Source of the DNA: Prevotellaceae bacterium
Lineage (GTDB): Bacteria; Bacteroidota; Bacteroidia; Bacteroidales; Bacteroidaceae
DNA length: 60,260 nt
Assembly (NCBI GenBank): GCA_031262785.1
Contig: JAISHB010000063.1
Location: 1-60,260 of the forward strand
Reading direction: 5' to 3'
Part shown: piece by piece, positions 1 through 60,260 of the stretch
Layout: each line of letters starts with the position of its first letter
Position numbering within the stretch: the stretch's first letter is position 1
Position numbers and translations under genes: made by a program
The notes under the pieces: model-generated
Database searches by the model: none
What the model saw: only the letters and a program-made list of their open reading frames with translations
Told to the model about the DNA's origin: nothing

Positions 1-1209
1 CGACTGAGTCGGGCACTCGACCGTCCGCTACTGCTTTTCATCGACGAGATTGATGCCTTGGTGGGCGATTCATTGGTGAGTGTACTGCGCCAGATACGCA
101 GCGGCTACGACAAACGTCCGGCCGCTTTTCCGCAATCCATCATTCTGTGCGGGGTACGCGACGTACGCGACTATCGCATCGTGCTTTCCAATCAAGACAT
201 CATCACCGGCGGCTCGGCCTTCAACATCAAAGCCGAATCGCTCAGGCTGGGTAACTTCTCGAAGGAGGAGATTCATGAACTCTACATGCAACACACCGAA
301 GCCACCGGTCAAGTGTTCGACGAAGCCTGCTTCCCGCTGATTTGGGAGGCCACCGAAGGACAACCGTGGTTAGTCAACGCACTGGGCTATGAAGTAACCC
401 GCAAGATGGTGGAGAACCGCGACCCGTCCGTCCGCATCACTCCCGAAATGATCTATCGGGCGCAGGAAAATATCATCTACCGCCGCGATACGCATATCGA
501 CATCTTGATTGACAAGCTCCGCGAAGAGCGGGTACGCAATGTTATCGGCCCCATTCTTGCTAACGAAGACGGCGAAGCCGAAGGGTTGATGCGCGAGGAC
601 GACATCCAATATGTTGTCGACCTCGGACTGATCGTTCGTGACAAGCCGCTACGTATTGCCAATGGCATCTACAAGGAGATCATTCCCCGCGAGCTGACGT
701 GGGCACGTCAGCAGACGCTCATCCAGCAATCGGAATGGTACATGAACCCCGACAACTCCATCAACATGGAAAAGTTGCTACTCGACTTCCAACGCTTCTT
801 CCGCGAACATGCCGACTTCTGGATTGAACGTTTCGACTATCGCGAGAGCGGCCCACAGCTGCTTCTTCAAGCCTTCCTGCAACGCGTGGTCAACGGCGGC
901 GGCTACATCGACCGCGAATACGGCCTGGGACGTGGCCGCACCGACCTGCTTATCCGCAAACCACTGACCAACGGCTACGGCGGCCCGATACAATACATCG
1001 TCTTGGAACTAAAGATCAAACGCGGCGACTTGGAGAAGACCATCCAGCGCGGCTTGGAACAGACTGCCGAATATATGGATCACTGCCCGGCCGGCACCGA
1101 AGGTCACTTCATCCTCTTCAACCGCGACAAGGGCACGCCCTGGGACGACAAGATCTGGCACCGAGCAGAAACCTATAACGGACGAGAGATAATGGTCTGG
1201 GGCATGTAG
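1..1209 (+). CDS. AAA-type ATPase with C-terminal PD-(D/E)XK-like domain (5' end missing)
   Basis: The frame is open from the first base, so the gene begins outside the window. The first visible residues, PLLLFIDEIDAL, are a Walker B motif; the Walker A part is missing. A winged-helix-like ATPase C-terminus follows. Near the end are GRTDLLI and, about 20 residues later, LELKIKRG. This D...ExK spacing is the active-site signature of PD-(D/E)XK nucleases. Bacteroidales carry many such ATPase/nuclease-like proteins in variable copy number, and their role is poorly defined. The architecture suggests ATP-dependent action on nucleic acid, but no substrate can be inferred. The gene ends 72 bp before a convergent TonB receptor and shares a bidirectional hairpin with it. 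The ATPase assignment is secure; nuclease activity is inference. Confidence 0.8.
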   Translation, partial: RLSRALDRPLLLFIDEIDALVGDSLVSVLRQIRSGYDKRPAAFPQSIILCGVRDVRDYRIVLSNQDIITGGSAFNIKAESLRLGNFSKEEIHELYMQHTEATGQVFDEACFPLIWEATEGQPWLVNALGYEVTRKMVENRDPSVRITPEMIYRAQENIIYRRDTHIDILIDKLREERVRNVIGPILANEDGEAEGLMREDDIQYVVDLGLIVRDKPLRIANGIYKEIIPRELTWARQQTLIQQSEWYMNPDNSINMEKLLLDFQRFFREHADFWIERFDYRESGPQLLLQAFLQRVVNGGGYIDREYGLGRGRTDLLIRKPLTNGYGGPIQYIVLELKIKRGDLEKTIQRGLEQTAEYMDHCPAGTEGHFILFNRDKGTPWDDKIWHRAETYNGREIMVWGM

Positions 1210-1245
1210 CCTTCTAAAAGCCTACCGGACAAACATAAACCACAC

Positions 1246-1274
1246 GCCCCTGCAAGTCAAGTGCTTGCAGGGGC
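1246..1274. terminator. bidirectional hairpin between convergent genes
   Basis: GCCCCTGCAAG and its exact reverse complement CTTGCAGGGGC are separated by 7 nt. The 11-bp perfect stem sits midway between the stop codons of the convergent genes ending at 1209 and 1282, so it can serve both strands. Confidence 0.75.
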
Positions 1275-1281
1275 GCGTCGT

Positions 1282-4200
1282 TTAATTGAAGATATACCGC
1301 ACACCCACCTGAATCTTCCAGCATTCGCTGTAGTTGAGGTTGTGCGTGTAGGTCTGGGTGGGATAGCTTCCGTCGGAGTTTTTATACATCGAGAAGGTGG
1401 GCGTATTGGTGCCGGCCTTCAAGCCCTCGTACGTGAGGATTTTGCCTCCGTTGCTCTGCGACATGTTCTTGGTCACGCCCCACTCGCTGTTGAGCAGGTT
1501 GCCCACGTTGAGGATGTCGACGCTCAGCTGCAGCGTGTTCTTGCTCTTGCCGATGTTGGTGAACAAATCGTGGGCGAAGCGGAAGTCGAAACGGTGTACA
1601 AAGGGCGCACGGGCAGCGAAAGCTTCGGCATACTCGCCTTTGTGCTTCTTCAGATACGAATCCTGGTTGACAAACGTCCAGAAGGCGTCGCGGTCGGCTT
1701 CGCTGACAAAGGCCAGCTCGTCTTTGGTGCGCGGAATGTACAAGAGGTCGTTGTTCACGTTGTCCTGATTCATGTCGTTGGAATAGAGGAAGCTGTATCC
1801 GCCCGGCGAATAGCCGGTGTAGACCAAGCTGAAGTTTTCACGCATGTTCTTGATGAACGATACGCGATAGTCGAGCGAGGCCACGATGCGGTCGGGCGTC
1901 ACATATTGCGAGCGCTGCAAGCCCGAGAGGTTGGGACCGTTCACCGAAGGCACGTTGGTCCAGGCCGAGCTGGCGTCGGAGCCGGGCATGCCGCTGATCT
2001 CTTTAGATTCGGTGTGCGTGTAGGCAAACATCAGGTTGAGGTTCTTCACCGGTTCGGCATTGACGGTGATGTTGGCCGTGTAGCCCCATCCCTTGCTGGT
2101 GTTGGTCAGAAAGAAAGCCGCGGGCGCATCCAGCGTGGCGGGATTGCCGTTCTTATCAACCCCTTGATAGGTGTATTTGCTGCCTGCTCCGTAGATATAG
2201 CGGTTGTCGGGACCCTCGAAGCGGTTGGCCGTCTCCTCGTCGATGGGTTTGAACACCTTGTTGTATTGACGCACGGCGTTGATGTCTTTGGTGAACATCC
2301 CTTCTACGGTGACCGACAGCGGGAACGAGACGGGCACCTGATAATCTACCGCCAGCGAGGTCTTCCACACTTGCGGCATCTTGAAGTCTTTGTCGATGCC
2401 CACCACGCTGCTTTGCAGCGCACCTTCGTCGGGCGAAATGGTGCGGGGGAAGTCCAAGGCGTCGATCATCTGGTTGACGTCGGTGATATACTTGCCGCCT
2501 ACCACTAATTTGTTCAAGAGTTTTTCATTATCTTCGGATACCGAGCCGACGCCGTTTTTATAGGTGGTGTTGATGTTCTTCGAGAGGAATTGCACCATGC
2601 CCGAATTGGTGGGCATGTTGGTAAAGAACACCAAGGGGATGCGTCCGGTGAAGAAGCCCGAGCCTCCGCGCACCTTCAGGGTCTTGTCTTTCTTGACGTC
2701 CCAGGTAAAGCCCACGCGCGGCGAGAACTGGAAACGGCTGCTGGGCCACTGGCTGGTGTCGAAACGGTAGCCGCCGTAGTTGAGTTGGTTGTAGGTGGCG
2801 TTGTTACGCATCAGGTTGTCGAAGAAGAAGAGGTTGTCTACGCGCAAACCGGCCGTGAGTTTGAAGTTGTCCAAGAGGTTCCATTCGTCTTGCACGTAGA
2901 TGCCCAGCTGGCCGAACTTCACTTCGGCCGTGGGCGTGGTGTCGCCGTTGTAGCCGTAGGTGAGGGCAAAGGCTTCGGGTGCTCTGCCGTTTTTGAAGTC
3001 GTCGAAGCTGCTGAAACGATAGTAACCTGTTCCGTTGCGCATGTAGGAGTTGTTGGCTACCTGGTGCTCGAAGCTCACGCCGGCGGTGAGTTTGTGGTCG
3101 CCCAGGTAGTAGGTGAAGTTGTCGACTAAGGTCAAGACCGTGTTCTCCACCTTATTATTATAGGTGAACAGTTCGTAGCCTGCCGACATGTAGGGTTCGA
3201 GGATTTGCTTGCCGTTCTCATCTTTACCGGCCATGATGTCGATGAAGGGGAAGGGACTGGAGTTGGTGCCGCGTTCGTCGACCATCGAGCTGTAGGTGAA
3301 GAGGAACTGGTTAGAGATGTTTTGCGAGAAGCGGCTGTTCACCTCGGCGGTAACGGAGTTAACCACGTTGTCCATCGAATAGCACGAGTTGGCAAATGAC
3401 ATGGAGTATTTCGAGATGCGGTCCATACCGTTCAGGCGGTATCCGGTATCCGAAGAGTTGCCGTTGGGGGCGTTCCACGTGCTGTTCTTGGTGTGGTTGT
3501 AGCGCACGCTCAGTTTGTGGTAGGAGTTGATGTTCCAGTCGATGCGTCCCAACAGTTTGACGTTGCTGATGTCGGCCGGGAAGCTGGTGGACGAACCGGT
3601 GTCGTAGCCATACTGCTCTTTGAGGATACGCGAGAACTCGTCCAGGTCGCTCTGCTTGGCGCGCGAGATGGTGGAGTTGTTGGTTACGCCGTCTTCCGAG
3701 GCGCGCCAGGTCACCACTTGCTTGGGTGTTTTCTCATACTCGGCACTGGCAAAGAAGAAGAGTTTATTCTTGATGATGGGACCTCCCAGGGTGGCGCCAT
3801 ATACGGTTTTCGATTCGGCGTTGCGTTTGCCGAAGTCGGTATCGCCAATTTTGTTGCCGCGCAGTACCTCATTATTATAATAGGTGTAGGCGGTTCCTTT
3901 GAAGGTGTTGGTTCCCGACTTGGTGATGGCATTGATGCCGCCGCCCACGAAGTTGTTCTGCCGCACGTCGTAGGGAGCGATCACCACTTGTACCTCTTCG
4001 ATGGCATCGAGCGAAATGGGATTGCCGCCACCGGGAAGGTCGGACGACAAACCGAAGTTGTTGTTCAGGTTGGCTCCGTCGATGGTGAAGGAGTTGGAAC
4101 GTCCGTCGCGCCCGGCAAAGGTGTTGCCCGAAGCGTAGGGAGACAAACGCGTGAAGTCGCTCAAGCTGCGGTTGATACTGGGAAGCATCGTGAGCTGTTC

Positions 4201-4617
4201 GGGCGAGATATTGGTGGTGGCACCTGTCTTCTCGGCGCTGAACTTCGACTTGCTGGCCGTAACGATGACCTCTTGGAGCAACTCATCCGATTGCTTCAAG
4301 GCAACATCCAACGCATAGGTCTCTCCCAACTGCAGTTTGATGTCGGTGTAGACCGCCGACTGATAACCGATGTAGGAAATGGTCACCTTGTAGGGTCCGC
4401 CGCTGCGCATTCCTTGCAAGGAGAAACGTCCGTCGACGTTTGTTACTGTACCATAACTGGTACCCGAGGGTTCATGTAAGGCAATGACACTTGCTCCGAT
4501 GGCCGATTCTCCTTCTGTGGTAACCCGGCCGCTCATGCCGGCGGTGGTTATCTGTGCATACGCCAAGCCACAGGAGAGCAGACAGAGCATCACAACGAAA
4601 TAAGTTCTCTTCATCAT
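1282..4617 (-). CDS. TonB-dependent outer-membrane receptor, Oar-like
   Basis: About 1,111 residues. It begins with a Sec signal peptide (MMKRTYFVVMLCLLSCGLAYA). A carboxypeptidase-regulatory/CNA-B-like domain follows (about residues 30-115, with GRVTTEG and FSLQGMRSGGPYKVTISYIGY), then a plug domain containing SFTIDGANLNNNFG and AIEEVQVVIAPYDVRQ. The rest is a long beta-barrel ending VRYIFN with a terminal aromatic-rich strand. This matches the Oar-type TonB receptors common in Bacteroidetes. The open frame extends 31 codons further upstream, but those codons cross the probable -7 element at 4669-4676, so the start is placed at 4617 (4614 is equally possible). It is transcribed singly, divergent from the gene at 4770. 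The substrate is unknown and no SusD partner is adjacent. Confidence 0.9.
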   Translation of the reverse strand: MMKRTYFVVMLCLLSCGLAYAQITTAGMSGRVTTEGESAIGASVIALHEPSGTSYGTVTNVDGRFSLQGMRSGGPYKVTISYIGYQSAVYTDIKLQLGETYALDVALKQSDELLQEVIVTASKSKFSAEKTGATTNISPEQLTMLPSINRSLSDFTRLSPYASGNTFAGRDGRSNSFTIDGANLNNNFGLSSDLPGGGNPISLDAIEEVQVVIAPYDVRQNNFVGGGINAITKSGTNTFKGTAYTYYNNEVLRGNKIGDTDFGKRNAESKTVYGATLGGPIIKNKLFFFASAEYEKTPKQVVTWRASEDGVTNNSTISRAKQSDLDEFSRILKEQYGYDTGSSTSFPADISNVKLLGRIDWNINSYHKLSVRYNHTKNSTWNAPNGNSSDTGYRLNGMDRISKYSMSFANSCYSMDNVVNSVTAEVNSRFSQNISNQFLFTYSSMVDERGTNSSPFPFIDIMAGKDENGKQILEPYMSAGYELFTYNNKVENTVLTLVDNFTYYLGDHKLTAGVSFEHQVANNSYMRNGTGYYRFSSFDDFKNGRAPEAFALTYGYNGDTTPTAEVKFGQLGIYVQDEWNLLDNFKLTAGLRVDNLFFFDNLMRNNATYNQLNYGGYRFDTSQWPSSRFQFSPRVGFTWDVKKDKTLKVRGGSGFFTGRIPLVFFTNMPTNSGMVQFLSKNINTTYKNGVGSVSEDNEKLLNKLVVGGKYITDVNQMIDALDFPRTISPDEGALQSSVVGIDKDFKMPQVWKTSLAVDYQVPVSFPLSVTVEGMFTKDINAVRQYNKVFKPIDEETANRFEGPDNRYIYGAGSKYTYQGVDKNGNPATLDAPAAFFLTNTSKGWGYTANITVNAEPVKNLNLMFAYTHTESKEISGMPGSDASSAWTNVPSVNGPNLSGLQRSQYVTPDRIVASLDYRVSFIKNMRENFSLVYTGYSPGGYSFLYSNDMNQDNVNNDLLYIPRTKDELAFVSEADRDAFWTFVNQDSYLKKHKGEYAEAFAARAPFVHRFDFRFAHDLFTNIGKSKNTLQLSVDILNVGNLLNSEWGVTKNMSQSNGGKILTYEGLKAGTNTPTFSMYKNSDGSYPTQTYTHNLNYSECWKIQVGVRYIFN

Positions 4618-4668
4618 AGTTTTTAATAAAATCAGTAAATAAGTGTTGCTTAAAGCATTAAAACGCTG

Positions 4669-4676
4669 CAAAAGTA
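4669..4676 (-). promoter_or_regulatory. -7 box of the Oar-like receptor gene
   Basis: On the minus strand this reads TACTTTTG, a perfect match to the Bacteroidetes -7 consensus TAnnTTTG, 51 nt upstream of the chosen ATG. No convincing -33 TTG is present. Confidence 0.6.
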
Positions 4677-4742
4677 TAAAAAAAGGTTCAGCGATATTTG
4701 TATATTGCATGAATTTTATGTGCAGATTCTATTTCATTGTCG

Positions 4743-4750
4743 TACTTTTG
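4743..4750 (+). promoter_or_regulatory. -7 box of the coiled-coil protein gene
   Basis: TACTTTTG matches TAnnTTTG and lies 19 nt before the ATG at 4770. Together with 4669-4676 it forms a divergent promoter pair about 65 bp apart. Confidence 0.6.
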
Positions 4751-4769
4751 CCACTCGATACGGATTTAT

Positions 4770-5642
4770 ATGAAAAAGAATACTCCCCTACTTGTTACAG
4801 GCATCCTCCTGTTGGCGGCACTCATCGGTGTAACCCTGCTACTTATCTCGGAGAAAAAAACCAACCGCGAGTTGGTCACCGGCTTCGAGTTGGAGAAAGA
4901 AGATCTGGAGAACGAATATACGCGCTTTGCACAGCAATACGATGAATTGCAGCTGACGGTCTCGAACGATTCGCTGGCTACGCTGCTTGAGCAGGAGCAG
5001 CAAAAGACCCAACGACTGCTGGAAGAGCTTCGTCGGGTAAAGAGTTCGAATGCCACCGAGATTCGCCGGCTTAAAAAAGAGCTGGCCACCCTGCGCAGCG
5101 TGATGATTGGCTACATCAACCAGATAGATTCGCTCAACCGGCTGACGGCGCATCAAAAAACCGTCATCGAACAGGTCACCCGTAAGTACAACGCCGCCTC
5201 GCGCCAAATCAGCAACTTGGCCGAAGAGAAGAAGAACCTCAACGAGAAGGTGACACTGGCCGCCCAATTAGATGCGAGCAACATACAGGTGCAACCGGTC
5301 AACAAGCGCGATAAGACCGCCAAGAAGGTGAAAGATGTAGTCCGGTTCCGCATCTCGTTCACCATTGTGAAAAACATTACAGCCCAGGCCGGCGAGCGCA
5401 CGCTCTACGTCCGCATCACCAAGCCCGACAACGATGTCCTGACCAAAGACGCCTCCGCCACGTTCGACTACGAGAACCGGAAACTCCCCTACTCCATCAA
5501 GAAGTATATAGAATACACCGGCGAAGAGCAACCCGTCACCGTCTATTGGACAGTGGAAGAATTTCTCTACGCCGGTGCGTATCGGGTGGATGTCTTTGCC
5601 GAAGGAACCCTGATTGGTTCCCACTCCTTCACGCTGGAGTAG
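4770..5642 (+). CDS. membrane-anchored coiled-coil protein, unknown function
   Basis: 290 residues from the ATG at 4770, which lies just after a perfect -7 box; the frame is open 11 codons earlier, but those precede or overlap the promoter. One N-terminal membrane segment (LLVTGILLLAALIGVTLLLI, about residues 6-25) is followed by about 150 residues rich in K, E, L and R with heptad character (roughly 30-165), consistent with a long coiled coil. After a short basic linker (NKRDKTAKKVKD) there is a C-terminal beta-rich domain (about 190-290) with the look of a small sandwich (FRISFTIVKNITAQAGERTL, VTVYWTVEEF). The family has no function I can name. The shape suggests a periplasmic spacer or scaffold anchored in the inner membrane. 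It ends 9 bp from a convergent stop codon with no room for a terminator. Confidence 0.8.
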   Translation: MKKNTPLLVTGILLLAALIGVTLLLISEKKTNRELVTGFELEKEDLENEYTRFAQQYDELQLTVSNDSLATLLEQEQQKTQRLLEELRRVKSSNATEIRRLKKELATLRSVMIGYINQIDSLNRLTAHQKTVIEQVTRKYNAASRQISNLAEEKKNLNEKVTLAAQLDASNIQVQPVNKRDKTAKKVKDVVRFRISFTIVKNITAQAGERTLYVRITKPDNDVLTKDASATFDYENRKLPYSIKKYIEYTGEEQPVTVYWTVEEFLYAGAYRVDVFAEGTLIGSHSFTLE

Positions 5643-5651
5643 GCCGCGGGC

Positions 5652-7427
5652 TTATGCGTAAATATCGCTTCGCTGAATGTAGGCGATGACGTCCCCTTTG
5701 CTCACCACCGTTCCCTGCGGGGCACAAATTTCCACCACACGGCCGGTGAAGCCGGTATAAATCTTCTCATATTCGCCCCACGGGGTGGAGAGGTAGCAGA
5801 ACACCTGATCGTGTTGCAACTTGGCGCCGACAAACGGAGCCACCGACGGCCCTTCGACCGACACTTCCCACAACACTTGTCCGTTGGCCGGAGCCACAAT
5901 GGGGTCGGCCTTGGCACGTTTAAGCTTCTTAATCTCCTCTTCGGAATAGCCGTTTTTGGCCATCGCCGCATCTTTGGCGCGTTGCAACTCGCTCTCGAAG
6001 CGTTCTTTGGCCACGCCCGACTTGTAGTCGCGGTATTGGCGGTCGTGCATGGCCAGCTCGAAGAGTTCTTCGTCGTCCGCGCCCGGTTCCCAGCCGTTTT
6101 CGGCCATCTCTTTGCGGTAGTCGGCCAGTGCATCGGGGTAGTTGAGTTGCGGATCGGTGTCGACAAAGGTATACCCTTTTTCTTTGGCCAACGCCACAAT
6201 TTCGGGAGCCAACTCCCCGGGCAGACGGCCGCTTTTTCCCAGAATCATGTCCCACGTGTGGTTGTCGATCATGGTCCAGCGTTCTTCGCCTTTGACCTGT
6301 TGCATCAGGTTCATCAGCGCCACGTTTTTCACATATTGGCTGAAGGGAGTAACCAAGGGCGGATAACCCAGCTTGGGCCACACATATTCCACTTCGTCGA
6401 AAAGCATAATTACCAGGTCGTCCAAGCTCAGCTCGGGTTGGTTTTTGCCGCGCAAGATCAGGTTGATGCCGGCATGCACCCCTTTGAGGTCGGCCATCAT
6501 CGAACCCATCATGCCGCCGGGCAATCCGCATTTAAGCAGCAGCGACGAAGCATGTTTGTTGGTGGGATCAATGAAATAGCCCAAGAAGTCGTCGATGAAC
6601 TCTTGCGTGAGGGCGCGGGTTTGCATGTAGGCCTTCATGTTGATGTCGGGCACCCGGAAACCGGCATCGCGCAGCATGGCCTGCACCGAAATCACATCGG
6701 GATGCACCTTGCCCCACGAGAGCGGTTCCATGGCCACGTCGATAATGTCGGCACCGTTTTCGCACACCTCGAGGATGCTGGCCATCGAAAGCCCCGGGCC
6801 GCTGTGTCCGTGATATTGAATAATCACTTCGGGATGACGCTCCTTGATGGCCTTGACCAATCGTCCCAAGGTGGCCGGACGGCCAATGCCCGCCATATCT
6901 TTCAAACAGATTTCGGGCGCGCCGGCTTCGATCAGACGGTCGGCCACACGGGTGTAATACTCCACCGTGTGCACCGGCGAGGAGGTGATGCAAAGCGCAG
7001 CCTGGGGAATCATGCCCGCCTCCAGGGCATAGCCAATGGAAGGAAGAATGTTGCGCGTGTCGTTTAGTCCGCAGAAGATGCGGGTGATGTCCACCCCTTG
7101 TGCGTGTTTTACTTGGTACATCAGCCGGCGCACATCGGAGGGCACCGGATACATGCGCAAGCCGTTGAGTGCACGGTCGAGCATGTGTGTTTGAATGCCC
7201 GCCTCCCGGAAGGGTTTGGTAAACGCCCGCACGGCGTGGTTCGGATTCTCGCCGTACAGGAGGTTGACCTGTTCAAAGGCGCCGCCATTGGTTTCGACTC
7301 GTGCAAAGCAGCCCATTTCCACAATCAGCGGCGCGATGCGTTGCAGCTGATCGATACGCGGTTGATACTTGCCCGAGGATTGCCACATGTCGCGATACAC
7401 CAGGCTGAACTTGATCTCTTTCTTCAT
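5652..7427 (-). CDS. pyruvate/oxaloacetate carboxyltransferase with C-terminal biotinyl-like domain
   Basis: 591 residues from the ATG at 7427. The N-terminal two thirds is a DRE-TIM carboxyltransferase barrel of the OadA/PycB type: LVYRDMWQSSGKYQPRI is the RDxxQS motif, CLKDMAGIG carries the carbamylated lysine, and IQYHGHSGPG holds the metal-binding histidines. A conserved carboxylase domain follows, then about 80 residues with a biotinyl/lipoyl-like hammerhead fold (VAPANGQVLW to GDVIAYIQR). The usual biotin motif (A/V)MKM is absent: STPWG (about residues 547-551) occupies its place, so this chain probably does not carry biotin in the standard way. The family's role is transcarboxylation between oxaloacetate/pyruvate and biotin in decarboxylase or pyruvate carboxylase complexes. 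No other subunit is next to it. It is transcribed singly, with a tandem array 70 bp upstream of its -7 box. Confidence 0.85.
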   Translation of the reverse strand: MKKEIKFSLVYRDMWQSSGKYQPRIDQLQRIAPLIVEMGCFARVETNGGAFEQVNLLYGENPNHAVRAFTKPFREAGIQTHMLDRALNGLRMYPVPSDVRRLMYQVKHAQGVDITRIFCGLNDTRNILPSIGYALEAGMIPQAALCITSSPVHTVEYYTRVADRLIEAGAPEICLKDMAGIGRPATLGRLVKAIKERHPEVIIQYHGHSGPGLSMASILEVCENGADIIDVAMEPLSWGKVHPDVISVQAMLRDAGFRVPDINMKAYMQTRALTQEFIDDFLGYFIDPTNKHASSLLLKCGLPGGMMGSMMADLKGVHAGINLILRGKNQPELSLDDLVIMLFDEVEYVWPKLGYPPLVTPFSQYVKNVALMNLMQQVKGEERWTMIDNHTWDMILGKSGRLPGELAPEIVALAKEKGYTFVDTDPQLNYPDALADYRKEMAENGWEPGADDEELFELAMHDRQYRDYKSGVAKERFESELQRAKDAAMAKNGYSEEEIKKLKRAKADPIVAPANGQVLWEVSVEGPSVAPFVGAKLQHDQVFCYLSTPWGEYEKIYTGFTGRVVEICAPQGTVVSKGDVIAYIQRSDIYA

Positions 7428-7496
7428 AATTTCGCTACTGTTTAAGGGGTTTTCTTTTAATGGTTTTATAGATTTATTTAGATTAGAATACCGATG

Positions 7497-7504
7497 CAAA
7501 GATA
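7497..7504 (-). promoter_or_regulatory. -7 box of the carboxyltransferase gene
   Basis: The minus strand reads TATCTTTG, a perfect TAnnTTTG, 69 nt upstream of the ATG at 7427. It argues against the longer open frame starting at 7499. Confidence 0.65.
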
Positions 7505-7575
7505 GAAGTATTCTATTGAAAGAAATCCATATTCCTTCAATTTTTATACAGTTCGCGAGAAAGAAAAAAAGAGCT

Positions 7576-7921
7576 CTCCCGCGGGAAATGGGTTCGTTCC
7601 AAAATAAAACACGCTCCTCCCGCGGGAAATGGGTTCATCTCAAAAAGAAAGTACTCTCCTCCCGCGGGAAATGTGTTCGTCTGAAAATAAAACGTCCTCC
7701 TCCCGGGGGAAATGGGTTCGTCTCAAAAAGAAAGTGCTCTCCTCCCGCAGGAGAAGGGTTCGTTCCAAAATAAAACGTCCTCCTCCCGGGGGAGAAGGGT
7801 TCATCTCAAAAAGAAAGTGCTCTCCTCCCGCGGGAGAAGGGTTCGTTCCAAAATAAAGCATCCTCCTCCCGGGGGAGAAGGGTTCATCTCAAAAAGGAAG
7901 TAATCTCCTCCCGCGGGAGAA
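7576..7921. repeat. palindromic tandem array, nine copies, alternating 41/42-bp spacing
   Basis: Copies of CTCCCGCGGGA or a one- or two-base variant begin at 7576, 7617, 7659, 7700, 7742, 7783, 7825, 7866 and 7908. The spacings alternate 41, 42, 41, 42, 41, 42, 41, 42. Two linker types alternate (one with CCAAAATAAAAC, one with CTCAAAAAGAAAG), so the true period is an 83-bp dimer. The core TCCCGCGGGA is a 10-bp perfect palindrome. The array fills the gap between the carboxyltransferase promoter and the hairpin at 7957; both strands stay open for long stretches, but these frames are repeat artefacts. Confidence 0.95.
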
Positions 7922-7956
7922 GAGTGTTTTCTTCACGGTTGAACAGATTAGAGCGA

Positions 7957-7989
7957 AAAGACCGGTCTGCATCACACAGACCGGTCTTT
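7957..7989 (-). terminator. terminator of the TonB receptor/beta-helix lipoprotein operon
   Basis: AAAGACCGGTCTG and CAGACCGGTCTTT form a perfect 13-bp stem with a 7-nt loop. On the minus strand it is followed by a further T (TCTTTTC), 32 bp after the stop at 8022. Confidence 0.85.
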
Positions 7990-8021
7990 CAATCAGGAGT
8001 GATTCACCTTTAAAAATCGCA

Positions 8022-9530
8022 TCAATAGGCGGTGTTTTGCGGATCGAAGTTGGTCCATCCCTCCATCCAATCATCGGAGGCATCGCGGAAGGCGCCGATG
8101 TAGCCGTCGCTGCCGTCGCCCAGCATCGTCGAGGGAAGATAGTTCTGCCCCAGATGCGCCGGGTCGGTAAGCGTCAGCTCGGCTTCGGAGGTCTCTTTGT
8201 TGGAGGATTCGCTCAGGAAGAAGGTGTGCGACCACGAGGGTTGCGAGGAGTCGTATACGCCCTCTTGGCGGTCAATCAACAGCTCGTCTTCATACTTTTT
8301 GTTGTTGTCCGAACCCAGGGCGGCCATCGAGGCAAACCAGACGTTGCGCAGGTGTAGTTTTCCCTCTTGCGCATACTGCGGCGTGTTTCCTTTTTCTCCA
8401 TCGATAATCAGCCCGATGGGGAAACCCACGGCCAGCATGTTTTCGAGGTTGAGCCGACTGCTGCGGCGAATCTGCACGGCAGCCTGGAATTTACCCAGTT
8501 TGGAATCGTTGTTGGGGACGAGATCTCCGGCGGTGATGTAGTTGCTGTTGTTCTGGAAGTCACTGTTCCGGGCGGTTATCGGGCCGATGAGCGTGACGTT
8601 CCGGAAGGTGGCCGAGGTGAAGGGAGCGGTGTCGGCACCGGTGGCATTGTTGTCCGATTCGAAGCCGTTGGATTGGGAAGTATCGGCAATGCGCGGATCG
8701 CGCACGGCCAGGGCATATTGTACGGTGCCGCTGAATCCGTTGTCGGTGTCGAAATCGTCGTCCCATCCTTTGTAGGCAATCAGGTGGGTGGCGTTCATCG
8801 AGCCTCCGAACCACTCGTAGGAGTCGTCGTTGGAGTAGGATACTTGCAGGTGATCGACCACGGTTTTAGTACCGACCGAGCCAAAGGTGATGCCGTTGAT
8901 CTCTTTGTCGGTCTGGAACGGATAGCCGGCAAACTCCACCCGCACGTATTGATAGATACCCGAATAGTCGGCATCGTTATCACCGCCGTGCTTGGTGCGC
9001 GGGCCTCCTTCTATCTGTTGCTCGCCGGCATTGTTGAGGGCGCGGCCGCAGATAATCAGGCCTCCCCAGTCGCCCGGACGGCGCTGTCCCGGAGCCGCTT
9101 CGCTGGTCATGACGATGGGCTGGGTGCGGGAGCCTTTCATCTCTACCACGCCGCCGGGTTCTACAATCAGGGCGGCTTTGGTTTGCTTCTGTCCTTTCAG
9201 GATGGTGCCGGCGGGAATGCGCAGCACAGCGCCGTCGGCCACATAGATCCAGCCGCGCAGCAGATAGGTGCCTTTGGCCAGGGTGACATCGCCGGTGAAG
9301 ACGAACTCTTGCGTGCCGTTGCCCAGCTCGGTGCCGTGGTTGAACAGGATGCCTTTGCTGTAGGCGGTGGTTCCATTGTAGGTGACCTCCGGGTCGGTCT
9401 GTTCCGTCTCGGGCTTATTGAGGTCGGGGTCGTTCTCTTGGGTGCAAGCGCTCAAGAGATGGGTGGTGGCAATGGCTGCACACCACAGGGCGGTGCATCC
9501 AACTTGTTTGAAGAATCTTTTCATTTCCAT
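8022..9530 (-). CDS. surface lipoprotein with parallel beta-helix fold
   Basis: 502 residues (or 500 if the second ATG at 9524 is used). The N-terminus is a type II signal peptide with lipobox LLSAC (Cys29), then a short acidic linker (TQENDPDLNKPETEQ). The rest is rich in G, N and D with regular strand-like repeats (GTYLLRGWIYVADGAVLRI, GGVVEMKGSRTQPIVMTS, PGDWGGLIICGRA), as in right-handed parallel beta-helix lipoproteins of Bacteroidetes. No catalytic motif is recognisable. It begins 20 bp after the stop of a TonB receptor, and such lipoproteins commonly accompany a receptor, so surface binding or capture for that receptor is the best inference. A strong hairpin follows. Confidence 0.8.
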   Translation of the reverse strand: MEMKRFFKQVGCTALWCAAIATTHLLSACTQENDPDLNKPETEQTDPEVTYNGTTAYSKGILFNHGTELGNGTQEFVFTGDVTLAKGTYLLRGWIYVADGAVLRIPAGTILKGQKQTKAALIVEPGGVVEMKGSRTQPIVMTSEAAPGQRRPGDWGGLIICGRALNNAGEQQIEGGPRTKHGGDNDADYSGIYQYVRVEFAGYPFQTDKEINGITFGSVGTKTVVDHLQVSYSNDDSYEWFGGSMNATHLIAYKGWDDDFDTDNGFSGTVQYALAVRDPRIADTSQSNGFESDNNATGADTAPFTSATFRNVTLIGPITARNSDFQNNSNYITAGDLVPNNDSKLGKFQAAVQIRRSSRLNLENMLAVGFPIGLIIDGEKGNTPQYAQEGKLHLRNVWFASMAALGSDNNKKYEDELLIDRQEGVYDSSQPSWSHTFFLSESSNKETSEAELTLTDPAHLGQNYLPSTMLGDGSDGYIGAFRDASDDWMEGWTNFDPQNTAY

Positions 9531-9550
9531 TTTAGTTTTTAAGTTGATAA

Positions 9551-12337
9551 TTAGAATGTGTAGCCTGCGGAGAGCTGATAGCTTCGTCCGGGGCGATAGC
9601 TTCGGGTGGTCTCTTCAATGGTTCGCCGTTGACCGTCAATGGTCACCTCTTCGAACTGTTTGAAGTGGTAGCGTTCGGCCAGCAGGTCGCGCACGGTGGC
9701 TTTGAGTTCCCACTTGCCCAGTTGTTTGCCCAGCGAAAGGTCTACGCCGTTGCGCGGCATCTCATAGGAATTGGGAATGTTGCGGGCATCGCCGTCGGAC
9801 GAACTGCCGTAGCGGTTGCCCACGCCGATGATGCGCTTGCCGATGCGGTTGTAGAGCAGGGCGGCATTCCATCCCTGCTCGGGATGTGTGTAGAACAGGC
9901 CGGCGTTGATGAGATAGGGCGATTGTCCTTGCATGGGGCGGTTGATGTTGCGACTGCCCGCGGGAAATTGCACGCGGCTGTGAATCAGGGCGGCATTGAG
10001 CGAGAGGCTCAAGCGGGGCAATCCCATGAAGTCGAGACGTTTGCGGACGTCCAGCTCGATGCCGTAGTTGTTGGCGCCCTCGGCATTGACGTAGGAGTAG
10101 ACGGGGTCCGTACCGCCACTCATGGTGTAAGTCCATTCGATGGGATGATTGAAATGTTTGTAGAAGAGGGCTACGGAGAGTTGTTCACCGGCCGAGGGAT
10201 ACCACTCGTAACGCACATCTACGTTGTGAATATAGGCGGCCTGGAGCGAGGCGTTTCCCATCACGTTGCTACCCAGGTCGAAATCGTAATAGACCGAGGT
10301 GGAGAGTTCCCGAAACTCCGGACGGTTGACCGATTTGCCGTAGGCCAGTCGCAACTGATGGCGCTCGCCGAGCTGGTAAGTGGCATTGAGCGAAGGGAAG
10401 AAATCGCGGTAGGTGTAGTAAGTGCTCTGCAGGCTCTCTTCATAGGAACGGGTATTCATACGCAACTCCTGGCGGGCATATTCATAGCGCACTCCGGCAT
10501 AGAAGTTGAACGTGCCCACGGGCAGATTCACTCCCACGTAGCCCGAGGCCTGCGTGTTACGCCCCTCGTAGTTGTTGCGGTAGTCTACCTCCTCTTGCAT
10601 GAAGAGTTTGTCGGGGCCGTAGTTGGCATCAATCAACACGTTGTTCACCACATCAGGGTCGAACTCGAAGCGTGGGGGAAGGGTGTTGTTCGGATGCCAG
10701 CCATACTGAAACTGGCGGGTTTGGTAGCGACGGGTTCGATACTCGGCATAGGCGCCGGCTTTGAGTGTACCCAGCGGGAAGTCGAGACGATAGTTCACAT
10801 TGGCCGAGGCGATGTGTTCGACCAGGCGGGTAAACTCACGGCTGATGCGGTAGATGCTCAGCTCGTTGTCGGTGCGGTCGGTACGTTCGATGAGGCGACG
10901 ATCGGGCAGGTCGCGGTCGGCATAGGCATAGCCGATGCTCCAGTCGAGGCGCTGACCATCGAAAGTATGCTTGCCGGTGAACTGTCCGTTGTAGACGTTG
11001 CGGATGGAGGAGTAATATTCCATGTTGTGGATACGGTCGGGTTGGGCGTTGAAGCCATTACGCTCCGAGTAGCGCTCTTTGGTGATGCGGTTGAAGATAT
11101 TCTTGAGTTCGTAGCGATGGGGGCTACCTCCGGAGGGCTGGAAGGATAGGTTGAGCATCGCACCCAGCCGGGTGTCGCGGTTGTATTGGTCATCGACGGC
11201 ACTGCGCAAGGCTACGCTCTTGTCGTTGGCCGTATCGTAGGGACCGTACAGGGAGTTATCCATGTGTAGCAAGGTCTTATAGGATTGGGTGTAGTTAATG
11301 GCGGCCAGCAGACTCACCGCTCCTGCGCGTCGGGTTTCCCAACGGTGGTTGTAGGCGGCGTTGGCCTTCCAGTCGGCCGCCGGATGCAGGCTTTTCAACC
11401 GCCAGTCGGTATTGAAGCCGTTGCTCACTATGTCGATGACCCGGGCATCACCTCCGACTCCGAAGGAGGGAAAGCCGGCACGCTCGCCCCGAGAGGATAG
11501 GAAATTGCGCAGGTGCGTCTGGTCGTTCAGCACGCCGGCTACGGAGAGTTGCAGGGCATTGCCCCCTACCGGCACCTCTTTGGTATTGACCAAGATGAAG
11601 CCGCCGGTGAAGTCGGCCGGGTATTCTGGTGCGGGGCTTTTGACCACAATCAGGTTGTCGAGCTGCGAGCCGGGTATGATGTCGAACGAGAAGGCACGGG
11701 AGTCGGCCTCCGAACTGGGCACGGCACTCCCGTTGATCCATACATTGTTGTAGCGTTGGGATAGGCCCCGCACCATCACAAACTTCTCATCGATGATGGA
11801 GATGCCCGGCACGCGCTTAATCACCTCCGATGCATCGCGGTCTTGTGTCCGGCTGATTTGCTGCGCCGAGACGGCCGATTGCACCACTAAGCTGCGTTGC
11901 TGCTCGAGCAGCAAGGCAGCCTCGTTGCTGCGCCGGAGGGTGGCGGTGACGGCTACTCCCTCGAGGGTGGTGCTTTCGCTCTCGAGCTGGAGCTGCAACG
12001 GCTCCTTATCCGAAGAGGCGCTGCTGCCAACTTGCAGCTCCTTGTAACCGATGTAACGTATATATAAGGTGTATTCCCGGGCCGGGAAGGTCAGGAGGAA
12101 CTCCCCGTCGGCATTGGTCACGGTGGCGTGCGGGGTGCCGGCCACCTGCACGGTGGCTCCGATGAGTGGCTCGCCCGTCTGCTTATCCACCACCACGCCC
12201 CGCAGGGTTTGGGTGGTGCCGGCAGGCTCATCGGGACGGGAGGGTGGCGAAGCGGTGGCCACCAGTGTGCAAAGCGTGAGGAACAAGAGAAGAAGCAGTA
12301 CCTTCCCCCAGTCGATTTTGTAGATTACGCTGTTCAT
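9551..12337 (-). CDS. TonB-dependent outer-membrane receptor
   Basis: About 928 residues from the third in-frame ATG (12337); ATGs at 12343 and 12352 are alternatives. The signal segment is VLLLLLFLTLCTLVATA. A carboxypeptidase-like domain follows (LRGVVVDKQTGEPLIGATV), then a plug domain with VIKRVPGISIIDEKFVMVRG and YNNVWINGSAVPS, and a 22-stranded-type barrel ending in SYQLSAGYTF with terminal aromatic Phe. It is the first gene of a two-gene operon with the beta-helix lipoprotein 20 bp downstream. No SusD is present, so this is not a standard SusCD unit; iron, haem or another small ligand are possible substrates, but the sequence does not decide. A near-consensus -7 box (GACCTTTG) lies at 12372-12379 on the minus strand. 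Confidence 0.88.
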   Translation of the reverse strand: MNSVIYKIDWGKVLLLLLFLTLCTLVATASPPSRPDEPAGTTQTLRGVVVDKQTGEPLIGATVQVAGTPHATVTNADGEFLLTFPAREYTLYIRYIGYKELQVGSSASSDKEPLQLQLESESTTLEGVAVTATLRRSNEAALLLEQQRSLVVQSAVSAQQISRTQDRDASEVIKRVPGISIIDEKFVMVRGLSQRYNNVWINGSAVPSSEADSRAFSFDIIPGSQLDNLIVVKSPAPEYPADFTGGFILVNTKEVPVGGNALQLSVAGVLNDQTHLRNFLSSRGERAGFPSFGVGGDARVIDIVSNGFNTDWRLKSLHPAADWKANAAYNHRWETRRAGAVSLLAAINYTQSYKTLLHMDNSLYGPYDTANDKSVALRSAVDDQYNRDTRLGAMLNLSFQPSGGSPHRYELKNIFNRITKERYSERNGFNAQPDRIHNMEYYSSIRNVYNGQFTGKHTFDGQRLDWSIGYAYADRDLPDRRLIERTDRTDNELSIYRISREFTRLVEHIASANVNYRLDFPLGTLKAGAYAEYRTRRYQTRQFQYGWHPNNTLPPRFEFDPDVVNNVLIDANYGPDKLFMQEEVDYRNNYEGRNTQASGYVGVNLPVGTFNFYAGVRYEYARQELRMNTRSYEESLQSTYYTYRDFFPSLNATYQLGERHQLRLAYGKSVNRPEFRELSTSVYYDFDLGSNVMGNASLQAAYIHNVDVRYEWYPSAGEQLSVALFYKHFNHPIEWTYTMSGGTDPVYSYVNAEGANNYGIELDVRKRLDFMGLPRLSLSLNAALIHSRVQFPAGSRNINRPMQGQSPYLINAGLFYTHPEQGWNAALLYNRIGKRIIGVGNRYGSSSDGDARNIPNSYEMPRNGVDLSLGKQLGKWELKATVRDLLAERYHFKQFEEVTIDGQRRTIEETTRSYRPGRSYQLSAGYTF

Positions 12338-12518
12338 ATCCATATCAGGCAAATTGTATTGGTTTTCTGCCGCAAAGGTCGGACAGGGAGGTTTCGCCCG
12401 CTATACAAGCGGCAGAAGTTTACAAGGCAATGCCGTTACGATGTGGTAACAAGCGGGGATGAAACCCGCTGTCGGGCAGATTTAAGGTACCGGATGTGTC
12501 CATATACCTAAAAAAGTT

Positions 12519-12526
12519 TATCTTTG
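12519..12526 (+). promoter_or_regulatory. -7 box of the PAS histidine kinase gene
   Basis: TATCTTTG matches TAnnTTTG, 54 nt before the ATG at 12581. It lies in the divergent gap shared with the TonB receptor operon. Confidence 0.6.
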
Positions 12527-12580
12527 CAACTGGTAACCGTCAACTAACAGACCATACATAACTAAAAGCTTCTCTATAGT

Positions 12581-14122
12581 ATGAATCAACATCAAAGTGC
12601 CTTAGCGCACTACACGAGTCCGGCTAACATGAAGGCCGTTGACCAGAACAACCCACACATGTTCTACCACATCTTCCACAGCTTCTCGATGGGATTGGGT
12701 ATATACAATCGCCAGGGAACGCTCATCTCTCTGAACGAGCAGGCCATCCGGTTCTTTGGCGTGCTCGACCCCCAAGCAATGTGTAACAGCTACAACCTGT
12801 TCAAAGACCCCAACTTCGATGAGGCCACCACCCAACGCATCCGGGACGGAGAGGCCTTCGACTTCACCAGCCACTACAACTTCCATCTGGTGGGAGACTG
12901 TTATGCTACCAGCCGCACGGGCACGGTCAAGGTCTATTTCCGTATCACCCGTATGAGTGACAACACGGGAGAAGACATCGGCTTTATCCTCATTACGCGG
13001 GACAACGCCGAACTAATCGGTACCATCAGTCGTCTGAGACACTTGGAGAAGGTCTTCAACCAGATGGGCTCCTTTGCCAAGGTGGGTTACTGCCGCGTCA
13101 ACCTGCAGACCAACGAGCACATCAGCAGCAAACAGTGGTATGCCAACATCGGTGCGGACGAGTCCGTCTCCATACTCGAGTTCATGAAAACCTCGCCCAC
13201 GCTGCACCCCGACGATCGGGACCGCATCCACCAACGCCTAATGAAGAAGCCCTCGGATCACGGAACCATCTACCGCGACGAGGTACGTGTCGAGGACAAA
13301 ACCCGCCCGGACGGGTGGCGCTGGCTCTGCATCAACACCCTGCTGGAGCAGGACAACCGGGGACACACCCTACTGACGGATGTCAACTTTGATATCACCG
13401 TGCTCAAAGAGTCCGAGCAGCACCTGCGCGAAGCCCGCGACCGTGCCCAGGCGGCCGACCGACTCAAGTCGACCTTCCTTGCCAACATGAGCCACGAAAT
13501 ACGCACCCCGCTAAACGCCATCGTGGGATTCAGCAGCCTGATGATCGAGACCCAGGACACCGGGCAACGAAAGGAGTACCACCGCATCATCGAGGCCAAC
13601 AACAAACTGTTGCTTCAACTCATCTCCGACATCCTGGACTTGGCCAAGATAGAGGCCGGCACCATGGAGTTCACCTACCACGAGGTGAGCCTGAACACCC
13701 TGTGCGAAGAGATGGTCACTTCGCTACGACACAACGTCCGCGAGCAGGTGCAGATGCACTTCAACCGCCCGCCGACCGACTGCCTCATACGGGGGGATGC
13801 CAACCGCATCAAGCAGGTGCTGGCCAATCTGCTAAACAACGCGGCCAAGTTTACCCTGCACGGCTCCATCTCGGTGGATTACCAGCGCTACGACGAAGCA
13901 CAGCTGGTGTGCATCCTGGTCAAAGACACCGGCATCGGCATCACCCCCGAACGCAAAGAAGAGGTATTCAACCGCTTCGTCAAGCTCAACACCTTCATGC
14001 AAGGAACCGGACTGGGGCTGGCCATCTGTCAGAGCATTGTCCACCAGATGGGCGGAGAGATCGGCGTAGAGAGTGAGCCGGGCAAGGGTTCGTGTTTCTG
14101 GTTTACGCTGCCCTGTCGGTAG
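12581..14122 (+). CDS. cytosolic PAS-domain sensor histidine kinase
   Basis: 513 residues with no membrane segment or signal peptide. Residues about 25-145 and 150-275 look like two PAS-type sensor regions (GIYNRQGTLISLNEQAIRFF; the second ends with the PAC-like segment GWRWLCINTLLEQDNRGHTL). The HisKA box is FLANMSHEIRTPLNAI, with phospho-acceptor His305. The HATPase domain has the N box VLANLLNNAAKF (about 413-424), the G1 box DTGIGI (449-454) and the G2 box GTGLGLAI (475-482). No receiver domain is fused and no response regulator gene is adjacent, so it is an orphan kinase. A short hairpin with a T-run follows the stop codon. Signal and partner are unknown. Confidence 0.9.
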   Translation: MNQHQSALAHYTSPANMKAVDQNNPHMFYHIFHSFSMGLGIYNRQGTLISLNEQAIRFFGVLDPQAMCNSYNLFKDPNFDEATTQRIRDGEAFDFTSHYNFHLVGDCYATSRTGTVKVYFRITRMSDNTGEDIGFILITRDNAELIGTISRLRHLEKVFNQMGSFAKVGYCRVNLQTNEHISSKQWYANIGADESVSILEFMKTSPTLHPDDRDRIHQRLMKKPSDHGTIYRDEVRVEDKTRPDGWRWLCINTLLEQDNRGHTLLTDVNFDITVLKESEQHLREARDRAQAADRLKSTFLANMSHEIRTPLNAIVGFSSLMIETQDTGQRKEYHRIIEANNKLLLQLISDILDLAKIEAGTMEFTYHEVSLNTLCEEMVTSLRHNVREQVQMHFNRPPTDCLIRGDANRIKQVLANLLNNAAKFTLHGSISVDYQRYDEAQLVCILVKDTGIGITPERKEEVFNRFVKLNTFMQGTGLGLAICQSIVHQMGGEIGVESEPGKGSCFWFTLPCR

Positions 14123-14142
14123 GTCGGGTGTGCCGACTTTTT
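14123..14142 (+). terminator. terminator of the PAS histidine kinase gene
   Basis: GTCGG, a 5-nt loop and CCGAC are followed immediately by TTTTT, starting at the first base after the stop codon. Confidence 0.65.
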
Positions 14143-14262
14143 ACCTTTTCACCCCCGCCGATGGGAGGGTGCGGGGCAAGGGTATGGAGCCGGAAGCCGC
14201 GCTCCATGCACTGTGCAAACTATTTACCTGCTTGCGATGCCCGGACGAGCCGGTAGGCCGGC

Positions 14263-14760
14263 CTATGGAGTCAGATCCACCACGCCGTAGAAGCGCATGG
14301 CCTGCCGCTTGCGCATCGTGGTGGTGATGGTGGCCGAACCGTTGGTGAACACCCGCATCATAAAGGTGTACTCATCCTCGCCCGTATGGGTGGTCAGCTC
14401 AATGGTGAAGCGGTTGCCCTTCGAGTTTAGCTTCACCTGGCTACGGTCGAGTTTGGCACGGAAGTTCAGTGCATTTCCTCCGGTGAAAGAGACGCCATAG
14501 CCCCGTCCGTAGTAGGGGAGGTAGGAGATGACCGAATCACCCCGCACACGCAACGAATAGGGAGAGGTCAGTTCAATGGCATCACCCGTGATGGGGATAG
14601 CCTGATGCACGCTGATGGTGTAGTTACCCGATTGGATGGCCGCCTTTATGGATTCGGCCAGCAGGGTCTCCATCACTTTCTTGCTCTGTGCCCGGGGGGC
14701 GGGTGCGGCGGCGCATAGAAGGAGGAGCGCCAGCACGCACTTGGATGCGATTCTTTTCAT
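14263..14760 (-). CDS. DUF4251 exported protein
   Basis: 165 residues with a Sec signal peptide (MKRIASKCVLALLLLCAAAPAPRAQ). The mature part has features of the Bacteroidetes DUF4251 family: SGNYTISVHQAIP, TSPYSLRVRGDSVISYLPYYGRGY and a closing RQAMRFYGVVDLTP. The family is thought to be a small secreted or periplasmic beta-sheet protein of unknown function. It starts 24 bp after the stop of the Nfn-type flavoprotein gene and is probably the last gene of the serS operon, although its function has no obvious link to that pair. Confidence 0.85.
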   Translation of the reverse strand: MKRIASKCVLALLLLCAAAPAPRAQSKKVMETLLAESIKAAIQSGNYTISVHQAIPITGDAIELTSPYSLRVRGDSVISYLPYYGRGYGVSFTGGNALNFRAKLDRSQVKLNSKGNRFTIELTTHTGEDEYTFMMRVFTNGSATITTTMRKRQAMRFYGVVDLTP

Positions 14761-14784
14761 GGTGTTAACTATCTAAAAGGGAAT

Positions 14785-17070
14785 TTATTCGCTCAGGGTC
14801 TGATGCATGGCCTCGGCCGCCCGCCGACCGTCGCCCATGGCCAAGATAACCGTGGCACCGCCGCGTACAATGTCGCCGCCGGCATAGAGGGTGGGGATGG
14901 AGGTTTGCATCCGTTCGTCCACCACGATGGTACCCTTGGCACTCACCTGCAGTCCGGGGATGGACGAGGGAACAATGGGATTGGGCGATACGCCCACACT
15001 AACGATGGCCAGGTCAATCTCCAGTGTCTCGGTAGCCCCCTCCACGGGTACGGGGCGGCGACGTCCCGAGGTGTCGGCCTCGCCCAGCGTCATCTGCTGG
15101 AGCACCACCCCTCGGAGGCGTCCCTGCTCATCGGTCTGGTAATAGAGCGGGTTGTGCAGGGTCATAAACTCCACGCCTTCTTCTTTGGCATGCTTTACCT
15201 CCTCGAGGCGGGCGGGCATCTCCTCTTCCGACCGACGGTATACAATCACGGCACGCTCGGCACCCAGCCGGCGGGCGGTACGTACCGCATCCATGGCCGT
15301 GTTGCCGCCACCTATCACCGCCACCCTACGCCCCAGGGGCACGGGCGTGTCGGCATCCTCGCTGGCAGCGTCCATGAGGTTGACCCGCGTGAGATATTCG
15401 TTGGACGAGAGCACGTTGATGGCGTTCTCCCCCGGGATGCCCATGAAGTTGGGCAGTCCCGCACCCGAGGCCACGAACACTCCGCGAACGCCCTGCTCCC
15501 GAAGCTGTTCGATGCTCAGGGTCTTCCCGATGATGCAGTCCTTGACGAAGCATACTCCCATCTTCACCAGACTATCAATCTCTACGTCCACCACCTTGTT
15601 GGGCAACCGAAACTCGGGAATGCCGTACTTGAGCACCCCACCTATTTCGTGCAACGCCTCGTAGACTGTGACCTCGTATCCATACTTGGCCATCTGGCCG
15701 GCAAACGAGAGGCCGGCCGGTCCCGACCCTACCACGGCCACCCGGATGCCGTTGGCCGGTGCCGTCTGTGGGACGAAGAGCTGTCCGCTCTCGCGTTCCC
15801 AGTCGGCGGTGAAACGTTCCAGGTAGCCGATGGCTACGGCCTCTTCCTGCATCTTGAGGTGAATGCAGCGTGCCTCGCACTGCTTCTCTTGCGGACACAC
15901 CCTGCCACAGACGGCCGGCAGGGCACTGGTCTCTTTCAGAGTCTTGGCAGCCTCTGCCAGGTTGCCTATCTCTATCTGCTTGATAAAGCGCGGTATGTCG
16001 ATGCCCACCGGACACCCCCCGACGCAGCCGGGGTTGGCACAGTCCAAGCAACGTTGTGCTTCCCGCATGGCCTGATCCTGCGTAAGTCCCTGGTTGACTT
16101 CCTCTTTGCGGCTGTGCGATCGGTATTGTGCATCCAGTTCGTTCATACGCACGCGGGGGATGGCAGTACGCTCCTTGGCCTTCATCGATGCTCGGAGTGA
16201 CTGCCTCCAACCGGCCTGCCGACTTGTATCTTCCACACTCGCGGGTGCCCCGGATGCGCAGAAGCGCTCCATCTCTTCTTGCTCGGCACCCTTGAAAGCG
16301 CCCATGCGCCGCAACATCTCGTCAAAGTCGACCTGATGCCCGTCAAACTCGGGACCGTCCACACATACAAAGCGGGTCTTCCCACCTATGGTGATGCGGC
16401 AGGCGCCACACATGCCCGTACCGTCCACCATGATGGTGTTGAGCGACACCTCGGTGGGTACGTGATAGCCGCGGGTAAGCTCACAGACGAACTTCATCAT
16501 GACGGGCGGACCAATGGCGTAACATTTGTCCACCTTCTCCCGATCGAGTACCTCCTGCACTCCGGCTGTGACCAAGCCTTTGTTGCCGTAGGAGCCGTCG
16601 TCGGTCATAATGATGACCTGGGTGGCTGCGGCACGCATCTCCTCTTCCAATATGATCAGCTCCTTGCTGCGTCCGGCCAGTACGGCAATCACCCTGTTAC
16701 CGGCCGCCGCCAACGCCTGCACAATGGGCAGCATGGGAGCAATGCCCACCCCTCCGCCGGCACACACCACGGTGCCGAAGTGCTGGATGTGAGTGGCCTG
16801 ACCCAGCGGGCCAACCACGTCGGTGATGAAGTCTCCCTCGTTCAACGTGGCAAGGCGTGCCGAGGAGAGACCCACCTTTTGAATCACCAGGGTGATGGTG
16901 CCTTTGGCAGGATCTGCACCGGCGATGGTCAGCGGCATACGCTCGCCCTTCTCGCCTACGCGGACAATCACAAAATGGCCTGCTTTGCGCGAACGGGCAA
17001 TCAGCGGGGCTTCTATCTCCAGTTTGAACACCTTCTCCGAAAGGTATTCTTTGTGCAGGATGCGGTTCAT
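14785..17070 (-). CDS. fused NfnA-NfnB-type ferredoxin/NAD(P)H oxidoreductase (glutamate synthase small-chain-like)
   Basis: 761 residues combining two proteins that are separate in many bacteria. Residues 1-260 resemble the DHOD electron-transfer subunit/NfnA: the FAD motif RMPLTI, the NAD-binding CAGGGVGIAPMLP and [2Fe-2S] cysteines 221, 224 and 236. Residues 300-761 resemble NfnB/GltD: two [4Fe-4S] sets (Cys341, 344, 349, 353 and Cys388, 392, 398, 402), the FAD site VAVVGSGPAGLSFAG and the NADP site VAVIGGGNTAMDA. In the Nfn family this arrangement bifurcates electrons between NADPH and NADH plus ferredoxin; databases often name such fusions dihydroorotate dehydrogenase B/glutamate synthase. 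All cluster ligands look intact. It lies 28 bp downstream of serS and 24 bp upstream of the DUF4251 gene. Confidence 0.9.
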   Translation of the reverse strand: MNRILHKEYLSEKVFKLEIEAPLIARSRKAGHFVIVRVGEKGERMPLTIAGADPAKGTITLVIQKVGLSSARLATLNEGDFITDVVGPLGQATHIQHFGTVVCAGGGVGIAPMLPIVQALAAAGNRVIAVLAGRSKELIILEEEMRAAATQVIIMTDDGSYGNKGLVTAGVQEVLDREKVDKCYAIGPPVMMKFVCELTRGYHVPTEVSLNTIMVDGTGMCGACRITIGGKTRFVCVDGPEFDGHQVDFDEMLRRMGAFKGAEQEEMERFCASGAPASVEDTSRQAGWRQSLRASMKAKERTAIPRVRMNELDAQYRSHSRKEEVNQGLTQDQAMREAQRCLDCANPGCVGGCPVGIDIPRFIKQIEIGNLAEAAKTLKETSALPAVCGRVCPQEKQCEARCIHLKMQEEAVAIGYLERFTADWERESGQLFVPQTAPANGIRVAVVGSGPAGLSFAGQMAKYGYEVTVYEALHEIGGVLKYGIPEFRLPNKVVDVEIDSLVKMGVCFVKDCIIGKTLSIEQLREQGVRGVFVASGAGLPNFMGIPGENAINVLSSNEYLTRVNLMDAASEDADTPVPLGRRVAVIGGGNTAMDAVRTARRLGAERAVIVYRRSEEEMPARLEEVKHAKEEGVEFMTLHNPLYYQTDEQGRLRGVVLQQMTLGEADTSGRRRPVPVEGATETLEIDLAIVSVGVSPNPIVPSSIPGLQVSAKGTIVVDERMQTSIPTLYAGGDIVRGGATVILAMGDGRRAAEAMHQTLSE

Positions 17071-17098
17071 ATCAGAAGTGTGTAATGGGGTGGGATAA

Positions 17099-18373
17099 TC
17101 AATCGATGAGTTCGAAGCCGGTGTAGGGCACCAAGGCTTGGGGGATGCGGATACCTTCGGACGTTTGATTGTTTTCGAGCAAGGCGGCCACGATGCGGGG
17201 TAATGCCAGTGCCGATCCGTTCAGGGTGTGACATAGTTCGGTCTTCTTATCGGCCATGCGATAGCGGCATTTGAGGCGATTGGCCTGATAGGTGTCGAAG
17301 TTCGAGACAGAGCTAACCTCGAGCCAACGCTTCTGGGCTTCGGAGTAGACTTCAAAGTCGTAGCAGAGGGCGGCAGTAAAGCTCATGTCACCTCCGCATA
17401 GGAGTAGGATGCGGTAGGGAAGCTCCAGCTTCTGCAACAAGCCCTCTACGTGGGCAAGCATCTCTTGATGCGACCGGCGGGAGTGTTCGGGCTTGTCGAT
17501 GCGCACCAACTCTACTTTCGAGAACTCATGTAGACGGTTTAGCCCGCGCACATCCTTACCGTAGGAGCCGGCCTCGCGACGGAAGCATTGCGTGTAGGCA
17601 CAGTTCTTGACGGGGAGTTGCTTCTCCTCGAGAATCACATCGCGATAGATATTGGTCACAGGCACTTCGGCGGTGGGGATAAGGTAGAAATCGTCCACCT
17701 GGCAGTGATACATCTGTCCCTCTTTGTCCGGAAGCTGGCCGGTGCCGTAGCCCGAGGCGGCATTCACCACCGTAGGGGGCATGATCTCGAGGTAACCGGC
17801 CTTGCGGGCTTCGTCCAGGAAGAAGTTGATAAGCGCCCGTTGTAGTTGCGCACCCCTACCTTTATATACGGGGAATCCGGCGCCGGTAATCTTCACACCA
17901 AGGTCGAAATCTATCAGGTCGTACTTCTTAGCCAGCTCCCAGTGCGGAAGGGCATCGACCGGAAGCGGGGTTTCCATGCCGCCCATTCGCACTACCACGT
18001 TGTCTTCGGCGCCGATGCCTTCGGGCACCTCGTCGTAAGGGACATTCGGGATGGCATAGAGCAATGTCTGCAGCGTTTCGGCTGCTTGTTCCATCTCGGC
18101 TTGAAGGGTTTTGTTTGCCTCTTTTAGCTCAGCTACGCGGTTCTTGGCTGCTTCGGCTTCGCTCTTTTTCCCCTCCTTCATGAGTACGCCTATCGACTTG
18201 GACAGCACATTGACCTCGGACAGGTTCGTGTCCAACAGCGCTTGTGTGCTGCGTCGTTTGTCGTTTGCAGCCGTCACTTGTGCCACCATGTCGGACGCAT
18301 TGCGGAAATGTTTCTTCTCTAATCCACGGATCACAGCCTGGGCGTTTTCCGTGATTTGTTTGATAGTAAGCAT
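17099..18373 (-). CDS. serS: serine--tRNA ligase
   Basis: 424 residues, the usual size. The N-terminal helical arm (MLTIKQITENAQAVIRGLEK, then a long coiled coil to about residue 105) binds the tRNA. The catalytic class II core has motif 2 (FRREAGSYGKDVRGLNRLHE) and motif 3 (LNGSALALPRIVAALLENNQ). It charges tRNA-Ser with serine in the cytosol. It is the first gene of an apparent operon with the Nfn-type flavoprotein. A hairpin that ends the rplU-rpmA unit lies upstream at 18399-18440. Confidence 0.97.
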   Translation of the reverse strand: MLTIKQITENAQAVIRGLEKKHFRNASDMVAQVTAANDKRRSTQALLDTNLSEVNVLSKSIGVLMKEGKKSEAEAAKNRVAELKEANKTLQAEMEQAAETLQTLLYAIPNVPYDEVPEGIGAEDNVVVRMGGMETPLPVDALPHWELAKKYDLIDFDLGVKITGAGFPVYKGRGAQLQRALINFFLDEARKAGYLEIMPPTVVNAASGYGTGQLPDKEGQMYHCQVDDFYLIPTAEVPVTNIYRDVILEEKQLPVKNCAYTQCFRREAGSYGKDVRGLNRLHEFSKVELVRIDKPEHSRRSHQEMLAHVEGLLQKLELPYRILLLCGGDMSFTAALCYDFEVYSEAQKRWLEVSSVSNFDTYQANRLKCRYRMADKKTELCHTLNGSALALPRIVAALLENNQTSEGIRIPQALVPYTGFELID

Positions 18374-18398
18374 ATTGTGTAGGGTTATCTATGATAAA

Positions 18399-18440
18399 GC
18401 AAAGGGACACAATCCTTCGGACTGTATCCCTCTCCTTTGC
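18399..18440 (-). terminator. terminator downstream of rplU-rpmA
   Basis: An imperfect hairpin with outer arms GCAAAG/CTTTGC, inner arms GGGACACAATCC/GGACTGTATCCC and a TTCG tetraloop. It lies 18 bp after the rpmA stop on the minus strand and just upstream of serS. Confidence 0.65.
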
Positions 18441-18457
18441 TATTCGTTTATCGAGAT

Positions 18458-18727
18458 CTATGCCTCCGCCTTTTCTGCAGGGAGTACAGAAACATAGCGG
18501 CGGCTTTCGCGACCCTTCTTAAATTGAACCGTTCCGTCTACCAAGGCAAACAGGGTGTGGTCTTTGCCCATGCCGATGTTCAAACCCGGATGAAACTCGG
18601 TTCCTCGTTGGCGTACTATGATGTTACCAGCCTTGCAGGCTTCGCCACCAAATATTTTCACGCCTAATCGTTTACTTTCTGATTCGCGGCCGTTCTTAGA
18701 ACTGCCGACACCTTTTTTATGTGCCAT
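18458..18727 (-). CDS. rpmA: 50S ribosomal protein L27
   Basis: 89 residues beginning [16 protein letters not shown], the conserved L27 N-terminal tail that reaches the peptidyl-transferase centre; no cleavable Firmicute-type extension is present. The central motif [20 protein letters not shown] is standard. It lies 25 bp downstream of rplU. Confidence 0.97.
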
Positions 18728-18752
18728 TTCTTCTTGTTGTTTTTTAGGTGGG

Positions 18753-19070
18753 TTAAGCTACTACTTCGGTGATGGTTAACTCGGTGAACTGTTGGCGGTG
18801 ACCATTGAGCTTGCGATGTCCTTTTCTTCTCTTCTTGTGGAACACCAGCACCTTGTCGCCTTTTACCAAATTGGATTTTACTTGGCAAATCACCTTGGCG
18901 CCTTCTACGGTGGGAGTGCCTACGGTAACGGCTCCGTCGTTGTCTACCAATAAAACCTTGTCAAACTCTACTGTTGCCCCATCTTCCGATTGTTGGATGT
19001 GATGAACAAACAGTTTCTTGCCGGCCTCTGCCTTGAATTGCTGACCGTTGATTTCTACAATTGCGTACAT
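18753..19070 (-). CDS. rplU: 50S ribosomal protein L21
   Basis: 105 residues starting [20 protein letters not shown], with the L21 signature [20 protein letters not shown] near the C-terminus. It binds 23S rRNA in the large subunit. First gene of the rplU-rpmA operon. Its transcript should carry a leader of about 90 nt, from the promoter at 19168-19198, with imperfect hairpins that might allow autogenous control; that is a guess. Confidence 0.97.
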
Positions 19071-19167
19071 AATCGCATTCTTAACTAATATAAGTTAGCT
19101 CCGGCGGGTGGCTTCTCAAATTCGGTTTGAAGCGCTTGATTTGAACCCGTTGCGGAATAATCGGTCG

Positions 19168-19198
19168 CAAAAGTAGTGCTTAATTTTCTATCCTACAA
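19168..19198 (-). promoter_or_regulatory. rplU: rplU-rpmA promoter
   Basis: On the minus strand TTG (19196-19198), a 20-bp spacer and TACTTTTG (19168-19175) match the full Bacteroidetes housekeeping promoter (-33 TTG, -7 TAnnTTTG). This is one of the two best promoters in the window. Confidence 0.8.
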
Positions 19199-19271
19199 CT
19201 TATTACGCTACTTTTCCGCTGTGAGTGGGAAGAAAAACAGGCAAACTTCTCGCCGTTTCAACAAAAATAGA

Positions 19272-19279
19272 TACTTTTA
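19272..19279 (+). promoter_or_regulatory. hppA: possible -7 box of hppA
   Basis: TACTTTTA differs from TAnnTTTG only in the last base and lies 55 nt before the ATG at 19335. No clear -33 element was found. Confidence 0.4.
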
Positions 19280-19334
19280 GCCCTTCGTTAAAAGAAACTA
19301 TCATCGAAATACTTACTGTTTAATCTCATTTACC

Positions 19335-21566
19335 ATGGACAATTTACTTTTCTGGTTTATCCCCGTTGCGTCGATTGTGGCGCTTGGTTTTGCCTGGCAT
19401 TTCTACTGCCAGATGATGAAAGAAAGCGAAGGCACCGACACCATGAAGAAGATTGCGCTGTACGTCAGAGAGGGTGCAATGGCATACCTCAAGCAGCAGT
19501 ACAAGGTTGTGCTGATCGTCTTCGTGGTGCTCGCCCTGTTTTTTGCCGTTTTGGCTTTCGGTTTCAATGTACAGAACAAATGGGTGCCCTTCGCCTTCCT
19601 CACGGGAGGTTTCTTCTCGGGGCTGGCCGGCTTCATCGGCATGAAAACAGCCACCTACGCATCGGCGCGCACCACACACGCCGCCCGCACCGGGCTTAAC
19701 AGAGGGTTGCGCATCGCATTCCGCTCGGGAGCCGTCATGGGCTTGACGGTGGTGGGCTTGGGACTGCTCGACATCTCCATCTGGTTTGTTGTGCTCAGCT
19801 ACTTTGTGGATGCGGTCTCCACCGCGCAAAAGATGGTGATCATCACCACCACCATGCTCACCTTCGGGATGGGAGCTTCCACGCAAGCGCTCTTCGCACG
19901 GGTGGGCGGCGGCATCTATACCAAGGCCGCCGACGTGGGTGCCGACCTGGTGGGAAAGGTGGAAGCCGGCATTCCCGAAGATGACCCGCGCAACCCGGCC
20001 ACGATTGCCGACAACGTGGGCGATAACGTGGGTGACGTGGCCGGTATGGGTGCCGACCTCTACGAATCATACTGCGGTTCGATTCTCTCCACGGCGGCAC
20101 TGGGTGCCTCGGCCTTTTATGTCATGGGTGGCGAGGTGCAACTCAAAGCCATCCTGGCGCCCATGCTGATTGCCGCCTTAGGCATCCTGCTCTCCATCTT
20201 GGGCATCTACTTAGTACGCACCAAAGAGGGCGCCGACATGAAGCAACTGCTCGGTGCACTGGGACGCGGCACCAATACGGCTGCCATCCTGATTGCCATC
20301 GGCACGTTCGGCATTCTCTACATGCTGGGACTGGAGAATTGGCTGGGACTTTCGTTCTCGGTCATCAGCGGATTGCTGGCCGGCGTAATCATCGGGCAAT
20401 CTACCGAGTATTATACTTCCCATTCCTATCGTCCTACGCGGCGAGTCTCGGAAGCGGGAAAGACCGGTCCGGCCACCGTGATTATCTCGGGCATCGGTTT
20501 GGGCATGCTTTCCACGGCCATCCCCGTGGTTACCATTGCCATTGCCGTGATTTTGGCCTATCTCTGCGCCATCGGCTTCGACGTGGAACAGATGATTTCG
20601 GCCGGCAACATGACCAAGGGTCTCTACGGCATCGGTATCGCCGCCGTGGGGATGCTTTCGACCCTTGGCATCACGTTGGCCACCGACGCCTACGGCCCCA
20701 TCGCCGACAATGCCGGGGGGAACGCCGAAATGAGCGGGTTGGAACCCGAAGTACGGCATCGTACCGACGCACTCGACGCCTTGGGCAACACCACGGCCGC
20801 CACGGGCAAGGGATTTGCCATCGGATCGGCTGCCCTGACGGCGTTGGCGCTGCTCGCCTCCTACATTGAAGAGATCAAGATTGGCTTGTCGCGCTTGGCC
20901 GACGGGGCGGCCGACGGATTGGTGCGTGTGGGCACCGACATGCTCGACAAGGCGCAAATCGAGGCCTCGACGATTGTCGACTTCATCGGCTATTACCAGA
21001 TGAACGTGATGAATCCCAAGGTATTGGCCGGCATCTTCATCGGTTCGATGATGGCGTTCATGTTCTGCGGCTTGACGATGAACGCCGTGGGACGGGCTGC
21101 GCAAAGCATGGTCGAAGAGGTGCGCCGTCAGTTCCGGGAAATCAAAGGCATCCTCACCGGACAGGCCACGCCCGACTATGCGCGGTGCGTAGAAATCTCC
21201 ACACGCGGCGCCCAACGGGAGATGGTGCTCCCCTCGCTCTTGGCCATCATCATTCCGGTGGCGATGGGACTGATTTTCGGCGTGGCCGGCGTGATCGGAT
21301 TGCTGGTGGGCGGCTTAGGCAGCGGCTTTGTGTTGGCCATCTTCATGGCGAACGCCGGCGGCGCCTGGGATAACGCCAAGAAGCATGTCGAAGAGGGCAA
21401 CTTCGGGGGCAAGGGCAGCGACGTACACAAGGCTACCGTGGTGGGCGACACCGTGGGCGACCCGTTCAAAGACACTTCCGGCCCGAGCTTGAACATCCTC
21501 ATTAAATTGATGAGCATGGTCTCCATCGTCATGGCCGGACTCACCGTAGCGTGGAGCTTGTTCTAA
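19335..21566 (+). CDS. hppA: K+-dependent ion-translocating membrane pyrophosphatase
   Basis: 743 residues with about 16 hydrophobic segments. It hydrolyses pyrophosphate and pumps H+ and/or Na+ across the inner membrane. The substrate-binding motif [20 protein letters not shown] is followed by [20 protein letters not shown]; a second acidic cluster is [27 protein letters not shown] carries Ala where K+-independent enzymes have Lys, indicating the K+-dependent class. Some Bacteroides relatives pump both Na+ and H+; which ion moves here cannot be read with confidence. Transcribed singly, with a 36-bp perfect palindrome 22 bp after the stop. Confidence 0.95.
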
Positions 21567-21588
21567 GCCGATCGCTCCAAACAGCAAC

Positions 21589-21624
21589 GAAACACCCTTG
21601 CGAAGCGCTTCGCAAGGGTGTTTC
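21589..21624. terminator. 36-bp perfect palindrome after hppA
   Basis: GAAACACCCTTGCGAAGC is followed directly by its exact reverse complement GCTTCGCAAGGGTGTTTC. It lies 22 bp after the hppA stop and probably acts as its terminator, although no long T-run follows. An extra imperfect CAAC/GTTG flank extends it. Confidence 0.7.
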
Positions 21625-21800
21625 ATTGTTGTACGGGGCTGTCGTCGGGCAGCGCGAAGCTTCTGCATACGTGGAGGCTTCGTTGTTAGCCGGAGGCGAG
21701 GCTTCCGCATACGTGGAGGCTTCGCCCCTGGCCGACACCAGCTCCATACAGCGATGAGTGAAGCAAGCGGCGGCCGACACCAGCTCCACTCATCGCTGTT
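21617..21800. repeat. diverged 42-bp tandem array between hppA and the protease gene
   Basis: GCATACGTGGAGGCTTCG occurs at 21665 and 21707 and GGCCGACACCAGCTCCA at 21730 and 21772, each pair exactly 42 bp apart. Flanking blocks align at the same period, giving about four to five decayed units. ACAGCGATGAGTG (21748-21760) and its reverse complement CACTCATCGCTGT (21787-21799) form a 13-bp inverted repeat. A minus-strand frame reads a 14-residue repeat, but no real gene is supported. Confidence 0.8.
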
Positions 21801-21834
21801 TAAGGCTCTCTTCGGCCGATGGTGCCCTGTCCCC

Positions 21835-24396
21835 TCAGCGTTTGACGAACTTGGCGCGGTAGGACTTTCCGTCGGCAGTCTGCACCTGCACAATGTAGTA
21901 GCCCGCCGGCAAGTGCCCCACCGAAAGCCGGTAGCGGTCGTCCGCCGCCCGGGCGGGTTGCTGCTGCAGTACCAATTGTCCGCCCACATCGTAGATGCGG
22001 ATCATCGTCGCCTCCCCCGGAGCGCGCAAGGTCAGCGTCTCTCCCACGGGTTGGTCGTAGATGAGGAGCGACGACGGATCGCCGGCAGGCTGCTCGATGC
22101 CGGTGGCGGGCGTCACCGAGAAGTAGGCCTGCAGCACCGAGATGTTGGGGTTGTACCCTTCCGTCTGCGGCTCGCACAACACCACCACATAGTCGCCCAC
22201 CGGCAGCCGGGCGTCGAACATCTCCTCGAAGGCGTAGGGCACGTTCTTCTCCACCTGCACATTGACGTAGTGTTGCGCCAGCGAACTCCCGCCGCTGGCG
22301 GGGAAGAAGCCCATGTACAAGGTTTTCGAGTAGACGTTGCCCAGCCCGCTCAAGGAGAAGTCGGCCAACATCTTCACCGACTCGCCCACGGCCAAGGTGT
22401 TCTTCTCCAGGCGGCCGTTACGCACCACCAACGCGGGAGTTCCGTAGGCAAAATGCACCGTGACCTGCTGCGAGGCGCCCACGGCGTAGAGCGCGTTGCC
22501 CCATTGCACGGCCGGCGTAATCAAGTACTCCCCTTCCGCCAGGTCGGTGTTGACCGCGGCGCGGTTGGAGACCAGCAAGCCGCTCAAGTTGAGCTGCTGC
22601 TCGGTGCCCGGCTTGAGCCAGAGGTCGCGCGTGGCGATGAACGAGGTGAGGGTGGGGTTTTCCCCGGCCGTTTGGATGGCGATGCCCGTCTGGCCGTAGA
22701 AATCATCGCCCGTGCGGTTGCTCACATTGGCCAGTGTCAGGTTAAAATAGCCGTTGCGGCCGCCGAAGAGCTTCTGTTCTACCGACAACGTGCCCGCGAG
22801 CCTGCTTTTCACCTCGAAGGGCAGCGTAAACGGGGTGATGACGCACTCCGTCCCACTGACCACCAGGGTAAACTGCGTCTGGAATCCGGCGCCCCCGCGC
22901 ATGGGCACCCAATCGGCGTCGCGCTGCTCTTTGGAGGCGGGGTAGAGCGCATACGTTCCGTCCGTCATCGTCGCGGGGATTTGCACTTCCAGGGGAATCC
23001 GGCCGTAACCGTAGGCCGAGGCGAGGTCGGAGAGCGGATACGGGGTGATGTTCAACCGTTCCCGGGTGCCGTCCTTCTGGGCAATGATGCCCAACTGCCC
23101 GCTGACAAAGCGGGTGCTCACATTAAAGCAGTTCTGCAGCGTCATCGTGAAGGATTCGCCCTTCGCCACCGTTGTTTGGCTCAGCAGCACGTCGTCTTCC
23201 AGGATAAACTCCGAGGTGTAGACGGTACCTTCCTTGGGGGGCTGGAAACCCAGAATCATTCCTTGGTCACCCACGTAGCCGCCCTCTCCACTGTCGCCTC
23301 CGCCAATGCCGGTTGAATAGGGATTGAGCAGCGACACCTCGAAGTAGCCGTTGTTCGAGCCGCCCCAGCCCCAATTCACGTGCACCAGGTCCCCGTCGTC
23401 GTAGCCGTCGAAGACAAACTCGTGCCCCACCGACGGAGAGTAGCCGTCGTAGATCACCGGCCTCCCCTCGCTCAGCTCCGTCTTGAGCAGTTCCATCCAC
23501 TCCGGGGCCGAGTAGTAGCTACGCTTGAGGTAGCGCATGTTCGCATCGTAGCCGAAGTGGTCAATCAGGGCGTCGGCCACGGCAAACGACATCGCACCCG
23601 AACTGCCGGGCGAATAGTTCATATCCACCGCCACGCCGCAGGCATACATCAGCTGGGCGATGGCCTTGAGTTGCGTCTGGCTGGGCGTGCCCGTCTGGTA
23701 TTGCGGCAGCGTGTTGTCCCAGTCGAACGTGGTGTTGCCGTAGTCGAACCAGTAGGTGGTCTTGTTGCTGCTCAACTCGTAGGAGTGCTGCCCGATTCCT
23801 TGCGCGGGATAGTGATAGAACTTTAGGATGGTGGCCATGGCCGTGGCTACGCATCCGGTCACGCTTCTGCCGCCGCCCACCACCGGACAGTCGTTGTTGT
23901 AGGGGGCGTCTTGGTTGTAATTGATCTCGCCCAACAGCGGAGAGACGCTCGGGGCGAGCGCCGCCCGGGGCTTTTGCTGCAGCGGCTCGGCGATGTCGGG
24001 CTGCCTGACCTCCAGCGTGCCATACGCCTGGCGGTATTGCCGCAGCCAGCCCAACATGTTTTCGGGAAGAGAGGAGGTGACGAAAGCCCCCTCGTGCGAA
24101 TAGCCCAGGATGGGACGCATCCGGTCGTCGCCCGAAACAATCACATAGGCGGCATCCCCCCGATTGTATACATAGAAGGCAGCCTCGGCCGTCTGTCCGG
24201 TGCGCGTCGAGGCATCGTCCAACAAATCGCCCGAGAGCGCCACCAGCTGCACTTCATCACCCGCGTTGCGGGTGGTTTGCCCCGATTGGGCAAAGAATGT
24301 ACGGGCAATGGTCAGTGCCTCTTGGGCGGAACGCTGGGCACCCCATACAATCCCTCCGGCTACAAACAGCCAAGCTAAGAGTAGTACCTTTTTCAT
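21835..24396 (-). CDS. C10 family (streptopain/PrtT-like) cysteine protease with type IX secretion sorting domain
   Basis: 853 residues from the ATG at 24396; the open frame is 16 codons longer, but MKKVLLLAWLFVAGGIVWGA is a clean signal peptide. A Spi-like propeptide region (about 20-145) precedes the C10 domain. The catalytic cysteine is Cys182 in SVTGCVATAMATILKFYHYP and the histidine is His325 in SVGHEFVFDGYDD, with NWGWGG downstream. A long beta-rich region follows. The last 75 residues (from PVGETLTLRA to AKFVKR) form a type A type IX sorting domain with the usual MIRIYDVGGQLV and LPAGYYIVQV strands. Relatives include PrtT of Porphyromonas gingivalis and interpain of Prevotella. Secretion by type IX to the surface or medium and protein degradation are expected. 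It lies 119 bp downstream of the SusCD-lipoprotein genes, behind a hairpin. Confidence 0.93.
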   Translation of the reverse strand: MKKVLLLAWLFVAGGIVWGAQRSAQEALTIARTFFAQSGQTTRNAGDEVQLVALSGDLLDDASTRTGQTAEAAFYVYNRGDAAYVIVSGDDRMRPILGYSHEGAFVTSSLPENMLGWLRQYRQAYGTLEVRQPDIAEPLQQKPRAALAPSVSPLLGEINYNQDAPYNNDCPVVGGGRSVTGCVATAMATILKFYHYPAQGIGQHSYELSSNKTTYWFDYGNTTFDWDNTLPQYQTGTPSQTQLKAIAQLMYACGVAVDMNYSPGSSGAMSFAVADALIDHFGYDANMRYLKRSYYSAPEWMELLKTELSEGRPVIYDGYSPSVGHEFVFDGYDDGDLVHVNWGWGGSNNGYFEVSLLNPYSTGIGGGDSGEGGYVGDQGMILGFQPPKEGTVYTSEFILEDDVLLSQTTVAKGESFTMTLQNCFNVSTRFVSGQLGIIAQKDGTRERLNITPYPLSDLASAYGYGRIPLEVQIPATMTDGTYALYPASKEQRDADWVPMRGGAGFQTQFTLVVSGTECVITPFTLPFEVKSRLAGTLSVEQKLFGGRNGYFNLTLANVSNRTGDDFYGQTGIAIQTAGENPTLTSFIATRDLWLKPGTEQQLNLSGLLVSNRAAVNTDLAEGEYLITPAVQWGNALYAVGASQQVTVHFAYGTPALVVRNGRLEKNTLAVGESVKMLADFSLSGLGNVYSKTLYMGFFPASGGSSLAQHYVNVQVEKNVPYAFEEMFDARLPVGDYVVVLCEPQTEGYNPNISVLQAYFSVTPATGIEQPAGDPSSLLIYDQPVGETLTLRAPGEATMIRIYDVGGQLVLQQQPARAADDRYRLSVGHLPAGYYIVQVQTADGKSYRAKFVKR

Positions 24397-24434
24397 GGAA
24401 TAATAGTTGAAATGAATTAGAATAATAGGAAGAA

Positions 24435-24473
24435 AGGGAACCAAGAAGATGCAAATAAGCGCCTTGGTTCCCT
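24435..24473 (-). terminator. hairpin between the surface lipoprotein and protease genes
   Basis: AGGGAACCAAG and CTTGGTTCCCT form a perfect 11-bp stem with a 17-nt loop. On the minus strand it is followed by TTCTTCC, 43 bp after the lipoprotein stop. It may terminate or attenuate transcription from the sus genes into the protease gene. Confidence 0.65.
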
Positions 24474-24515
24474 CTCGTTATCAATCAATGTGTCCGCATC
24501 AGACGGAACGCTCGA

Positions 24516-26348
24516 TTATCGCCCGGGGAAACTCAGGTTTCCGGCTGCCGCATTGTCAAGCACGGCAATGGCTTTCTTTCCCGCCGTCGAATCGATAACG
24601 GTACCCACCTTCAGCGAGCGATTGCTCTTTATCGGCAAAGCCGCTTTATAGTGTGGCCCGGAGAAAGAGGGAACAAAATGAGTGGCTTCGGGTGCGCTCG
24701 AGGTGATCGGTATCCAATTTAGTTCAACTGCATTGACTAACGACCAGTCTTTTTCTTGAGCAAAGAATCCTATCATATTCCACTGTCCGGTGTTTGCCGG
24801 ATTGTTTACGAACAGCAAGGAGCCGTCCGACAATAGTCCGCCGATAAGCGATTCCTTTCCGCCGGCGTCAAGTTTATTTTCGGCATCGTTAAGCATGGTT
24901 GCATAAACGGGAAGACCCGAGTATGTTTTCATTTGCTGAAAACCAAAAGATAGCCAACCGGTTGCTTGATCCACCTCCATGTAGAAGGTATCATCATAAC
25001 CGGGCAACGGCAACAATCCCGTGACGGACACAACGGCGTCATCTATTTTGGTCACCGTTGCCTGTACTTGTCCGGCGTCCGATGTGGAGACACTCCATTT
25101 GCCCACATAGTCGTCGATACTCTTGCCTTCCTGCAAATCACCCAGCGGATTGCCTGTGGAGAAGTCAAAAGATACGGTTGCATATTCTTGTGCCTTGTTT
25201 TCGGCATATGTTACGATGATTGCTGTCATAGCACCACTCATATCGCAGGGAACCTGTACCATTCCGTCCGCATTCACTGCAACGGATTCAACGGAACCGT
25301 CTATGATGCCGTTAAGAACAGCTTGTTCATTGCCTCTACGGGCTATTGCAATCTTGGCCGATGCAACATCGGCTCCCAACGTGTCGGCGATGATTGCATA
25401 ATTGTTACCGGCAATATCCACAAAACGACCTTTGTAGGTAAGTTCGGCTGAGTAGTCTTTGACTTCTATACCGGGCATAGCGATCATAAATTTCCCATTT
25501 GTATTGCCATAATACAAGCTGGTACCCAACGAAGCCAATACTTGATTTGCAGGGAATGTGATGATACCATTAGCATACATACCCCACATATCTGCAGTGG
25601 GTGTCTTACCATTATCCGCCGTGTAAGCAGCAAAGCTATAAATGCCAAGAGGACCGTCCGAGTTATCCAGCGTAATACCCAATGCTTGATGCGTGATATA
25701 GACCTCATTCGGGTTGGTTGCATTAATTTCCAAATAATAGTCGCGACTGGTGTCTTTAACACCCAGGGGATATTTCGCATACGGATTCACCAAACGGAAC
25801 AATCCCGGCGTCAGCTCATTCTCTTGGATTTCAACTTTCAAATCAACAACATCTAACTCATACAACGGTCCTATCACATCTTCCCGATAAAGCCCTTCTC
25901 CCAACGACTTCCAAGGAGAAGGAATACCCAATCGGAAGGTGTACGAAGAGTTGGCATAAGGAGTGGAACCGTCTGCTGCCACCGTCAGTGTGATTTCCTT
26001 GTAATCGTCATAGGCAATCTGCTCCGGATCATACGAAATGATGAGTTGTGTGGTGGCGGCTCCTGCGGCAAATGTTACCGAAGAAGGAATGGTATAAAGT
26101 CCGTCACCGCCCACGGAGGAGATGTTTACCGTTGCCGCTGCCTCAACCTTGGCACGAGAAACTTCAATTTGAACGGAAGAGGCGTCCTTGGTCACATCAA
26201 TCGTTGCAGGCAAGGTGTTGGAGAAAAACACCTGCGCGTTGTCCGGTAATTCTCCCCGGACGTACTTCTCTGCTTCCGATTCACAGCCGGAAAGAAGCAC
26301 AATCATGCTGCAGAGCGCAGCACTGATTAATAATCTATATTGTTTCAT
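24516..26348 (-). CDS. SusE/F-position surface lipoprotein
   Basis: 610 residues with lipobox MIVLLSGC (Cys22) followed by the acidic segment ESEAEK, consistent with surface export in Bacteroidetes. Residues about 35-140 look like a Calx-beta/Ig-like sandwich (ATIDVTKDASSVQIEVSRAK, DYKEITLTVAADGS). The rest is beta-rich with no catalytic motif recognised. It starts 33 bp after susD, the position usually taken by SusE/SusF-type substrate-binding lipoproteins. Its ligand is unknown; the neighbouring secreted protease suggests peptide or protein rather than glycan, which is inference. Base composition is visibly less GC-rich than the genes after 52 kb. Confidence 0.8.
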   Translation of the reverse strand: MKQYRLLISAALCSMIVLLSGCESEAEKYVRGELPDNAQVFFSNTLPATIDVTKDASSVQIEVSRAKVEAAATVNISSVGGDGLYTIPSSVTFAAGAATTQLIISYDPEQIAYDDYKEITLTVAADGSTPYANSSYTFRLGIPSPWKSLGEGLYREDVIGPLYELDVVDLKVEIQENELTPGLFRLVNPYAKYPLGVKDTSRDYYLEINATNPNEVYITHQALGITLDNSDGPLGIYSFAAYTADNGKTPTADMWGMYANGIITFPANQVLASLGTSLYYGNTNGKFMIAMPGIEVKDYSAELTYKGRFVDIAGNNYAIIADTLGADVASAKIAIARRGNEQAVLNGIIDGSVESVAVNADGMVQVPCDMSGAMTAIIVTYAENKAQEYATVSFDFSTGNPLGDLQEGKSIDDYVGKWSVSTSDAGQVQATVTKIDDAVVSVTGLLPLPGYDDTFYMEVDQATGWLSFGFQQMKTYSGLPVYATMLNDAENKLDAGGKESLIGGLLSDGSLLFVNNPANTGQWNMIGFFAQEKDWSLVNAVELNWIPITSSAPEATHFVPSFSGPHYKAALPIKSNRSLKVGTVIDSTAGKKAIAVLDNAAAGNLSFPGR

Positions 26349-26381
26349 ACGTTTCTATTTTTTATAAATGAATTAGACCGA

Positions 26382-27989
26382 TCAATCTTCCGTATCGGCT
26401 ACCGGTGAGGGCGTGCTTGAAGTGGGATTGTAATCCTCTTCGTTGATGAGCGGATTGGCTTGTTCTTCGGCACGCGGAATCTGATAAATCAATACCGGAT
26501 CGGTGGGCTGAATGTTGAACACCAACGCAGCGGCATACCCTCCGCCCCGACGGTCGATCGGCTTTTTCAAGCGCATCACATCGAAATAAGACTGTCCTTC
26601 GCCCCACAATTCGATGCGACGTTGATTCCACACCTCATCTTGCACGCCGGCGGCATCAGCTGCCGGACATACGTAAGAGGGATCGCGATAGGCGCGAACA
26701 AAATCTTCCAGCGTCTTCTTGCCCTCGGAAGAATTACCGCCCATGGCCTGTGCTTCCGCTAAAATGAGATACATCTCTTCGATACGCAACAGGGGAATGT
26801 CGTTGGCGTTTTCGCTGGTGCCCAGTTCGTTCTTGTAGGGAGCAAACTTCACTTGCGTGTAGGGAGGACATCCGGCGCTCTTCACGTAGGCTTGTTGGGC
26901 GAAAGAGAGGTTGGCGGAGGCTCCGTTTGCATCTAAGAACCAGCCTTTGCGAACATCCGTAGCGGGAATGGAGTTGTAGAGCTTTTTATTAATCAAACGC
27001 CAAGCGCCTACCGAAGCATATCCGTAGTTTAGCGAACCCATGTGCGAGGGCCAGTTGACAATGCCCGAAGTAACCACACGGTCGGTTTCGGCAACCAGCA
27101 TACCCCACATCCAGTCCGATTCGGTGATGTCTTTGAACGTCGGCATAGACGCATCTTTGATGGAAGAGGGTTTGGCATCGCTGTCCTTAATGGCCGTTTG
27201 TGCATCGGAGGCCGCGGCGGAATAGTTTTGCATCACCAGATTGACGCGGGCACGAATGCCGTAAGCCACTTCGCGACTCACATAACGTTTGTCGCTACGC
27301 TTCACCGTAGAATTTTCCAGCAGCGCAATGGCCTTATCCAAATCTTTCATGATTTGAGTATAGGTATCTTTCACGGTGGCACGCGCCATACCCACCAACG
27401 CCGATTCGTCGGCATTGAGTTCGGTGATTACCGGCACACAGGGTTTGTCTTCGTTGCCTTTATAGGTGAATTGATACGTTTGCGCCAGGGTAAAGTAGTC
27501 GAAGGCGCGAATGGCCAATGCTTGAGCCAGATAAAACTGAAGTTTGGGGTCTTCCGTTTCCGGATCGATCGACGAAGAGATGAGGCGCGTGGCATACAAC
27601 TGATTATAGATGGTGTTCCAGATGAGCGCCGTCATGTCGCTGCTGTTTAGATTGTCGCTGTAATTCAGAGACCGTCGGAACCAGTTATAGCCGGTGTCGA
27701 AGCCCACGAAGTCCATTCCCCGGGAATCCAGGATCATCATGATGGCCGGATAACCAATGTCGTTGTGACTTATAGAGGTGGCGGTGCTAATGGCATTTCC
27801 GTACACGCTAAACATGGCCGTGATGCCGCTTACTCCCGCTGATACCATATCGGGGTTTCTTTGATACGCCAGTTCCTTTTGGCCGGCGGTAATCGTGCTA
27901 CCCATCGGTGCGGTATCCATATCCACACAGCTACTCGAGAGCACCAAAGCGCTCAGAGTCAATGCGATTGAAATATAGTTCTTTTTCAT
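26382..27989 (-). CDS. RagB/SusD family nutrient-uptake lipoprotein
   Basis: 535 residues with lipobox LVLSSSC (Cys21). SusD features include TPR-like helices in the first half (WNTIYNQLYATRLISSSID, YLAQALAIRAFDYFTLAQTY) and the late signature LLRIEEMYLILAEAQA followed by RRIELWGEGQSYFDVMRLK. SusD proteins form the lid over a SusC barrel and capture substrate at the cell surface. It starts 29 bp after susC. RagB-type members bind peptides and others bind glycans; the sequence alone does not settle which. Confidence 0.93.
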   Translation of the reverse strand: MKKNYISIALTLSALVLSSSCVDMDTAPMGSTITAGQKELAYQRNPDMVSAGVSGITAMFSVYGNAISTATSISHNDIGYPAIMMILDSRGMDFVGFDTGYNWFRRSLNYSDNLNSSDMTALIWNTIYNQLYATRLISSSIDPETEDPKLQFYLAQALAIRAFDYFTLAQTYQFTYKGNEDKPCVPVITELNADESALVGMARATVKDTYTQIMKDLDKAIALLENSTVKRSDKRYVSREVAYGIRARVNLVMQNYSAAASDAQTAIKDSDAKPSSIKDASMPTFKDITESDWMWGMLVAETDRVVTSGIVNWPSHMGSLNYGYASVGAWRLINKKLYNSIPATDVRKGWFLDANGASANLSFAQQAYVKSAGCPPYTQVKFAPYKNELGTSENANDIPLLRIEEMYLILAEAQAMGGNSSEGKKTLEDFVRAYRDPSYVCPAADAAGVQDEVWNQRRIELWGEGQSYFDVMRLKKPIDRRGGGYAAALVFNIQPTDPVLIYQIPRAEEQANPLINEEDYNPTSSTPSPVADTED

Positions 27990-28018
27990 TTTTCGTATAA
28001 TTAATAAGAGTGCAATAG

Positions 28019-31000
28019 TTAGAACGTTAGTTTAATGCCGCCGGAAATGGTGCGCATGGTGGTATACAGGGCAGTGGTGGCGGTGAGATAACCCATACGC
28101 GGGTCCAAACCTTTGCGTGCCGTGATTAAAGCCACATTATCGGCGGCTCCGTACAGACGCAGCGAGCCGATGCCCAAGCGGTTGGTAAAACGTTGTGGGA
28201 AGGTGTATCCAAAGGTGATATTATTAATGCTGAAATAGTCGGAAGATGTTAACCAGCGACTCGAAGTACTGTTGGCATATTGATCGTTGTAATCGACACG
28301 CGGAACGTTCGACTTGGTGTTGGTTTCCGACCAAGAATCCAGAATATCCTTGTGCCAGTTGCTCCCCATATCGCCTGCGATACCGCCGTGCATCAAACGT
28401 TGGTAGCCACTATCAAAAATGGTACCTCCCAGCTGATAGGCACATTGAATGGAGAAATCGAACCCGTGAAACTCCAGCGCCGTGCCCAAGCCTCCGTAAA
28501 CCTTCGGCAAAATGGAGCCGCTGGCCTCGCGGTAGTTGTTGGCAACCGAAAGGTTGTCGGTGGTGATGGGATTGCCCTGTTCATCTTTCGCCCAGTAGAG
28601 TGCTTTACCGGTTGCTTCGTCCACACCGGCATACTGCACCAAGTAGAATTGATAGATCGATTTTCCTTCCTGATAAACATAAGGATCAACGATCAGCTCG
28701 CCATTCAGGGCGGAATAAAGCTTGAGAATGGTATTCTTCAGGTAAGTGGCGTTGAACGTGACATCCCATTTGAAGTTGTTGGTATGAATGGGTTTATAGT
28801 TCAACTCCACCTCCAATCCGGCGTTGCGCATGCTTCCGATGTTCATCGGGATGGAGCCGTATCCGTTCGATGGAGCCACCGGTTTGTAGTACAACATATC
28901 TTTGGTTTGGCGATTGAAATATTCGATGGTACCGCTCAGTTTGTCGCTCCACAACGAGAAATCCACTCCCACATTGAAGGAGTTGCTCGTTTCCCACGTT
29001 ATATCGGGATTTCCCTTGTAGGCAAGGTTGGCATCCGAGAAAACGCCGTCGGCACCTGTTACCGAGAACTGATCGGTGTAGGCATAGTTGTTACCGATGT
29101 TGTCGTTACCCTGTTGACCGAAAGAAGCTTTGAGTTTGAGGTGATTGACCCAATCGGAGGCTCCCGAGAGGAAACCCTCCTTAGCCAAATCCCAAGCACC
29201 ACTGATTGACCAGAAGTTTCCCCAGCGATTGTCGGGATGAAAACGAGACGATGCGTCACGGCGGTAGGAGACACTGCCGTAATATTTGCTGTCGTAGTTG
29301 TAATCGACACGCGAGAAGATTCCCTCGGTTGCGTAGAAGGAGGCCGAGCCGCCTCCGTATCGACGGTCGATGGTGTTGTTAACCACGTAGCTGTTGTCTT
29401 GATAGGTGTTGTAACCGTAGGCGTACAGGTTTTCGGTTTGGTATTCATAGCCTTCGTAGCCCACCAGGACATCGAGGTTGTGCAAACCGAACTGTTTCTT
29501 GTAATTGGCTAAGTATTGCCGGTTCAACGAGTAGTATCGGTTATACTCCTGGCTGGAAGAGCCACCGTAATTTGCATCTTGTCCGTAGTAGCGGTTGGCC
29601 GAGCCGTGCAAACGGGTATTGTCCACGTGCAAGCCCAACGTAGCCGTCAGCGTTAATCCCTCCAGCGGGGTGATGGCGGCATACCATTTTCCGTCGAGAA
29701 TATCCATCAAATATTGCTCCTGGTTGTAGAGCAGCACCGACATCGGATTGGCCATGGCCATAAAGTTACGGGTATGGGGTGTACTCTTTCCGTCGCCGTA
29801 GTCGTAGATTTTATAACCGGTGTTTTTGTCGATCAGGATGTTGCCTTTTTCGTCACGCACATACATCGGATAGACGGGCGCAATCATGTTGGCCAGGAAG
29901 AAGGCATTGCCCGAAGAAGCCGTAGCGGTTTGCTCGCTCGGATAGCGACTCGAGTTGTTGGAGTAACTCATGTTGGTTCCGATTTTCAGCCACTTCTTGA
30001 CGTCGTAATCCAGATTCAAGCGGGTGGAGATACGTTCCAGATCGGAGTTTTCGATGATACCCTGGTCGCTCAGATAGGCCGCCGAGAAGTAGTACTTGAA
30101 TTTCTCGCTTCCCCCACGAATGCTCACGTTGTATTCCTGGCGCAACCGGCTCGAAAACATCTCATCGGCCCACTTGTCGGGAAGATAGGTATAGGTTCCG
30201 TCGGAGTAGCCCAACGTGGCGTTCGGATTAAGTTTGCCGTTCATACCCACCAGCGACTGGCCTTTGGGCACGGTATAAATCTGATAACCCAAGGCGCTGT
30301 TCAGGGTGTTGTTGGCATACTGGTTGGCTTTGGCCGGATTGTAGTTTAAATTGTAGATACCGGCGTTGTAGAGCGATTCATAGGCCTTTTCCATGTAGGT
30401 AGCGGGATTTTGCATCACATCGTAGTTGGTTACCTGACGCGAATTGGCACCCCAGCGCGCTTCCACCGTCACTCTGGCTGCGCCCGAGGAACCTTTCTTG
30501 GTGGTAATCAGGATGACGCCGTTCGCACCGCGTGCGCCGTAAAGAGCTGCCGCCGCCGCATCTTTGAGCACCGTCATCGACTCAATGTCCTGTGAATTGA
30601 TGGCATCCAGCCCGCCGTCGTAGGGAATGCCGTCTACTACATATAAAGGAGCATTTCCCGCATTGATCGATCCGATACCACGGATACGAACCGTGGAGCT
30701 GACGCCCGGCTGACCGTTGCTGCTGGTGGTTTGAACACCGGCCATGGTTCCGGACAAGGCATTGGATACATTGGATACTTGCCGCTTTTCGAGCGTTTCC
30801 GCCTTCACCACCGAGGCCGATCCGGTGAAGGCCGACTTTTTGGCGGTGCCGTAAGCGATCACCATCACCTCGTCCAGCGTTTCCGTATCCGGTCTGAGAA
30901 CGATGCGAAGCGCACCGCTCTTTATCTCCACCTCCTGCGTTTGCATTCCGATGAACGATACGGTCAGTGTTTTAAATTCGACGGATACCTCTTCGAGGGT

Positions 31001-31186
31001 AAACTTACCATCCGTATCCGTCACCGTTCCTTTGGAGGAAGCTCCTGTTACCACCACCGAAGCACCGATGACGGGTTGCCCGTCCTCTTCCGAAATCACA
31101 TAGCCTGTGATGGTCCGAGTTTGGGCAATAGCCATACTTATCCCCGTGAGGAGACAAGCCATTAACAGCATTAACTTTCTTTTCAT
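28019..31186 (-). CDS. SusC/RagA family TonB-linked outer-membrane transporter
   Basis: 1,055 residues. Signal peptide MKRKLMLLMACLLTGISMAIA, then a carboxypeptidase-like domain (GYVISEEDGQPVIGASVVV) and a TonB-box region (DEVMVIAYGTAKK). The SusC plug contains VRIRGIGSINAGNAPLYVVD and LKDAAAAALYGARGANGVIL, and the barrel ends ISGGIKLTF. It imports substrate captured by SusD, powered by TonB. First gene of the susC-susD-lipoprotein unit, probably extending in part to the C10 protease. A promoter lies 52 bp upstream and a 41-bp tandem array beyond it. Confidence 0.95.
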   Translation of the reverse strand: MKRKLMLLMACLLTGISMAIAQTRTITGYVISEEDGQPVIGASVVVTGASSKGTVTDTDGKFTLEEVSVEFKTLTVSFIGMQTQEVEIKSGALRIVLRPDTETLDEVMVIAYGTAKKSAFTGSASVVKAETLEKRQVSNVSNALSGTMAGVQTTSSNGQPGVSSTVRIRGIGSINAGNAPLYVVDGIPYDGGLDAINSQDIESMTVLKDAAAAALYGARGANGVILITTKKGSSGAARVTVEARWGANSRQVTNYDVMQNPATYMEKAYESLYNAGIYNLNYNPAKANQYANNTLNSALGYQIYTVPKGQSLVGMNGKLNPNATLGYSDGTYTYLPDKWADEMFSSRLRQEYNVSIRGGSEKFKYYFSAAYLSDQGIIENSDLERISTRLNLDYDVKKWLKIGTNMSYSNNSSRYPSEQTATASSGNAFFLANMIAPVYPMYVRDEKGNILIDKNTGYKIYDYGDGKSTPHTRNFMAMANPMSVLLYNQEQYLMDILDGKWYAAITPLEGLTLTATLGLHVDNTRLHGSANRYYGQDANYGGSSSQEYNRYYSLNRQYLANYKKQFGLHNLDVLVGYEGYEYQTENLYAYGYNTYQDNSYVVNNTIDRRYGGGSASFYATEGIFSRVDYNYDSKYYGSVSYRRDASSRFHPDNRWGNFWSISGAWDLAKEGFLSGASDWVNHLKLKASFGQQGNDNIGNNYAYTDQFSVTGADGVFSDANLAYKGNPDITWETSNSFNVGVDFSLWSDKLSGTIEYFNRQTKDMLYYKPVAPSNGYGSIPMNIGSMRNAGLEVELNYKPIHTNNFKWDVTFNATYLKNTILKLYSALNGELIVDPYVYQEGKSIYQFYLVQYAGVDEATGKALYWAKDEQGNPITTDNLSVANNYREASGSILPKVYGGLGTALEFHGFDFSIQCAYQLGGTIFDSGYQRLMHGGIAGDMGSNWHKDILDSWSETNTKSNVPRVDYNDQYANSTSSRWLTSSDYFSINNITFGYTFPQRFTNRLGIGSLRLYGAADNVALITARKGLDPRMGYLTATTALYTTMRTISGGIKLTF

Positions 31187-31237
31187 AAATTCTCTCTTTA
31201 AAGTTTAACTTTACATTAATTGTCTCTTTACGAAGTG

Positions 31238-31267
31238 CAAATATATTAATAAACCCAAAACGGACAA
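31238..31267 (-). promoter_or_regulatory. susC operon promoter
   Basis: On the minus strand TTG (31265-31267), a 19-bp spacer and TATATTTG (31238-31245) match the Bacteroidetes promoter, 51 nt before the susC ATG. No anti-sigma/ECF regulator gene is adjacent. Confidence 0.7.
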
Positions 31268-31376
31268 GGTTAATATGAAAAAAAATCTTCTTTAGCGTTA
31301 AAATGCAAGCTGTTTATCCGTAAAACCGCATAAACAACCTAAATATACTTACTAAATGACAAAGAGGGGTGACGGC

Positions 31377-31704
31377 GCAAAGTTTTCCGGCATAAAAACG
31401 TGCGTATTGATGCCGTTGCAAAGTTTTCCGCCATAAAAACGTGCGTATTGATGCCGTTGCAAAGTTTTCCGGCATAAAAACGTGCGTATTGACGCCGTTG
31501 CAAAGTTTTCCGCCATAAAAACGTGCGTATTGACGCCGTTGCAAAGTTTTCCGCCATAAAAACGTGCGTGTTGACGCCGTCGCAAAGTTTTCCGCCGTAA
31601 AAACGTGCGTATTGACGCCGTTGCAAAGTTTTCCGCCGTAAAAACGTGCGTATTGACGCCGTTGCAAAGTTTTCCGGCGTCAAACTGCGCGGTTTGACGC
31701 TGCC
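31377..31704. repeat. 41-bp tandem array, eight units including a degenerate last one
   Basis: GCAAAGTTTTCCG begins at 31377, 31418, 31459, 31500, 31541, 31582, 31623 and 31664, always exactly 41 bp apart. Each unit also carries AAAAACGTGCGTATTGACGC or a one-base variant, with the small dyad GCGT-ATTG-ACGC. The last unit turns into a stronger hairpin (31677-31700). Since 41 is not a multiple of three, the minus-strand frames cycle through all three phases and all stay open; they are not credible genes. This array fills most of the 526-bp gap between susC and the EamA transporter gene. Confidence 0.95.
31677..31700 (-). terminator. hairpin downstream of the prmA-truA-eamA operon
   Basis: GCGTCAAAC, a 6-nt loop and GTTTGACGC form a perfect 9-bp stem 12 bp after the EamA-family stop codon. 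It lacks a T-run and belongs to the last, degenerate unit of the 41-bp array. Confidence 0.45.
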
Positions 31705-31712
31705 TCCGGCCG

Positions 31713-32609
31713 TTACCGGCTCCCCAAGAAGAGAAAGAACATGCCGATGAGTACTAAAACCAAATCAACCGCTTTGCTACGCAAATTCTTTTCGTGAAAG
31801 CACCAGGCGCCAAAGAGGAACGAGACCAGCACGCTGCCCCGCCGAATCATCGAAACGATGGAAATCATCGCATCGGGATAGCTCAGGGCGTAGAAATAGG
31901 CGAAGTCGGCTGCCGAAAGAAAGAGGGAAATCAGCACAATGCTCCAGCTCCACCGAAAGGGCGTATGCCGGTCGCGCCCGGGCAGCCACAGCCCCAGCAG
32001 CACCGGGCACATAAGGAACACTTGATAGAGATTGTACCAGGCTTGCACGGCCATCGGCGCAAAACGTTGCATGAGAAATTTGTCGTAGAGTCCGCTCACG
32101 GCGCCTATGAGTGCTGCCAGCACGATAAAGTAGATCCAGCGGTCGTGTTTGAAGTCGATACCCTCTTTTTTGCCCGAACGGCTCAGCATCAGAAAAGAGA
32201 CGACGGCCAAGGCCACGCCCGTCCATTGATAGCCGTTGAGTCGTTCGCCGAAGAGCAACATCGCCCCCACCAACACCATCACCGGCCGCGTGGCGTTGAT
32301 CGGCCCGACAATGGTCAGGGGCAAGTGTTTCATGCCGAAATAACCGAAAATCCAGGAGGAGAGTACGATGAACGACTTAAGCAAAATGAACAGGTGTGTT
32401 TCTGCACCCACCGACGGCACGTGAAAGGGGGTTCCGCTGAGTATCGTGGTGAAACGTCCGGCCAGGATGAACGGCACAAAGAGCGCACTGGAGAAAAGTG
32501 TATTAAGAAAGAGCACCGGCAAAACCGCATTGTTTTGCAGCGACTGTTTCTTGAACACGTCGTAGAAACCCAGCAGGGCGGCGGAAAGAAAGGCAAAGAG
32601 CAACCACAT
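31713..32609 (-). CDS. EamA/DMT-family membrane transporter
   Basis: 298 residues with about ten hydrophobic segments in two similar halves (start MWLLFAFLSAALLGFYDVFK; second half from YFIVLAALIGAVSGLYDKFL). The PINATRPVMVLVGAMLLFGE segment and the closing LVLVLIGMFFLFLGSR are typical of drug/metabolite exporters of the EamA type. Substrate unknown. It starts 13 bp after truA and is the last gene of the prmA-truA-eamA operon. Confidence 0.88.
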   Translation of the reverse strand: MWLLFAFLSAALLGFYDVFKKQSLQNNAVLPVLFLNTLFSSALFVPFILAGRFTTILSGTPFHVPSVGAETHLFILLKSFIVLSSWIFGYFGMKHLPLTIVGPINATRPVMVLVGAMLLFGERLNGYQWTGVALAVVSFLMLSRSGKKEGIDFKHDRWIYFIVLAALIGAVSGLYDKFLMQRFAPMAVQAWYNLYQVFLMCPVLLGLWLPGRDRHTPFRWSWSIVLISLFLSAADFAYFYALSYPDAMISIVSMIRRGSVLVSFLFGAWCFHEKNLRSKAVDLVLVLIGMFFLFLGSR

Positions 32610-32622
32610 ACGTCAGCGCCGG

Positions 32623-33372
32623 CTACAAAAAGAGTTGGTCGGGATAGGCCACCTCGACTAAGAAGAGCGCGTGCCCGGGAACGGAGCTTCCGGCCATGCA
32701 CCGGTCTTTTTGCTCGATGATGTGCGCAAATTCTTCGATCGAAAGCTTGCCCCGTCCCACCTCGAGCAGGGTGCCCACGATGGCGCGCACCATGTTGCGA
32801 AGGAAGCGGTCGGCACGGATGGTAAAGCACCAGGTGTCCGGATCGCAGGGCGTCCACGCGGCCTCCAGGATGCGGCAGTGGTTACTCTTCACATCGGTGT
32901 GTAGTTTGCTGAAACTGGTGAAGTCGGTGTAGCGGAAAAGCTCTCCGGCGGCCTCATTCATCCGTTCGTAGTCGGGGGCATGCACCAACCGGTAGCGATA
33001 GGCGCGCACGAAGGGAGATTTGGCGGTGGTAATATAATAGCGGTAGGTGCGGGAGCTGGCATCGAAGCGGGCATGTGCATCGGGGCGTACCGGCCGGATT
33101 TGACGGATGGCGATGTCGGGGGGCAGCAGCCGGTTGAGTTTGCCGGTCAACAAGTGTGTATCCACCGGCGCGGGCGCATCGAAATGGGCGATCATCTGCA
33201 GGGCATGCACGCCGGCATCGGTTCGACCGGCGCCCACCACCGAAGTGGGGGTGCGCAGCAGGGTGGAAAGTGCTTCCGTCAGTTTGGCCTGGATGCTGGC
33301 GCCGTTTGGCTGGATTTGCCAGCCGTGGTAGGCGGTGCCGTCGTAGGAGAGATCGAGAAAGTAGCGTGCCAC
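32623..33372 (-). CDS. truA: tRNA pseudouridine(38-40) synthase
   Basis: 249 residues from a GTG at 33372 ([19 protein letters not shown]); the open frame continues 40 codons upstream, but these overlap prmA and look like antisense-quality sequence. The catalytic aspartate is in [15 protein letters not shown], and [20 protein letters not shown] is the second TruA signature. It modifies uridines 38-40 of the anticodon stem. It begins 13 bp after the prmA stop. Confidence 0.95.
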
Positions 33373-33385
33373 GGGGTGTGAGGGA

Positions 33386-34243
33386 TTATTCGGCCGCTTT
33401 GCGGCACTTTGCCGCGCTCCAGCGGTTCTGCTCGCGGACCTGTTCCCACTGCAGGCCGCAACGCTCGGCCTCAGCCTGCAGCAGCGGAACATCTTCGCGG
33501 TAGAAGCCGCTTAGGTAGAGTTCGGCGCCTGCGCGCATCACGCGGGCGTAGTGCGCCATGTCAGCAAGCAATACATTGCGGTTGATGTTGGCCAGCACCA
33601 CCTCGAAGCGCGCTTCTGCGGGCAGTAGCGAAGCATCGCCTTGCATCACGGTGATGCCCTCCAGCTTGTTTAGCCGGATGTTTTCGGCGGCGTTGCGCAC
33701 GCACCACTCGTCGATGTCTACGGCCAGGCAATGCGCGGCTCCGCGCAGGCGCGCCAAAATGGCCAGAATGGCCGTGCCGCAACCCATATCGAGCACGTTT
33801 TTGCCTTCCACATCGGCATCCAGCAGCTCGGTGAGAATCAGGCGGGTGGTTTCGTGATGTCCGGTGCCGAAGGCCATTTGCGGATTGATGATTAGCTCGT
33901 AGCGTGCCGGCGGATAGGAGGTGTGAAAGGTGCTGTGCACCACGCAGCGGTCATCCACGACCAACGGCTGGAAAAAGTGCTGCTCCCAGGCTTGGTTCCA
34001 GTTGCAATCGGCTATCTCGACCGCCCGGTAGGTGATGCTGGTATCGTCTAAGGGAAAGGTGGCAACCAGCTCGTCGAGCTGCTGCCCGGTGAACGATCCG
34101 CAGGGGGCGTAGGCGAGTAGTCCGGCCGGCTCTTCCTGCTCCACAAAACTTTCAAAACCGATGTCGGCCAACAGCGCGGCCAGCACATCGTGCACCGTTT
34201 GGTTGCACGGCGAGGTTTGAAAGGTGTATTCGACATATTTCAT
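33386..34243 (-). CDS. prmA: ribosomal protein L11 methyltransferase
   Basis: 285 residues. The SAM-binding motif is [20 protein letters not shown] followed by [19 protein letters not shown], and the post-motif [15 protein letters not shown] is characteristic of PrmA. The N-terminal substrate-recognition domain (about 1-100) starts [11 protein letters not shown]. It trimethylates L11. First gene of the prmA-truA-eamA operon; the C-terminus [13 protein letters not shown] runs close to truA. Confidence 0.93.
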
Positions 34244-34356
34244 GCTGCAAAGGAAGTTATTTTATCAGGAGTGGCAATGCTTTTTCTTTTGCATCTTGCA
34301 ACAAATTTTAGACTTTGGCGTTATTTGAACATATAACCCTTTAATAATAAATGAAT

Positions 34357-34521
34357 ATGGATAAATACATTTGTACTGTCTGCAGCTACATCTACGACCC
34401 CGCAGTGGGCGATCCCGACGGAGGTATTGCTCCGGGCACCGCGTTTGAAGACATTCCCGAAGATTGGGTGTGCCCGTTGTGCGGTGTGGGTAAGGATGAC
34501 TTCGAGAAATACGAAGAATAG
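34357..34521 (+). CDS. rubredoxin
   Basis: 54 residues (56 if the ATG at 34351 is used), starting [15 protein letters not shown]. Four iron-binding cysteines are visible: Cys6 and Cys9 (CTVC) and Cys39 and Cys42 (CPLC), with [17 protein letters not shown] as the standard rubredoxin C-terminal half. It is a small cytosolic one-electron carrier, in anaerobes usually serving oxidative-stress reductases. It is monocistronic, between the divergent prmA promoter region and a terminator hairpin. Confidence 0.96.
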
Positions 34522-34556
34522 GGTAGCCCGCCGGCTGTAAATCGGCCAAAACGAAT

Positions 34557-34593
34557 AGAGGATGTGTCCGGAAGGCACATCCTCTATTTTTTG
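34557..34593. terminator. terminator of the rubredoxin gene
   Basis: AGAGGATGTG and CACATCCTCT form a 10-bp stem with a 9-nt loop followed by ATTTTTTG. It lies 35 bp after the rubredoxin stop and 30 bp before the convergent Na/Pi gene end, so it may serve both. Confidence 0.85.
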
Positions 34594-34622
34594 TTGCACG
34601 CTCCCCGGGCGGGGCGAATTTC

Positions 34623-36317
34623 TCAGGCTTTCTTCTCTTTGATTTCGCTGCTGGCCTCCACTACGTTGACCACATAGTCGCCCAGCTTCTCACACTCGCC
34701 GATGATGTCCATGTAGTAGACTCCCATCTGGTAGTCATACTCTTTGTTGTTCACATCCACGATGTTTTGCGTTTTCAGCTGGTTGCGGTAGTTATTAATC
34801 TCGTGCTCGAGGTTGAACGACTTGTTAATATCGACCGTTTGATGCTCGGGGTGTTCCACCACGGCAATCATCTGCAGGAGGGCTTCATTGGTCAGCTCCA
34901 TCATGAAATGGATATGTTCATACTGTCCGGGGGTGAAATCGGAGGTGGTTTGACGTTTGCGGTTGATGGTACGCGCCAGGTTGTAGTTGCTGTCGCCGAT
35001 ACTTTCCAACTCGGTGATTTCGCGAAGCATACGGCGTATCTGCAGCTTGCTTTCCGAGCTGAGCCGTCCTTCGGCCACCTGATTGAGGTAGGCGGCAATC
35101 TCCAGCTCCATGTTGTCGCTGATGCTCTCGTATTTCTCAATGCGGCTGAAGAGTTTGTTGAACGCATCGTCTTTTTCGGTGTGTAGCAGCTCGCGCACCA
35201 TGCCAAACATCTTGTGGGTGCGCTCGGCATAGAGATGGATTTCTTTGCTGGCTTGCAAAATAGAGAGTTCGGCCGTGGAAAGCATGCCCCCCGAGATGTA
35301 GCGCAAGCGATACTCTTCGTCGGCCTCTTTTTGCGGAATGATGGCGCACACCACGCGCTCAATGAGTTTCACCGCCCAAATCAGGATGAGCACATTGCAA
35401 ATATTAAAGCAGGTGTGGAAGGCCGAGAGGCGGAACGAGATTTCAGCAGCCGGGTCTTCGGCTCCGAACAGCCAGGTCACCAACACTTTTACTCCTTGGG
35501 TAAACGGCGTGAACAGCAGCAAGACCCAAATGACCCCGAAGATATTGAAGACAAAGTGCGCCAATGCGGCGCGCTTGGCCTGCGTGTTGCCGGTCAGTGC
35601 CGCTAAGTTGGCGGTAATGGTGGTACCAATATTCTCTCCCAACACCAGCGCGGCGCCAAGCTCAAAAGTGATCCATCCGTTCACGCACATGACCAGCGTA
35701 ATGGCCATGGTGGCCGAAGAGGACTGAACAATAATGGTGAGGATGGTTCCGATCAGCACAAACAGCAGGATGGAGCCGAAACCCATGTCGGTGTAGTTTT
35801 GTATGAACTGCAACATTTCCGGATTCGACTTCAGATCGGGCGTGCTCTCTTTTAAGAGTTGAAGCCCCATAAAAAGGAACGAGAAGCCGAATATAAATTC
35901 GCCCACCGACTTCCGCTTGCTTCGTTGCGAAAAAATAAAAGGAATGCCCAAAGCCAGCAGCGGAAGGGCAAAGGCGGCAATATCAATCTTGAAACCCAGC
36001 GCCGAAATGAGCCATGCCGTGGCGGTAGTGCCTATGTTGGCGCCCATTATCACGCCTATGGATTGCGCCAGCGAAAGCAAGCCCGCATTTACAAAACTAA
36101 CCACCATCACGGTGGTAGCCGACGAAGATTGAATCAGTGCGGTGATGGACAAGCCCGTGAGCACGCCGGTTACGCGGTTCGTAGTCATCGCCGTTAAAAT
36201 ACGACGCAGACGGTCGCCTGCGAACTTTTGGAGTCCCTCACTCATAATTTTCATGCCGTAGAGGAACATGCCAAGCGCTCCCAATAGTTTCAACAGGTCG
36301 AAAAAAGAATAATCCAT
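34623..36317 (-). CDS. Na/Pi cotransporter family protein with PhoU-like domain
   Basis: 564 residues. The first ~320 contain two Na/Pi-cotransporter repeats with the QSSSATTVMVVSFVNAG and QSSSATMAITLVMCVNG motifs that line the substrate site. The C-terminal ~210 residues are hydrophilic and helical (KEIHLYAERTHKMFGMVREL, LEIAAYLNQVAEGRLSSESK), like a PhoU-type regulatory domain. Predicted to import phosphate with Na+ across the inner membrane. It is monocistronic and divergent from the uridine-kinase-like gene. Confidence 0.92.
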   Translation of the reverse strand: MDYSFFDLLKLLGALGMFLYGMKIMSEGLQKFAGDRLRRILTAMTTNRVTGVLTGLSITALIQSSSATTVMVVSFVNAGLLSLAQSIGVIMGANIGTTATAWLISALGFKIDIAAFALPLLALGIPFIFSQRSKRKSVGEFIFGFSFLFMGLQLLKESTPDLKSNPEMLQFIQNYTDMGFGSILLFVLIGTILTIIVQSSSATMAITLVMCVNGWITFELGAALVLGENIGTTITANLAALTGNTQAKRAALAHFVFNIFGVIWVLLLFTPFTQGVKVLVTWLFGAEDPAAEISFRLSAFHTCFNICNVLILIWAVKLIERVVCAIIPQKEADEEYRLRYISGGMLSTAELSILQASKEIHLYAERTHKMFGMVRELLHTEKDDAFNKLFSRIEKYESISDNMELEIAAYLNQVAEGRLSSESKLQIRRMLREITELESIGDSNYNLARTINRKRQTTSDFTPGQYEHIHFMMELTNEALLQMIAVVEHPEHQTVDINKSFNLEHEINNYRNQLKTQNIVDVNNKEYDYQMGVYYMDIIGECEKLGDYVVNVVEASSEIKEKKA

Positions 36318-36365
36318 TTTAACTTTATTAGAGAAGAAATAGTGGCCGCATTACACAGATTTGTT

Positions 36366-36373
36366 TATCTTTG
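36366..36373 (+). promoter_or_regulatory. -7 box of the uridine-kinase-like gene
   Basis: TATCTTTG matches TAnnTTTG, 32 nt before the ATG at 36406. Confidence 0.65.
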
Positions 36374-36405
36374 ATGCCGCATTATCGTATAAAAAAGAAT
36401 AACGT

Positions 36406-38079
36406 ATGACACACACGTTGCAAATTTGGTGCAAAAATAATAATATTTCTAAAGAATTTCCCATCGGCAGTTCACTTTTAGAGATTTACCAGGGTCTCCA
36501 ACTCGATTTTCCCTATCCGGCCGTTAGTGCCAAAGTGAATAACTGTTCGGAAGGGCTTCATTTCCGTGCCTTCACCAATAAAGACGTTGAATTTCTCGAC
36601 GTACGCGACCCTTCGGGCATGCGCACCTATGTGCGCAGTCTCTGCTTCGTGCTTTACAAGGCGGTGGGCGAGCTTTTCGAAGAAGCCAAGCTATACGTGG
36701 AGCATCCGGTCTCGAAAGGTTATTTTTGCGACCTGCAAATAGGGCGTCCGCTCACCGACGACGACGTGCTGGCCATTAAAGAGCGCATGCAAGCCATCAT
36801 TGCGCAAGACATTCCGTTCCGGCGCACCGAATGCCATACTTCGGATGCCGTGCGCATTTTCAAGGAGCGCGGCATGGATGACAAGGTGAAATTGCTGGAA
36901 ACCTCCGGTTCGGTCTATACCTATTATTATACGCTGGAAGATACCGTCGATTACTACTATGGTGCCCTGTTGCCTTCAACCGGCTACATCCGGTTGTTCG
37001 ACATCGTGAAGTATTCCGACGGCTTGCTCCTGCGCGTTCCCAATCGCAAAAATCCGTTGGTGCTCGAAGAGGTGGTCAAACAAGAAAAGATGCTGGACGT
37101 GTTCAAAGAGCATCTGGCTTGGAATCACATCATGGGATTGAGCAATGTGGGCGATGTCAACAAGATGTGCGCCGCCGGTCATGCCACCGACCTGATCAAC
37201 GTCGCCGAAGCGCTTCAAGAGAAGAAAATAGCCCGCATTGCAGACGATATCTACCGGCGCGGACAAGCACAGCGTCCGGTTAGGATGGTTTTGATTTCCG
37301 GCCCGTCGTCCTCGGGCAAAACCACCTTTAGTAAACGGCTTTCGGTGCAATTAATGACCAACGGATTGCGTCCCTATCCCATCTCGTTAGACAACTACTT
37401 TTTGGAGCGCGATCAAACCCCCAGACTTCCCGATGGCGACTTCGACTACGAATCGCTCCATGCACTCGACCTCGACTTGTTCGAGCAACAGCTGCAAGCG
37501 GTGCTGCGCGGCCAGGAGGTGGAGCTTCCCCGCTACAATTTCGGCACGGGCAAGAAAGAGTATCGCGGCGACAAACTTCGACTCGACGACCGCAGCATCC
37601 TGGTCATCGAGGGAATACATGCGCTTAATCCGGCGCTAACGGCCTGCTTGCCTGCCGATAGCAAATATCAAATCTACGTTTCGGCGCTTACTACCATCTC
37701 GCTGGACGATCACAACTGGATTCCCACCACCGACAACCGGTTGGTACGCCGCATCATTCGCGATTTCAACTATCGCGGCTATTCGGCACAAGAAACCATC
37801 TCGCGCTGGCCCAGCGTACGCAAGGGGGAAGATCGCTGGATATTTCCCTATCAGGAGAATGCGGATGTGATGTTCAACTCTGCCCTGCTGTTTGAATTTG
37901 CCGTGTTGCGGACACACATCGAACCCATCTTGAATAATGTGCCCCGCAATTGCCCCGAATATTCCGAAGCGCACCGCCTGCTGAAATTTATCCGCTACTT
38001 CACTCCCATACAAGGCAAAGAGATACCTCCCACCTCGCTTCTACGGGAGTTTTTGGGTGGAAGCAGCTTTAAATATTAG
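36406..38079 (+). CDS. nucleoside (uridine kinase-like) kinase with N-terminal TGS/ThrRS-like domains
   Basis: 557 residues. Residues about 1-270 resemble the TGS and second additional domains of threonyl-tRNA synthetase: an N-terminal ubiquitin-like part, then FRRTECHTSDAVRIFKERG. The kinase domain starts at VRMVLISGPSSSGKTTFSKR (Walker A) and continues with ISLDNYFLERDQTPR and ILVIEGIHALNP, as in uridine kinase/phosphoribulokinase proteins. This TGS-kinase fusion is widespread in Bacteroidetes, usually annotated nucleoside kinase; the true substrate is not established from sequence. It lies 66 bp upstream of the histidine-kinase-like gene on the same strand. Confidence 0.9.
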   Translation: MTHTLQIWCKNNNISKEFPIGSSLLEIYQGLQLDFPYPAVSAKVNNCSEGLHFRAFTNKDVEFLDVRDPSGMRTYVRSLCFVLYKAVGELFEEAKLYVEHPVSKGYFCDLQIGRPLTDDDVLAIKERMQAIIAQDIPFRRTECHTSDAVRIFKERGMDDKVKLLETSGSVYTYYYTLEDTVDYYYGALLPSTGYIRLFDIVKYSDGLLLRVPNRKNPLVLEEVVKQEKMLDVFKEHLAWNHIMGLSNVGDVNKMCAAGHATDLINVAEALQEKKIARIADDIYRRGQAQRPVRMVLISGPSSSGKTTFSKRLSVQLMTNGLRPYPISLDNYFLERDQTPRLPDGDFDYESLHALDLDLFEQQLQAVLRGQEVELPRYNFGTGKKEYRGDKLRLDDRSILVIEGIHALNPALTACLPADSKYQIYVSALTTISLDDHNWIPTTDNRLVRRIIRDFNYRGYSAQETISRWPSVRKGEDRWIFPYQENADVMFNSALLFEFAVLRTHIEPILNNVPRNCPEYSEAHRLLKFIRYFTPIQGKEIPPTSLLREFLGGSSFKY

Positions 38080-38088
38080 CCGCTCCCC

Positions 38089-38122
38089 CCTTTTACCCAC
38101 GATCCATCCACCTTTTACCCAC
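38089..38122. repeat. two-copy 22-bp direct repeat
   Basis: CCTTTTACCCAC occurs at 38089 and 38111, exactly 22 bp apart, in the 65-bp gap between the kinase and the histidine-kinase-like gene. The period equals that of the array at 56507. Confidence 0.6.
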
Positions 38123-38144
38123 CATCAACTAAGATATACTTGTT

Positions 38145-39656
38145 ATGAAAAAAACCTTTTTAGTATTGGTTGCCTGCTCTTTTTCGCTCCTGCTTTGGGC
38201 ACAAAGCTCCTCTTCTCTGCAAGCCGGCGACTATCAAAGACAAGCAGAGAACAGTTTGAAACAGAAAGAATTCACCAAGGCGCGCTCGCTCTTCCTCAAA
38301 GCCAGCGAGGTCTATTCAACCCGAAAAGAGTATGATAAAGCGGTGGCATGCGGCTTGCAAGTTGCGCAGCTCTACCTGCGCGAGAATTACTATTCGTATG
38401 CTTTTGAGCGGTGCGCCGCGCTGGAGTATATGATTACCCAAGGCGAGAAACAGTCGGGCAACCCTCTGCCCCACCTCATTTATGCCATCAACAAAGAACG
38501 AATGCTCATCTATCTTGCGCAAAAACGGCAGGAACCGGCCAAACTCTACCTCGGTCATATTCAGGAAAATGCCCGGGCTGCCAAAAACGATTCGATCAAC
38601 GAAGATTTGCTCTACACACAAGCCAACTACTACTACACCTTCGGTTTAAACGAGCAGGGAGACCACTGTTTCACTCAACTGACAGACCGCTACCGTCAAC
38701 AGCACAATCAAGCCAAGTTGGGCGAATCTTATCGCAAACTTATCGCCATTGCCTCCAAAACCAACAATACCCGCCTGCTCACACGCGCCTACGAGAAGTT
38801 TACCGCCTGGAACGATTCGGCACAGGCGCTCGCTGCGCAGAAAGAGTGGAATGCTTTGCAGCAACAGTATCAGGCCGGCCAACAAACCATTCAAGAGAAG
38901 GAGAAGGCGCTCTCGGGCAAACAGACCATCATCATCGGCCTTTGCGTGCTGGCCGTCTTGTTGGTGGCGTTGTTGTTGCTGGCCGGTGCAGTACTGCTCC
39001 GCTACCTGGCACTCACCCGCAAACAGAAAAAAGCCATCCGCATCGCCGGCGACCACAATGAACTCAAAACCCGCTTCATTCAGAACATATCGGCGCAGAT
39101 GGAACCGACGCTCAACACACTGGATGCCTCGCAGCCGGGTGTACGTGCGCTGCACACCTTCGCCGCACACATACAGGAACTTTCCGAATTAGAGAACAGT
39201 CTCTCCCAGACGTATGAGATGAGTGAAATCAATGTGCTGACTTTCTGCGAAGGCTTGATGGACAATGTCCGTCCGCTGTTGAAACCCGAAGTGACTACCG
39301 CTGTGAACGCGCCCAAGCTCAGCATAAAAACCAATCCCGAACAGTTGGCGCGTATCTTAAGTCACCTGCTGGGCAATGCGGCCGAATTCACGCCCGAAGG
39401 GGGCAAGATAGGACTCGATTATAAGAAGCGGGGAGCGCACACGCAGCAGTTTATTGTCAGCGATACCGGTCCGGGCGTTCCCGAAGCGTTGCGCGACAAT
39501 CTGTTCAAGCCCTTCACCGAAGTGAAAGACCTTACACAGGGCGACGGATTGGGTCTTCCCATCTGCGCTCTGGTTGCCACCAAGATGAACGGAACACTCA
39601 GTTTAGAGAGCAGCTACACCAAAGGATGCCGCTTTGTGTTGGAATTGCATGTGTAG
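38145..39656 (+). CDS. TPR-sensor histidine-kinase-like protein lacking the phospho-acceptor histidine
   Basis: 503 residues. Signal peptide MKKTFLVLVACSFSLLLWAQ, then a periplasmic helical TPR-like region (about 25-255, with AENSLKQKEFTKARSLFLKA), one membrane segment (261-286) and a cytosolic kinase-like part. The HisKA box reads RFIQNISAQMEPTLNTLD: Ala317 sits where kinases of this group have the phosphorylated His (typically NISHQIRTPL). The ATPase domain looks intact, with N box LSHLLGNAAEF, G1 DTGPGVP and G2 GDGLGLPI. It may therefore be a pseudokinase or signal through a partner. No response regulator is adjacent. It ends 15 bp from the convergent miaA. Confidence 0.85.
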   Translation: MKKTFLVLVACSFSLLLWAQSSSSLQAGDYQRQAENSLKQKEFTKARSLFLKASEVYSTRKEYDKAVACGLQVAQLYLRENYYSYAFERCAALEYMITQGEKQSGNPLPHLIYAINKERMLIYLAQKRQEPAKLYLGHIQENARAAKNDSINEDLLYTQANYYYTFGLNEQGDHCFTQLTDRYRQQHNQAKLGESYRKLIAIASKTNNTRLLTRAYEKFTAWNDSAQALAAQKEWNALQQQYQAGQQTIQEKEKALSGKQTIIIGLCVLAVLLVALLLLAGAVLLRYLALTRKQKKAIRIAGDHNELKTRFIQNISAQMEPTLNTLDASQPGVRALHTFAAHIQELSELENSLSQTYEMSEINVLTFCEGLMDNVRPLLKPEVTTAVNAPKLSIKTNPEQLARILSHLLGNAAEFTPEGGKIGLDYKKRGAHTQQFIVSDTGPGVPEALRDNLFKPFTEVKDLTQGDGLGLPICALVATKMNGTLSLESSYTKGCRFVLELHV

Positions 39657-39671
39657 CTTGCCGCACAAAAC

Positions 39672-40568
39672 TCAGGGAAGAGTTGCTTTCACCCACTGCA
39701 CGAGGGTCTGTTCCTCTTGGGGATGAAACCATCGGATTTGCTCGTCCTGCTTAAACCACGTCATTTGTTTGCGTGCATAGATGCGGCTGTTTTGCTTGAT
39801 TTTCTCGACGGCAAAGGGAAGCGTCCAGTTGCCCTCGAAGTAGTTGAACAACTCTTTGTAACCAACGGTGTTCAGGGCATTGAGCGCACGATGGGAATAA
39901 AGACGCCGCGCCTCTTCGAGTAATCCCTCCTCCATCATAGCATCCACCCGCCGATTGATGCGGTCGTAGAGTTCTTCGCGGTCGCGCCGCAGTCCGACCT
40001 TTAGAATCGAAAAGGGACGGGGCTTGGGTTGACGGATGCGAAAGGAGGTGTAGGTTTTTCCGGTCATGTAGCAGATTTCCAGCGCATGGATGACCCTTTT
40101 GGGATTCTTCCGGTCTACCTGTTGATAGTAATCGGGGTCGAACAGCTTCAGCTCGGCGCAGAGCGGTTCCAATCCCTCGGTTTGGTAGCGGTGGAGCAGC
40201 AACGTGCGTGTTTCCTCGTCAACGGTAGGAATGTCGTCGATACCGTTACATACCGCATCGATATAGAGCATGGAGCCGCCCGTAAGCAGCACCGTTTCGT
40301 GTTGGGTAAACAGGGTGGGAAGGAGTTGAAGAACTTCTTGTTCGTAGCGGGCGGCACTGTAGTAGTCGGTCAGTTGCAGTGTGCCAATCAGGTAGTGTTT
40401 AACTCGTTGAAGTTGCTCGGGAGTGGGAGCGGCCGTACCTATTTTTAAATCGGCGTAGAGTTGGCGCGAGTCGGCAGAGACAATGCAAGTGTGAAGTTGT
40501 TCGGCCAGGCGTAGGCTTAATTGGGTTTTACCTACGCCTGTGGGGCCAAGAAGAACCAGAAGTGTCAT
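39672..40568 (-). CDS. miaA: tRNA dimethylallyltransferase
   Basis: 298 residues. The P-loop is [20 protein letters not shown], followed by [20 protein letters not shown], the MiaA isopentenyl-acceptor signature. It transfers a dimethylallyl group to A37 of tRNAs reading U-starting codons. Its ATG overlaps the preceding stop (ATGA), so it is translationally coupled as the last gene of the lpx operon. Confidence 0.96.
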
Positions 40569-41104
40569 TCCTCATTCACACTCCCTGCTCCCATGTCGAA
40601 ACCTTCCGGATCGAACTCTTCCAGATCGAAGTCTTGATCGCCATAGAAGTTTTCGTCCAAATCGAGGGAGTTTCCGGCGGTGGTTAGCTCTTCGAAGTCT
40701 ACGGTTTGTTTGGGTGGGTTTCCCTCTTTCTTGGTGCAGCGCGCCCCTTCAATCTCTTTGCCGGTGATGATTTCGCTCAGTTCGATGAAGAAACAACGCT
40801 CCGTGAGGTTGTCGAAGATGTAGAGTAACTTTTGCCGTTCATCCTCCACCAGTTCGTTCAGGAGAGTTTCTTTCATCACCCAGCTGTCGGTTTCGGGATT
40901 GTCGTCCATCGCTTCGAGGGTGATTTCTTGTTTTTTCTCCCAGTCATCGTCGCAGATGAAGAAGGAGGTCATTTGGTCGTCGGCAAAACCCACCGATGCC
41001 AATATGGCTTTGTGCAGCTCGTAGAAAGTGGCTTCGGGGTCTATTTGAATTTCGCGTACGAAGTCGTCTGCTTCGTCACTGATAAGTGTAAATCGATAAA
41101 TCAT
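40565..41104 (-). CDS. plasmid pRiA4b ORF-3-like protein
   Basis: 179 residues. It begins [20 protein letters not shown] and contains [16 protein letters not shown], typical of the pRiA4b ORF-3 (IS1096 TnpR-like) fold found as a stand-alone cytosolic protein in many bacteria. The C-terminal ~45 residues are very acidic ([20 protein letters not shown]). Function unknown. It lies 7 bp after lpxA and overlaps miaA by four bases, a placement that may be conserved in Bacteroidales; its membership in the lpx operon is not explained. Confidence 0.8.
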
Positions 41105-41111
41105 AACTTAA

Positions 41112-41879
41112 TTACTTAATTATTCCTCGTTCCGAGTTGCGGATGAAGTCGACGATATAAGTAATCTCGGGCGTAGCCGGAAGTTCTTCTTCAATCTTCT
41201 TCAGTGCCTCGGTGGTGTTTAGACCGCTTTGATAGATGATGCGGTATGCGTTGTGAATGGTCTCGATGGTTTCGTTTGAGAAACCGCGGCGGCGCAGACC
41301 GATGATGTTGATGCCGCTGTATGTAATCGGATCGCGTCCGGCAATAATATAAGGAGGGATGTCTTTGCTGAAGCGGCAACCGCCCTGAATCATGCCGTAT
41401 CCTCCCACGCGGCAAAACTGGTGCATCAACACCGAGGCGCTAATGATGGAGTGGTCGTCAATGACAATCTCGCCCGCCATTTTAGTGGAGTTGCCGATGA
41501 TGCAGTCGTTGCCGATGGTGGAGTCGTGTGCCACGTGTACGCTCTCCATCAGCAGGTTGTTGTTGCCCACGAGGGTTTGGCCTTTGGCTGCCGTGCCCCG
41601 GTTGATGGTGACGTTTTCACGAATGATGTTGTGGTGGCCGATGACGGCAGTCGTCTCTTCTCCTTTAAACTTCAAATCTTGGGGAATGGCACCGATGACG
41701 GCACCGGGAAAGACGGTGTTTCCGTTGCCCATGCGGGTACCATACAAGAGGTTGGCGTGGGACATGAGGACGTTGTTATCGCCGATGATTACATTCTTAT
41801 CAATAAAGACAAACGGAGCAACTTCCACATTGGCGCCGAGTTTTGCTTCGGGATGAATATATGCTAAGGGACTTATCAT
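41112..41879 (-). CDS. lpxA: UDP-N-acetylglucosamine acyltransferase
   Basis: 255 residues of left-handed beta-helix hexapeptide repeats (PEAKLGANVEVAPFVFID, GDNNVLMSHANLLYG). The catalytic His lies in LLMESVHVAHDSTIGN, and the C-terminal helical domain begins GLRRRGFSNETIETI. It performs the first acylation of lipid A synthesis in the cytosol. Located 8 bp after lpxC-fabZ. Confidence 0.96.
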   Translation of the reverse strand: MISPLAYIHPEAKLGANVEVAPFVFIDKNVIIGDNNVLMSHANLLYGTRMGNGNTVFPGAVIGAIPQDLKFKGEETTAVIGHHNIIRENVTINRGTAAKGQTLVGNNNLLMESVHVAHDSTIGNDCIIGNSTKMAGEIVIDDHSIISASVLMHQFCRVGGYGMIQGGCRFSKDIPPYIIAGRDPITYSGINIIGLRRRGFSNETIETIHNAYRIIYQSGLNTTEALKKIEEELPATPEITYIVDFIRNSERGIIK

Positions 41880-41887
41880 GAAAACGG

Positions 41888-43273
<1,386 letters not shown>

Positions 43274-43279
43274 GGACAA

Positions 43280-44323
43280 TTACTTAAGTTGTTGTTGTTG
43301 TTTGATTTCATTTAGTTCTTTCCGCAGCCGGCGTATCTCTTGAAGCATATCGGGCAAGCTGCGCAGCGCCACCGATGTTTTGAAATACTGTTTCATCTCT
43401 ACGGGAGGTGTGCCGATGAGTTGACTGCCCTCTTTCAAATCGCCCGGAACACCCGATTGTGCTCCCAGCCCCACACGATTCCCGATGCGACTGTGTCCGG
43501 CAATGCCTACCTGTCCGCCAAACATGCACCACTCGCCCACTTTCGTGGAGCCGGCAATACCTGCTTGCGCCGCAATCACGGTGTGCGCACCGATTTCGTC
43601 ATTGTGTGCAATCTGGATGAGATTGTCCAACTTCACGCCCCGACGAATCACCGTGGCATTCATCGTGGCGCGGTCAATGCAGGTGTTGGCACCCACCTCC
43701 ACATCGTCTTCGATCAGTACGTTGCCTATTTGCGGTATCTTTTCATATCCCTCGGCGGTGGGTGCAAAGCCGAAACCGTCGGAACCCACTACGCAACCCG
43801 AGTGAAGGATGCAGCGGTTGCCGATGCGACATTCGGAGTAGATGTTGACGCCCGCATAGAGGATGCACTCGTTTCCCACCTGCACTCCGTCACCAATGTT
43901 GGTATTGGGATAGATTTGCGTGTCGTCGCCAATCACGGCATCCTCGCCGATGGTGGCAAAGGCACCGATATAGACCCGCTTGCCTATCTTGGCCGTCGAG
44001 GCAACAAATGCTTGCGGATGCACACCCGTCTTCTTTGCCTTGCTTTGTTGGTAGAGTTTGAGCAACTTAGCCAACCCTTCGTAGGCGTTGTCTACCCGAA
44101 TGAGTGTAGAGCGGATGGGGTGTTCGCCCACAAAATCGCGGTTCACCAACACGATAGACGACTGTGTACTATATATATAAGGTGTATACTTCGGATTAGA
44201 CAAAAAAGAAATCGCCCCTGTCACGCCTTCCTCAATTTTAGCAAAAGCATGTACAGTTACGTTCTCGTCTCCCACAATCTCGCCCTGGAGAAATGTAGCT
44301 ATTTGTTTGGCAGAGAATTCCAT
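43280..44323 (-). CDS. lpxD: UDP-3-O-(3-hydroxyacyl)glucosamine N-acyltransferase
   Basis: 347 residues. An N-terminal domain ([20 protein letters not shown]) is followed by hexapeptide repeats ([38 protein letters not shown]) and a C-terminal coiled tail rich in Q and K. HNDEIG holds the catalytic His. Third step of lipid A assembly. First gene of the lpxD-lpxC/fabZ-lpxA-ORF3-miaA operon; its promoter must lie in the 75-bp gap after uvrB, where only a weak box is seen. Confidence 0.96.
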
Positions 44324-44398
44324 TAGTTACTGATAGTTGGGTGATTTCGAGGTGCAAATAACGGATTTTTTTTCCATATTTACTTAACACAACGCCGA

Positions 44399-46441
44399 TT
44401 ATTTTAGTGTGTCGAGCAGTTGCTCCAGTTTCAAAACTTCGTCGCGATAGTGTGCAGCCTCCATGAAGTCGAGTTTCTTCGCCGCATCGCGCATAAGCTT
44501 GCGGGTGCGCTGGATGCTCTTTTCGAGTTGCGGACGCGACATAAACTGCACAATGGGATCGGCAGCCACCCAGGCGCCGCTCTCTTGTTCGAAGTAGGGA
44601 TGTACCGCCGCCGCTCCTCCTGCCGCCGCCGAATCGGCGGTGTGCGCCCCCAAGAGAGAGGCGTTTTGCGCCTTCACGATTTGTCGGGGCGTGATGCCGT
44701 GCTCGACGTTGTAGCGCAGCTGCTTTTCGCGGCGACGATTGGTCTCGTCGATGGTCAGTTGCATGCTTTCGGTCAGATGATCGGCATACATAATCACCGT
44801 GCCGTGGATGTTGCGCGCCGCCCGTCCGGCCGTTTGGGTGAGCGAACGGTGCGAACGCAGAAATCCCTCCTTGTCGGCATCCAGGATAGCGACGAGCGAC
44901 ACCTCGGGCAAGTCTAATCCCTCGCGCAGCAGGTTTACGCCCACCAACACGTCGTAAGTGCCGGCACGCAGATCGGCCATGATTTGCACGCGCTCGAGCG
45001 TGGTGACATCGCTGTGGATGTAGTTGCATCGGATGTGGTGATTCAGCAGATATTCCGTCAGTTCTTCGGCCATGCGTTTGGTCAGCGTGGTCACCAGGGT
45101 GCGTTCGCCGCACGCGGTACGTTGCCGAATCTCTTCCATCAGGTCGTCGATTTGATGGTGACTGGGACGGACGTCGATGATTGGATCGAGCAGGCCGGTG
45201 GGACGAATCACCTGTTCCACCACCACACCTTCGGAGCGCGCCAGCTCGTAGTCGGCGGGTGTGGCACTGACAAAGATGAGTTGTCCGGTCATGGCCTCAA
45301 ACTCTTCGAAGGTGAGCGGGCGATTGTCTTTGGCTGCCGGCAGGCGGAAGCCATATTCCACCAGATTCTCTTTGCGGGCGCGGTCGCCGCCGTACATGGC
45401 GCGCAGTTGCGGAATGGTGACGTGGCTTTCGTCGATGACGGTGAGGAAATCTTTGGGAAAGAAATCGAGCAGACAGTAGGGACGGGTGCCGGCCGGGCGT
45501 CCGTCGAAGTAGCGCGAGTAGTTTTCGATGCCGGCACAATGTCCCAGCTCGCGCAGCATCTCCATGTCGTAGGTCACCCGCTCGTAGAGCCGTTTGGCCT
45601 CCAGCATCCGTCCCTGCTCTTCAAACCACTGCACCTGCCGGTGCAGGTCGTCTTCGATTTGATGAATGGCGCGCAGGGTGCTCTCTTTGGTGGTCATGAA
45701 CAGATTGGCCGGATAAATCTTGTAGTCGTCGAACACACCGGTGGAGGTGCCGGTGGCGGGATCAATCTCTTCGATGCGCTCCACCTCGTCGTCCCAGTAG
45801 CTGATGCGCACCACGGCGTCGGTGTAGGCCAGATACACGTCGACGGTGTCGCCCTTCACGCGGAAAGCACCCCGCTCGGGCGCCATGTCGTTGCGCACAT
45901 AAAGCGACTCCACCAAGCGACGCAACAACACGTTGCGGGTAAAGTGTTTGCCCCGTTGCAACTCGATGACGTTTTCGTAGAAGTCGGCCGGATTACCCAT
46001 GCCGTAGATGCAGGAGACGGAGGCCACCACAATGACATCGCTGCGTCCGCTCAGCAACGCCGAGGTGGCGGCCAGCCGAAGCTTATCAATCTCGTCGTTG
46101 ATTTGAAGATCTTTCTCGATGTAGAGGTCGGACGAGGGCAGGTAGGCCTCGGGTTGGTAGTAGTCGTAGTACGACACGTAATATTCCACGGCATTGTGGG
46201 GGAAAAACGCCTTAAACTCGCTGTAGAGCTGCGCGGCCAGCGTCTTGTTGTGACTGAGCACCAACGTGGGTTTGTTCACCCGGGCTATGACATTGGCAAT
46301 GGTGAATGTTTTTCCCGATCCGGTCACGCCCAGCAGCGTTTGCGCCGGCACGCCCGCGAGCACCCCTTCGGAGAGTTGGGCAATGGCCTCGGGTTGGTCG
46401 CCCGTGGGTTGGTAGGCTGATGTGAGAGTGAAGCTATTCAA
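44399..46441 (-). CDS. uvrB: excinuclease ABC subunit B, TTG start
   Basis: 680 residues starting at a TTG (46441): L/M-NSFTLTSAYQPTGDQPEA aligns with UvrB N-termini such as MNxFxLTSxYxPTGDQPxA. Walker A is GVTGSGKT (38-45). YYVSYYDYYQPEAYLP is the beta-hairpin that clamps damaged DNA, helicase motifs continue through LLREGLDLPEVSLVAILDAD, and a UVR domain (LDFMEAAHYRDEVLKLEQLL) ends the chain. The same frame stays open for another 130 codons, but these lie upstream of a perfect -7 box and run through a 42-bp tandem array, so they are not coding. The gene acts in nucleotide excision repair; it is monocistronic. Confidence 0.95.
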   Translation of the reverse strand: MNSFTLTSAYQPTGDQPEAIAQLSEGVLAGVPAQTLLGVTGSGKTFTIANVIARVNKPTLVLSHNKTLAAQLYSEFKAFFPHNAVEYYVSYYDYYQPEAYLPSSDLYIEKDLQINDEIDKLRLAATSALLSGRSDVIVVASVSCIYGMGNPADFYENVIELQRGKHFTRNVLLRRLVESLYVRNDMAPERGAFRVKGDTVDVYLAYTDAVVRISYWDDEVERIEEIDPATGTSTGVFDDYKIYPANLFMTTKESTLRAIHQIEDDLHRQVQWFEEQGRMLEAKRLYERVTYDMEMLRELGHCAGIENYSRYFDGRPAGTRPYCLLDFFPKDFLTVIDESHVTIPQLRAMYGGDRARKENLVEYGFRLPAAKDNRPLTFEEFEAMTGQLIFVSATPADYELARSEGVVVEQVIRPTGLLDPIIDVRPSHHQIDDLMEEIRQRTACGERTLVTTLTKRMAEELTEYLLNHHIRCNYIHSDVTTLERVQIMADLRAGTYDVLVGVNLLREGLDLPEVSLVAILDADKEGFLRSHRSLTQTAGRAARNIHGTVIMYADHLTESMQLTIDETNRRREKQLRYNVEHGITPRQIVKAQNASLLGAHTADSAAAGGAAAVHPYFEQESGAWVAADPIVQFMSRPQLEKSIQRTRKLMRDAAKKLDFMEAAHYRDEVLKLEQLLDTLK

Positions 46442-46482
46442 TGTTGTGGACGGTTGCCACCCATTTGGGTGCGAAAGTGATG

Positions 46483-46490
46483 CAAAGGTA
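46483..46490 (-). promoter_or_regulatory. uvrB: -7 box of uvrB
   Basis: The minus strand reads TACCTTTG, a perfect TAnnTTTG, 41 nt before the TTG start. Its position rules out any start further upstream in the long frame. Confidence 0.75.
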
Positions 46491-46515
46491 ATCAAAATGC
46501 GGCAACTCCGCTCGG

Positions 46516-46891
46516 ATTGTATCCAAGTCATTTTCTTCGCGCAACGATCGTTCTTCTGTTGTGTTGCGCTCATTTCCGCCGCGCAATGACCGTTCTTCTG
46601 TTGTATTATGCTCATTTCCGCCGCGCAATGACCGCTTTTTAGTTGTATTGTGATCATTTCCGCCGCGCAATAATCGTTTTTTAGTTGTATTGTGATCATT
46701 TCCGCCGCGCAATGACCGCTTTTTAGTTGTATTGTGATCATTTCCACCGCGCAATGACCGCTTTTTAGTTGTATTGTGATCATTTCCGTCGCGCAATGAT
46801 CGTTTTTTAGTTGTATTGTGATCATTTCCACCGCGCAATGACCGTTCTACAGTTGTGTTGCGTTCATTTCCGCCGCGCAATGACCGTTTTT
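46516..46891. repeat. 42-bp tandem array upstream of uvrB, nine units
   Basis: GCGCAA starts at 46539, 46581, 46623, 46665, 46707, 46749, 46791, 46833 and 46875, exactly 42 bp apart. Units share TTGTATTGTGATCATTTCC and end GCGCAATGACCG with small changes. Because 42 is a multiple of three, every frame gives a 14-residue repeat (for example EMITIQLKSGHCAA on the minus strand); these are artefacts. The array lies 25-400 bp upstream of the uvrB -7 box. Confidence 0.95.
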
Positions 46892-46935
46892 CCTACGGAG
46901 CGGGAGGGTTGCTTGTAGTAATAAGGGGGTTATGA

Positions 46936-46969
46936 AAAGGCTGCCTGTTCTCGCGAGCAAGCAGCCTTC
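46936..46969 (-). terminator. hairpin, left copy of a 34-bp direct repeat flanking the TA remnant
   Basis: AAGGCTGC and GCAGCCTT are the arms of an 8-bp stem. The 34-bp block is repeated with a single G/A difference at 47364-47397. On the minus strand it follows the toxin remnant's stop by about 25 bp. Confidence 0.75.
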
Positions 46970-46992
46970 ATTCGTACGGGTTTACCGATTCG

Positions 46993-47129
46993 CTATCGCT
47001 TATTGAGGAATAAATCCAATCCTTGTTTGCGATAGAATTCAAATTTGGCGTCGCTGGAAATTAGGGGGAGATGTTCGGTTAGGGCGTGGGAAATAATTAC
47101 GTGGTCGGAGGGGTCTGTATGCTTGGTGT
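46993..47129 (-). pseudogene. C-terminal remnant of a PIN-domain (VapC-like) toxin
   Basis: The minus strand encodes TDPSDHVIISHALTEHLPLI, then SSDAKFEFYRKQGLDLFLNK and a final R before the stop at 46993. This is the C-terminal third of a PIN toxin: DPSDHVIISHA carries the third conserved acidic residue and LISSDAKF the fourth. The first ~80-90 residues, including the first two catalytic acids, are missing; the coding match begins directly at the stop codon of the antitoxin gene. No start codon is available in frame. It is therefore a deletion remnant, not an active nuclease. Remnant status is strongly supported; the family call rests on these motifs. Confidence 0.8.
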
Positions 47130-47273
47130 TTATTCTAAGAATTTGGGATCATACACAATAATGCTTCCTTTTAGTCTTTGGGCAGCTTCCCATGTCTTGC
47201 TCACTCGTTTCTTCTTGGGCGTCGCTACTTTCTTGGCGGCAACCTTGGGGATTTCTTTCTTTATTGTTTCCAT
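47130..47273 (-). CDS. small antitoxin-like protein of a decayed PIN toxin-antitoxin module
   Basis: 47 residues from the ATG at 47273: METIKKEIPKVAAKKV, then a lysine-rich stretch (ATPKKKRVSKTWEAAQR) and the ending LKGSIIVYDPKFLE. The ending, just before a PIN sequence, resembles antitoxins of Bacteroidales PIN modules that close with a similar D-P-x-F/L tail. The Lys-rich N-terminus may be the DNA-binding part. With the toxin truncated, it may be a leftover or a free anti-toxin against related toxins elsewhere. A plus-strand frame over the same bases has no support. Confidence 0.6.
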   Translation of the reverse strand: METIKKEIPKVAAKKVATPKKKRVSKTWEAAQRLKGSIIVYDPKFLE

Positions 47274-47363
47274 GTGTGGGGATTGATTAGTTAATTCTAT
47301 TTGTCTGCAAAGGAACTAAAATTATCCGAGACCTCAAAGAGGCCGGAAACTATAGCGCATCAC

Positions 47364-47397
47364 AAAGGCTGCCTGTTCTCGCGAACAAGCAGCCTTC
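47364..47397 (-). terminator. hairpin, right copy of the 34-bp direct repeat
   Basis: The same 34-bp block as at 46936, with arms AAGGCTGC/GCAGCCTT and one base difference. It lies 50 bp after the stop of the large lipoprotein gene on the minus strand and probably terminates it. Confidence 0.75.
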
Positions 47398-47447
47398 GCC
47401 TTCTTAATTTTACTTCTTATAAGTCTGATATCATAGAAACGATTGTT

Positions 47448-49607
47448 TTAGTTTTCTTTGGCGCAACGCACCGGATAGGCGGATGCCTTAGGATTGCGAT
47501 TCAACGGATAGACGCTTCCTGAGCTGAAGTTCATGTTATTCACGAAGTAGTGAGCATCCTGGGCAGAAGAAGACCACATGTAGCCGTAGGTACCGGCACC
47601 GACCAGCCCGCCCGTGGGGCCACGACTGCCGGAAGCCACATAGAAGGTGGTGTTTACATTGTCGTACTTGAACAAATAACCTTTGTTGAAACCGCCTGAA
47701 ACGTTGGGGGTACTAGTGCTGTTAGGGGATGTAACCTCTTGAGTTGCAAAGTAGCGCGTCCACGTTCCGTTAGGAGCCACCTTGTAGCCGGGTGGACAGG
47801 GATCGAAGCAGGTCTTGGTGCCATATAGCTTATTTATAGGCTCATCCGATTGGGGAGGGCCGAAATTGCCCCACAAATCGTAAACAAAAATGGTGTTCCA
47901 GTCACCGGGAGGGGACGCAGACATAGTATAGAAACTCATCGGGTTGGCTATGGAAAGGGCGATGGTGCCATTCGTTCCGGCGCTGTAATTGAACTCGGGA
48001 GTGCCCGAGGATTTATAATGGGTGCCACCGACGGGATTGGTGTCGTTGGTACCAACACTACCCAAGAAGGGATCCTTCCGCCCCCACTGATAAAGCAGGC
48101 CATAGTCGAACATATTACCGGTGAAACTCTCCTGTGTCTTGACGGTGCCCAGGTGATACTTCATCATAATTACGCTTTGGTTTGGATAATACCCATTAAT
48201 AGGATAGGTATGTGTGCCATACTTCGGCGCATTGGCCGAGGTGCTGCTGTACGGGTCGTAATCCACCTTCCAGATGTGCCAGCTCCACACAATGGTGCTG
48301 CCGCTCATTAAGGCAATCACTGCATTGCCATTGTTCGGTGTGTCAGTGGCGTTGAAGGTAATGACGCCGTTGCCGTAAACCAAGTCGCTGATTACACCAT
48401 TGATGCTGGCACTGCTACTCCCGCCCATCGACCAAAGTATCTTGGCTGTGTAGTTACCCGACGGGATGGTGCCCGAAAAGCCGGAGGGTTTGCTGCTGGC
48501 GTAGTCGCTACCGGTAGGTTCCACTCCGTTGCCCCGCTTGGTAGCATCAAAGGAATAGAATCCACCCGCTTTGTTTACAATGTAACTATTGGCCGTGCCA
48601 TTTTCAGAAAGGTTCACGCCCACTTTTTTAAACTCGGCATTGGGGGCAAAAGTGAAGCGCTTGCCTGGTTCTAACTTTTGGCCGCTCGTGGTGGTGTTCA
48701 ATGTAGCATCGTAGTAGGTGCTTCCGCTGCGAGCAACAAGCCGAATCTGCTGATTGCCGATGGCTACATTATTGCCGCTGGCATCTTTGGCAGGAATCAA
48801 CAGGTAGGCTGTAAGCGTTCGCTGCGAAGTGGAAGTCTGGTCGCCGGTAATATTTATCGGAACATAGTTGGAGACATTGGTTCCTTTCACACTCACACTT
48901 CCATCCGTCGCATAAGTGAGTTGCAAACCGGTATAGAACACCGCGCTACTCGTATTAACTGAGAGGCGTTCAATCGCCGGTGTGCCCGCAGGCAGCTTCA
49001 CCACAAAGCGCAGCAAGGCGCAGGCACGGCTAAAGGTGAAGCTCTGTGTTTCGCCCACGCGGGTGGAAGAATACATCACATCGCCCGCAGCAAGATGGGC
49101 GGTGGAACCTACCTGTGCCGTCTGCTGCGAGAAGTCGTAATTCACCACTACGTTATTTCCGCTTTTCGTCACTTGCGAAGCGGCGGGCTGGGGATAGAGA
49201 TAGTGATACTTGTTGTCGGCACTTCTGATGATGTCACCGCCTGAAAACTTCAGTGTCTTATTGCCGTTCGAGAGGGTGCCGGGCAAACCATAAATACGGT
49301 TGGTGATTGGTGCTTCTACTTTTCCGGTCGGAAAGCTCACCACTTGCAGCACTTCATTTTCGGGTTTGGTGGTATTCCAAGTCACCGTCATGCCGCCGGT
49401 CTTTTCTGTATATACCGTACGCGAGGCGGGATCATCCTCCTCCTCGCTACTTCCTTGATTGGCAACGGTGCTAAGGGTAATCAGCTCGTAGTTGCCGGTT
49501 TCGTGGTGTGTGTCGGCTTCCGTCTCTTCCAGGCGGTTGCAGGCCGTCGCCAACAACCATACCAAGAGGATACACGGCAGCCCGTGAATCATTTTTGCGC
49601 GTTCCAT
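47448..49607 (-). CDS. large fimbrillin-like surface lipoprotein with C-terminal FISUMP-type domain
   Basis: 719 residues from the ATG at 49607; the frame is open further upstream, but the -7 box at 49640-49647 lies just 5' of this start. Lipobox LLATAC (Cys23). The N-terminal half, from ELITLSTVANQGS through FTFAPNAEF, is beta-rich and resembles Bacteroidetes fimbrillin-type (Mfa-like) adhesin domains, including LRFVVKLPAGTPAIERLSV. The C-terminal ~250 residues (FDYGLLYQWGRKDPF, DPCPPGYKVAPNGTW, ending KASAYPVRCAKEN) resemble the Fibrobacter succinogenes major paralogous domain. A surface adhesin or structural role is inferred. Monocistronic, flanked by direct-repeat hairpins downstream. Confidence 0.8.
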   Translation of the reverse strand: MERAKMIHGLPCILLVWLLATACNRLEETEADTHHETGNYELITLSTVANQGSSEEEDDPASRTVYTEKTGGMTVTWNTTKPENEVLQVVSFPTGKVEAPITNRIYGLPGTLSNGNKTLKFSGGDIIRSADNKYHYLYPQPAASQVTKSGNNVVVNYDFSQQTAQVGSTAHLAAGDVMYSSTRVGETQSFTFSRACALLRFVVKLPAGTPAIERLSVNTSSAVFYTGLQLTYATDGSVSVKGTNVSNYVPINITGDQTSTSQRTLTAYLLIPAKDASGNNVAIGNQQIRLVARSGSTYYDATLNTTTSGQKLEPGKRFTFAPNAEFKKVGVNLSENGTANSYIVNKAGGFYSFDATKRGNGVEPTGSDYASSKPSGFSGTIPSGNYTAKILWSMGGSSSASINGVISDLVYGNGVITFNATDTPNNGNAVIALMSGSTIVWSWHIWKVDYDPYSSTSANAPKYGTHTYPINGYYPNQSVIMMKYHLGTVKTQESFTGNMFDYGLLYQWGRKDPFLGSVGTNDTNPVGGTHYKSSGTPEFNYSAGTNGTIALSIANPMSFYTMSASPPGDWNTIFVYDLWGNFGPPQSDEPINKLYGTKTCFDPCPPGYKVAPNGTWTRYFATQEVTSPNSTSTPNVSGGFNKGYLFKYDNVNTTFYVASGSRGPTGGLVGAGTYGYMWSSSAQDAHYFVNNMNFSSGSVYPLNRNPKASAYPVRCAKEN

Positions 49608-49639
49608 AATAGATAATATTAGTTGATTTATTATGGAGG

Positions 49640-49647
49640 CAAATGTA
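49640..49647 (-). promoter_or_regulatory. -7 box of the large lipoprotein gene
   Basis: The minus strand reads TACATTTG (TAnnTTTG), 32 nt before the ATG at 49607. Confidence 0.65.
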
Positions 49648-49815
49648 CGCGAAACCTTATATATACATCTATATACAGACCCCAACCTTGTCTACATTGC
49701 AAGAAAAAGCTTATACACCGATTCTACAATGTGACCACGTGGATGGCAACAGCGCGAAATAGTATCAGATAGTGGACAAACCAAGGCCGGCCTGTGTCGG
49801 CTTGGTTGCATTTGC

Positions 49816-52155
49816 TCACTCCTTAACCGCTCCGTTGTATCGTTTGGTTTCGACGCACCGAATCGTTAATGTTTCGCTGCCGGCTTGCATGCGGAAGTCG
49901 CCCGCCTCGAGTATCCACCGGCCGTCGTGCCCCACAAAGGCGAGGTCGGAGGCGGACAGCGTCAGGGTGACGGTGCGTTGCTCGCCGGGCGCCAGCTCAA
50001 TCTTTTCGAAGGCGCGCAAGCGGCGGTTGTCGGGCGTGAGTGAAGCCACCAAATCGCTGCTGAAGAGCAAGACGCTCTCTTTGCCCGTGAAGCCGCCGGT
50101 GTTGCGCACCTCCACGCTGAAGGTGAGCCGGTCGTCGGCGCCGAACGAGGGTTTGTCCACGCGCAGGTTGCTGTAGGCGAAGGTGGTGTAGCTCAAGCCG
50201 TAGCCGAAGGCCCACTGTTGCGAGACGACGGCGTCGTAGTTGTAGGCGCCTTCCATCCGGTCACGCGATTCGGAGGGCTTGTAGTCGTAGGTCACCAGCG
50301 AATTGATCTCCTTGGGATAGGTAAAGGGCAGCTTACCGCTGAAGTTGGCATCTCCGGCCAGCAAAGCGGCCAACGCCTCGCCGCCGTAATTACCCGGAAG
50401 CATGATATGAACCACGGCAGCCGCCAGCGGCTCGATGTCGGAGAGGATGCGCGGGCGCCCTTCGTTCAACACTAAGATGAGGGGCTTGCCGGTAGCAGCC
50501 AACGCTTTCACCAAGTCGCGCTGGGCAGCGGAGAGATGGAGGTCGGTGAGGTTGCCCGGCGTTTCGCAATAGGAGTTTTCCCCGATGCAGACCACGAGGT
50601 AGTCGGCACCTGCGGCGGCGGTTACGGCCTTCTCAATCTCGGGGGTGTTCTCTTCCCACCAAGTGCCGTCCGCTTGGTAGGTCACGCCCGGCTCGTAGAG
50701 AATCTGTTCGGCCCCGAAGCGGGCGGTAAAAGCTTCGAGAATCGTGTGGTACTGCGCGGCACAAGCATCGGCTTTGTCGCCCTGCCACGAATAAGACCAT
50801 CCGCCGTTGAGCGTGCGCATGGAGTGGGCGTTGGGGCCGGTGAGCAGCAGTTTCTTGCCGACGGGCAGCGGAAGGATGCCGCCTTGGTTCTTCAACAGCA
50901 CCATCGATTCGGTGGCCGCCTGCCGTGCGGCAGCGGCGTGGGCTGTACTTCCAAATTCGGGGAACTCCTTTACATTATAATAAGGTGTCTCGAACAGACC
51001 GAGGCGAAGCTTCATGCGGAGCACGCGGCGCACGGCGTCGTCGATACGCGACATCTTCACCGCGCCCTCCTCGACCAATTGCTTGAGGTAGATGCAGAAA
51101 TCCCACGAGTAGGGATCCATCGACATGTCGATGCCCGCATTGATAGCCAGCTTAATCGCTTCCTTTTTGTCGGCGGCAACGCGGTCGCGTTTGTAGAGGT
51201 TGTCGATGTCAGCCCAGTCGGTCACAATCAATCCGTCCCACTGCAGGTCGTTCTTGAGCCACTCGGTGAGCAGTTCGTAATTGGCATGGAAGGGCATTCC
51301 GTTGTTCATGGCCGAGTTAACCATCACCGAGAGGGCACCGGCACGGATGCCCGCCAAGAAAGGAGCGAAATGTTTCTCACGCATCTCTTGGGGTGAGATG
51401 GACGAGGGAGTGCGGTCTTTGCCCGAAACCGGTACGCCGTAGCCCATGTAATGTTTCAGGCAGGCGGCAACCTGATGTGCGCCGATGTGGTTGGGATCGT
51501 CGCCCTGAAAGCCGAGCACCGCCTGGCGTCCCATCTGCGCGTTGAGGTAGGCATCTTCGCCGTAGTTCTCCCACATGCGCGGCCAGCGGGCATCGCGTCC
51601 AAGGTCAAGCACCGGAGCATACGTCCACGGAATGCTGCCCGCCTTGGTTTCGTAGGCCGAGATGCGTGCCCCTTCGCGCACCAAGGCGCGGTTGAAGGTG
51701 GCAGCCATGTTGATGCCTTGCGGGAAGAAGGTGGCGCCCTGCGTGTAGGAGGCGCCGTGAATTTGATCGACGCCGTAGATGCAGGGGATGCCGATGGCCT
51801 CCATCGACTTCTGTTGGATGCGGGTGATGATTTGTTGCCACTTCTCCGGCGTTTGGGCGATGCCGTCGGGTACGTTCAGGATGGAGCCTACTTTGTATTT
51901 GCCGATAACGGTGTCGAGCATCGCCTCGTCGAGCTGGAAGTCGCTGGCGGGATGATCTTTCCGGGTGATGACGTCGATGGTTAGTTCGGTCATCTGCCCG
52001 ATCTTCTCATCGAGCGACATCTTCTTTAACAGGGATTCTACACGTTGTTCAATAGCTGAGTTACGGGGAATGGCCGGAGCAGGTTTGTTTTGCGCCGTTG
52101 CGGCCAGCACTACACTGCAAGATAGGCAGGCCGCCAAGAGGATGTTGTGGTTCAT
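49816..52155 (-). CDS. glycoside hydrolase family 3 beta-glucosidase
   Basis: 779 residues from the ATG at 52155 (signal peptide [21 protein letters not shown]; the upstream 18 codons overlap the promoter). The GH3 N-terminal barrel has [31 protein letters not shown] and KHYMGYG. The nucleophile is Asp313 in [16 protein letters not shown]3 C-terminal domain ([20 protein letters not shown]) and a fibronectin III-like domain ([14 protein letters not shown] onward) follow. Size and architecture match periplasmic BglX-type enzymes acting on beta-glucosides. It is monocistronic, not part of a SusCD locus here. Confidence 0.95.
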
Positions 52156-52184
52156 GGGATAGAAGATTAATAGATAATTCCCGA

Positions 52185-52192
52185 CAAAGATA
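52185..52192 (-). promoter_or_regulatory. -7 box of the GH3 gene
   Basis: The minus strand reads TATCTTTG, 29 nt before the ATG at 52155. It lies back to back with the opposite -7 box at 52225, so the two polymerase sites overlap heavily. Confidence 0.7.
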
Positions 52193-52224
52193 GCGATTAA
52201 TTTTCCCATTCGGATTCTTCTCTA

Positions 52225-52232
52225 TACTTTTG
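52225..52232 (+). promoter_or_regulatory. -7 box of the MBOAT/SGNH cluster
   Basis: TACTTTTG matches TAnnTTTG, 28 nt before the ATG at 52261. Its -33 region overlaps the start region of the GH3 promoter, so transcription of the two may interfere. Confidence 0.7.
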
Positions 52233-52260
52233 CTCGCATAATCGCTGTAATTCAACAAGT

Positions 52261-52659
52261 ATGACCCATCGTTTAAACACCAATAAGCAGTTTATGATTG
52301 GCAACGGCATCTTGGCTTTCGCCGTTATTGTGGTGGTTGTAGTCTTCGTTTACATGAGCATGAGGCTGCAACAAAAGCAAGAAGCGAACCACCGCTTTCA
52401 AGAGAAGTACACCTTGGTACTCACCAAAGGTTTCACGGGCGATTCCATCCGCGTGCTCCTCAACGACAGCGTGCTCTGCAACCGTCGCGTAACTTCCGAG
52501 CCGCTCACCCTCGAGGTGCAACGCTTTGCCGAGCATAGCGCCCTCTTCATTGTCGACAACGTAACGGAACAGCTCGAATTGTTCGAACTGAGCGAGCAGG
52601 GAGGCACCTTCCGCTTCGAGAAGGAGAACGGTGAGGTGAAACTACTCAGCCGGCAATAA
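52261..52659 (+). CDS. small membrane-anchored protein, unknown function
   Basis: 132 residues. One hydrophobic segment (GILAFAVIVVVVVFVYMSMR, about 16-35) near the N-terminus anchors it, followed by a short coiled region (QQKQEANHRFQEKY) and a small beta-rich domain (TGDSIRVLLNDSVLCNRRV, LTLEVQRFAEHSALFIVDN). No family is recognised. It starts the cluster that ends with the MBOAT protein (28 bp to the next gene), so a helper role in the same envelope process is possible but unproven. Confidence 0.8.
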   Translation: MTHRLNTNKQFMIGNGILAFAVIVVVVVFVYMSMRLQQKQEANHRFQEKYTLVLTKGFTGDSIRVLLNDSVLCNRRVTSEPLTLEVQRFAEHSALFIVDNVTEQLELFELSEQGGTFRFEKENGEVKLLSRQ

Positions 52660-52687
52660 CTTCCCCTGCCCGCCTCACGTCTGCCGC

Positions 52688-54076
52688 ATGCCGATGATGC
52701 ACAAGAATTACCTGACACATACCCTCCTGTGGACGTTGCTGGTGTTGACCGGCTTGCTATTCCTCCACTATCTTCCGCCTCTGAGGCTGGAAGGACACGC
52801 CTTGCGGCAAGTTGATTTGCTGAGCGACGTCCGTCTTCCGCATCCATCCGCCGTACCGGTAGAGAACGATTCCCTACCACTCCTGCCTACCGTCCCCCCC
52901 AAAGCATTCGTAGATACCTGCCGCACCGGCATGACTTGCATCGAAGACTACAGCGACTCTACTGCCCGCGGCATGGAGCCGTTCTACCGTGCACTTGCCG
53001 AGCTGGAAGTGCGTGAACGCAACGTACGCATTGCCTATTTCGGAGATTCGTTCATCGAGGCCGATATTCTGACGGCCGACTTACGCCGCCTGTTGCAGGA
53101 GCGCTTCGGAGGAAGCGGCGTGGGCTATGTGGACATCACCTCCCAAACCTACGGCTATCGTCCCACGGTGCGCCATCGTTTCGAGGGATGGAATAGTCAC
53201 GCCATCACCGACTCTGCCCACTTCGATGCCCGCAAGCAGGGCATCTCGAACCACTACTTCGTGCCTCGTGCCACGGCCTTCGCCGAGTATAGCGGGCAAA
53301 GCAAGTATGCCTCCCGTCTGGACACGGTACAGCAAGCCTCCATCTACTTCTACACGCAGGGCGAGGTCACCATCTCGGCCACCGTCAATCAGCAGGGCAA
53401 GCAGACACGCACCTTCTACGCTGCGGGCGACTTGCAGGAGATGGAGGTCAACGGAGATATCGGCAGCGTGCGCTGGAGCGTAGACCAAGCCGACTCCACC
53501 CTCTTCTACGGCGTGACGATGGATGATACCAGCGGCATCTCGGTTGATAACTTCGCGTTGCGGGGCAGTTCGGGTTTGTCGCTCGCCTCGGTACCGATGC
53601 AGTGGATAGAGGATTTCAACCGCGAGCGACCCTACGACCTGCTCATCCTGCAGTACGGACTGAACGTAGCCACCGAGTATGGGCGCAACTACGACAAGTA
53701 TCGCGCCGGCATGAACGTAGCCATTGCCCACCTGAAGAAAGCCTTCCCGCAGGCCGGCATCCTACTGGTGAGTGTGGGCGACCGTGACTACCGCACCGAC
53801 GAGGGTACGCTCCGCACCATGCCCGGCATCCGTAACCTCGTGCGTTATCAACAAGAGATTGCCGCCACCAATGCCATCGCCTTCTGGAATCTGTGGCAAG
53901 CCATGGGAGGCGAAGGAAGCATGGCCAAGCTGGTGGAAGCCAAGCCGGCCATGGCCAATCTGGACTACACCCACATCAACTTCCGGGGGGGAAGGCACCT
54001 GGCCGGATTGATGTACGGCACGCTGATGTACGGCAAAGCACAATACGACCGACGACAAGGCCATGCACAAGAATAG
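52688..54076 (+). CDS. SGNH/GDSL-type hydrolase, membrane-anchored
   Basis: 462 residues. An N-terminal membrane segment (LLWTLLVLTGLLFLHYLP, about 13-30) precedes an SGNH domain. Ser121 in IAYFGDSFIEADILTADLRR is block I, LILQYGLNVATEYG corresponds to the Asn block, and DYTHINFRGG (His429) carries the final D-x-x-H. This GDS(H/F)IxxD subfamily is often encoded beside MBOAT acyltransferases. As an extracytoplasmic esterase/transferase it probably works with the MBOAT gene two positions downstream. Its stop overlaps the next start by 14 bp. Confidence 0.88.
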   Translation: MPMMHKNYLTHTLLWTLLVLTGLLFLHYLPPLRLEGHALRQVDLLSDVRLPHPSAVPVENDSLPLLPTVPPKAFVDTCRTGMTCIEDYSDSTARGMEPFYRALAELEVRERNVRIAYFGDSFIEADILTADLRRLLQERFGGSGVGYVDITSQTYGYRPTVRHRFEGWNSHAITDSAHFDARKQGISNHYFVPRATAFAEYSGQSKYASRLDTVQQASIYFYTQGEVTISATVNQQGKQTRTFYAAGDLQEMEVNGDIGSVRWSVDQADSTLFYGVTMDDTSGISVDNFALRGSSGLSLASVPMQWIEDFNRERPYDLLILQYGLNVATEYGRNYDKYRAGMNVAIAHLKKAFPQAGILLVSVGDRDYRTDEGTLRTMPGIRNLVRYQQEIAATNAIAFWNLWQAMGGEGSMAKLVEAKPAMANLDYTHINFRGGRHLAGLMYGTLMYGKAQYDRRQGHAQE

Positions 54077-54983
54077 GCTCCCCCTCCTCCTCCCGCTGCG
54101 TCGGCAGCTGCTGATGCTACTGCTGGCCGTTGCCGCCGCAGCGGCGACGGCACAAGATCGCCTGTTGCCCGAGCTGATGCCCCAGGCACTCACCCCCGGG
54201 GTGGATACCTTGCGTACCTATCAGCACATCGTCCTGCAGGTAAACGAACCTACCGTGCAGCTGCCCGCCTCGTTCCGGGGTACCGAACCCAATATACTCG
54301 AGGATAGCCTGGAGGTACTCGCCCCCTTCTGGGAGAAGCTTCGCCGGAGTCTGCTCCGCACCCGGGCGGACAGCGTTCGTATCGTGCACATCGGCGACAG
54401 TCATGTGCGGGGGCACCTCTTCCCGCGTGCCGCCGGCGAGCTGTTGCAGAGGCGTTTCCGCCGTCTAAGCTACACCGATAGGGGCATCAACGGAGCCACC
54501 TGCGTCTCGTTTACCAATGAGGCCCGCATCCAACAGATTGCAGCCCTCAAGCCTGACCTACTGATCCTCTCGCTGGGTACGAACGAAAGCCACAACCGCC
54601 GCTACAATTCGCAGACGCACTACCACCAGTTGGACGAACTGGTGCGTCTGCTGCGCGCCGCCCTACCCGACGTGCCGCTGCTCCTGACCACTCCGCCGGG
54701 GTCGTACGACCGTTCGGGCACGCGCCGGCGCCGTACCTACAAGGTCAATCCGCGTACCGAGCCGGCCGCCCGCACCATTCGTCGCTTTGCCTTGCATCAC
54801 GGCCTGGCCGTGTGGAATCTGTATGAGATAGCCGGAGGCAGTAGGCAGGCCGCCCGCAACTGGTGGGAGGCAGGCCTGATGCGTCCCGACCATGTGCACT
54901 ACCTGGCGCCGGCTTACGTGCTGCAAGGTGAATTGTTGGCGCAAGCCCTCATCTATGGCTACAACGACTATGTGGGATATTGA
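54063..54983 (+). CDS. SGNH/GDSL-type hydrolase, exported
   Basis: 306 residues with an N-terminal hydrophobic export signal (LLMLLLAVAAAAATA, about 16-30). SGNH motifs: Ser113 in VHIGDSHVRGHL, Gly and Asn in LSLGTNESHNRR, and Asp276/His279 in DHVHYLAPAY. It is a second, more compact esterase-type paralogue next to the first. It overlaps both neighbours (14 bp each), so the three are translationally coupled. A role in transferring or removing O-acyl groups on a surface polymer is inferred. Confidence 0.9.
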   Translation: MHKNRLPLLLPLRRQLLMLLLAVAAAAATAQDRLLPELMPQALTPGVDTLRTYQHIVLQVNEPTVQLPASFRGTEPNILEDSLEVLAPFWEKLRRSLLRTRADSVRIVHIGDSHVRGHLFPRAAGELLQRRFRRLSYTDRGINGATCVSFTNEARIQQIAALKPDLLILSLGTNESHNRRYNSQTHYHQLDELVRLLRAALPDVPLLLTTPPGSYDRSGTRRRRTYKVNPRTEPAARTIRRFALHHGLAVWNLYEIAGGSRQAARNWWEAGLMRPDHVHYLAPAYVLQGELLAQALIYGYNDYVGY

Positions 54984-56451
54984 TCTGCACCGCCTGGCCG
55001 ACCTCTTGGCCTACCACAAGGAAGCGCCCATGCTCTTCAGTAGTGGTCTCTTCCTGTGGCTATTCACCGCGTTTGTGCTCGTCTACTTCTGCTTGCGTGG
55101 CAAGCTCACCGGCCGACTGCTGTTTGTAACGGCCTTTTCGTACTACTTCTACTACAAGAGCAGCGGCACCTACTTTTGGCTGCTGGCCACGGTAACGGTG
55201 AGCGACTTCCTGATAGCCCGGGCGATGGCACGAACCGACCGGCCGGTGCGCCGCCGCCTGTGGGTGGCACTGAGCCTGCTCATCAACCTGGGGATGCTGG
55301 CCTACTTTAAGTACACCAACTTCCTGGTAGAGCTGGTGCAATCACTGACGGGAGGCACGCTGCATCACTACGACATCTTCCTGCCCGTGGGTATCTCGTT
55401 TTTCACCTTCCAGTCGCTCAGCTACACCATCGATGTGTATCGCCGGCAGCTCACCCCCTTAGACAGCTTGCTCGACTATGCCTTCTACGTCTCCTTCTTC
55501 CCGCAGCTGGTGGCCGGCCCGATCGTACGGGCACGCGACTTCATTCCGCAGATTCGCCGGCCGCTGTCCGTAACCCGGGAGATGTTCGGATCGGGGGTGT
55601 TCCTCCTGATGACCGGCCTCTTCAAGAAAGCGGTTATTTCGGACTACATCAGCATTAACTTCGTCGAGCGCATCTTCTCCAACCCTTCGCTCTACTCGGG
55701 TGTGGAGAACCTGCTGGGCATCTACGGCTATGCCCTGCAGATCTACTGCGACTTCTCGGGCTACAGTGATATGGCCATCGGCCTGGCCCTATTGCTGGGC
55801 TTCCGTTTTCCGGGGAACTTCGACTCGCCCTATAAGTCGGCCAGCATCACCGAATTCTGGCGTCGGTGGCACATCTCGCTCTCGAGTTGGCTGCGCGACT
55901 ATCTCTACATCTCGCTGGGCGGCAACCGGCGCGGCAAGGGACGGCAATACCTCAACCTCCTGCTTACCATGTTGCTGGGCGGACTCTGGCACGGGGCCTC
56001 GTGGAATTTCATACTCTGGGGCGGGTTGCACGGACTGGCGCTGGCGCTGCATAAGATGTGGCAGACCCTGATGCGCCGCCCCAAGGGGTGGCGTCCCGTG
56101 GGGGGACGCCGCGTGTTGGGAGTGGTGGTCACCTTCCACTTAGTCTGTTTGTGCTGGATCTTCTTCCGGCAGAGCGACCTAAGTATGAGCATGGAGATGC
56201 TCCGACGCCTCTTCACCGCCTTCCATCCCGAACTGCTGGGGCAGCTGCTGGCGGGCTACCCGGCCGTCTTCGCATTGATGACGCTGGGCTTCCTGCTCCA
56301 CTTCTGTCCCCAGGGGTGGGAGCAGGCCTGCCGGGGTGCCGTCATTCGCCTGCCGCTGCTGCTTCAGGCCGCGGCGATGATACTCCTCATCTATCTGGTG
56401 ATTCAGATCAAGAGCACCCAGATACAACCCTTCATCTACTTCCAGTTCTAA
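54970..56451 (+). CDS. MBOAT family O-acyltransferase (AlgI-like)
   Basis: 493 residues from the ATG at 54970 (MWDIDLHRLADLLAYHKEAP), inside the previous gene's end; the upstream codons of the open frame are out-of-frame artefacts. About ten membrane segments. FPQLVAGPIVRARDFIPQ and YCDFSGYSDMAIGLALLLGF are MBOAT signatures, and the catalytic His is His341 in GGLWHGASWNFILWGGLHG. AlgI/PatA/DltB-type proteins pass acyl groups across the inner membrane to extracytoplasmic glycans. The two SGNH partners upstream match the PatA-PatB/AlgI-AlgJ scheme. Which polymer is acylated is unknown. Confidence 0.92.
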   Translation: MWDIDLHRLADLLAYHKEAPMLFSSGLFLWLFTAFVLVYFCLRGKLTGRLLFVTAFSYYFYYKSSGTYFWLLATVTVSDFLIARAMARTDRPVRRRLWVALSLLINLGMLAYFKYTNFLVELVQSLTGGTLHHYDIFLPVGISFFTFQSLSYTIDVYRRQLTPLDSLLDYAFYVSFFPQLVAGPIVRARDFIPQIRRPLSVTREMFGSGVFLLMTGLFKKAVISDYISINFVERIFSNPSLYSGVENLLGIYGYALQIYCDFSGYSDMAIGLALLLGFRFPGNFDSPYKSASITEFWRRWHISLSSWLRDYLYISLGGNRRGKGRQYLNLLLTMLLGGLWHGASWNFILWGGLHGLALALHKMWQTLMRRPKGWRPVGGRRVLGVVVTFHLVCLCWIFFRQSDLSMSMEMLRRLFTAFHPELLGQLLAGYPAVFALMTLGFLLHFCPQGWEQACRGAVIRLPLLLQAAAMILLIYLVIQIKSTQIQPFIYFQF

Positions 56452-56506
56452 CCTTGCGGGGCTTGCCCTGCCACTGCCCCCTCCGCCTACGGGAGGAGGC
56501 ACCCCT

Positions 56507-56638
56507 GTCCGGGTTTCACGGGACAGCAGTCCGGGTTTCACGGGACAGCAGTCCAAGTTTCACGGGACAGCAGTCCAAGTTCAACGGGACAGCAGTCCAA
56601 GTTTAGCCGGACAGCAGTCCAAATTTGGCGAGACAACA
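56507..56638. repeat. 22-bp tandem array, six units
   Basis: GTCC begins units at 56507, 56529, 56551, 56573, 56595 and 56617, always 22 bp apart. The core is CAAGTTTCACGGGACAGCA with small changes. GTCC and GGAC in each unit are an inverted pair, extended to CTGTCC/GGACAG in the first unit. The array lies between the convergent MBOAT and hemN genes; the rest of this 242-bp gap shows nothing else. Confidence 0.93.
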
Positions 56639-56693
56639 ACCGCGCTCAGAAGGCCTTTTGGGGAAGGTATATCCCCGCCCCTCACACCTATTA

Positions 56694-58058
56694 TTAGATG
56701 GGCTTGGAGAAATGCTCCCCGCCCTGCTCCATCATGCCGTCGAGCAGGGAGGCGATGATACGTACAAAGGGAATGCCTGCGGGCAAGACCACCAGCTGAT
56801 GCTCGTCGAAACGAATCAGTCCGTCGTCGGCCAGCGGGCGCAAGCGTTCGGGACGGTAGGCGGTGGCGGCCTGCAGCTCGGGGGCGGTGATACCCAGCCG
56901 GGCGGCCAGGGCATCCCAGTCGAGGCGGTAATTACACATGAGCGCCTCGATGGCCGCACCGGTGAGCCGCTCGTCGCGACCTAAGAGGTAGCCCCGCTGG
57001 GGATAGAGGCGGCCGGCGGCCGTCCGGCGGAGGTATTCGTCCACCTCCCGGCCGTTCTGCACATAGGCTCCTTCGAGCTGACTGATGCCCGTGGGGCCGA
57101 AAGCATATACCTGTGCGGTGGTTCGACGCGTACAGTAGCCCTGGAAGTTGCGGTGCAGCTGCCCGCTCTGCAAGGCAAGGTGCAGCTCGTCGTCCGGCAA
57201 GACGAAATGGTCCATGCCGATGCGGCGGTAGCCCGCCCCCGCAAGGCGGCTCGCGGCGGTCTCGAAGAGGGCGTTCTTGAGCGTGCCATCGGGCAGGCCC
57301 GCCTCCTCCAGGAGGCGTTGCCGCGGATTGACCCAGGGCACATGCGCGTAGCTGAAGGTGACCAACCGGTCGGGATGCAGGGCGATGGCACGATCCAGGG
57401 TGCGGGCAAAGCTGTCGGTAGTCTGCAGCGGCAGGCCGTAGAGCAGATCCAGATTGATACCGGCCCCGGCACCGCGCAGTACCTCTACGGTCTCCTCCAG
57501 CGGACGTAGGGGCGGGCGACGATGTACACACCCGAGCACGCGGGGGTCGAAATCCTGCACCCCGATGCTGAAACGGTTGAAGCCGGCACGAAGCAACGCT
57601 TCCCAGTCGGCCTTCATCAAGTAGCCCGGATGACACTCTATGGCAATCTCCGGACGTCCGATGGGAGCAAAGCGCGCGAGCAGATGGTCGTTGAGCCGGC
57701 GTAGTTCCCCGGCCGGAAGCACCGTAGGGGTGCCGCCTCCGTAGTGTATTTGCGCCACGCGGCGGTCTGCATCGAGCAGGTCGGCCACCAGGTCTATTTC
57801 GCGGTGCAGTGCCTGTACGTAGGCCTCCAGTATCTGACCGGAGGGCATCGCCTGCGAGTTGCAACCGCAATAGAGACACAACTGCCGGCAAAAGGGGATG
57901 TGCAGGTAGAACGACAGGTTGCCCTGTCTCACCCCGTTGGAGGCGGTCAGCACCTGCCTATACTCCGTTTCGGTCAACGGGCGGAACGAGGTGGCCGGCG
58001 GATAGCTGGTATAGCGCGGCACCGGCCTGTTATACTTCAACAGCAACGCATCTTCCAT
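56694..58058 (-). CDS. hemN: oxygen-independent coproporphyrinogen III dehydrogenase
   Basis: 454 residues from the ATG at 58058, which overlaps the TGA of the upstream gene by one base (TGATG). The start MEDALLLKYNRPVPRYTSYP matches the conserved RYTSYP of HemN. The radical-SAM cluster motif is Cys57, Cys61, Cys64, Cys66 in IPFCRQLCLYCGCN. It decarboxylates coproporphyrinogen III to protoporphyrinogen IX anaerobically. Rather than generic radical-SAM look-alikes (HemW), the CxxxCxxCxC form and RYTSYP support true HemN. Second gene of an operon with the MFS transporter. Confidence 0.93.
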   Translation of the reverse strand: MEDALLLKYNRPVPRYTSYPPATSFRPLTETEYRQVLTASNGVRQGNLSFYLHIPFCRQLCLYCGCNSQAMPSGQILEAYVQALHREIDLVADLLDADRRVAQIHYGGGTPTVLPAGELRRLNDHLLARFAPIGRPEIAIECHPGYLMKADWEALLRAGFNRFSIGVQDFDPRVLGCVHRRPPLRPLEETVEVLRGAGAGINLDLLYGLPLQTTDSFARTLDRAIALHPDRLVTFSYAHVPWVNPRQRLLEEAGLPDGTLKNALFETAASRLAGAGYRRIGMDHFVLPDDELHLALQSGQLHRNFQGYCTRRTTAQVYAFGPTGISQLEGAYVQNGREVDEYLRRTAAGRLYPQRGYLLGRDERLTGAAIEALMCNYRLDWDALAARLGITAPELQAATAYRPERLRPLADDGLIRFDEHQLVVLPAGIPFVRIIASLLDGMMEQGGEHFSKPI

Positions 58059-59284
58059 CAGGCCACGGGGTGTATAGACCTCTTGGGTCGAAAGCATACC
58101 ACGATGTAGAGCACCGAAAGGGCGGCCAGTACCGCCTCGAAGGTAAAGAGCGTCCGGTAGCCGTATCCATCGCCCACCACACCTGCCGCAAAGGCTACCA
58201 ACAGGCCGCTGGCGTGGGTGATGGCCGTTTGAATGGTGAAGTCGGTACCTTCATAGCCCGGCCGCACGCAGTCCATCGCCGTGGTATACACCACTACCGA
58301 CGACATGCCGTAACTACTCCACAGCAGCACCACCCCGATGCTCAGCCACGCAATCGAGGGGGTAAAGGAGGCCATCCACCGAAAATAGAGCAGGACGAAC
58401 AGGGTGAAACAGGCAAAGAGCAACCTTGCCCGTTCGCGGCCGATGCGACGTATCAGCAACCCCACCGGAAAGGAGATGAGGAAGGCCGTTCCTGTTCCGG
58501 CGATGCTCATCAGTCCGATCTGACTCATCGAGTATCCCAAATCCACCAGATACGGACGTATCACCGAGAGCGTCCCGATAATAGCGGCATAGTAGATCAC
58601 CAAGAAACCGATCTGCCTCCAGATGGCACGACGGGCAAAGAAACGAACCAAGTCTAAGGGATGCGCCCGGATGGTCTTCTCCTTCGGGGCGGTATGCAGC
58701 CTCCGGTTCAACGCCAACGGCACGGCGGCCACCAGCACAAACAGGCAGAGACAGGGTACTACCGTCTGCCATCCGTAGCGATGCAGCAGCATCAACAACA
58801 AGCCACTACCCACCAGCGTTCCCCCAAAGCTGCCCATGGTCTGCATGGAGTTGACCAAGCTCTTGTCTTGTCGCCGAAAGGAGAGAGTAGCCAGGGCATC
58901 GGTGGCGATGTCCTGCGTGGCCGACGAAAGGAGTGCCAGAAACACCAGCAGCAGTACCCAGGGAAGATGGGTCTGCGTATTGAGCAACGCCGCCACCAAT
59001 ATAAAGAAGGCATACACAAATTGGGAGGAGAAGATCAAACGCTTGTAACCCCGCAAGGTAGTGCATCGTTCATCGACCCACGGTGCCCATATCAGCTTTA
59101 GCACCCATGGCAGCTTGACCATGCGAAACAATGCAATCACAGCCAACGAGTAATCGGCCTGACGCATCATCACCTGCAGGGCGCTGGAGAAGAAACTCAT
59201 AGGAATGCTCTGCGCCAGATAAAGACAAAAGAAGGTGCCGAGCAACTTGGGAGAGGCGGAAAAGGAGGAAGGAGCCGGAGACAT
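58058..59284 (-). CDS. MFS transporter (AmpG/RhtX-like)
   Basis: 408 residues from the ATG at 59284; the open frame begins upstream of the promoter, so the first ATG is excluded. Twelve hydrophobic segments are apparent. SSATQDIATDALATLSFRR resembles the loop of AmpG- and RhtX/FptX-type siderophore or muropeptide importers. The stop overlaps the hemN start by one base, giving tight coupling. Linkage to hemN suggests a tetrapyrrole or iron-related cargo, but this is inference. Confidence 0.85.
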   Translation of the reverse strand: MSPAPSSFSASPKLLGTFFCLYLAQSIPMSFFSSALQVMMRQADYSLAVIALFRMVKLPWVLKLIWAPWVDERCTTLRGYKRLIFSSQFVYAFFILVAALLNTQTHLPWVLLLVFLALLSSATQDIATDALATLSFRRQDKSLVNSMQTMGSFGGTLVGSGLLLMLLHRYGWQTVVPCLCLFVLVAAVPLALNRRLHTAPKEKTIRAHPLDLVRFFARRAIWRQIGFLVIYYAAIIGTLSVIRPYLVDLGYSMSQIGLMSIAGTGTAFLISFPVGLLIRRIGRERARLLFACFTLFVLLYFRWMASFTPSIAWLSIGVVLLWSSYGMSSVVVYTTAMDCVRPGYEGTDFTIQTAITHASGLLVAFAAGVVGDGYGYRTLFTFEAVLAALSVLYIVVCFRPKRSIHPVA

Positions 59285-59308
59285 CGCGTAATGTAGATAG
59301 ATGGGGCG

Positions 59309-59339
59309 CAAAGGTACAAGCACAAAGCAAGCCGGTCAA
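59309..59339 (-). promoter_or_regulatory. promoter of the MFS-hemN operon
   Basis: On the minus strand TTG (59337-59339), a 20-bp spacer and TACCTTTG (59309-59316) match the full consensus. The -33 element lies inside the enolase terminator hairpin. Confidence 0.78.
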
Positions 59340-59365
59340 TCCTCATTTATAAGGATGAACCGGCT
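59330..59365 (-). terminator. enolase terminator
   Basis: AGCCGGTCAATCCT and AGGATGAACCGGCT form a stem with two mismatches and an 8-nt loop, 37 bp after the enolase stop. Confidence 0.75.
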
Positions 59366-59402
59366 CGCAGGCTAAAGAGAATGCTGAGTTATGTATCAAC
59401 CA

Positions 59403-60260
<858 letters not shown>

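Follow-up and report, generated by a model that had tools for sequence, protein, structure and literature searches.

Intergenic minisatellites with near-constant steps and differing unit sequences in a Prevotellaceae bacterium and its relatives

Minisatellites in the gaps between genes of a Prevotellaceae bacterium mostly have unit lengths close to 22 or 42 bp, and the units of different arrays appear nearly unrelated in sequence. A common step combined with differing letters points to some agent in the cell that duplicates short palindromes at a constant distance. The explanation tentatively preferred, which has a good chance of being right and a slightly better one of being wrong, is that these are non-coding minisatellites arising by fixed-step copying of a palindrome, slippage or template switching, and transport to other gaps. 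The window is the whole stretch of DNA analysed, 60,260 nucleotides of contig JAISHB010000063.1. It was considered together with a sample of 658 kb (28%) of its own genome, which is 76% complete, and, with one genome per species, 60 stretches of the same genus, other families of the order and non-Bacteroidales controls.

In the sample of the window's own genome 49 of 56 tandem arrays have a period of 21–23 or 40–43 bp, and four others are double steps. Among the stretches of the genus, 41 of 54 arrays are in these period classes, 40 of them at 21–23 (30 arrays at 22, nine at 23 and one at 21). No array is in these classes among 15 from other families of the order, where periods range from 16 to 114, or among 10 from the non-Bacteroidales controls, from which the periods of both the window's genome (Fisher 9e-8) and the genus (Fisher 8e-6) differ. 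Species of the genus also differ in their step (Fisher 4e-17), which is 41–42 bp mostly in the window's species and 22–23 mostly in its relatives. Of 217 long-class copies that were measured, 207 are 41 or 42 bp long (in all, one of 40, 90 of 41, 117 of 42, eight of 43 and one of 44). The coexistence of similar length and dissimilar sequence, pointed out in the initial annotation for the window, is real across the sampled genome, and the period peaks are sharp. In each array imperfect copies, tens of bp long, follow one another in tandem and head to tail, as in minisatellites generally, and 55 of the 56 arrays are intergenic (at most 14% within a called gene, with the analysis's own gene caller); only one lies inside a called gene, which separates them from protein-coding repeats.

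Five arrays and a two-copy repeat had been reported in the window, and TRF places four of the arrays near the positions first given (all features below are unstranded). The array at 7576..7922 has eight units, whose length alternates between 41 and 42 bp, and a palindrome at its end, and TRF gives periods of 42 and, because of the alternation, 83. Its unit core is CTCCCGCGGGAG, its family (F3) has matches on six contigs of the window's own genome, and it lies upstream of a gene resembling pyruvate carboxylase subunit B (5652–7427, minus strand; match below curated cut-offs), the carboxyltransferase of the initial annotation. At 31377..31690 are seven full 41-bp units and one partial unit (TRF 31377–31676, period 41, 96% match), of family F4, matched more weakly on contigs 13 and 46. 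Eight full 42-bp units (TRF, period 42) occupy 46538..46891, some 96 bp upstream of the called uvrB start, and DNA matches to this array are absent from the 60 relatives. The 22-bp array at 56513..56626 (TRF, period 22), with the dyad GGACAGCAGTCC, belongs to family F5, matched on six contigs; the tail that follows it, GGCGAGACAACAACCGCGCTCAGAAGGCCTTTTGGGGAAGGT (56627..56668), is common, with few changes, to at least three F5 copies, and three further F5 matches (contigs 38, 30 and 101) stop at its right edge, 56668. The fifth reported array, 21617–21800, is absent from the TRF list even at score 30 and is recovered by self-match, in which lag 42 is top (52%; next-best lag 34%), and by two distinct 17–18-bp words, each recurring at a distance of 42 bp. 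It contains a relic, 21665..21788, of two abutting two-copy repeats, each spaced 42 bp, with convergent genes on both sides and the first repeat within predicted hairpins. The two-copy 22-bp repeat at 38089..38122 is also real, with the 12-bp word CCTTTTACCCAC at a spacing of 22. Rfam at gathering scores gave no match in the window.

How unlike the units are can be put in numbers. For 26 unit representatives of 25 families the mean best identity is 0.431 versus 0.428 ± 0.0017 for shuffles, low yet above all 25 shuffles, and in 31 of 300 family pairs some 8-mer is common to the units of both, versus 18.3 (range 10–31) with dinucleotide shuffles; because of these two excesses, some families may be distant kin. 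The sharing of GGCGGAAA by the 41-bp and uvrB arrays, to which the initial annotation drew attention, is genuine and has little weight, since it falls within this general excess of common 8-mers. A clear short-loop palindrome is not present in all units: a stem of at least 6 is found in 25 of the 56 arrays of the window's genome, and p ≤ 0.05 is reached in 20. Units there fold better than dinucleotide shuffles, with mean z values of −1.23 (n = 46) and −1.72 (n = 7), and 22-class units of the relatives G019, G035 and G015 have −1.55 (n = 12), −1.45 (n = 11) and −1.20 (n = 5); in the long class, G019 and G035 have three units between them, which fold no better than shuffles (−0.22, n = 1, and +0.32, n = 2). 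For the hairpin of family F0, across 28 units, 94.2% of cells are paired and covariation is 0.262 versus 0.109 ± 0.017 when shuffled and at most 0.083 when slid, with only two of eight pairs changed on both sides and two of five measures not above shuffles. A dyad sits at each end of the array in 9 of the 12 arrays of the 42 class that could be assessed, but in only 7 of 15 of the 22 class. Inverted loops and inverted linkers occur in arrays, and in F3 CGGG occurs without its reverse complement.

The layout often appears to be H-(L-H)n, in which copies of a short palindrome H follow one another at a constant centre-to-centre step, separated by a linker L. On the preferred explanation, a second copy of the palindrome would be laid down at a step fixed by the cell's putative copying machinery, 41–42 bp mostly in the window's species and 22–23 bp mostly in its relatives. 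The step would then be multiplied by slippage or template switching at hairpins, in a way that keeps the palindrome arms complementary and occasionally inverts a loop or linker. As described in PMC8794818, template switching can yield perfect stems, paired changes and loop inversions, and switching at hairpins has presumably operated in these arrays. Units would also be transported to other gaps, which would place one family at up to six sites, and arrays would build up wherever promoters and gene ends leave space. The ruler would then be a property of the machinery, not of selection. Counting against this explanation are the units with no clear palindrome or no better folding, the limited pair changes in F0, the array ends of the 22 class, the unpaired CGGG of F3 and the signs of kinship between families.

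Repeats outside arrays are pertinent here. In the window's genome six of 23 isolated repeats are spaced 41–42 and four of 23 are spaced 21–23, the six coming from five gaps, one of which adjoins an array, so that not all are independent. In the relatives 13 of 38 are at 21–23, nine of them at exactly 22, a spacing absent from the 59 of two control sets. At 21–23 the relatives' proportion exceeds that of both controls pooled (9 of 59, p 0.046) and does not differ from that of the non-Bacteroidales controls (3 of 12, p 0.73). Isolated pairs could be decayed arrays.

As to placement, the initial annotation had associated arrays with promoters. Its three -7-like boxes, TANNTTTG, are present (7497, 31238 and 46483, all minus strand). 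Enrichment at promoters as a placement rule is rejected on the counts for gaps of at least 60 bp: arrays are present in nine of the 27 that are convergent, in nine of the 48 that are divergent and in 22 of the 130 that are tandem; promoterless gaps are, if anything, array-richer (Fisher p 0.067). Arrays are seldom at the same gene in relatives. For uvrB, 29 relatives yielded a single upstream array, of 24 bp, and a single one, of 15 bp, on the opposite side. For pyruvate carboxylase B, also among 29 (the upstream flank in G019 being only 161 bp), there is one strong upstream 22-bp array (G018), with weak arrays on the upstream side in G036 (27 bp, score 71) and G020 (22 bp, score 60) and also, at a distance of about 0.8 kb, in G001 (21 bp, score 68). 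No array neighbours the counterpart of gene 8022–9530 in five relatives, and on the 3′ side of hemN in eight (the G019 flank being 535 bp) the one found is a weak 20-bp array in G036 (score 62). The 17 usable adjacent gene pairs with kept order have no array on either side.

A different type of explanation is selection for phasing, on which dyads facing one side of the helix would be binding sites for a regulatory or nucleoid protein, so that only near-whole-turn steps survive. The sharpness of the step lengths suits it, as do the closeness of 41.5 bp to 3.95 turns of 10.5 bp, the 52-bp arrays (about 4.95 turns) of a distant genome and a slight excess of unrelated dyads at 20–24 in the relatives (9 of 63). 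However, the commonest short step is 22–23 and not 21, so that the two steps do not fit a single helical repeat, which goes against the initial equation of 21 and 42 bp with two and four turns of B-DNA. A 31–32-bp class is missing: of 110 arrays from the window's genome and the genus none has such a period, although 30 and 33 have two arrays each. Unrelated palindromes in the same gaps are, in small numbers, not clearly phased (in the window's genome 3 of 20 pairs at 20–24 and 2 of 20 at 39–44), arrays occur in convergent, divergent and tandem gaps alike, and a sequence-reading protein is unlikely because the dyad sequences differ. Helical phasing is rejected as the main cause on the short step and the unrelated dyads, and phasing selection is, overall, unlikely. 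Fixed-step copying is favoured over it because two-copy repeats share the steps and unrelated palindromes are not clearly phased; of the two mechanisms originally offered, common expansion fits better and a length-selecting structure less well.

Descent of all arrays of a species from one old dispersed MITE, its sequence decayed and its length retained because indels are rare, is likewise improbable. Within arrays indels are about 10 times rarer than substitutions (122 events versus 1124), F3 and F5 are each spread over six contigs, the latter with its common tail, and between-family identities and 8-mers are slightly above shuffles. Against this, the excess in identity is tiny, two-copy repeats with other words show the same steps, and the steps are unlike between species of one genus. 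The MITE envisaged is like BrickBuilt, and the nearest known kind is indeed the 22-, 23- and 41-nt minisatellites of Porphyromonas gingivalis (BrickBuilt and MITE464/PgRS), so that the comparison proposed at the outset was apt, all three lengths being reported in PMC4596501. As characterized there, BrickBuilt is a minisatellite-MITE with 23-nt units, and shares with the present arrays intergenic location, imperfect head-to-tail units that are short and nearly equal in length, occurrence at several loci of a genome, long predicted stem-loops and, as far as family F5 goes, a flanking tail; its consensus also allows a palindrome over the unit junction (TCTCRT before it, RTGAGA after). It differs in that its copies belong to one sequence family and carry a leader, a tail and inverted ends resembling those of ISPg1/ISPg9, whereas the unit families of the present arrays are many and nearly unrelated, and a clear tail accompanies one of them. 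The same source gives MITE464/MITEPgRS 41-nt units, a likeness in length taken from that description, and inverted ends almost identical to those of BrickBuilt. The BrickBuilt unit AGAYCATARTATCCTCTCRTRTG, as an exact pattern, has no match in 393 genomes (the window's own and 392 of the order, a set that may not include P. gingivalis), and neither terminal inverted repeats nor a 4-bp target duplication was seen by eye at F5 and F3 junctions.

Slippage makes minisatellites everywhere, and the many periods in other families of the order illustrate such a background, but chance regularity is very improbable given how far the periods of the window's genome and genus depart from those of the non-Bacteroidales controls. 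Least probable of all is movement of palindromic REP/BIME units by a RAYT (Y1) transposase: short intergenic palindromes, regular clusters and inverted linkers are in keeping with it, and G005, the other species in which a 41-bp array occurs, carries two Y1_Tnp matches, but no palindrome sequence is common to the arrays, Y1_Tnp was not found in the window's draft genome (76% complete), and of 36 genus relatives seven have a match over the cut-off, one has a match below it and 28 have none (29 without an over-cut-off match); among those without are G001, G003 and G026, which are 99–100% complete and each have a 22-bp array in the sampled 20 kb. REP/BIME clusters, as portrayed in PMC3733652, resemble the arrays in palindromic units and spacer-bearing clusters, some alike in length and unlike in sequence, and differ in having families with a GTAG or CGTC tag, mostly as inverted pairs, where the present arrays are direct and tandem. 

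Many of the arrays also resemble CRISPR arrays, which are repeat-(spacer-repeat)n with a palindromic repeat, but here linkers recur within and between arrays, where CRISPR spacers between identical repeats are unique, and the unit is 22 or 42 bp. The unit length of a minisatellite is commonly regarded as accidental. In these arrays length is held while sequence is free, differs between species of one genus and is already visible in isolated two-copy repeats, and those three features make the setting of minisatellite period directly testable in culturable Bacteroidales. An extension of fixed-step copying, speculative and somewhat doubtful, is that a trans-acting machinery of Bacteroidales with a built-in ruler (about 22 or 42 bp, per species) seeds and extends arrays regardless of sequence, BrickBuilt and PgRS being two of its products. 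The three features would also tie the P. gingivalis repeats to a wider process that shapes intergenic gaps and probably breaks draft assemblies.

With regard to a carrier phage, two unit words searched in viral_contigs gave no match. Copies of family F7 have a right flank in common, the flanks of other families mostly not being shared. As a candidate for an autonomous copy, with a gene set between arrays of one family, contig 13 has a pair of F0 arrays enclosing a gene of 575 aa, for which Pfam gave no match at E 1e-5.

All four of the tandem arrays that the initial annotation had placed near 7576, 31377, 46516 and 56507 are recovered by TRF, at 7576-7922 (periods 42 and 83), 31377-31676 (41), 46538-46891 (42) and 56513-56626 (22), and an exact-repeat scan finds the two-copy repeat at 38089, with its claimed spacing of 22 bp. 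The diverged 42-bp array proposed at 21617-21800 has a self-match peak at lag 42 and two words that each recur at 42 bp, and is absent from the TRF arrays; a protein with a T9SS sorting tail (21835-24396) adjoins it. The uvrB array is adjoined by a terminator-like hairpin, AAAGGCTGCCTGTTCTCGCGARCAAGCAGCCTT, present in two copies 428 bp apart (46936-46968 and 47364-47396), and UvrB itself has 78% identity to that of an uncultured Bacteroides sp. The genome to which the window belongs as contig 52 (G000) is a 2.34 Mb draft in 135 contigs, 76% complete.

With a cut-off of TRF score at least 80 and period at least 15, 658 kb of G000 stretches yielded 56 arrays, 42 of them with periods of 40-43, 7 of 21-23, 4 of 82-83 and 3 others. 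Relatives of the same genus (60 stretches, 1,061 kb) yielded 54, of which 40 were at 21-23, 1 at 41, 2 at 44 and 11 elsewhere, and the difference from G000 in the step used is marked (Fisher 4e-17), the stretches having been chosen by convenience of contig number, with some choices following earlier matches. Sharp peaks, as had been anticipated, are present in the period histogram of the sampled stretches, at 22-23 and 41-42 rather than at the 21 and 42 of a reading in turns of B-DNA. A second species, G005, likewise has a 41-bp array. For other families of the order (19 stretches), none of the 15 arrays was counted at 21-23 or 40-43, one counted at 83 (G046) showing 21 and 42 as well; another genome (G044) has three 52-bp arrays and is another species with a step of its own. 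In 20 kb of the latter (L203) the three arrays of about 52 bp resemble one family, and others are at 16, 17, 20, 24, 30 and 33 bp. Named Bacteroidales loci (23) gave 21 arrays, 12 within the two ranges, non-Bacteroidales loci (42) gave 10, none within them, and 15 further loci gave 2, with periods of 22 and 21, both in one Bacteroidetes bacterium locus. A Dysgonamonadaceae bacterium contig has a two-copy 42-bp repeat with palindrome CCCAAACAGTTTGGG (L012:12067-12148). Draft assemblies tend to break at repeats, and so array counts may be lower bounds.

All but one of the 56 G000 arrays lie outside called genes (overlap at most 14%), gene positions coming from a home-made gene caller by which 85% of the sample is coding. 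Arrays on the 5′ side of a gene leave 39 bp or more before its called start codon, and those on the 3′ side reach gene ends directly.

Unit length is held in the 42 class although substitutions are frequent: 207 of the 217 measurable copies are 41 or 42 bp long, and 9,985 aligned bases contain 1124 substitutions versus 122 indel events. F3, the family of the 7576 array, has two very different linkers, which alternate over a large part of the array and make units of 41 and 42 bp, respectively. Palindromes in the units are common, not universal, with a short-loop stem of at least 6 in 25/56 G000 units and 8/15 of those of one relative, G019. Among the 84 arrays kept for folding after removal of coding arrays and off-peak periods, units of the larger groups fold better than dinucleotide shuffles; the three that represent the long class in G019 and G035 do not. 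The hairpin is kept in F0, the one family tested: 94.2% of its cells are paired, with covariation above that of both the shuffled and the slid controls, but counts of pairs changed on both sides (only 2 of 8) and of further pair types are not above shuffles. Among testable arrays, both ends fall on a dyad in 9 of 12 from the 42 class and in 7 of 15 from the 22 class.

The step is already visible in isolated two-copy repeats. Outside arrays, the 23 exact repeats of G000, several of which have a gap in common, include 5 at 42, 1 at 41, 2 at 84 and 4 at 21-23. Those of relatives include 13/38 at 21-23, versus 3/12 in non-Bacteroidales and 6/47 in other Bacteroidales (where 4 more are at 41-43), a weak separation from pooled controls (p 0.046) and none from non-Bacteroidales alone (p 0.73). 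Nine in relatives are at exactly 22, a spacing found in neither control set (p 1e-4, the value being chosen after the fact). Phasing by a protein, with dyads facing one side of the helix, would be expected to extend to unrelated dyads, but palindrome pairs without a common 6-mer are not clearly spaced at 20-24 or 39-44 (in that order, G000 has 3 and 2 among 20 pairs, relatives have 9 and 6 among 63, and controls 5 and 10 among 69). Together with the isolated repeats at the step, this favours a copying step of fixed length. A palindrome would be copied at that length, and hairpin template switching, a process described in the available extract of PMC8794818, would keep arms paired and invert loops. 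Some loops are present in both orientations in F0 (GGCG/CGCC, GGCA/TGCC) and in F5, the family of the 56513 array (AGCA/TGCT), where, by eye, linkers are inverted while dyad spacing stays about 22 bp. Also by eye, two abutting 42-bp arrays on contig 22 (L157:1396-1736) have one unit part in common and a 22-nt piece inverted in one.

Matches to F3 and to F5 are each on six G000 contigs, and F0 is in six sampled arrays. At least three F5 copies have a common tail, at whose edge three matches besides the window's stop; the right flank of F7, common to three loci, opens with an inverted half unit. In a comparison of 26 units that stand for 25 families in the 41-42 class (two 43-bp arrays being excluded), mean best identity was 0.431, slightly higher than in any of the 25 shuffles (0.428 ± 0.0017), that of the best 20 pairs was 0.528 versus 0.507 ± 0.006, and 31/300 family pairs had a common 8-mer versus 18.3 in shuffles (a level reached by 1/60). 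Most families therefore look unrelated, and a small number may be distantly related. Two F0 arrays flank a gene of 575 aa that has no Pfam match (L093:608-2335). Several arrays are adjoined by a dispersed repeat, typified by AAGCCCCCTTTAGGGGGTTTGGGGGTG, which we take to be of intrastrand-triplex type; it is near L087:4-80, L093:2354-2465, L095:15686-15744 and L162:787-968, and L092:673-787 is a 43-bp tandem of it.

The suggested likeness to Porphyromonas gingivalis repeats with units near 22 and 41 nt is borne out by the available text of PMC4596501 (Klein et al. 2015), where BrickBuilt has 23-nt units and where MITE464/PgRS, likened to the present arrays by its 41-nt unit length, and 22-nt repeats are cited. 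The BrickBuilt consensus also allows a palindrome across the unit junction. Since these lengths match but a pattern search of G000 (76% complete) did not find the BrickBuilt unit, we call the arrays a variant of the same kind, yet not BrickBuilt members. The open-access literature, a scope outside which most subscription papers fall, offered no closer system.

In relatives, arrays are rarely at the same place as in G000: one is on the same gene side in 2/57 comparisons, much like the 9/171 for sides where G000 has none. Upstream of uvrB, 1 of 29 fetched relatives has an array, of 24 bp. The place upstream of the carboxylase gene that in G000 is taken by the 42-bp F3 array is occupied in the relative G018 by 17 copies of a 22-bp unit, unrelated in sequence.
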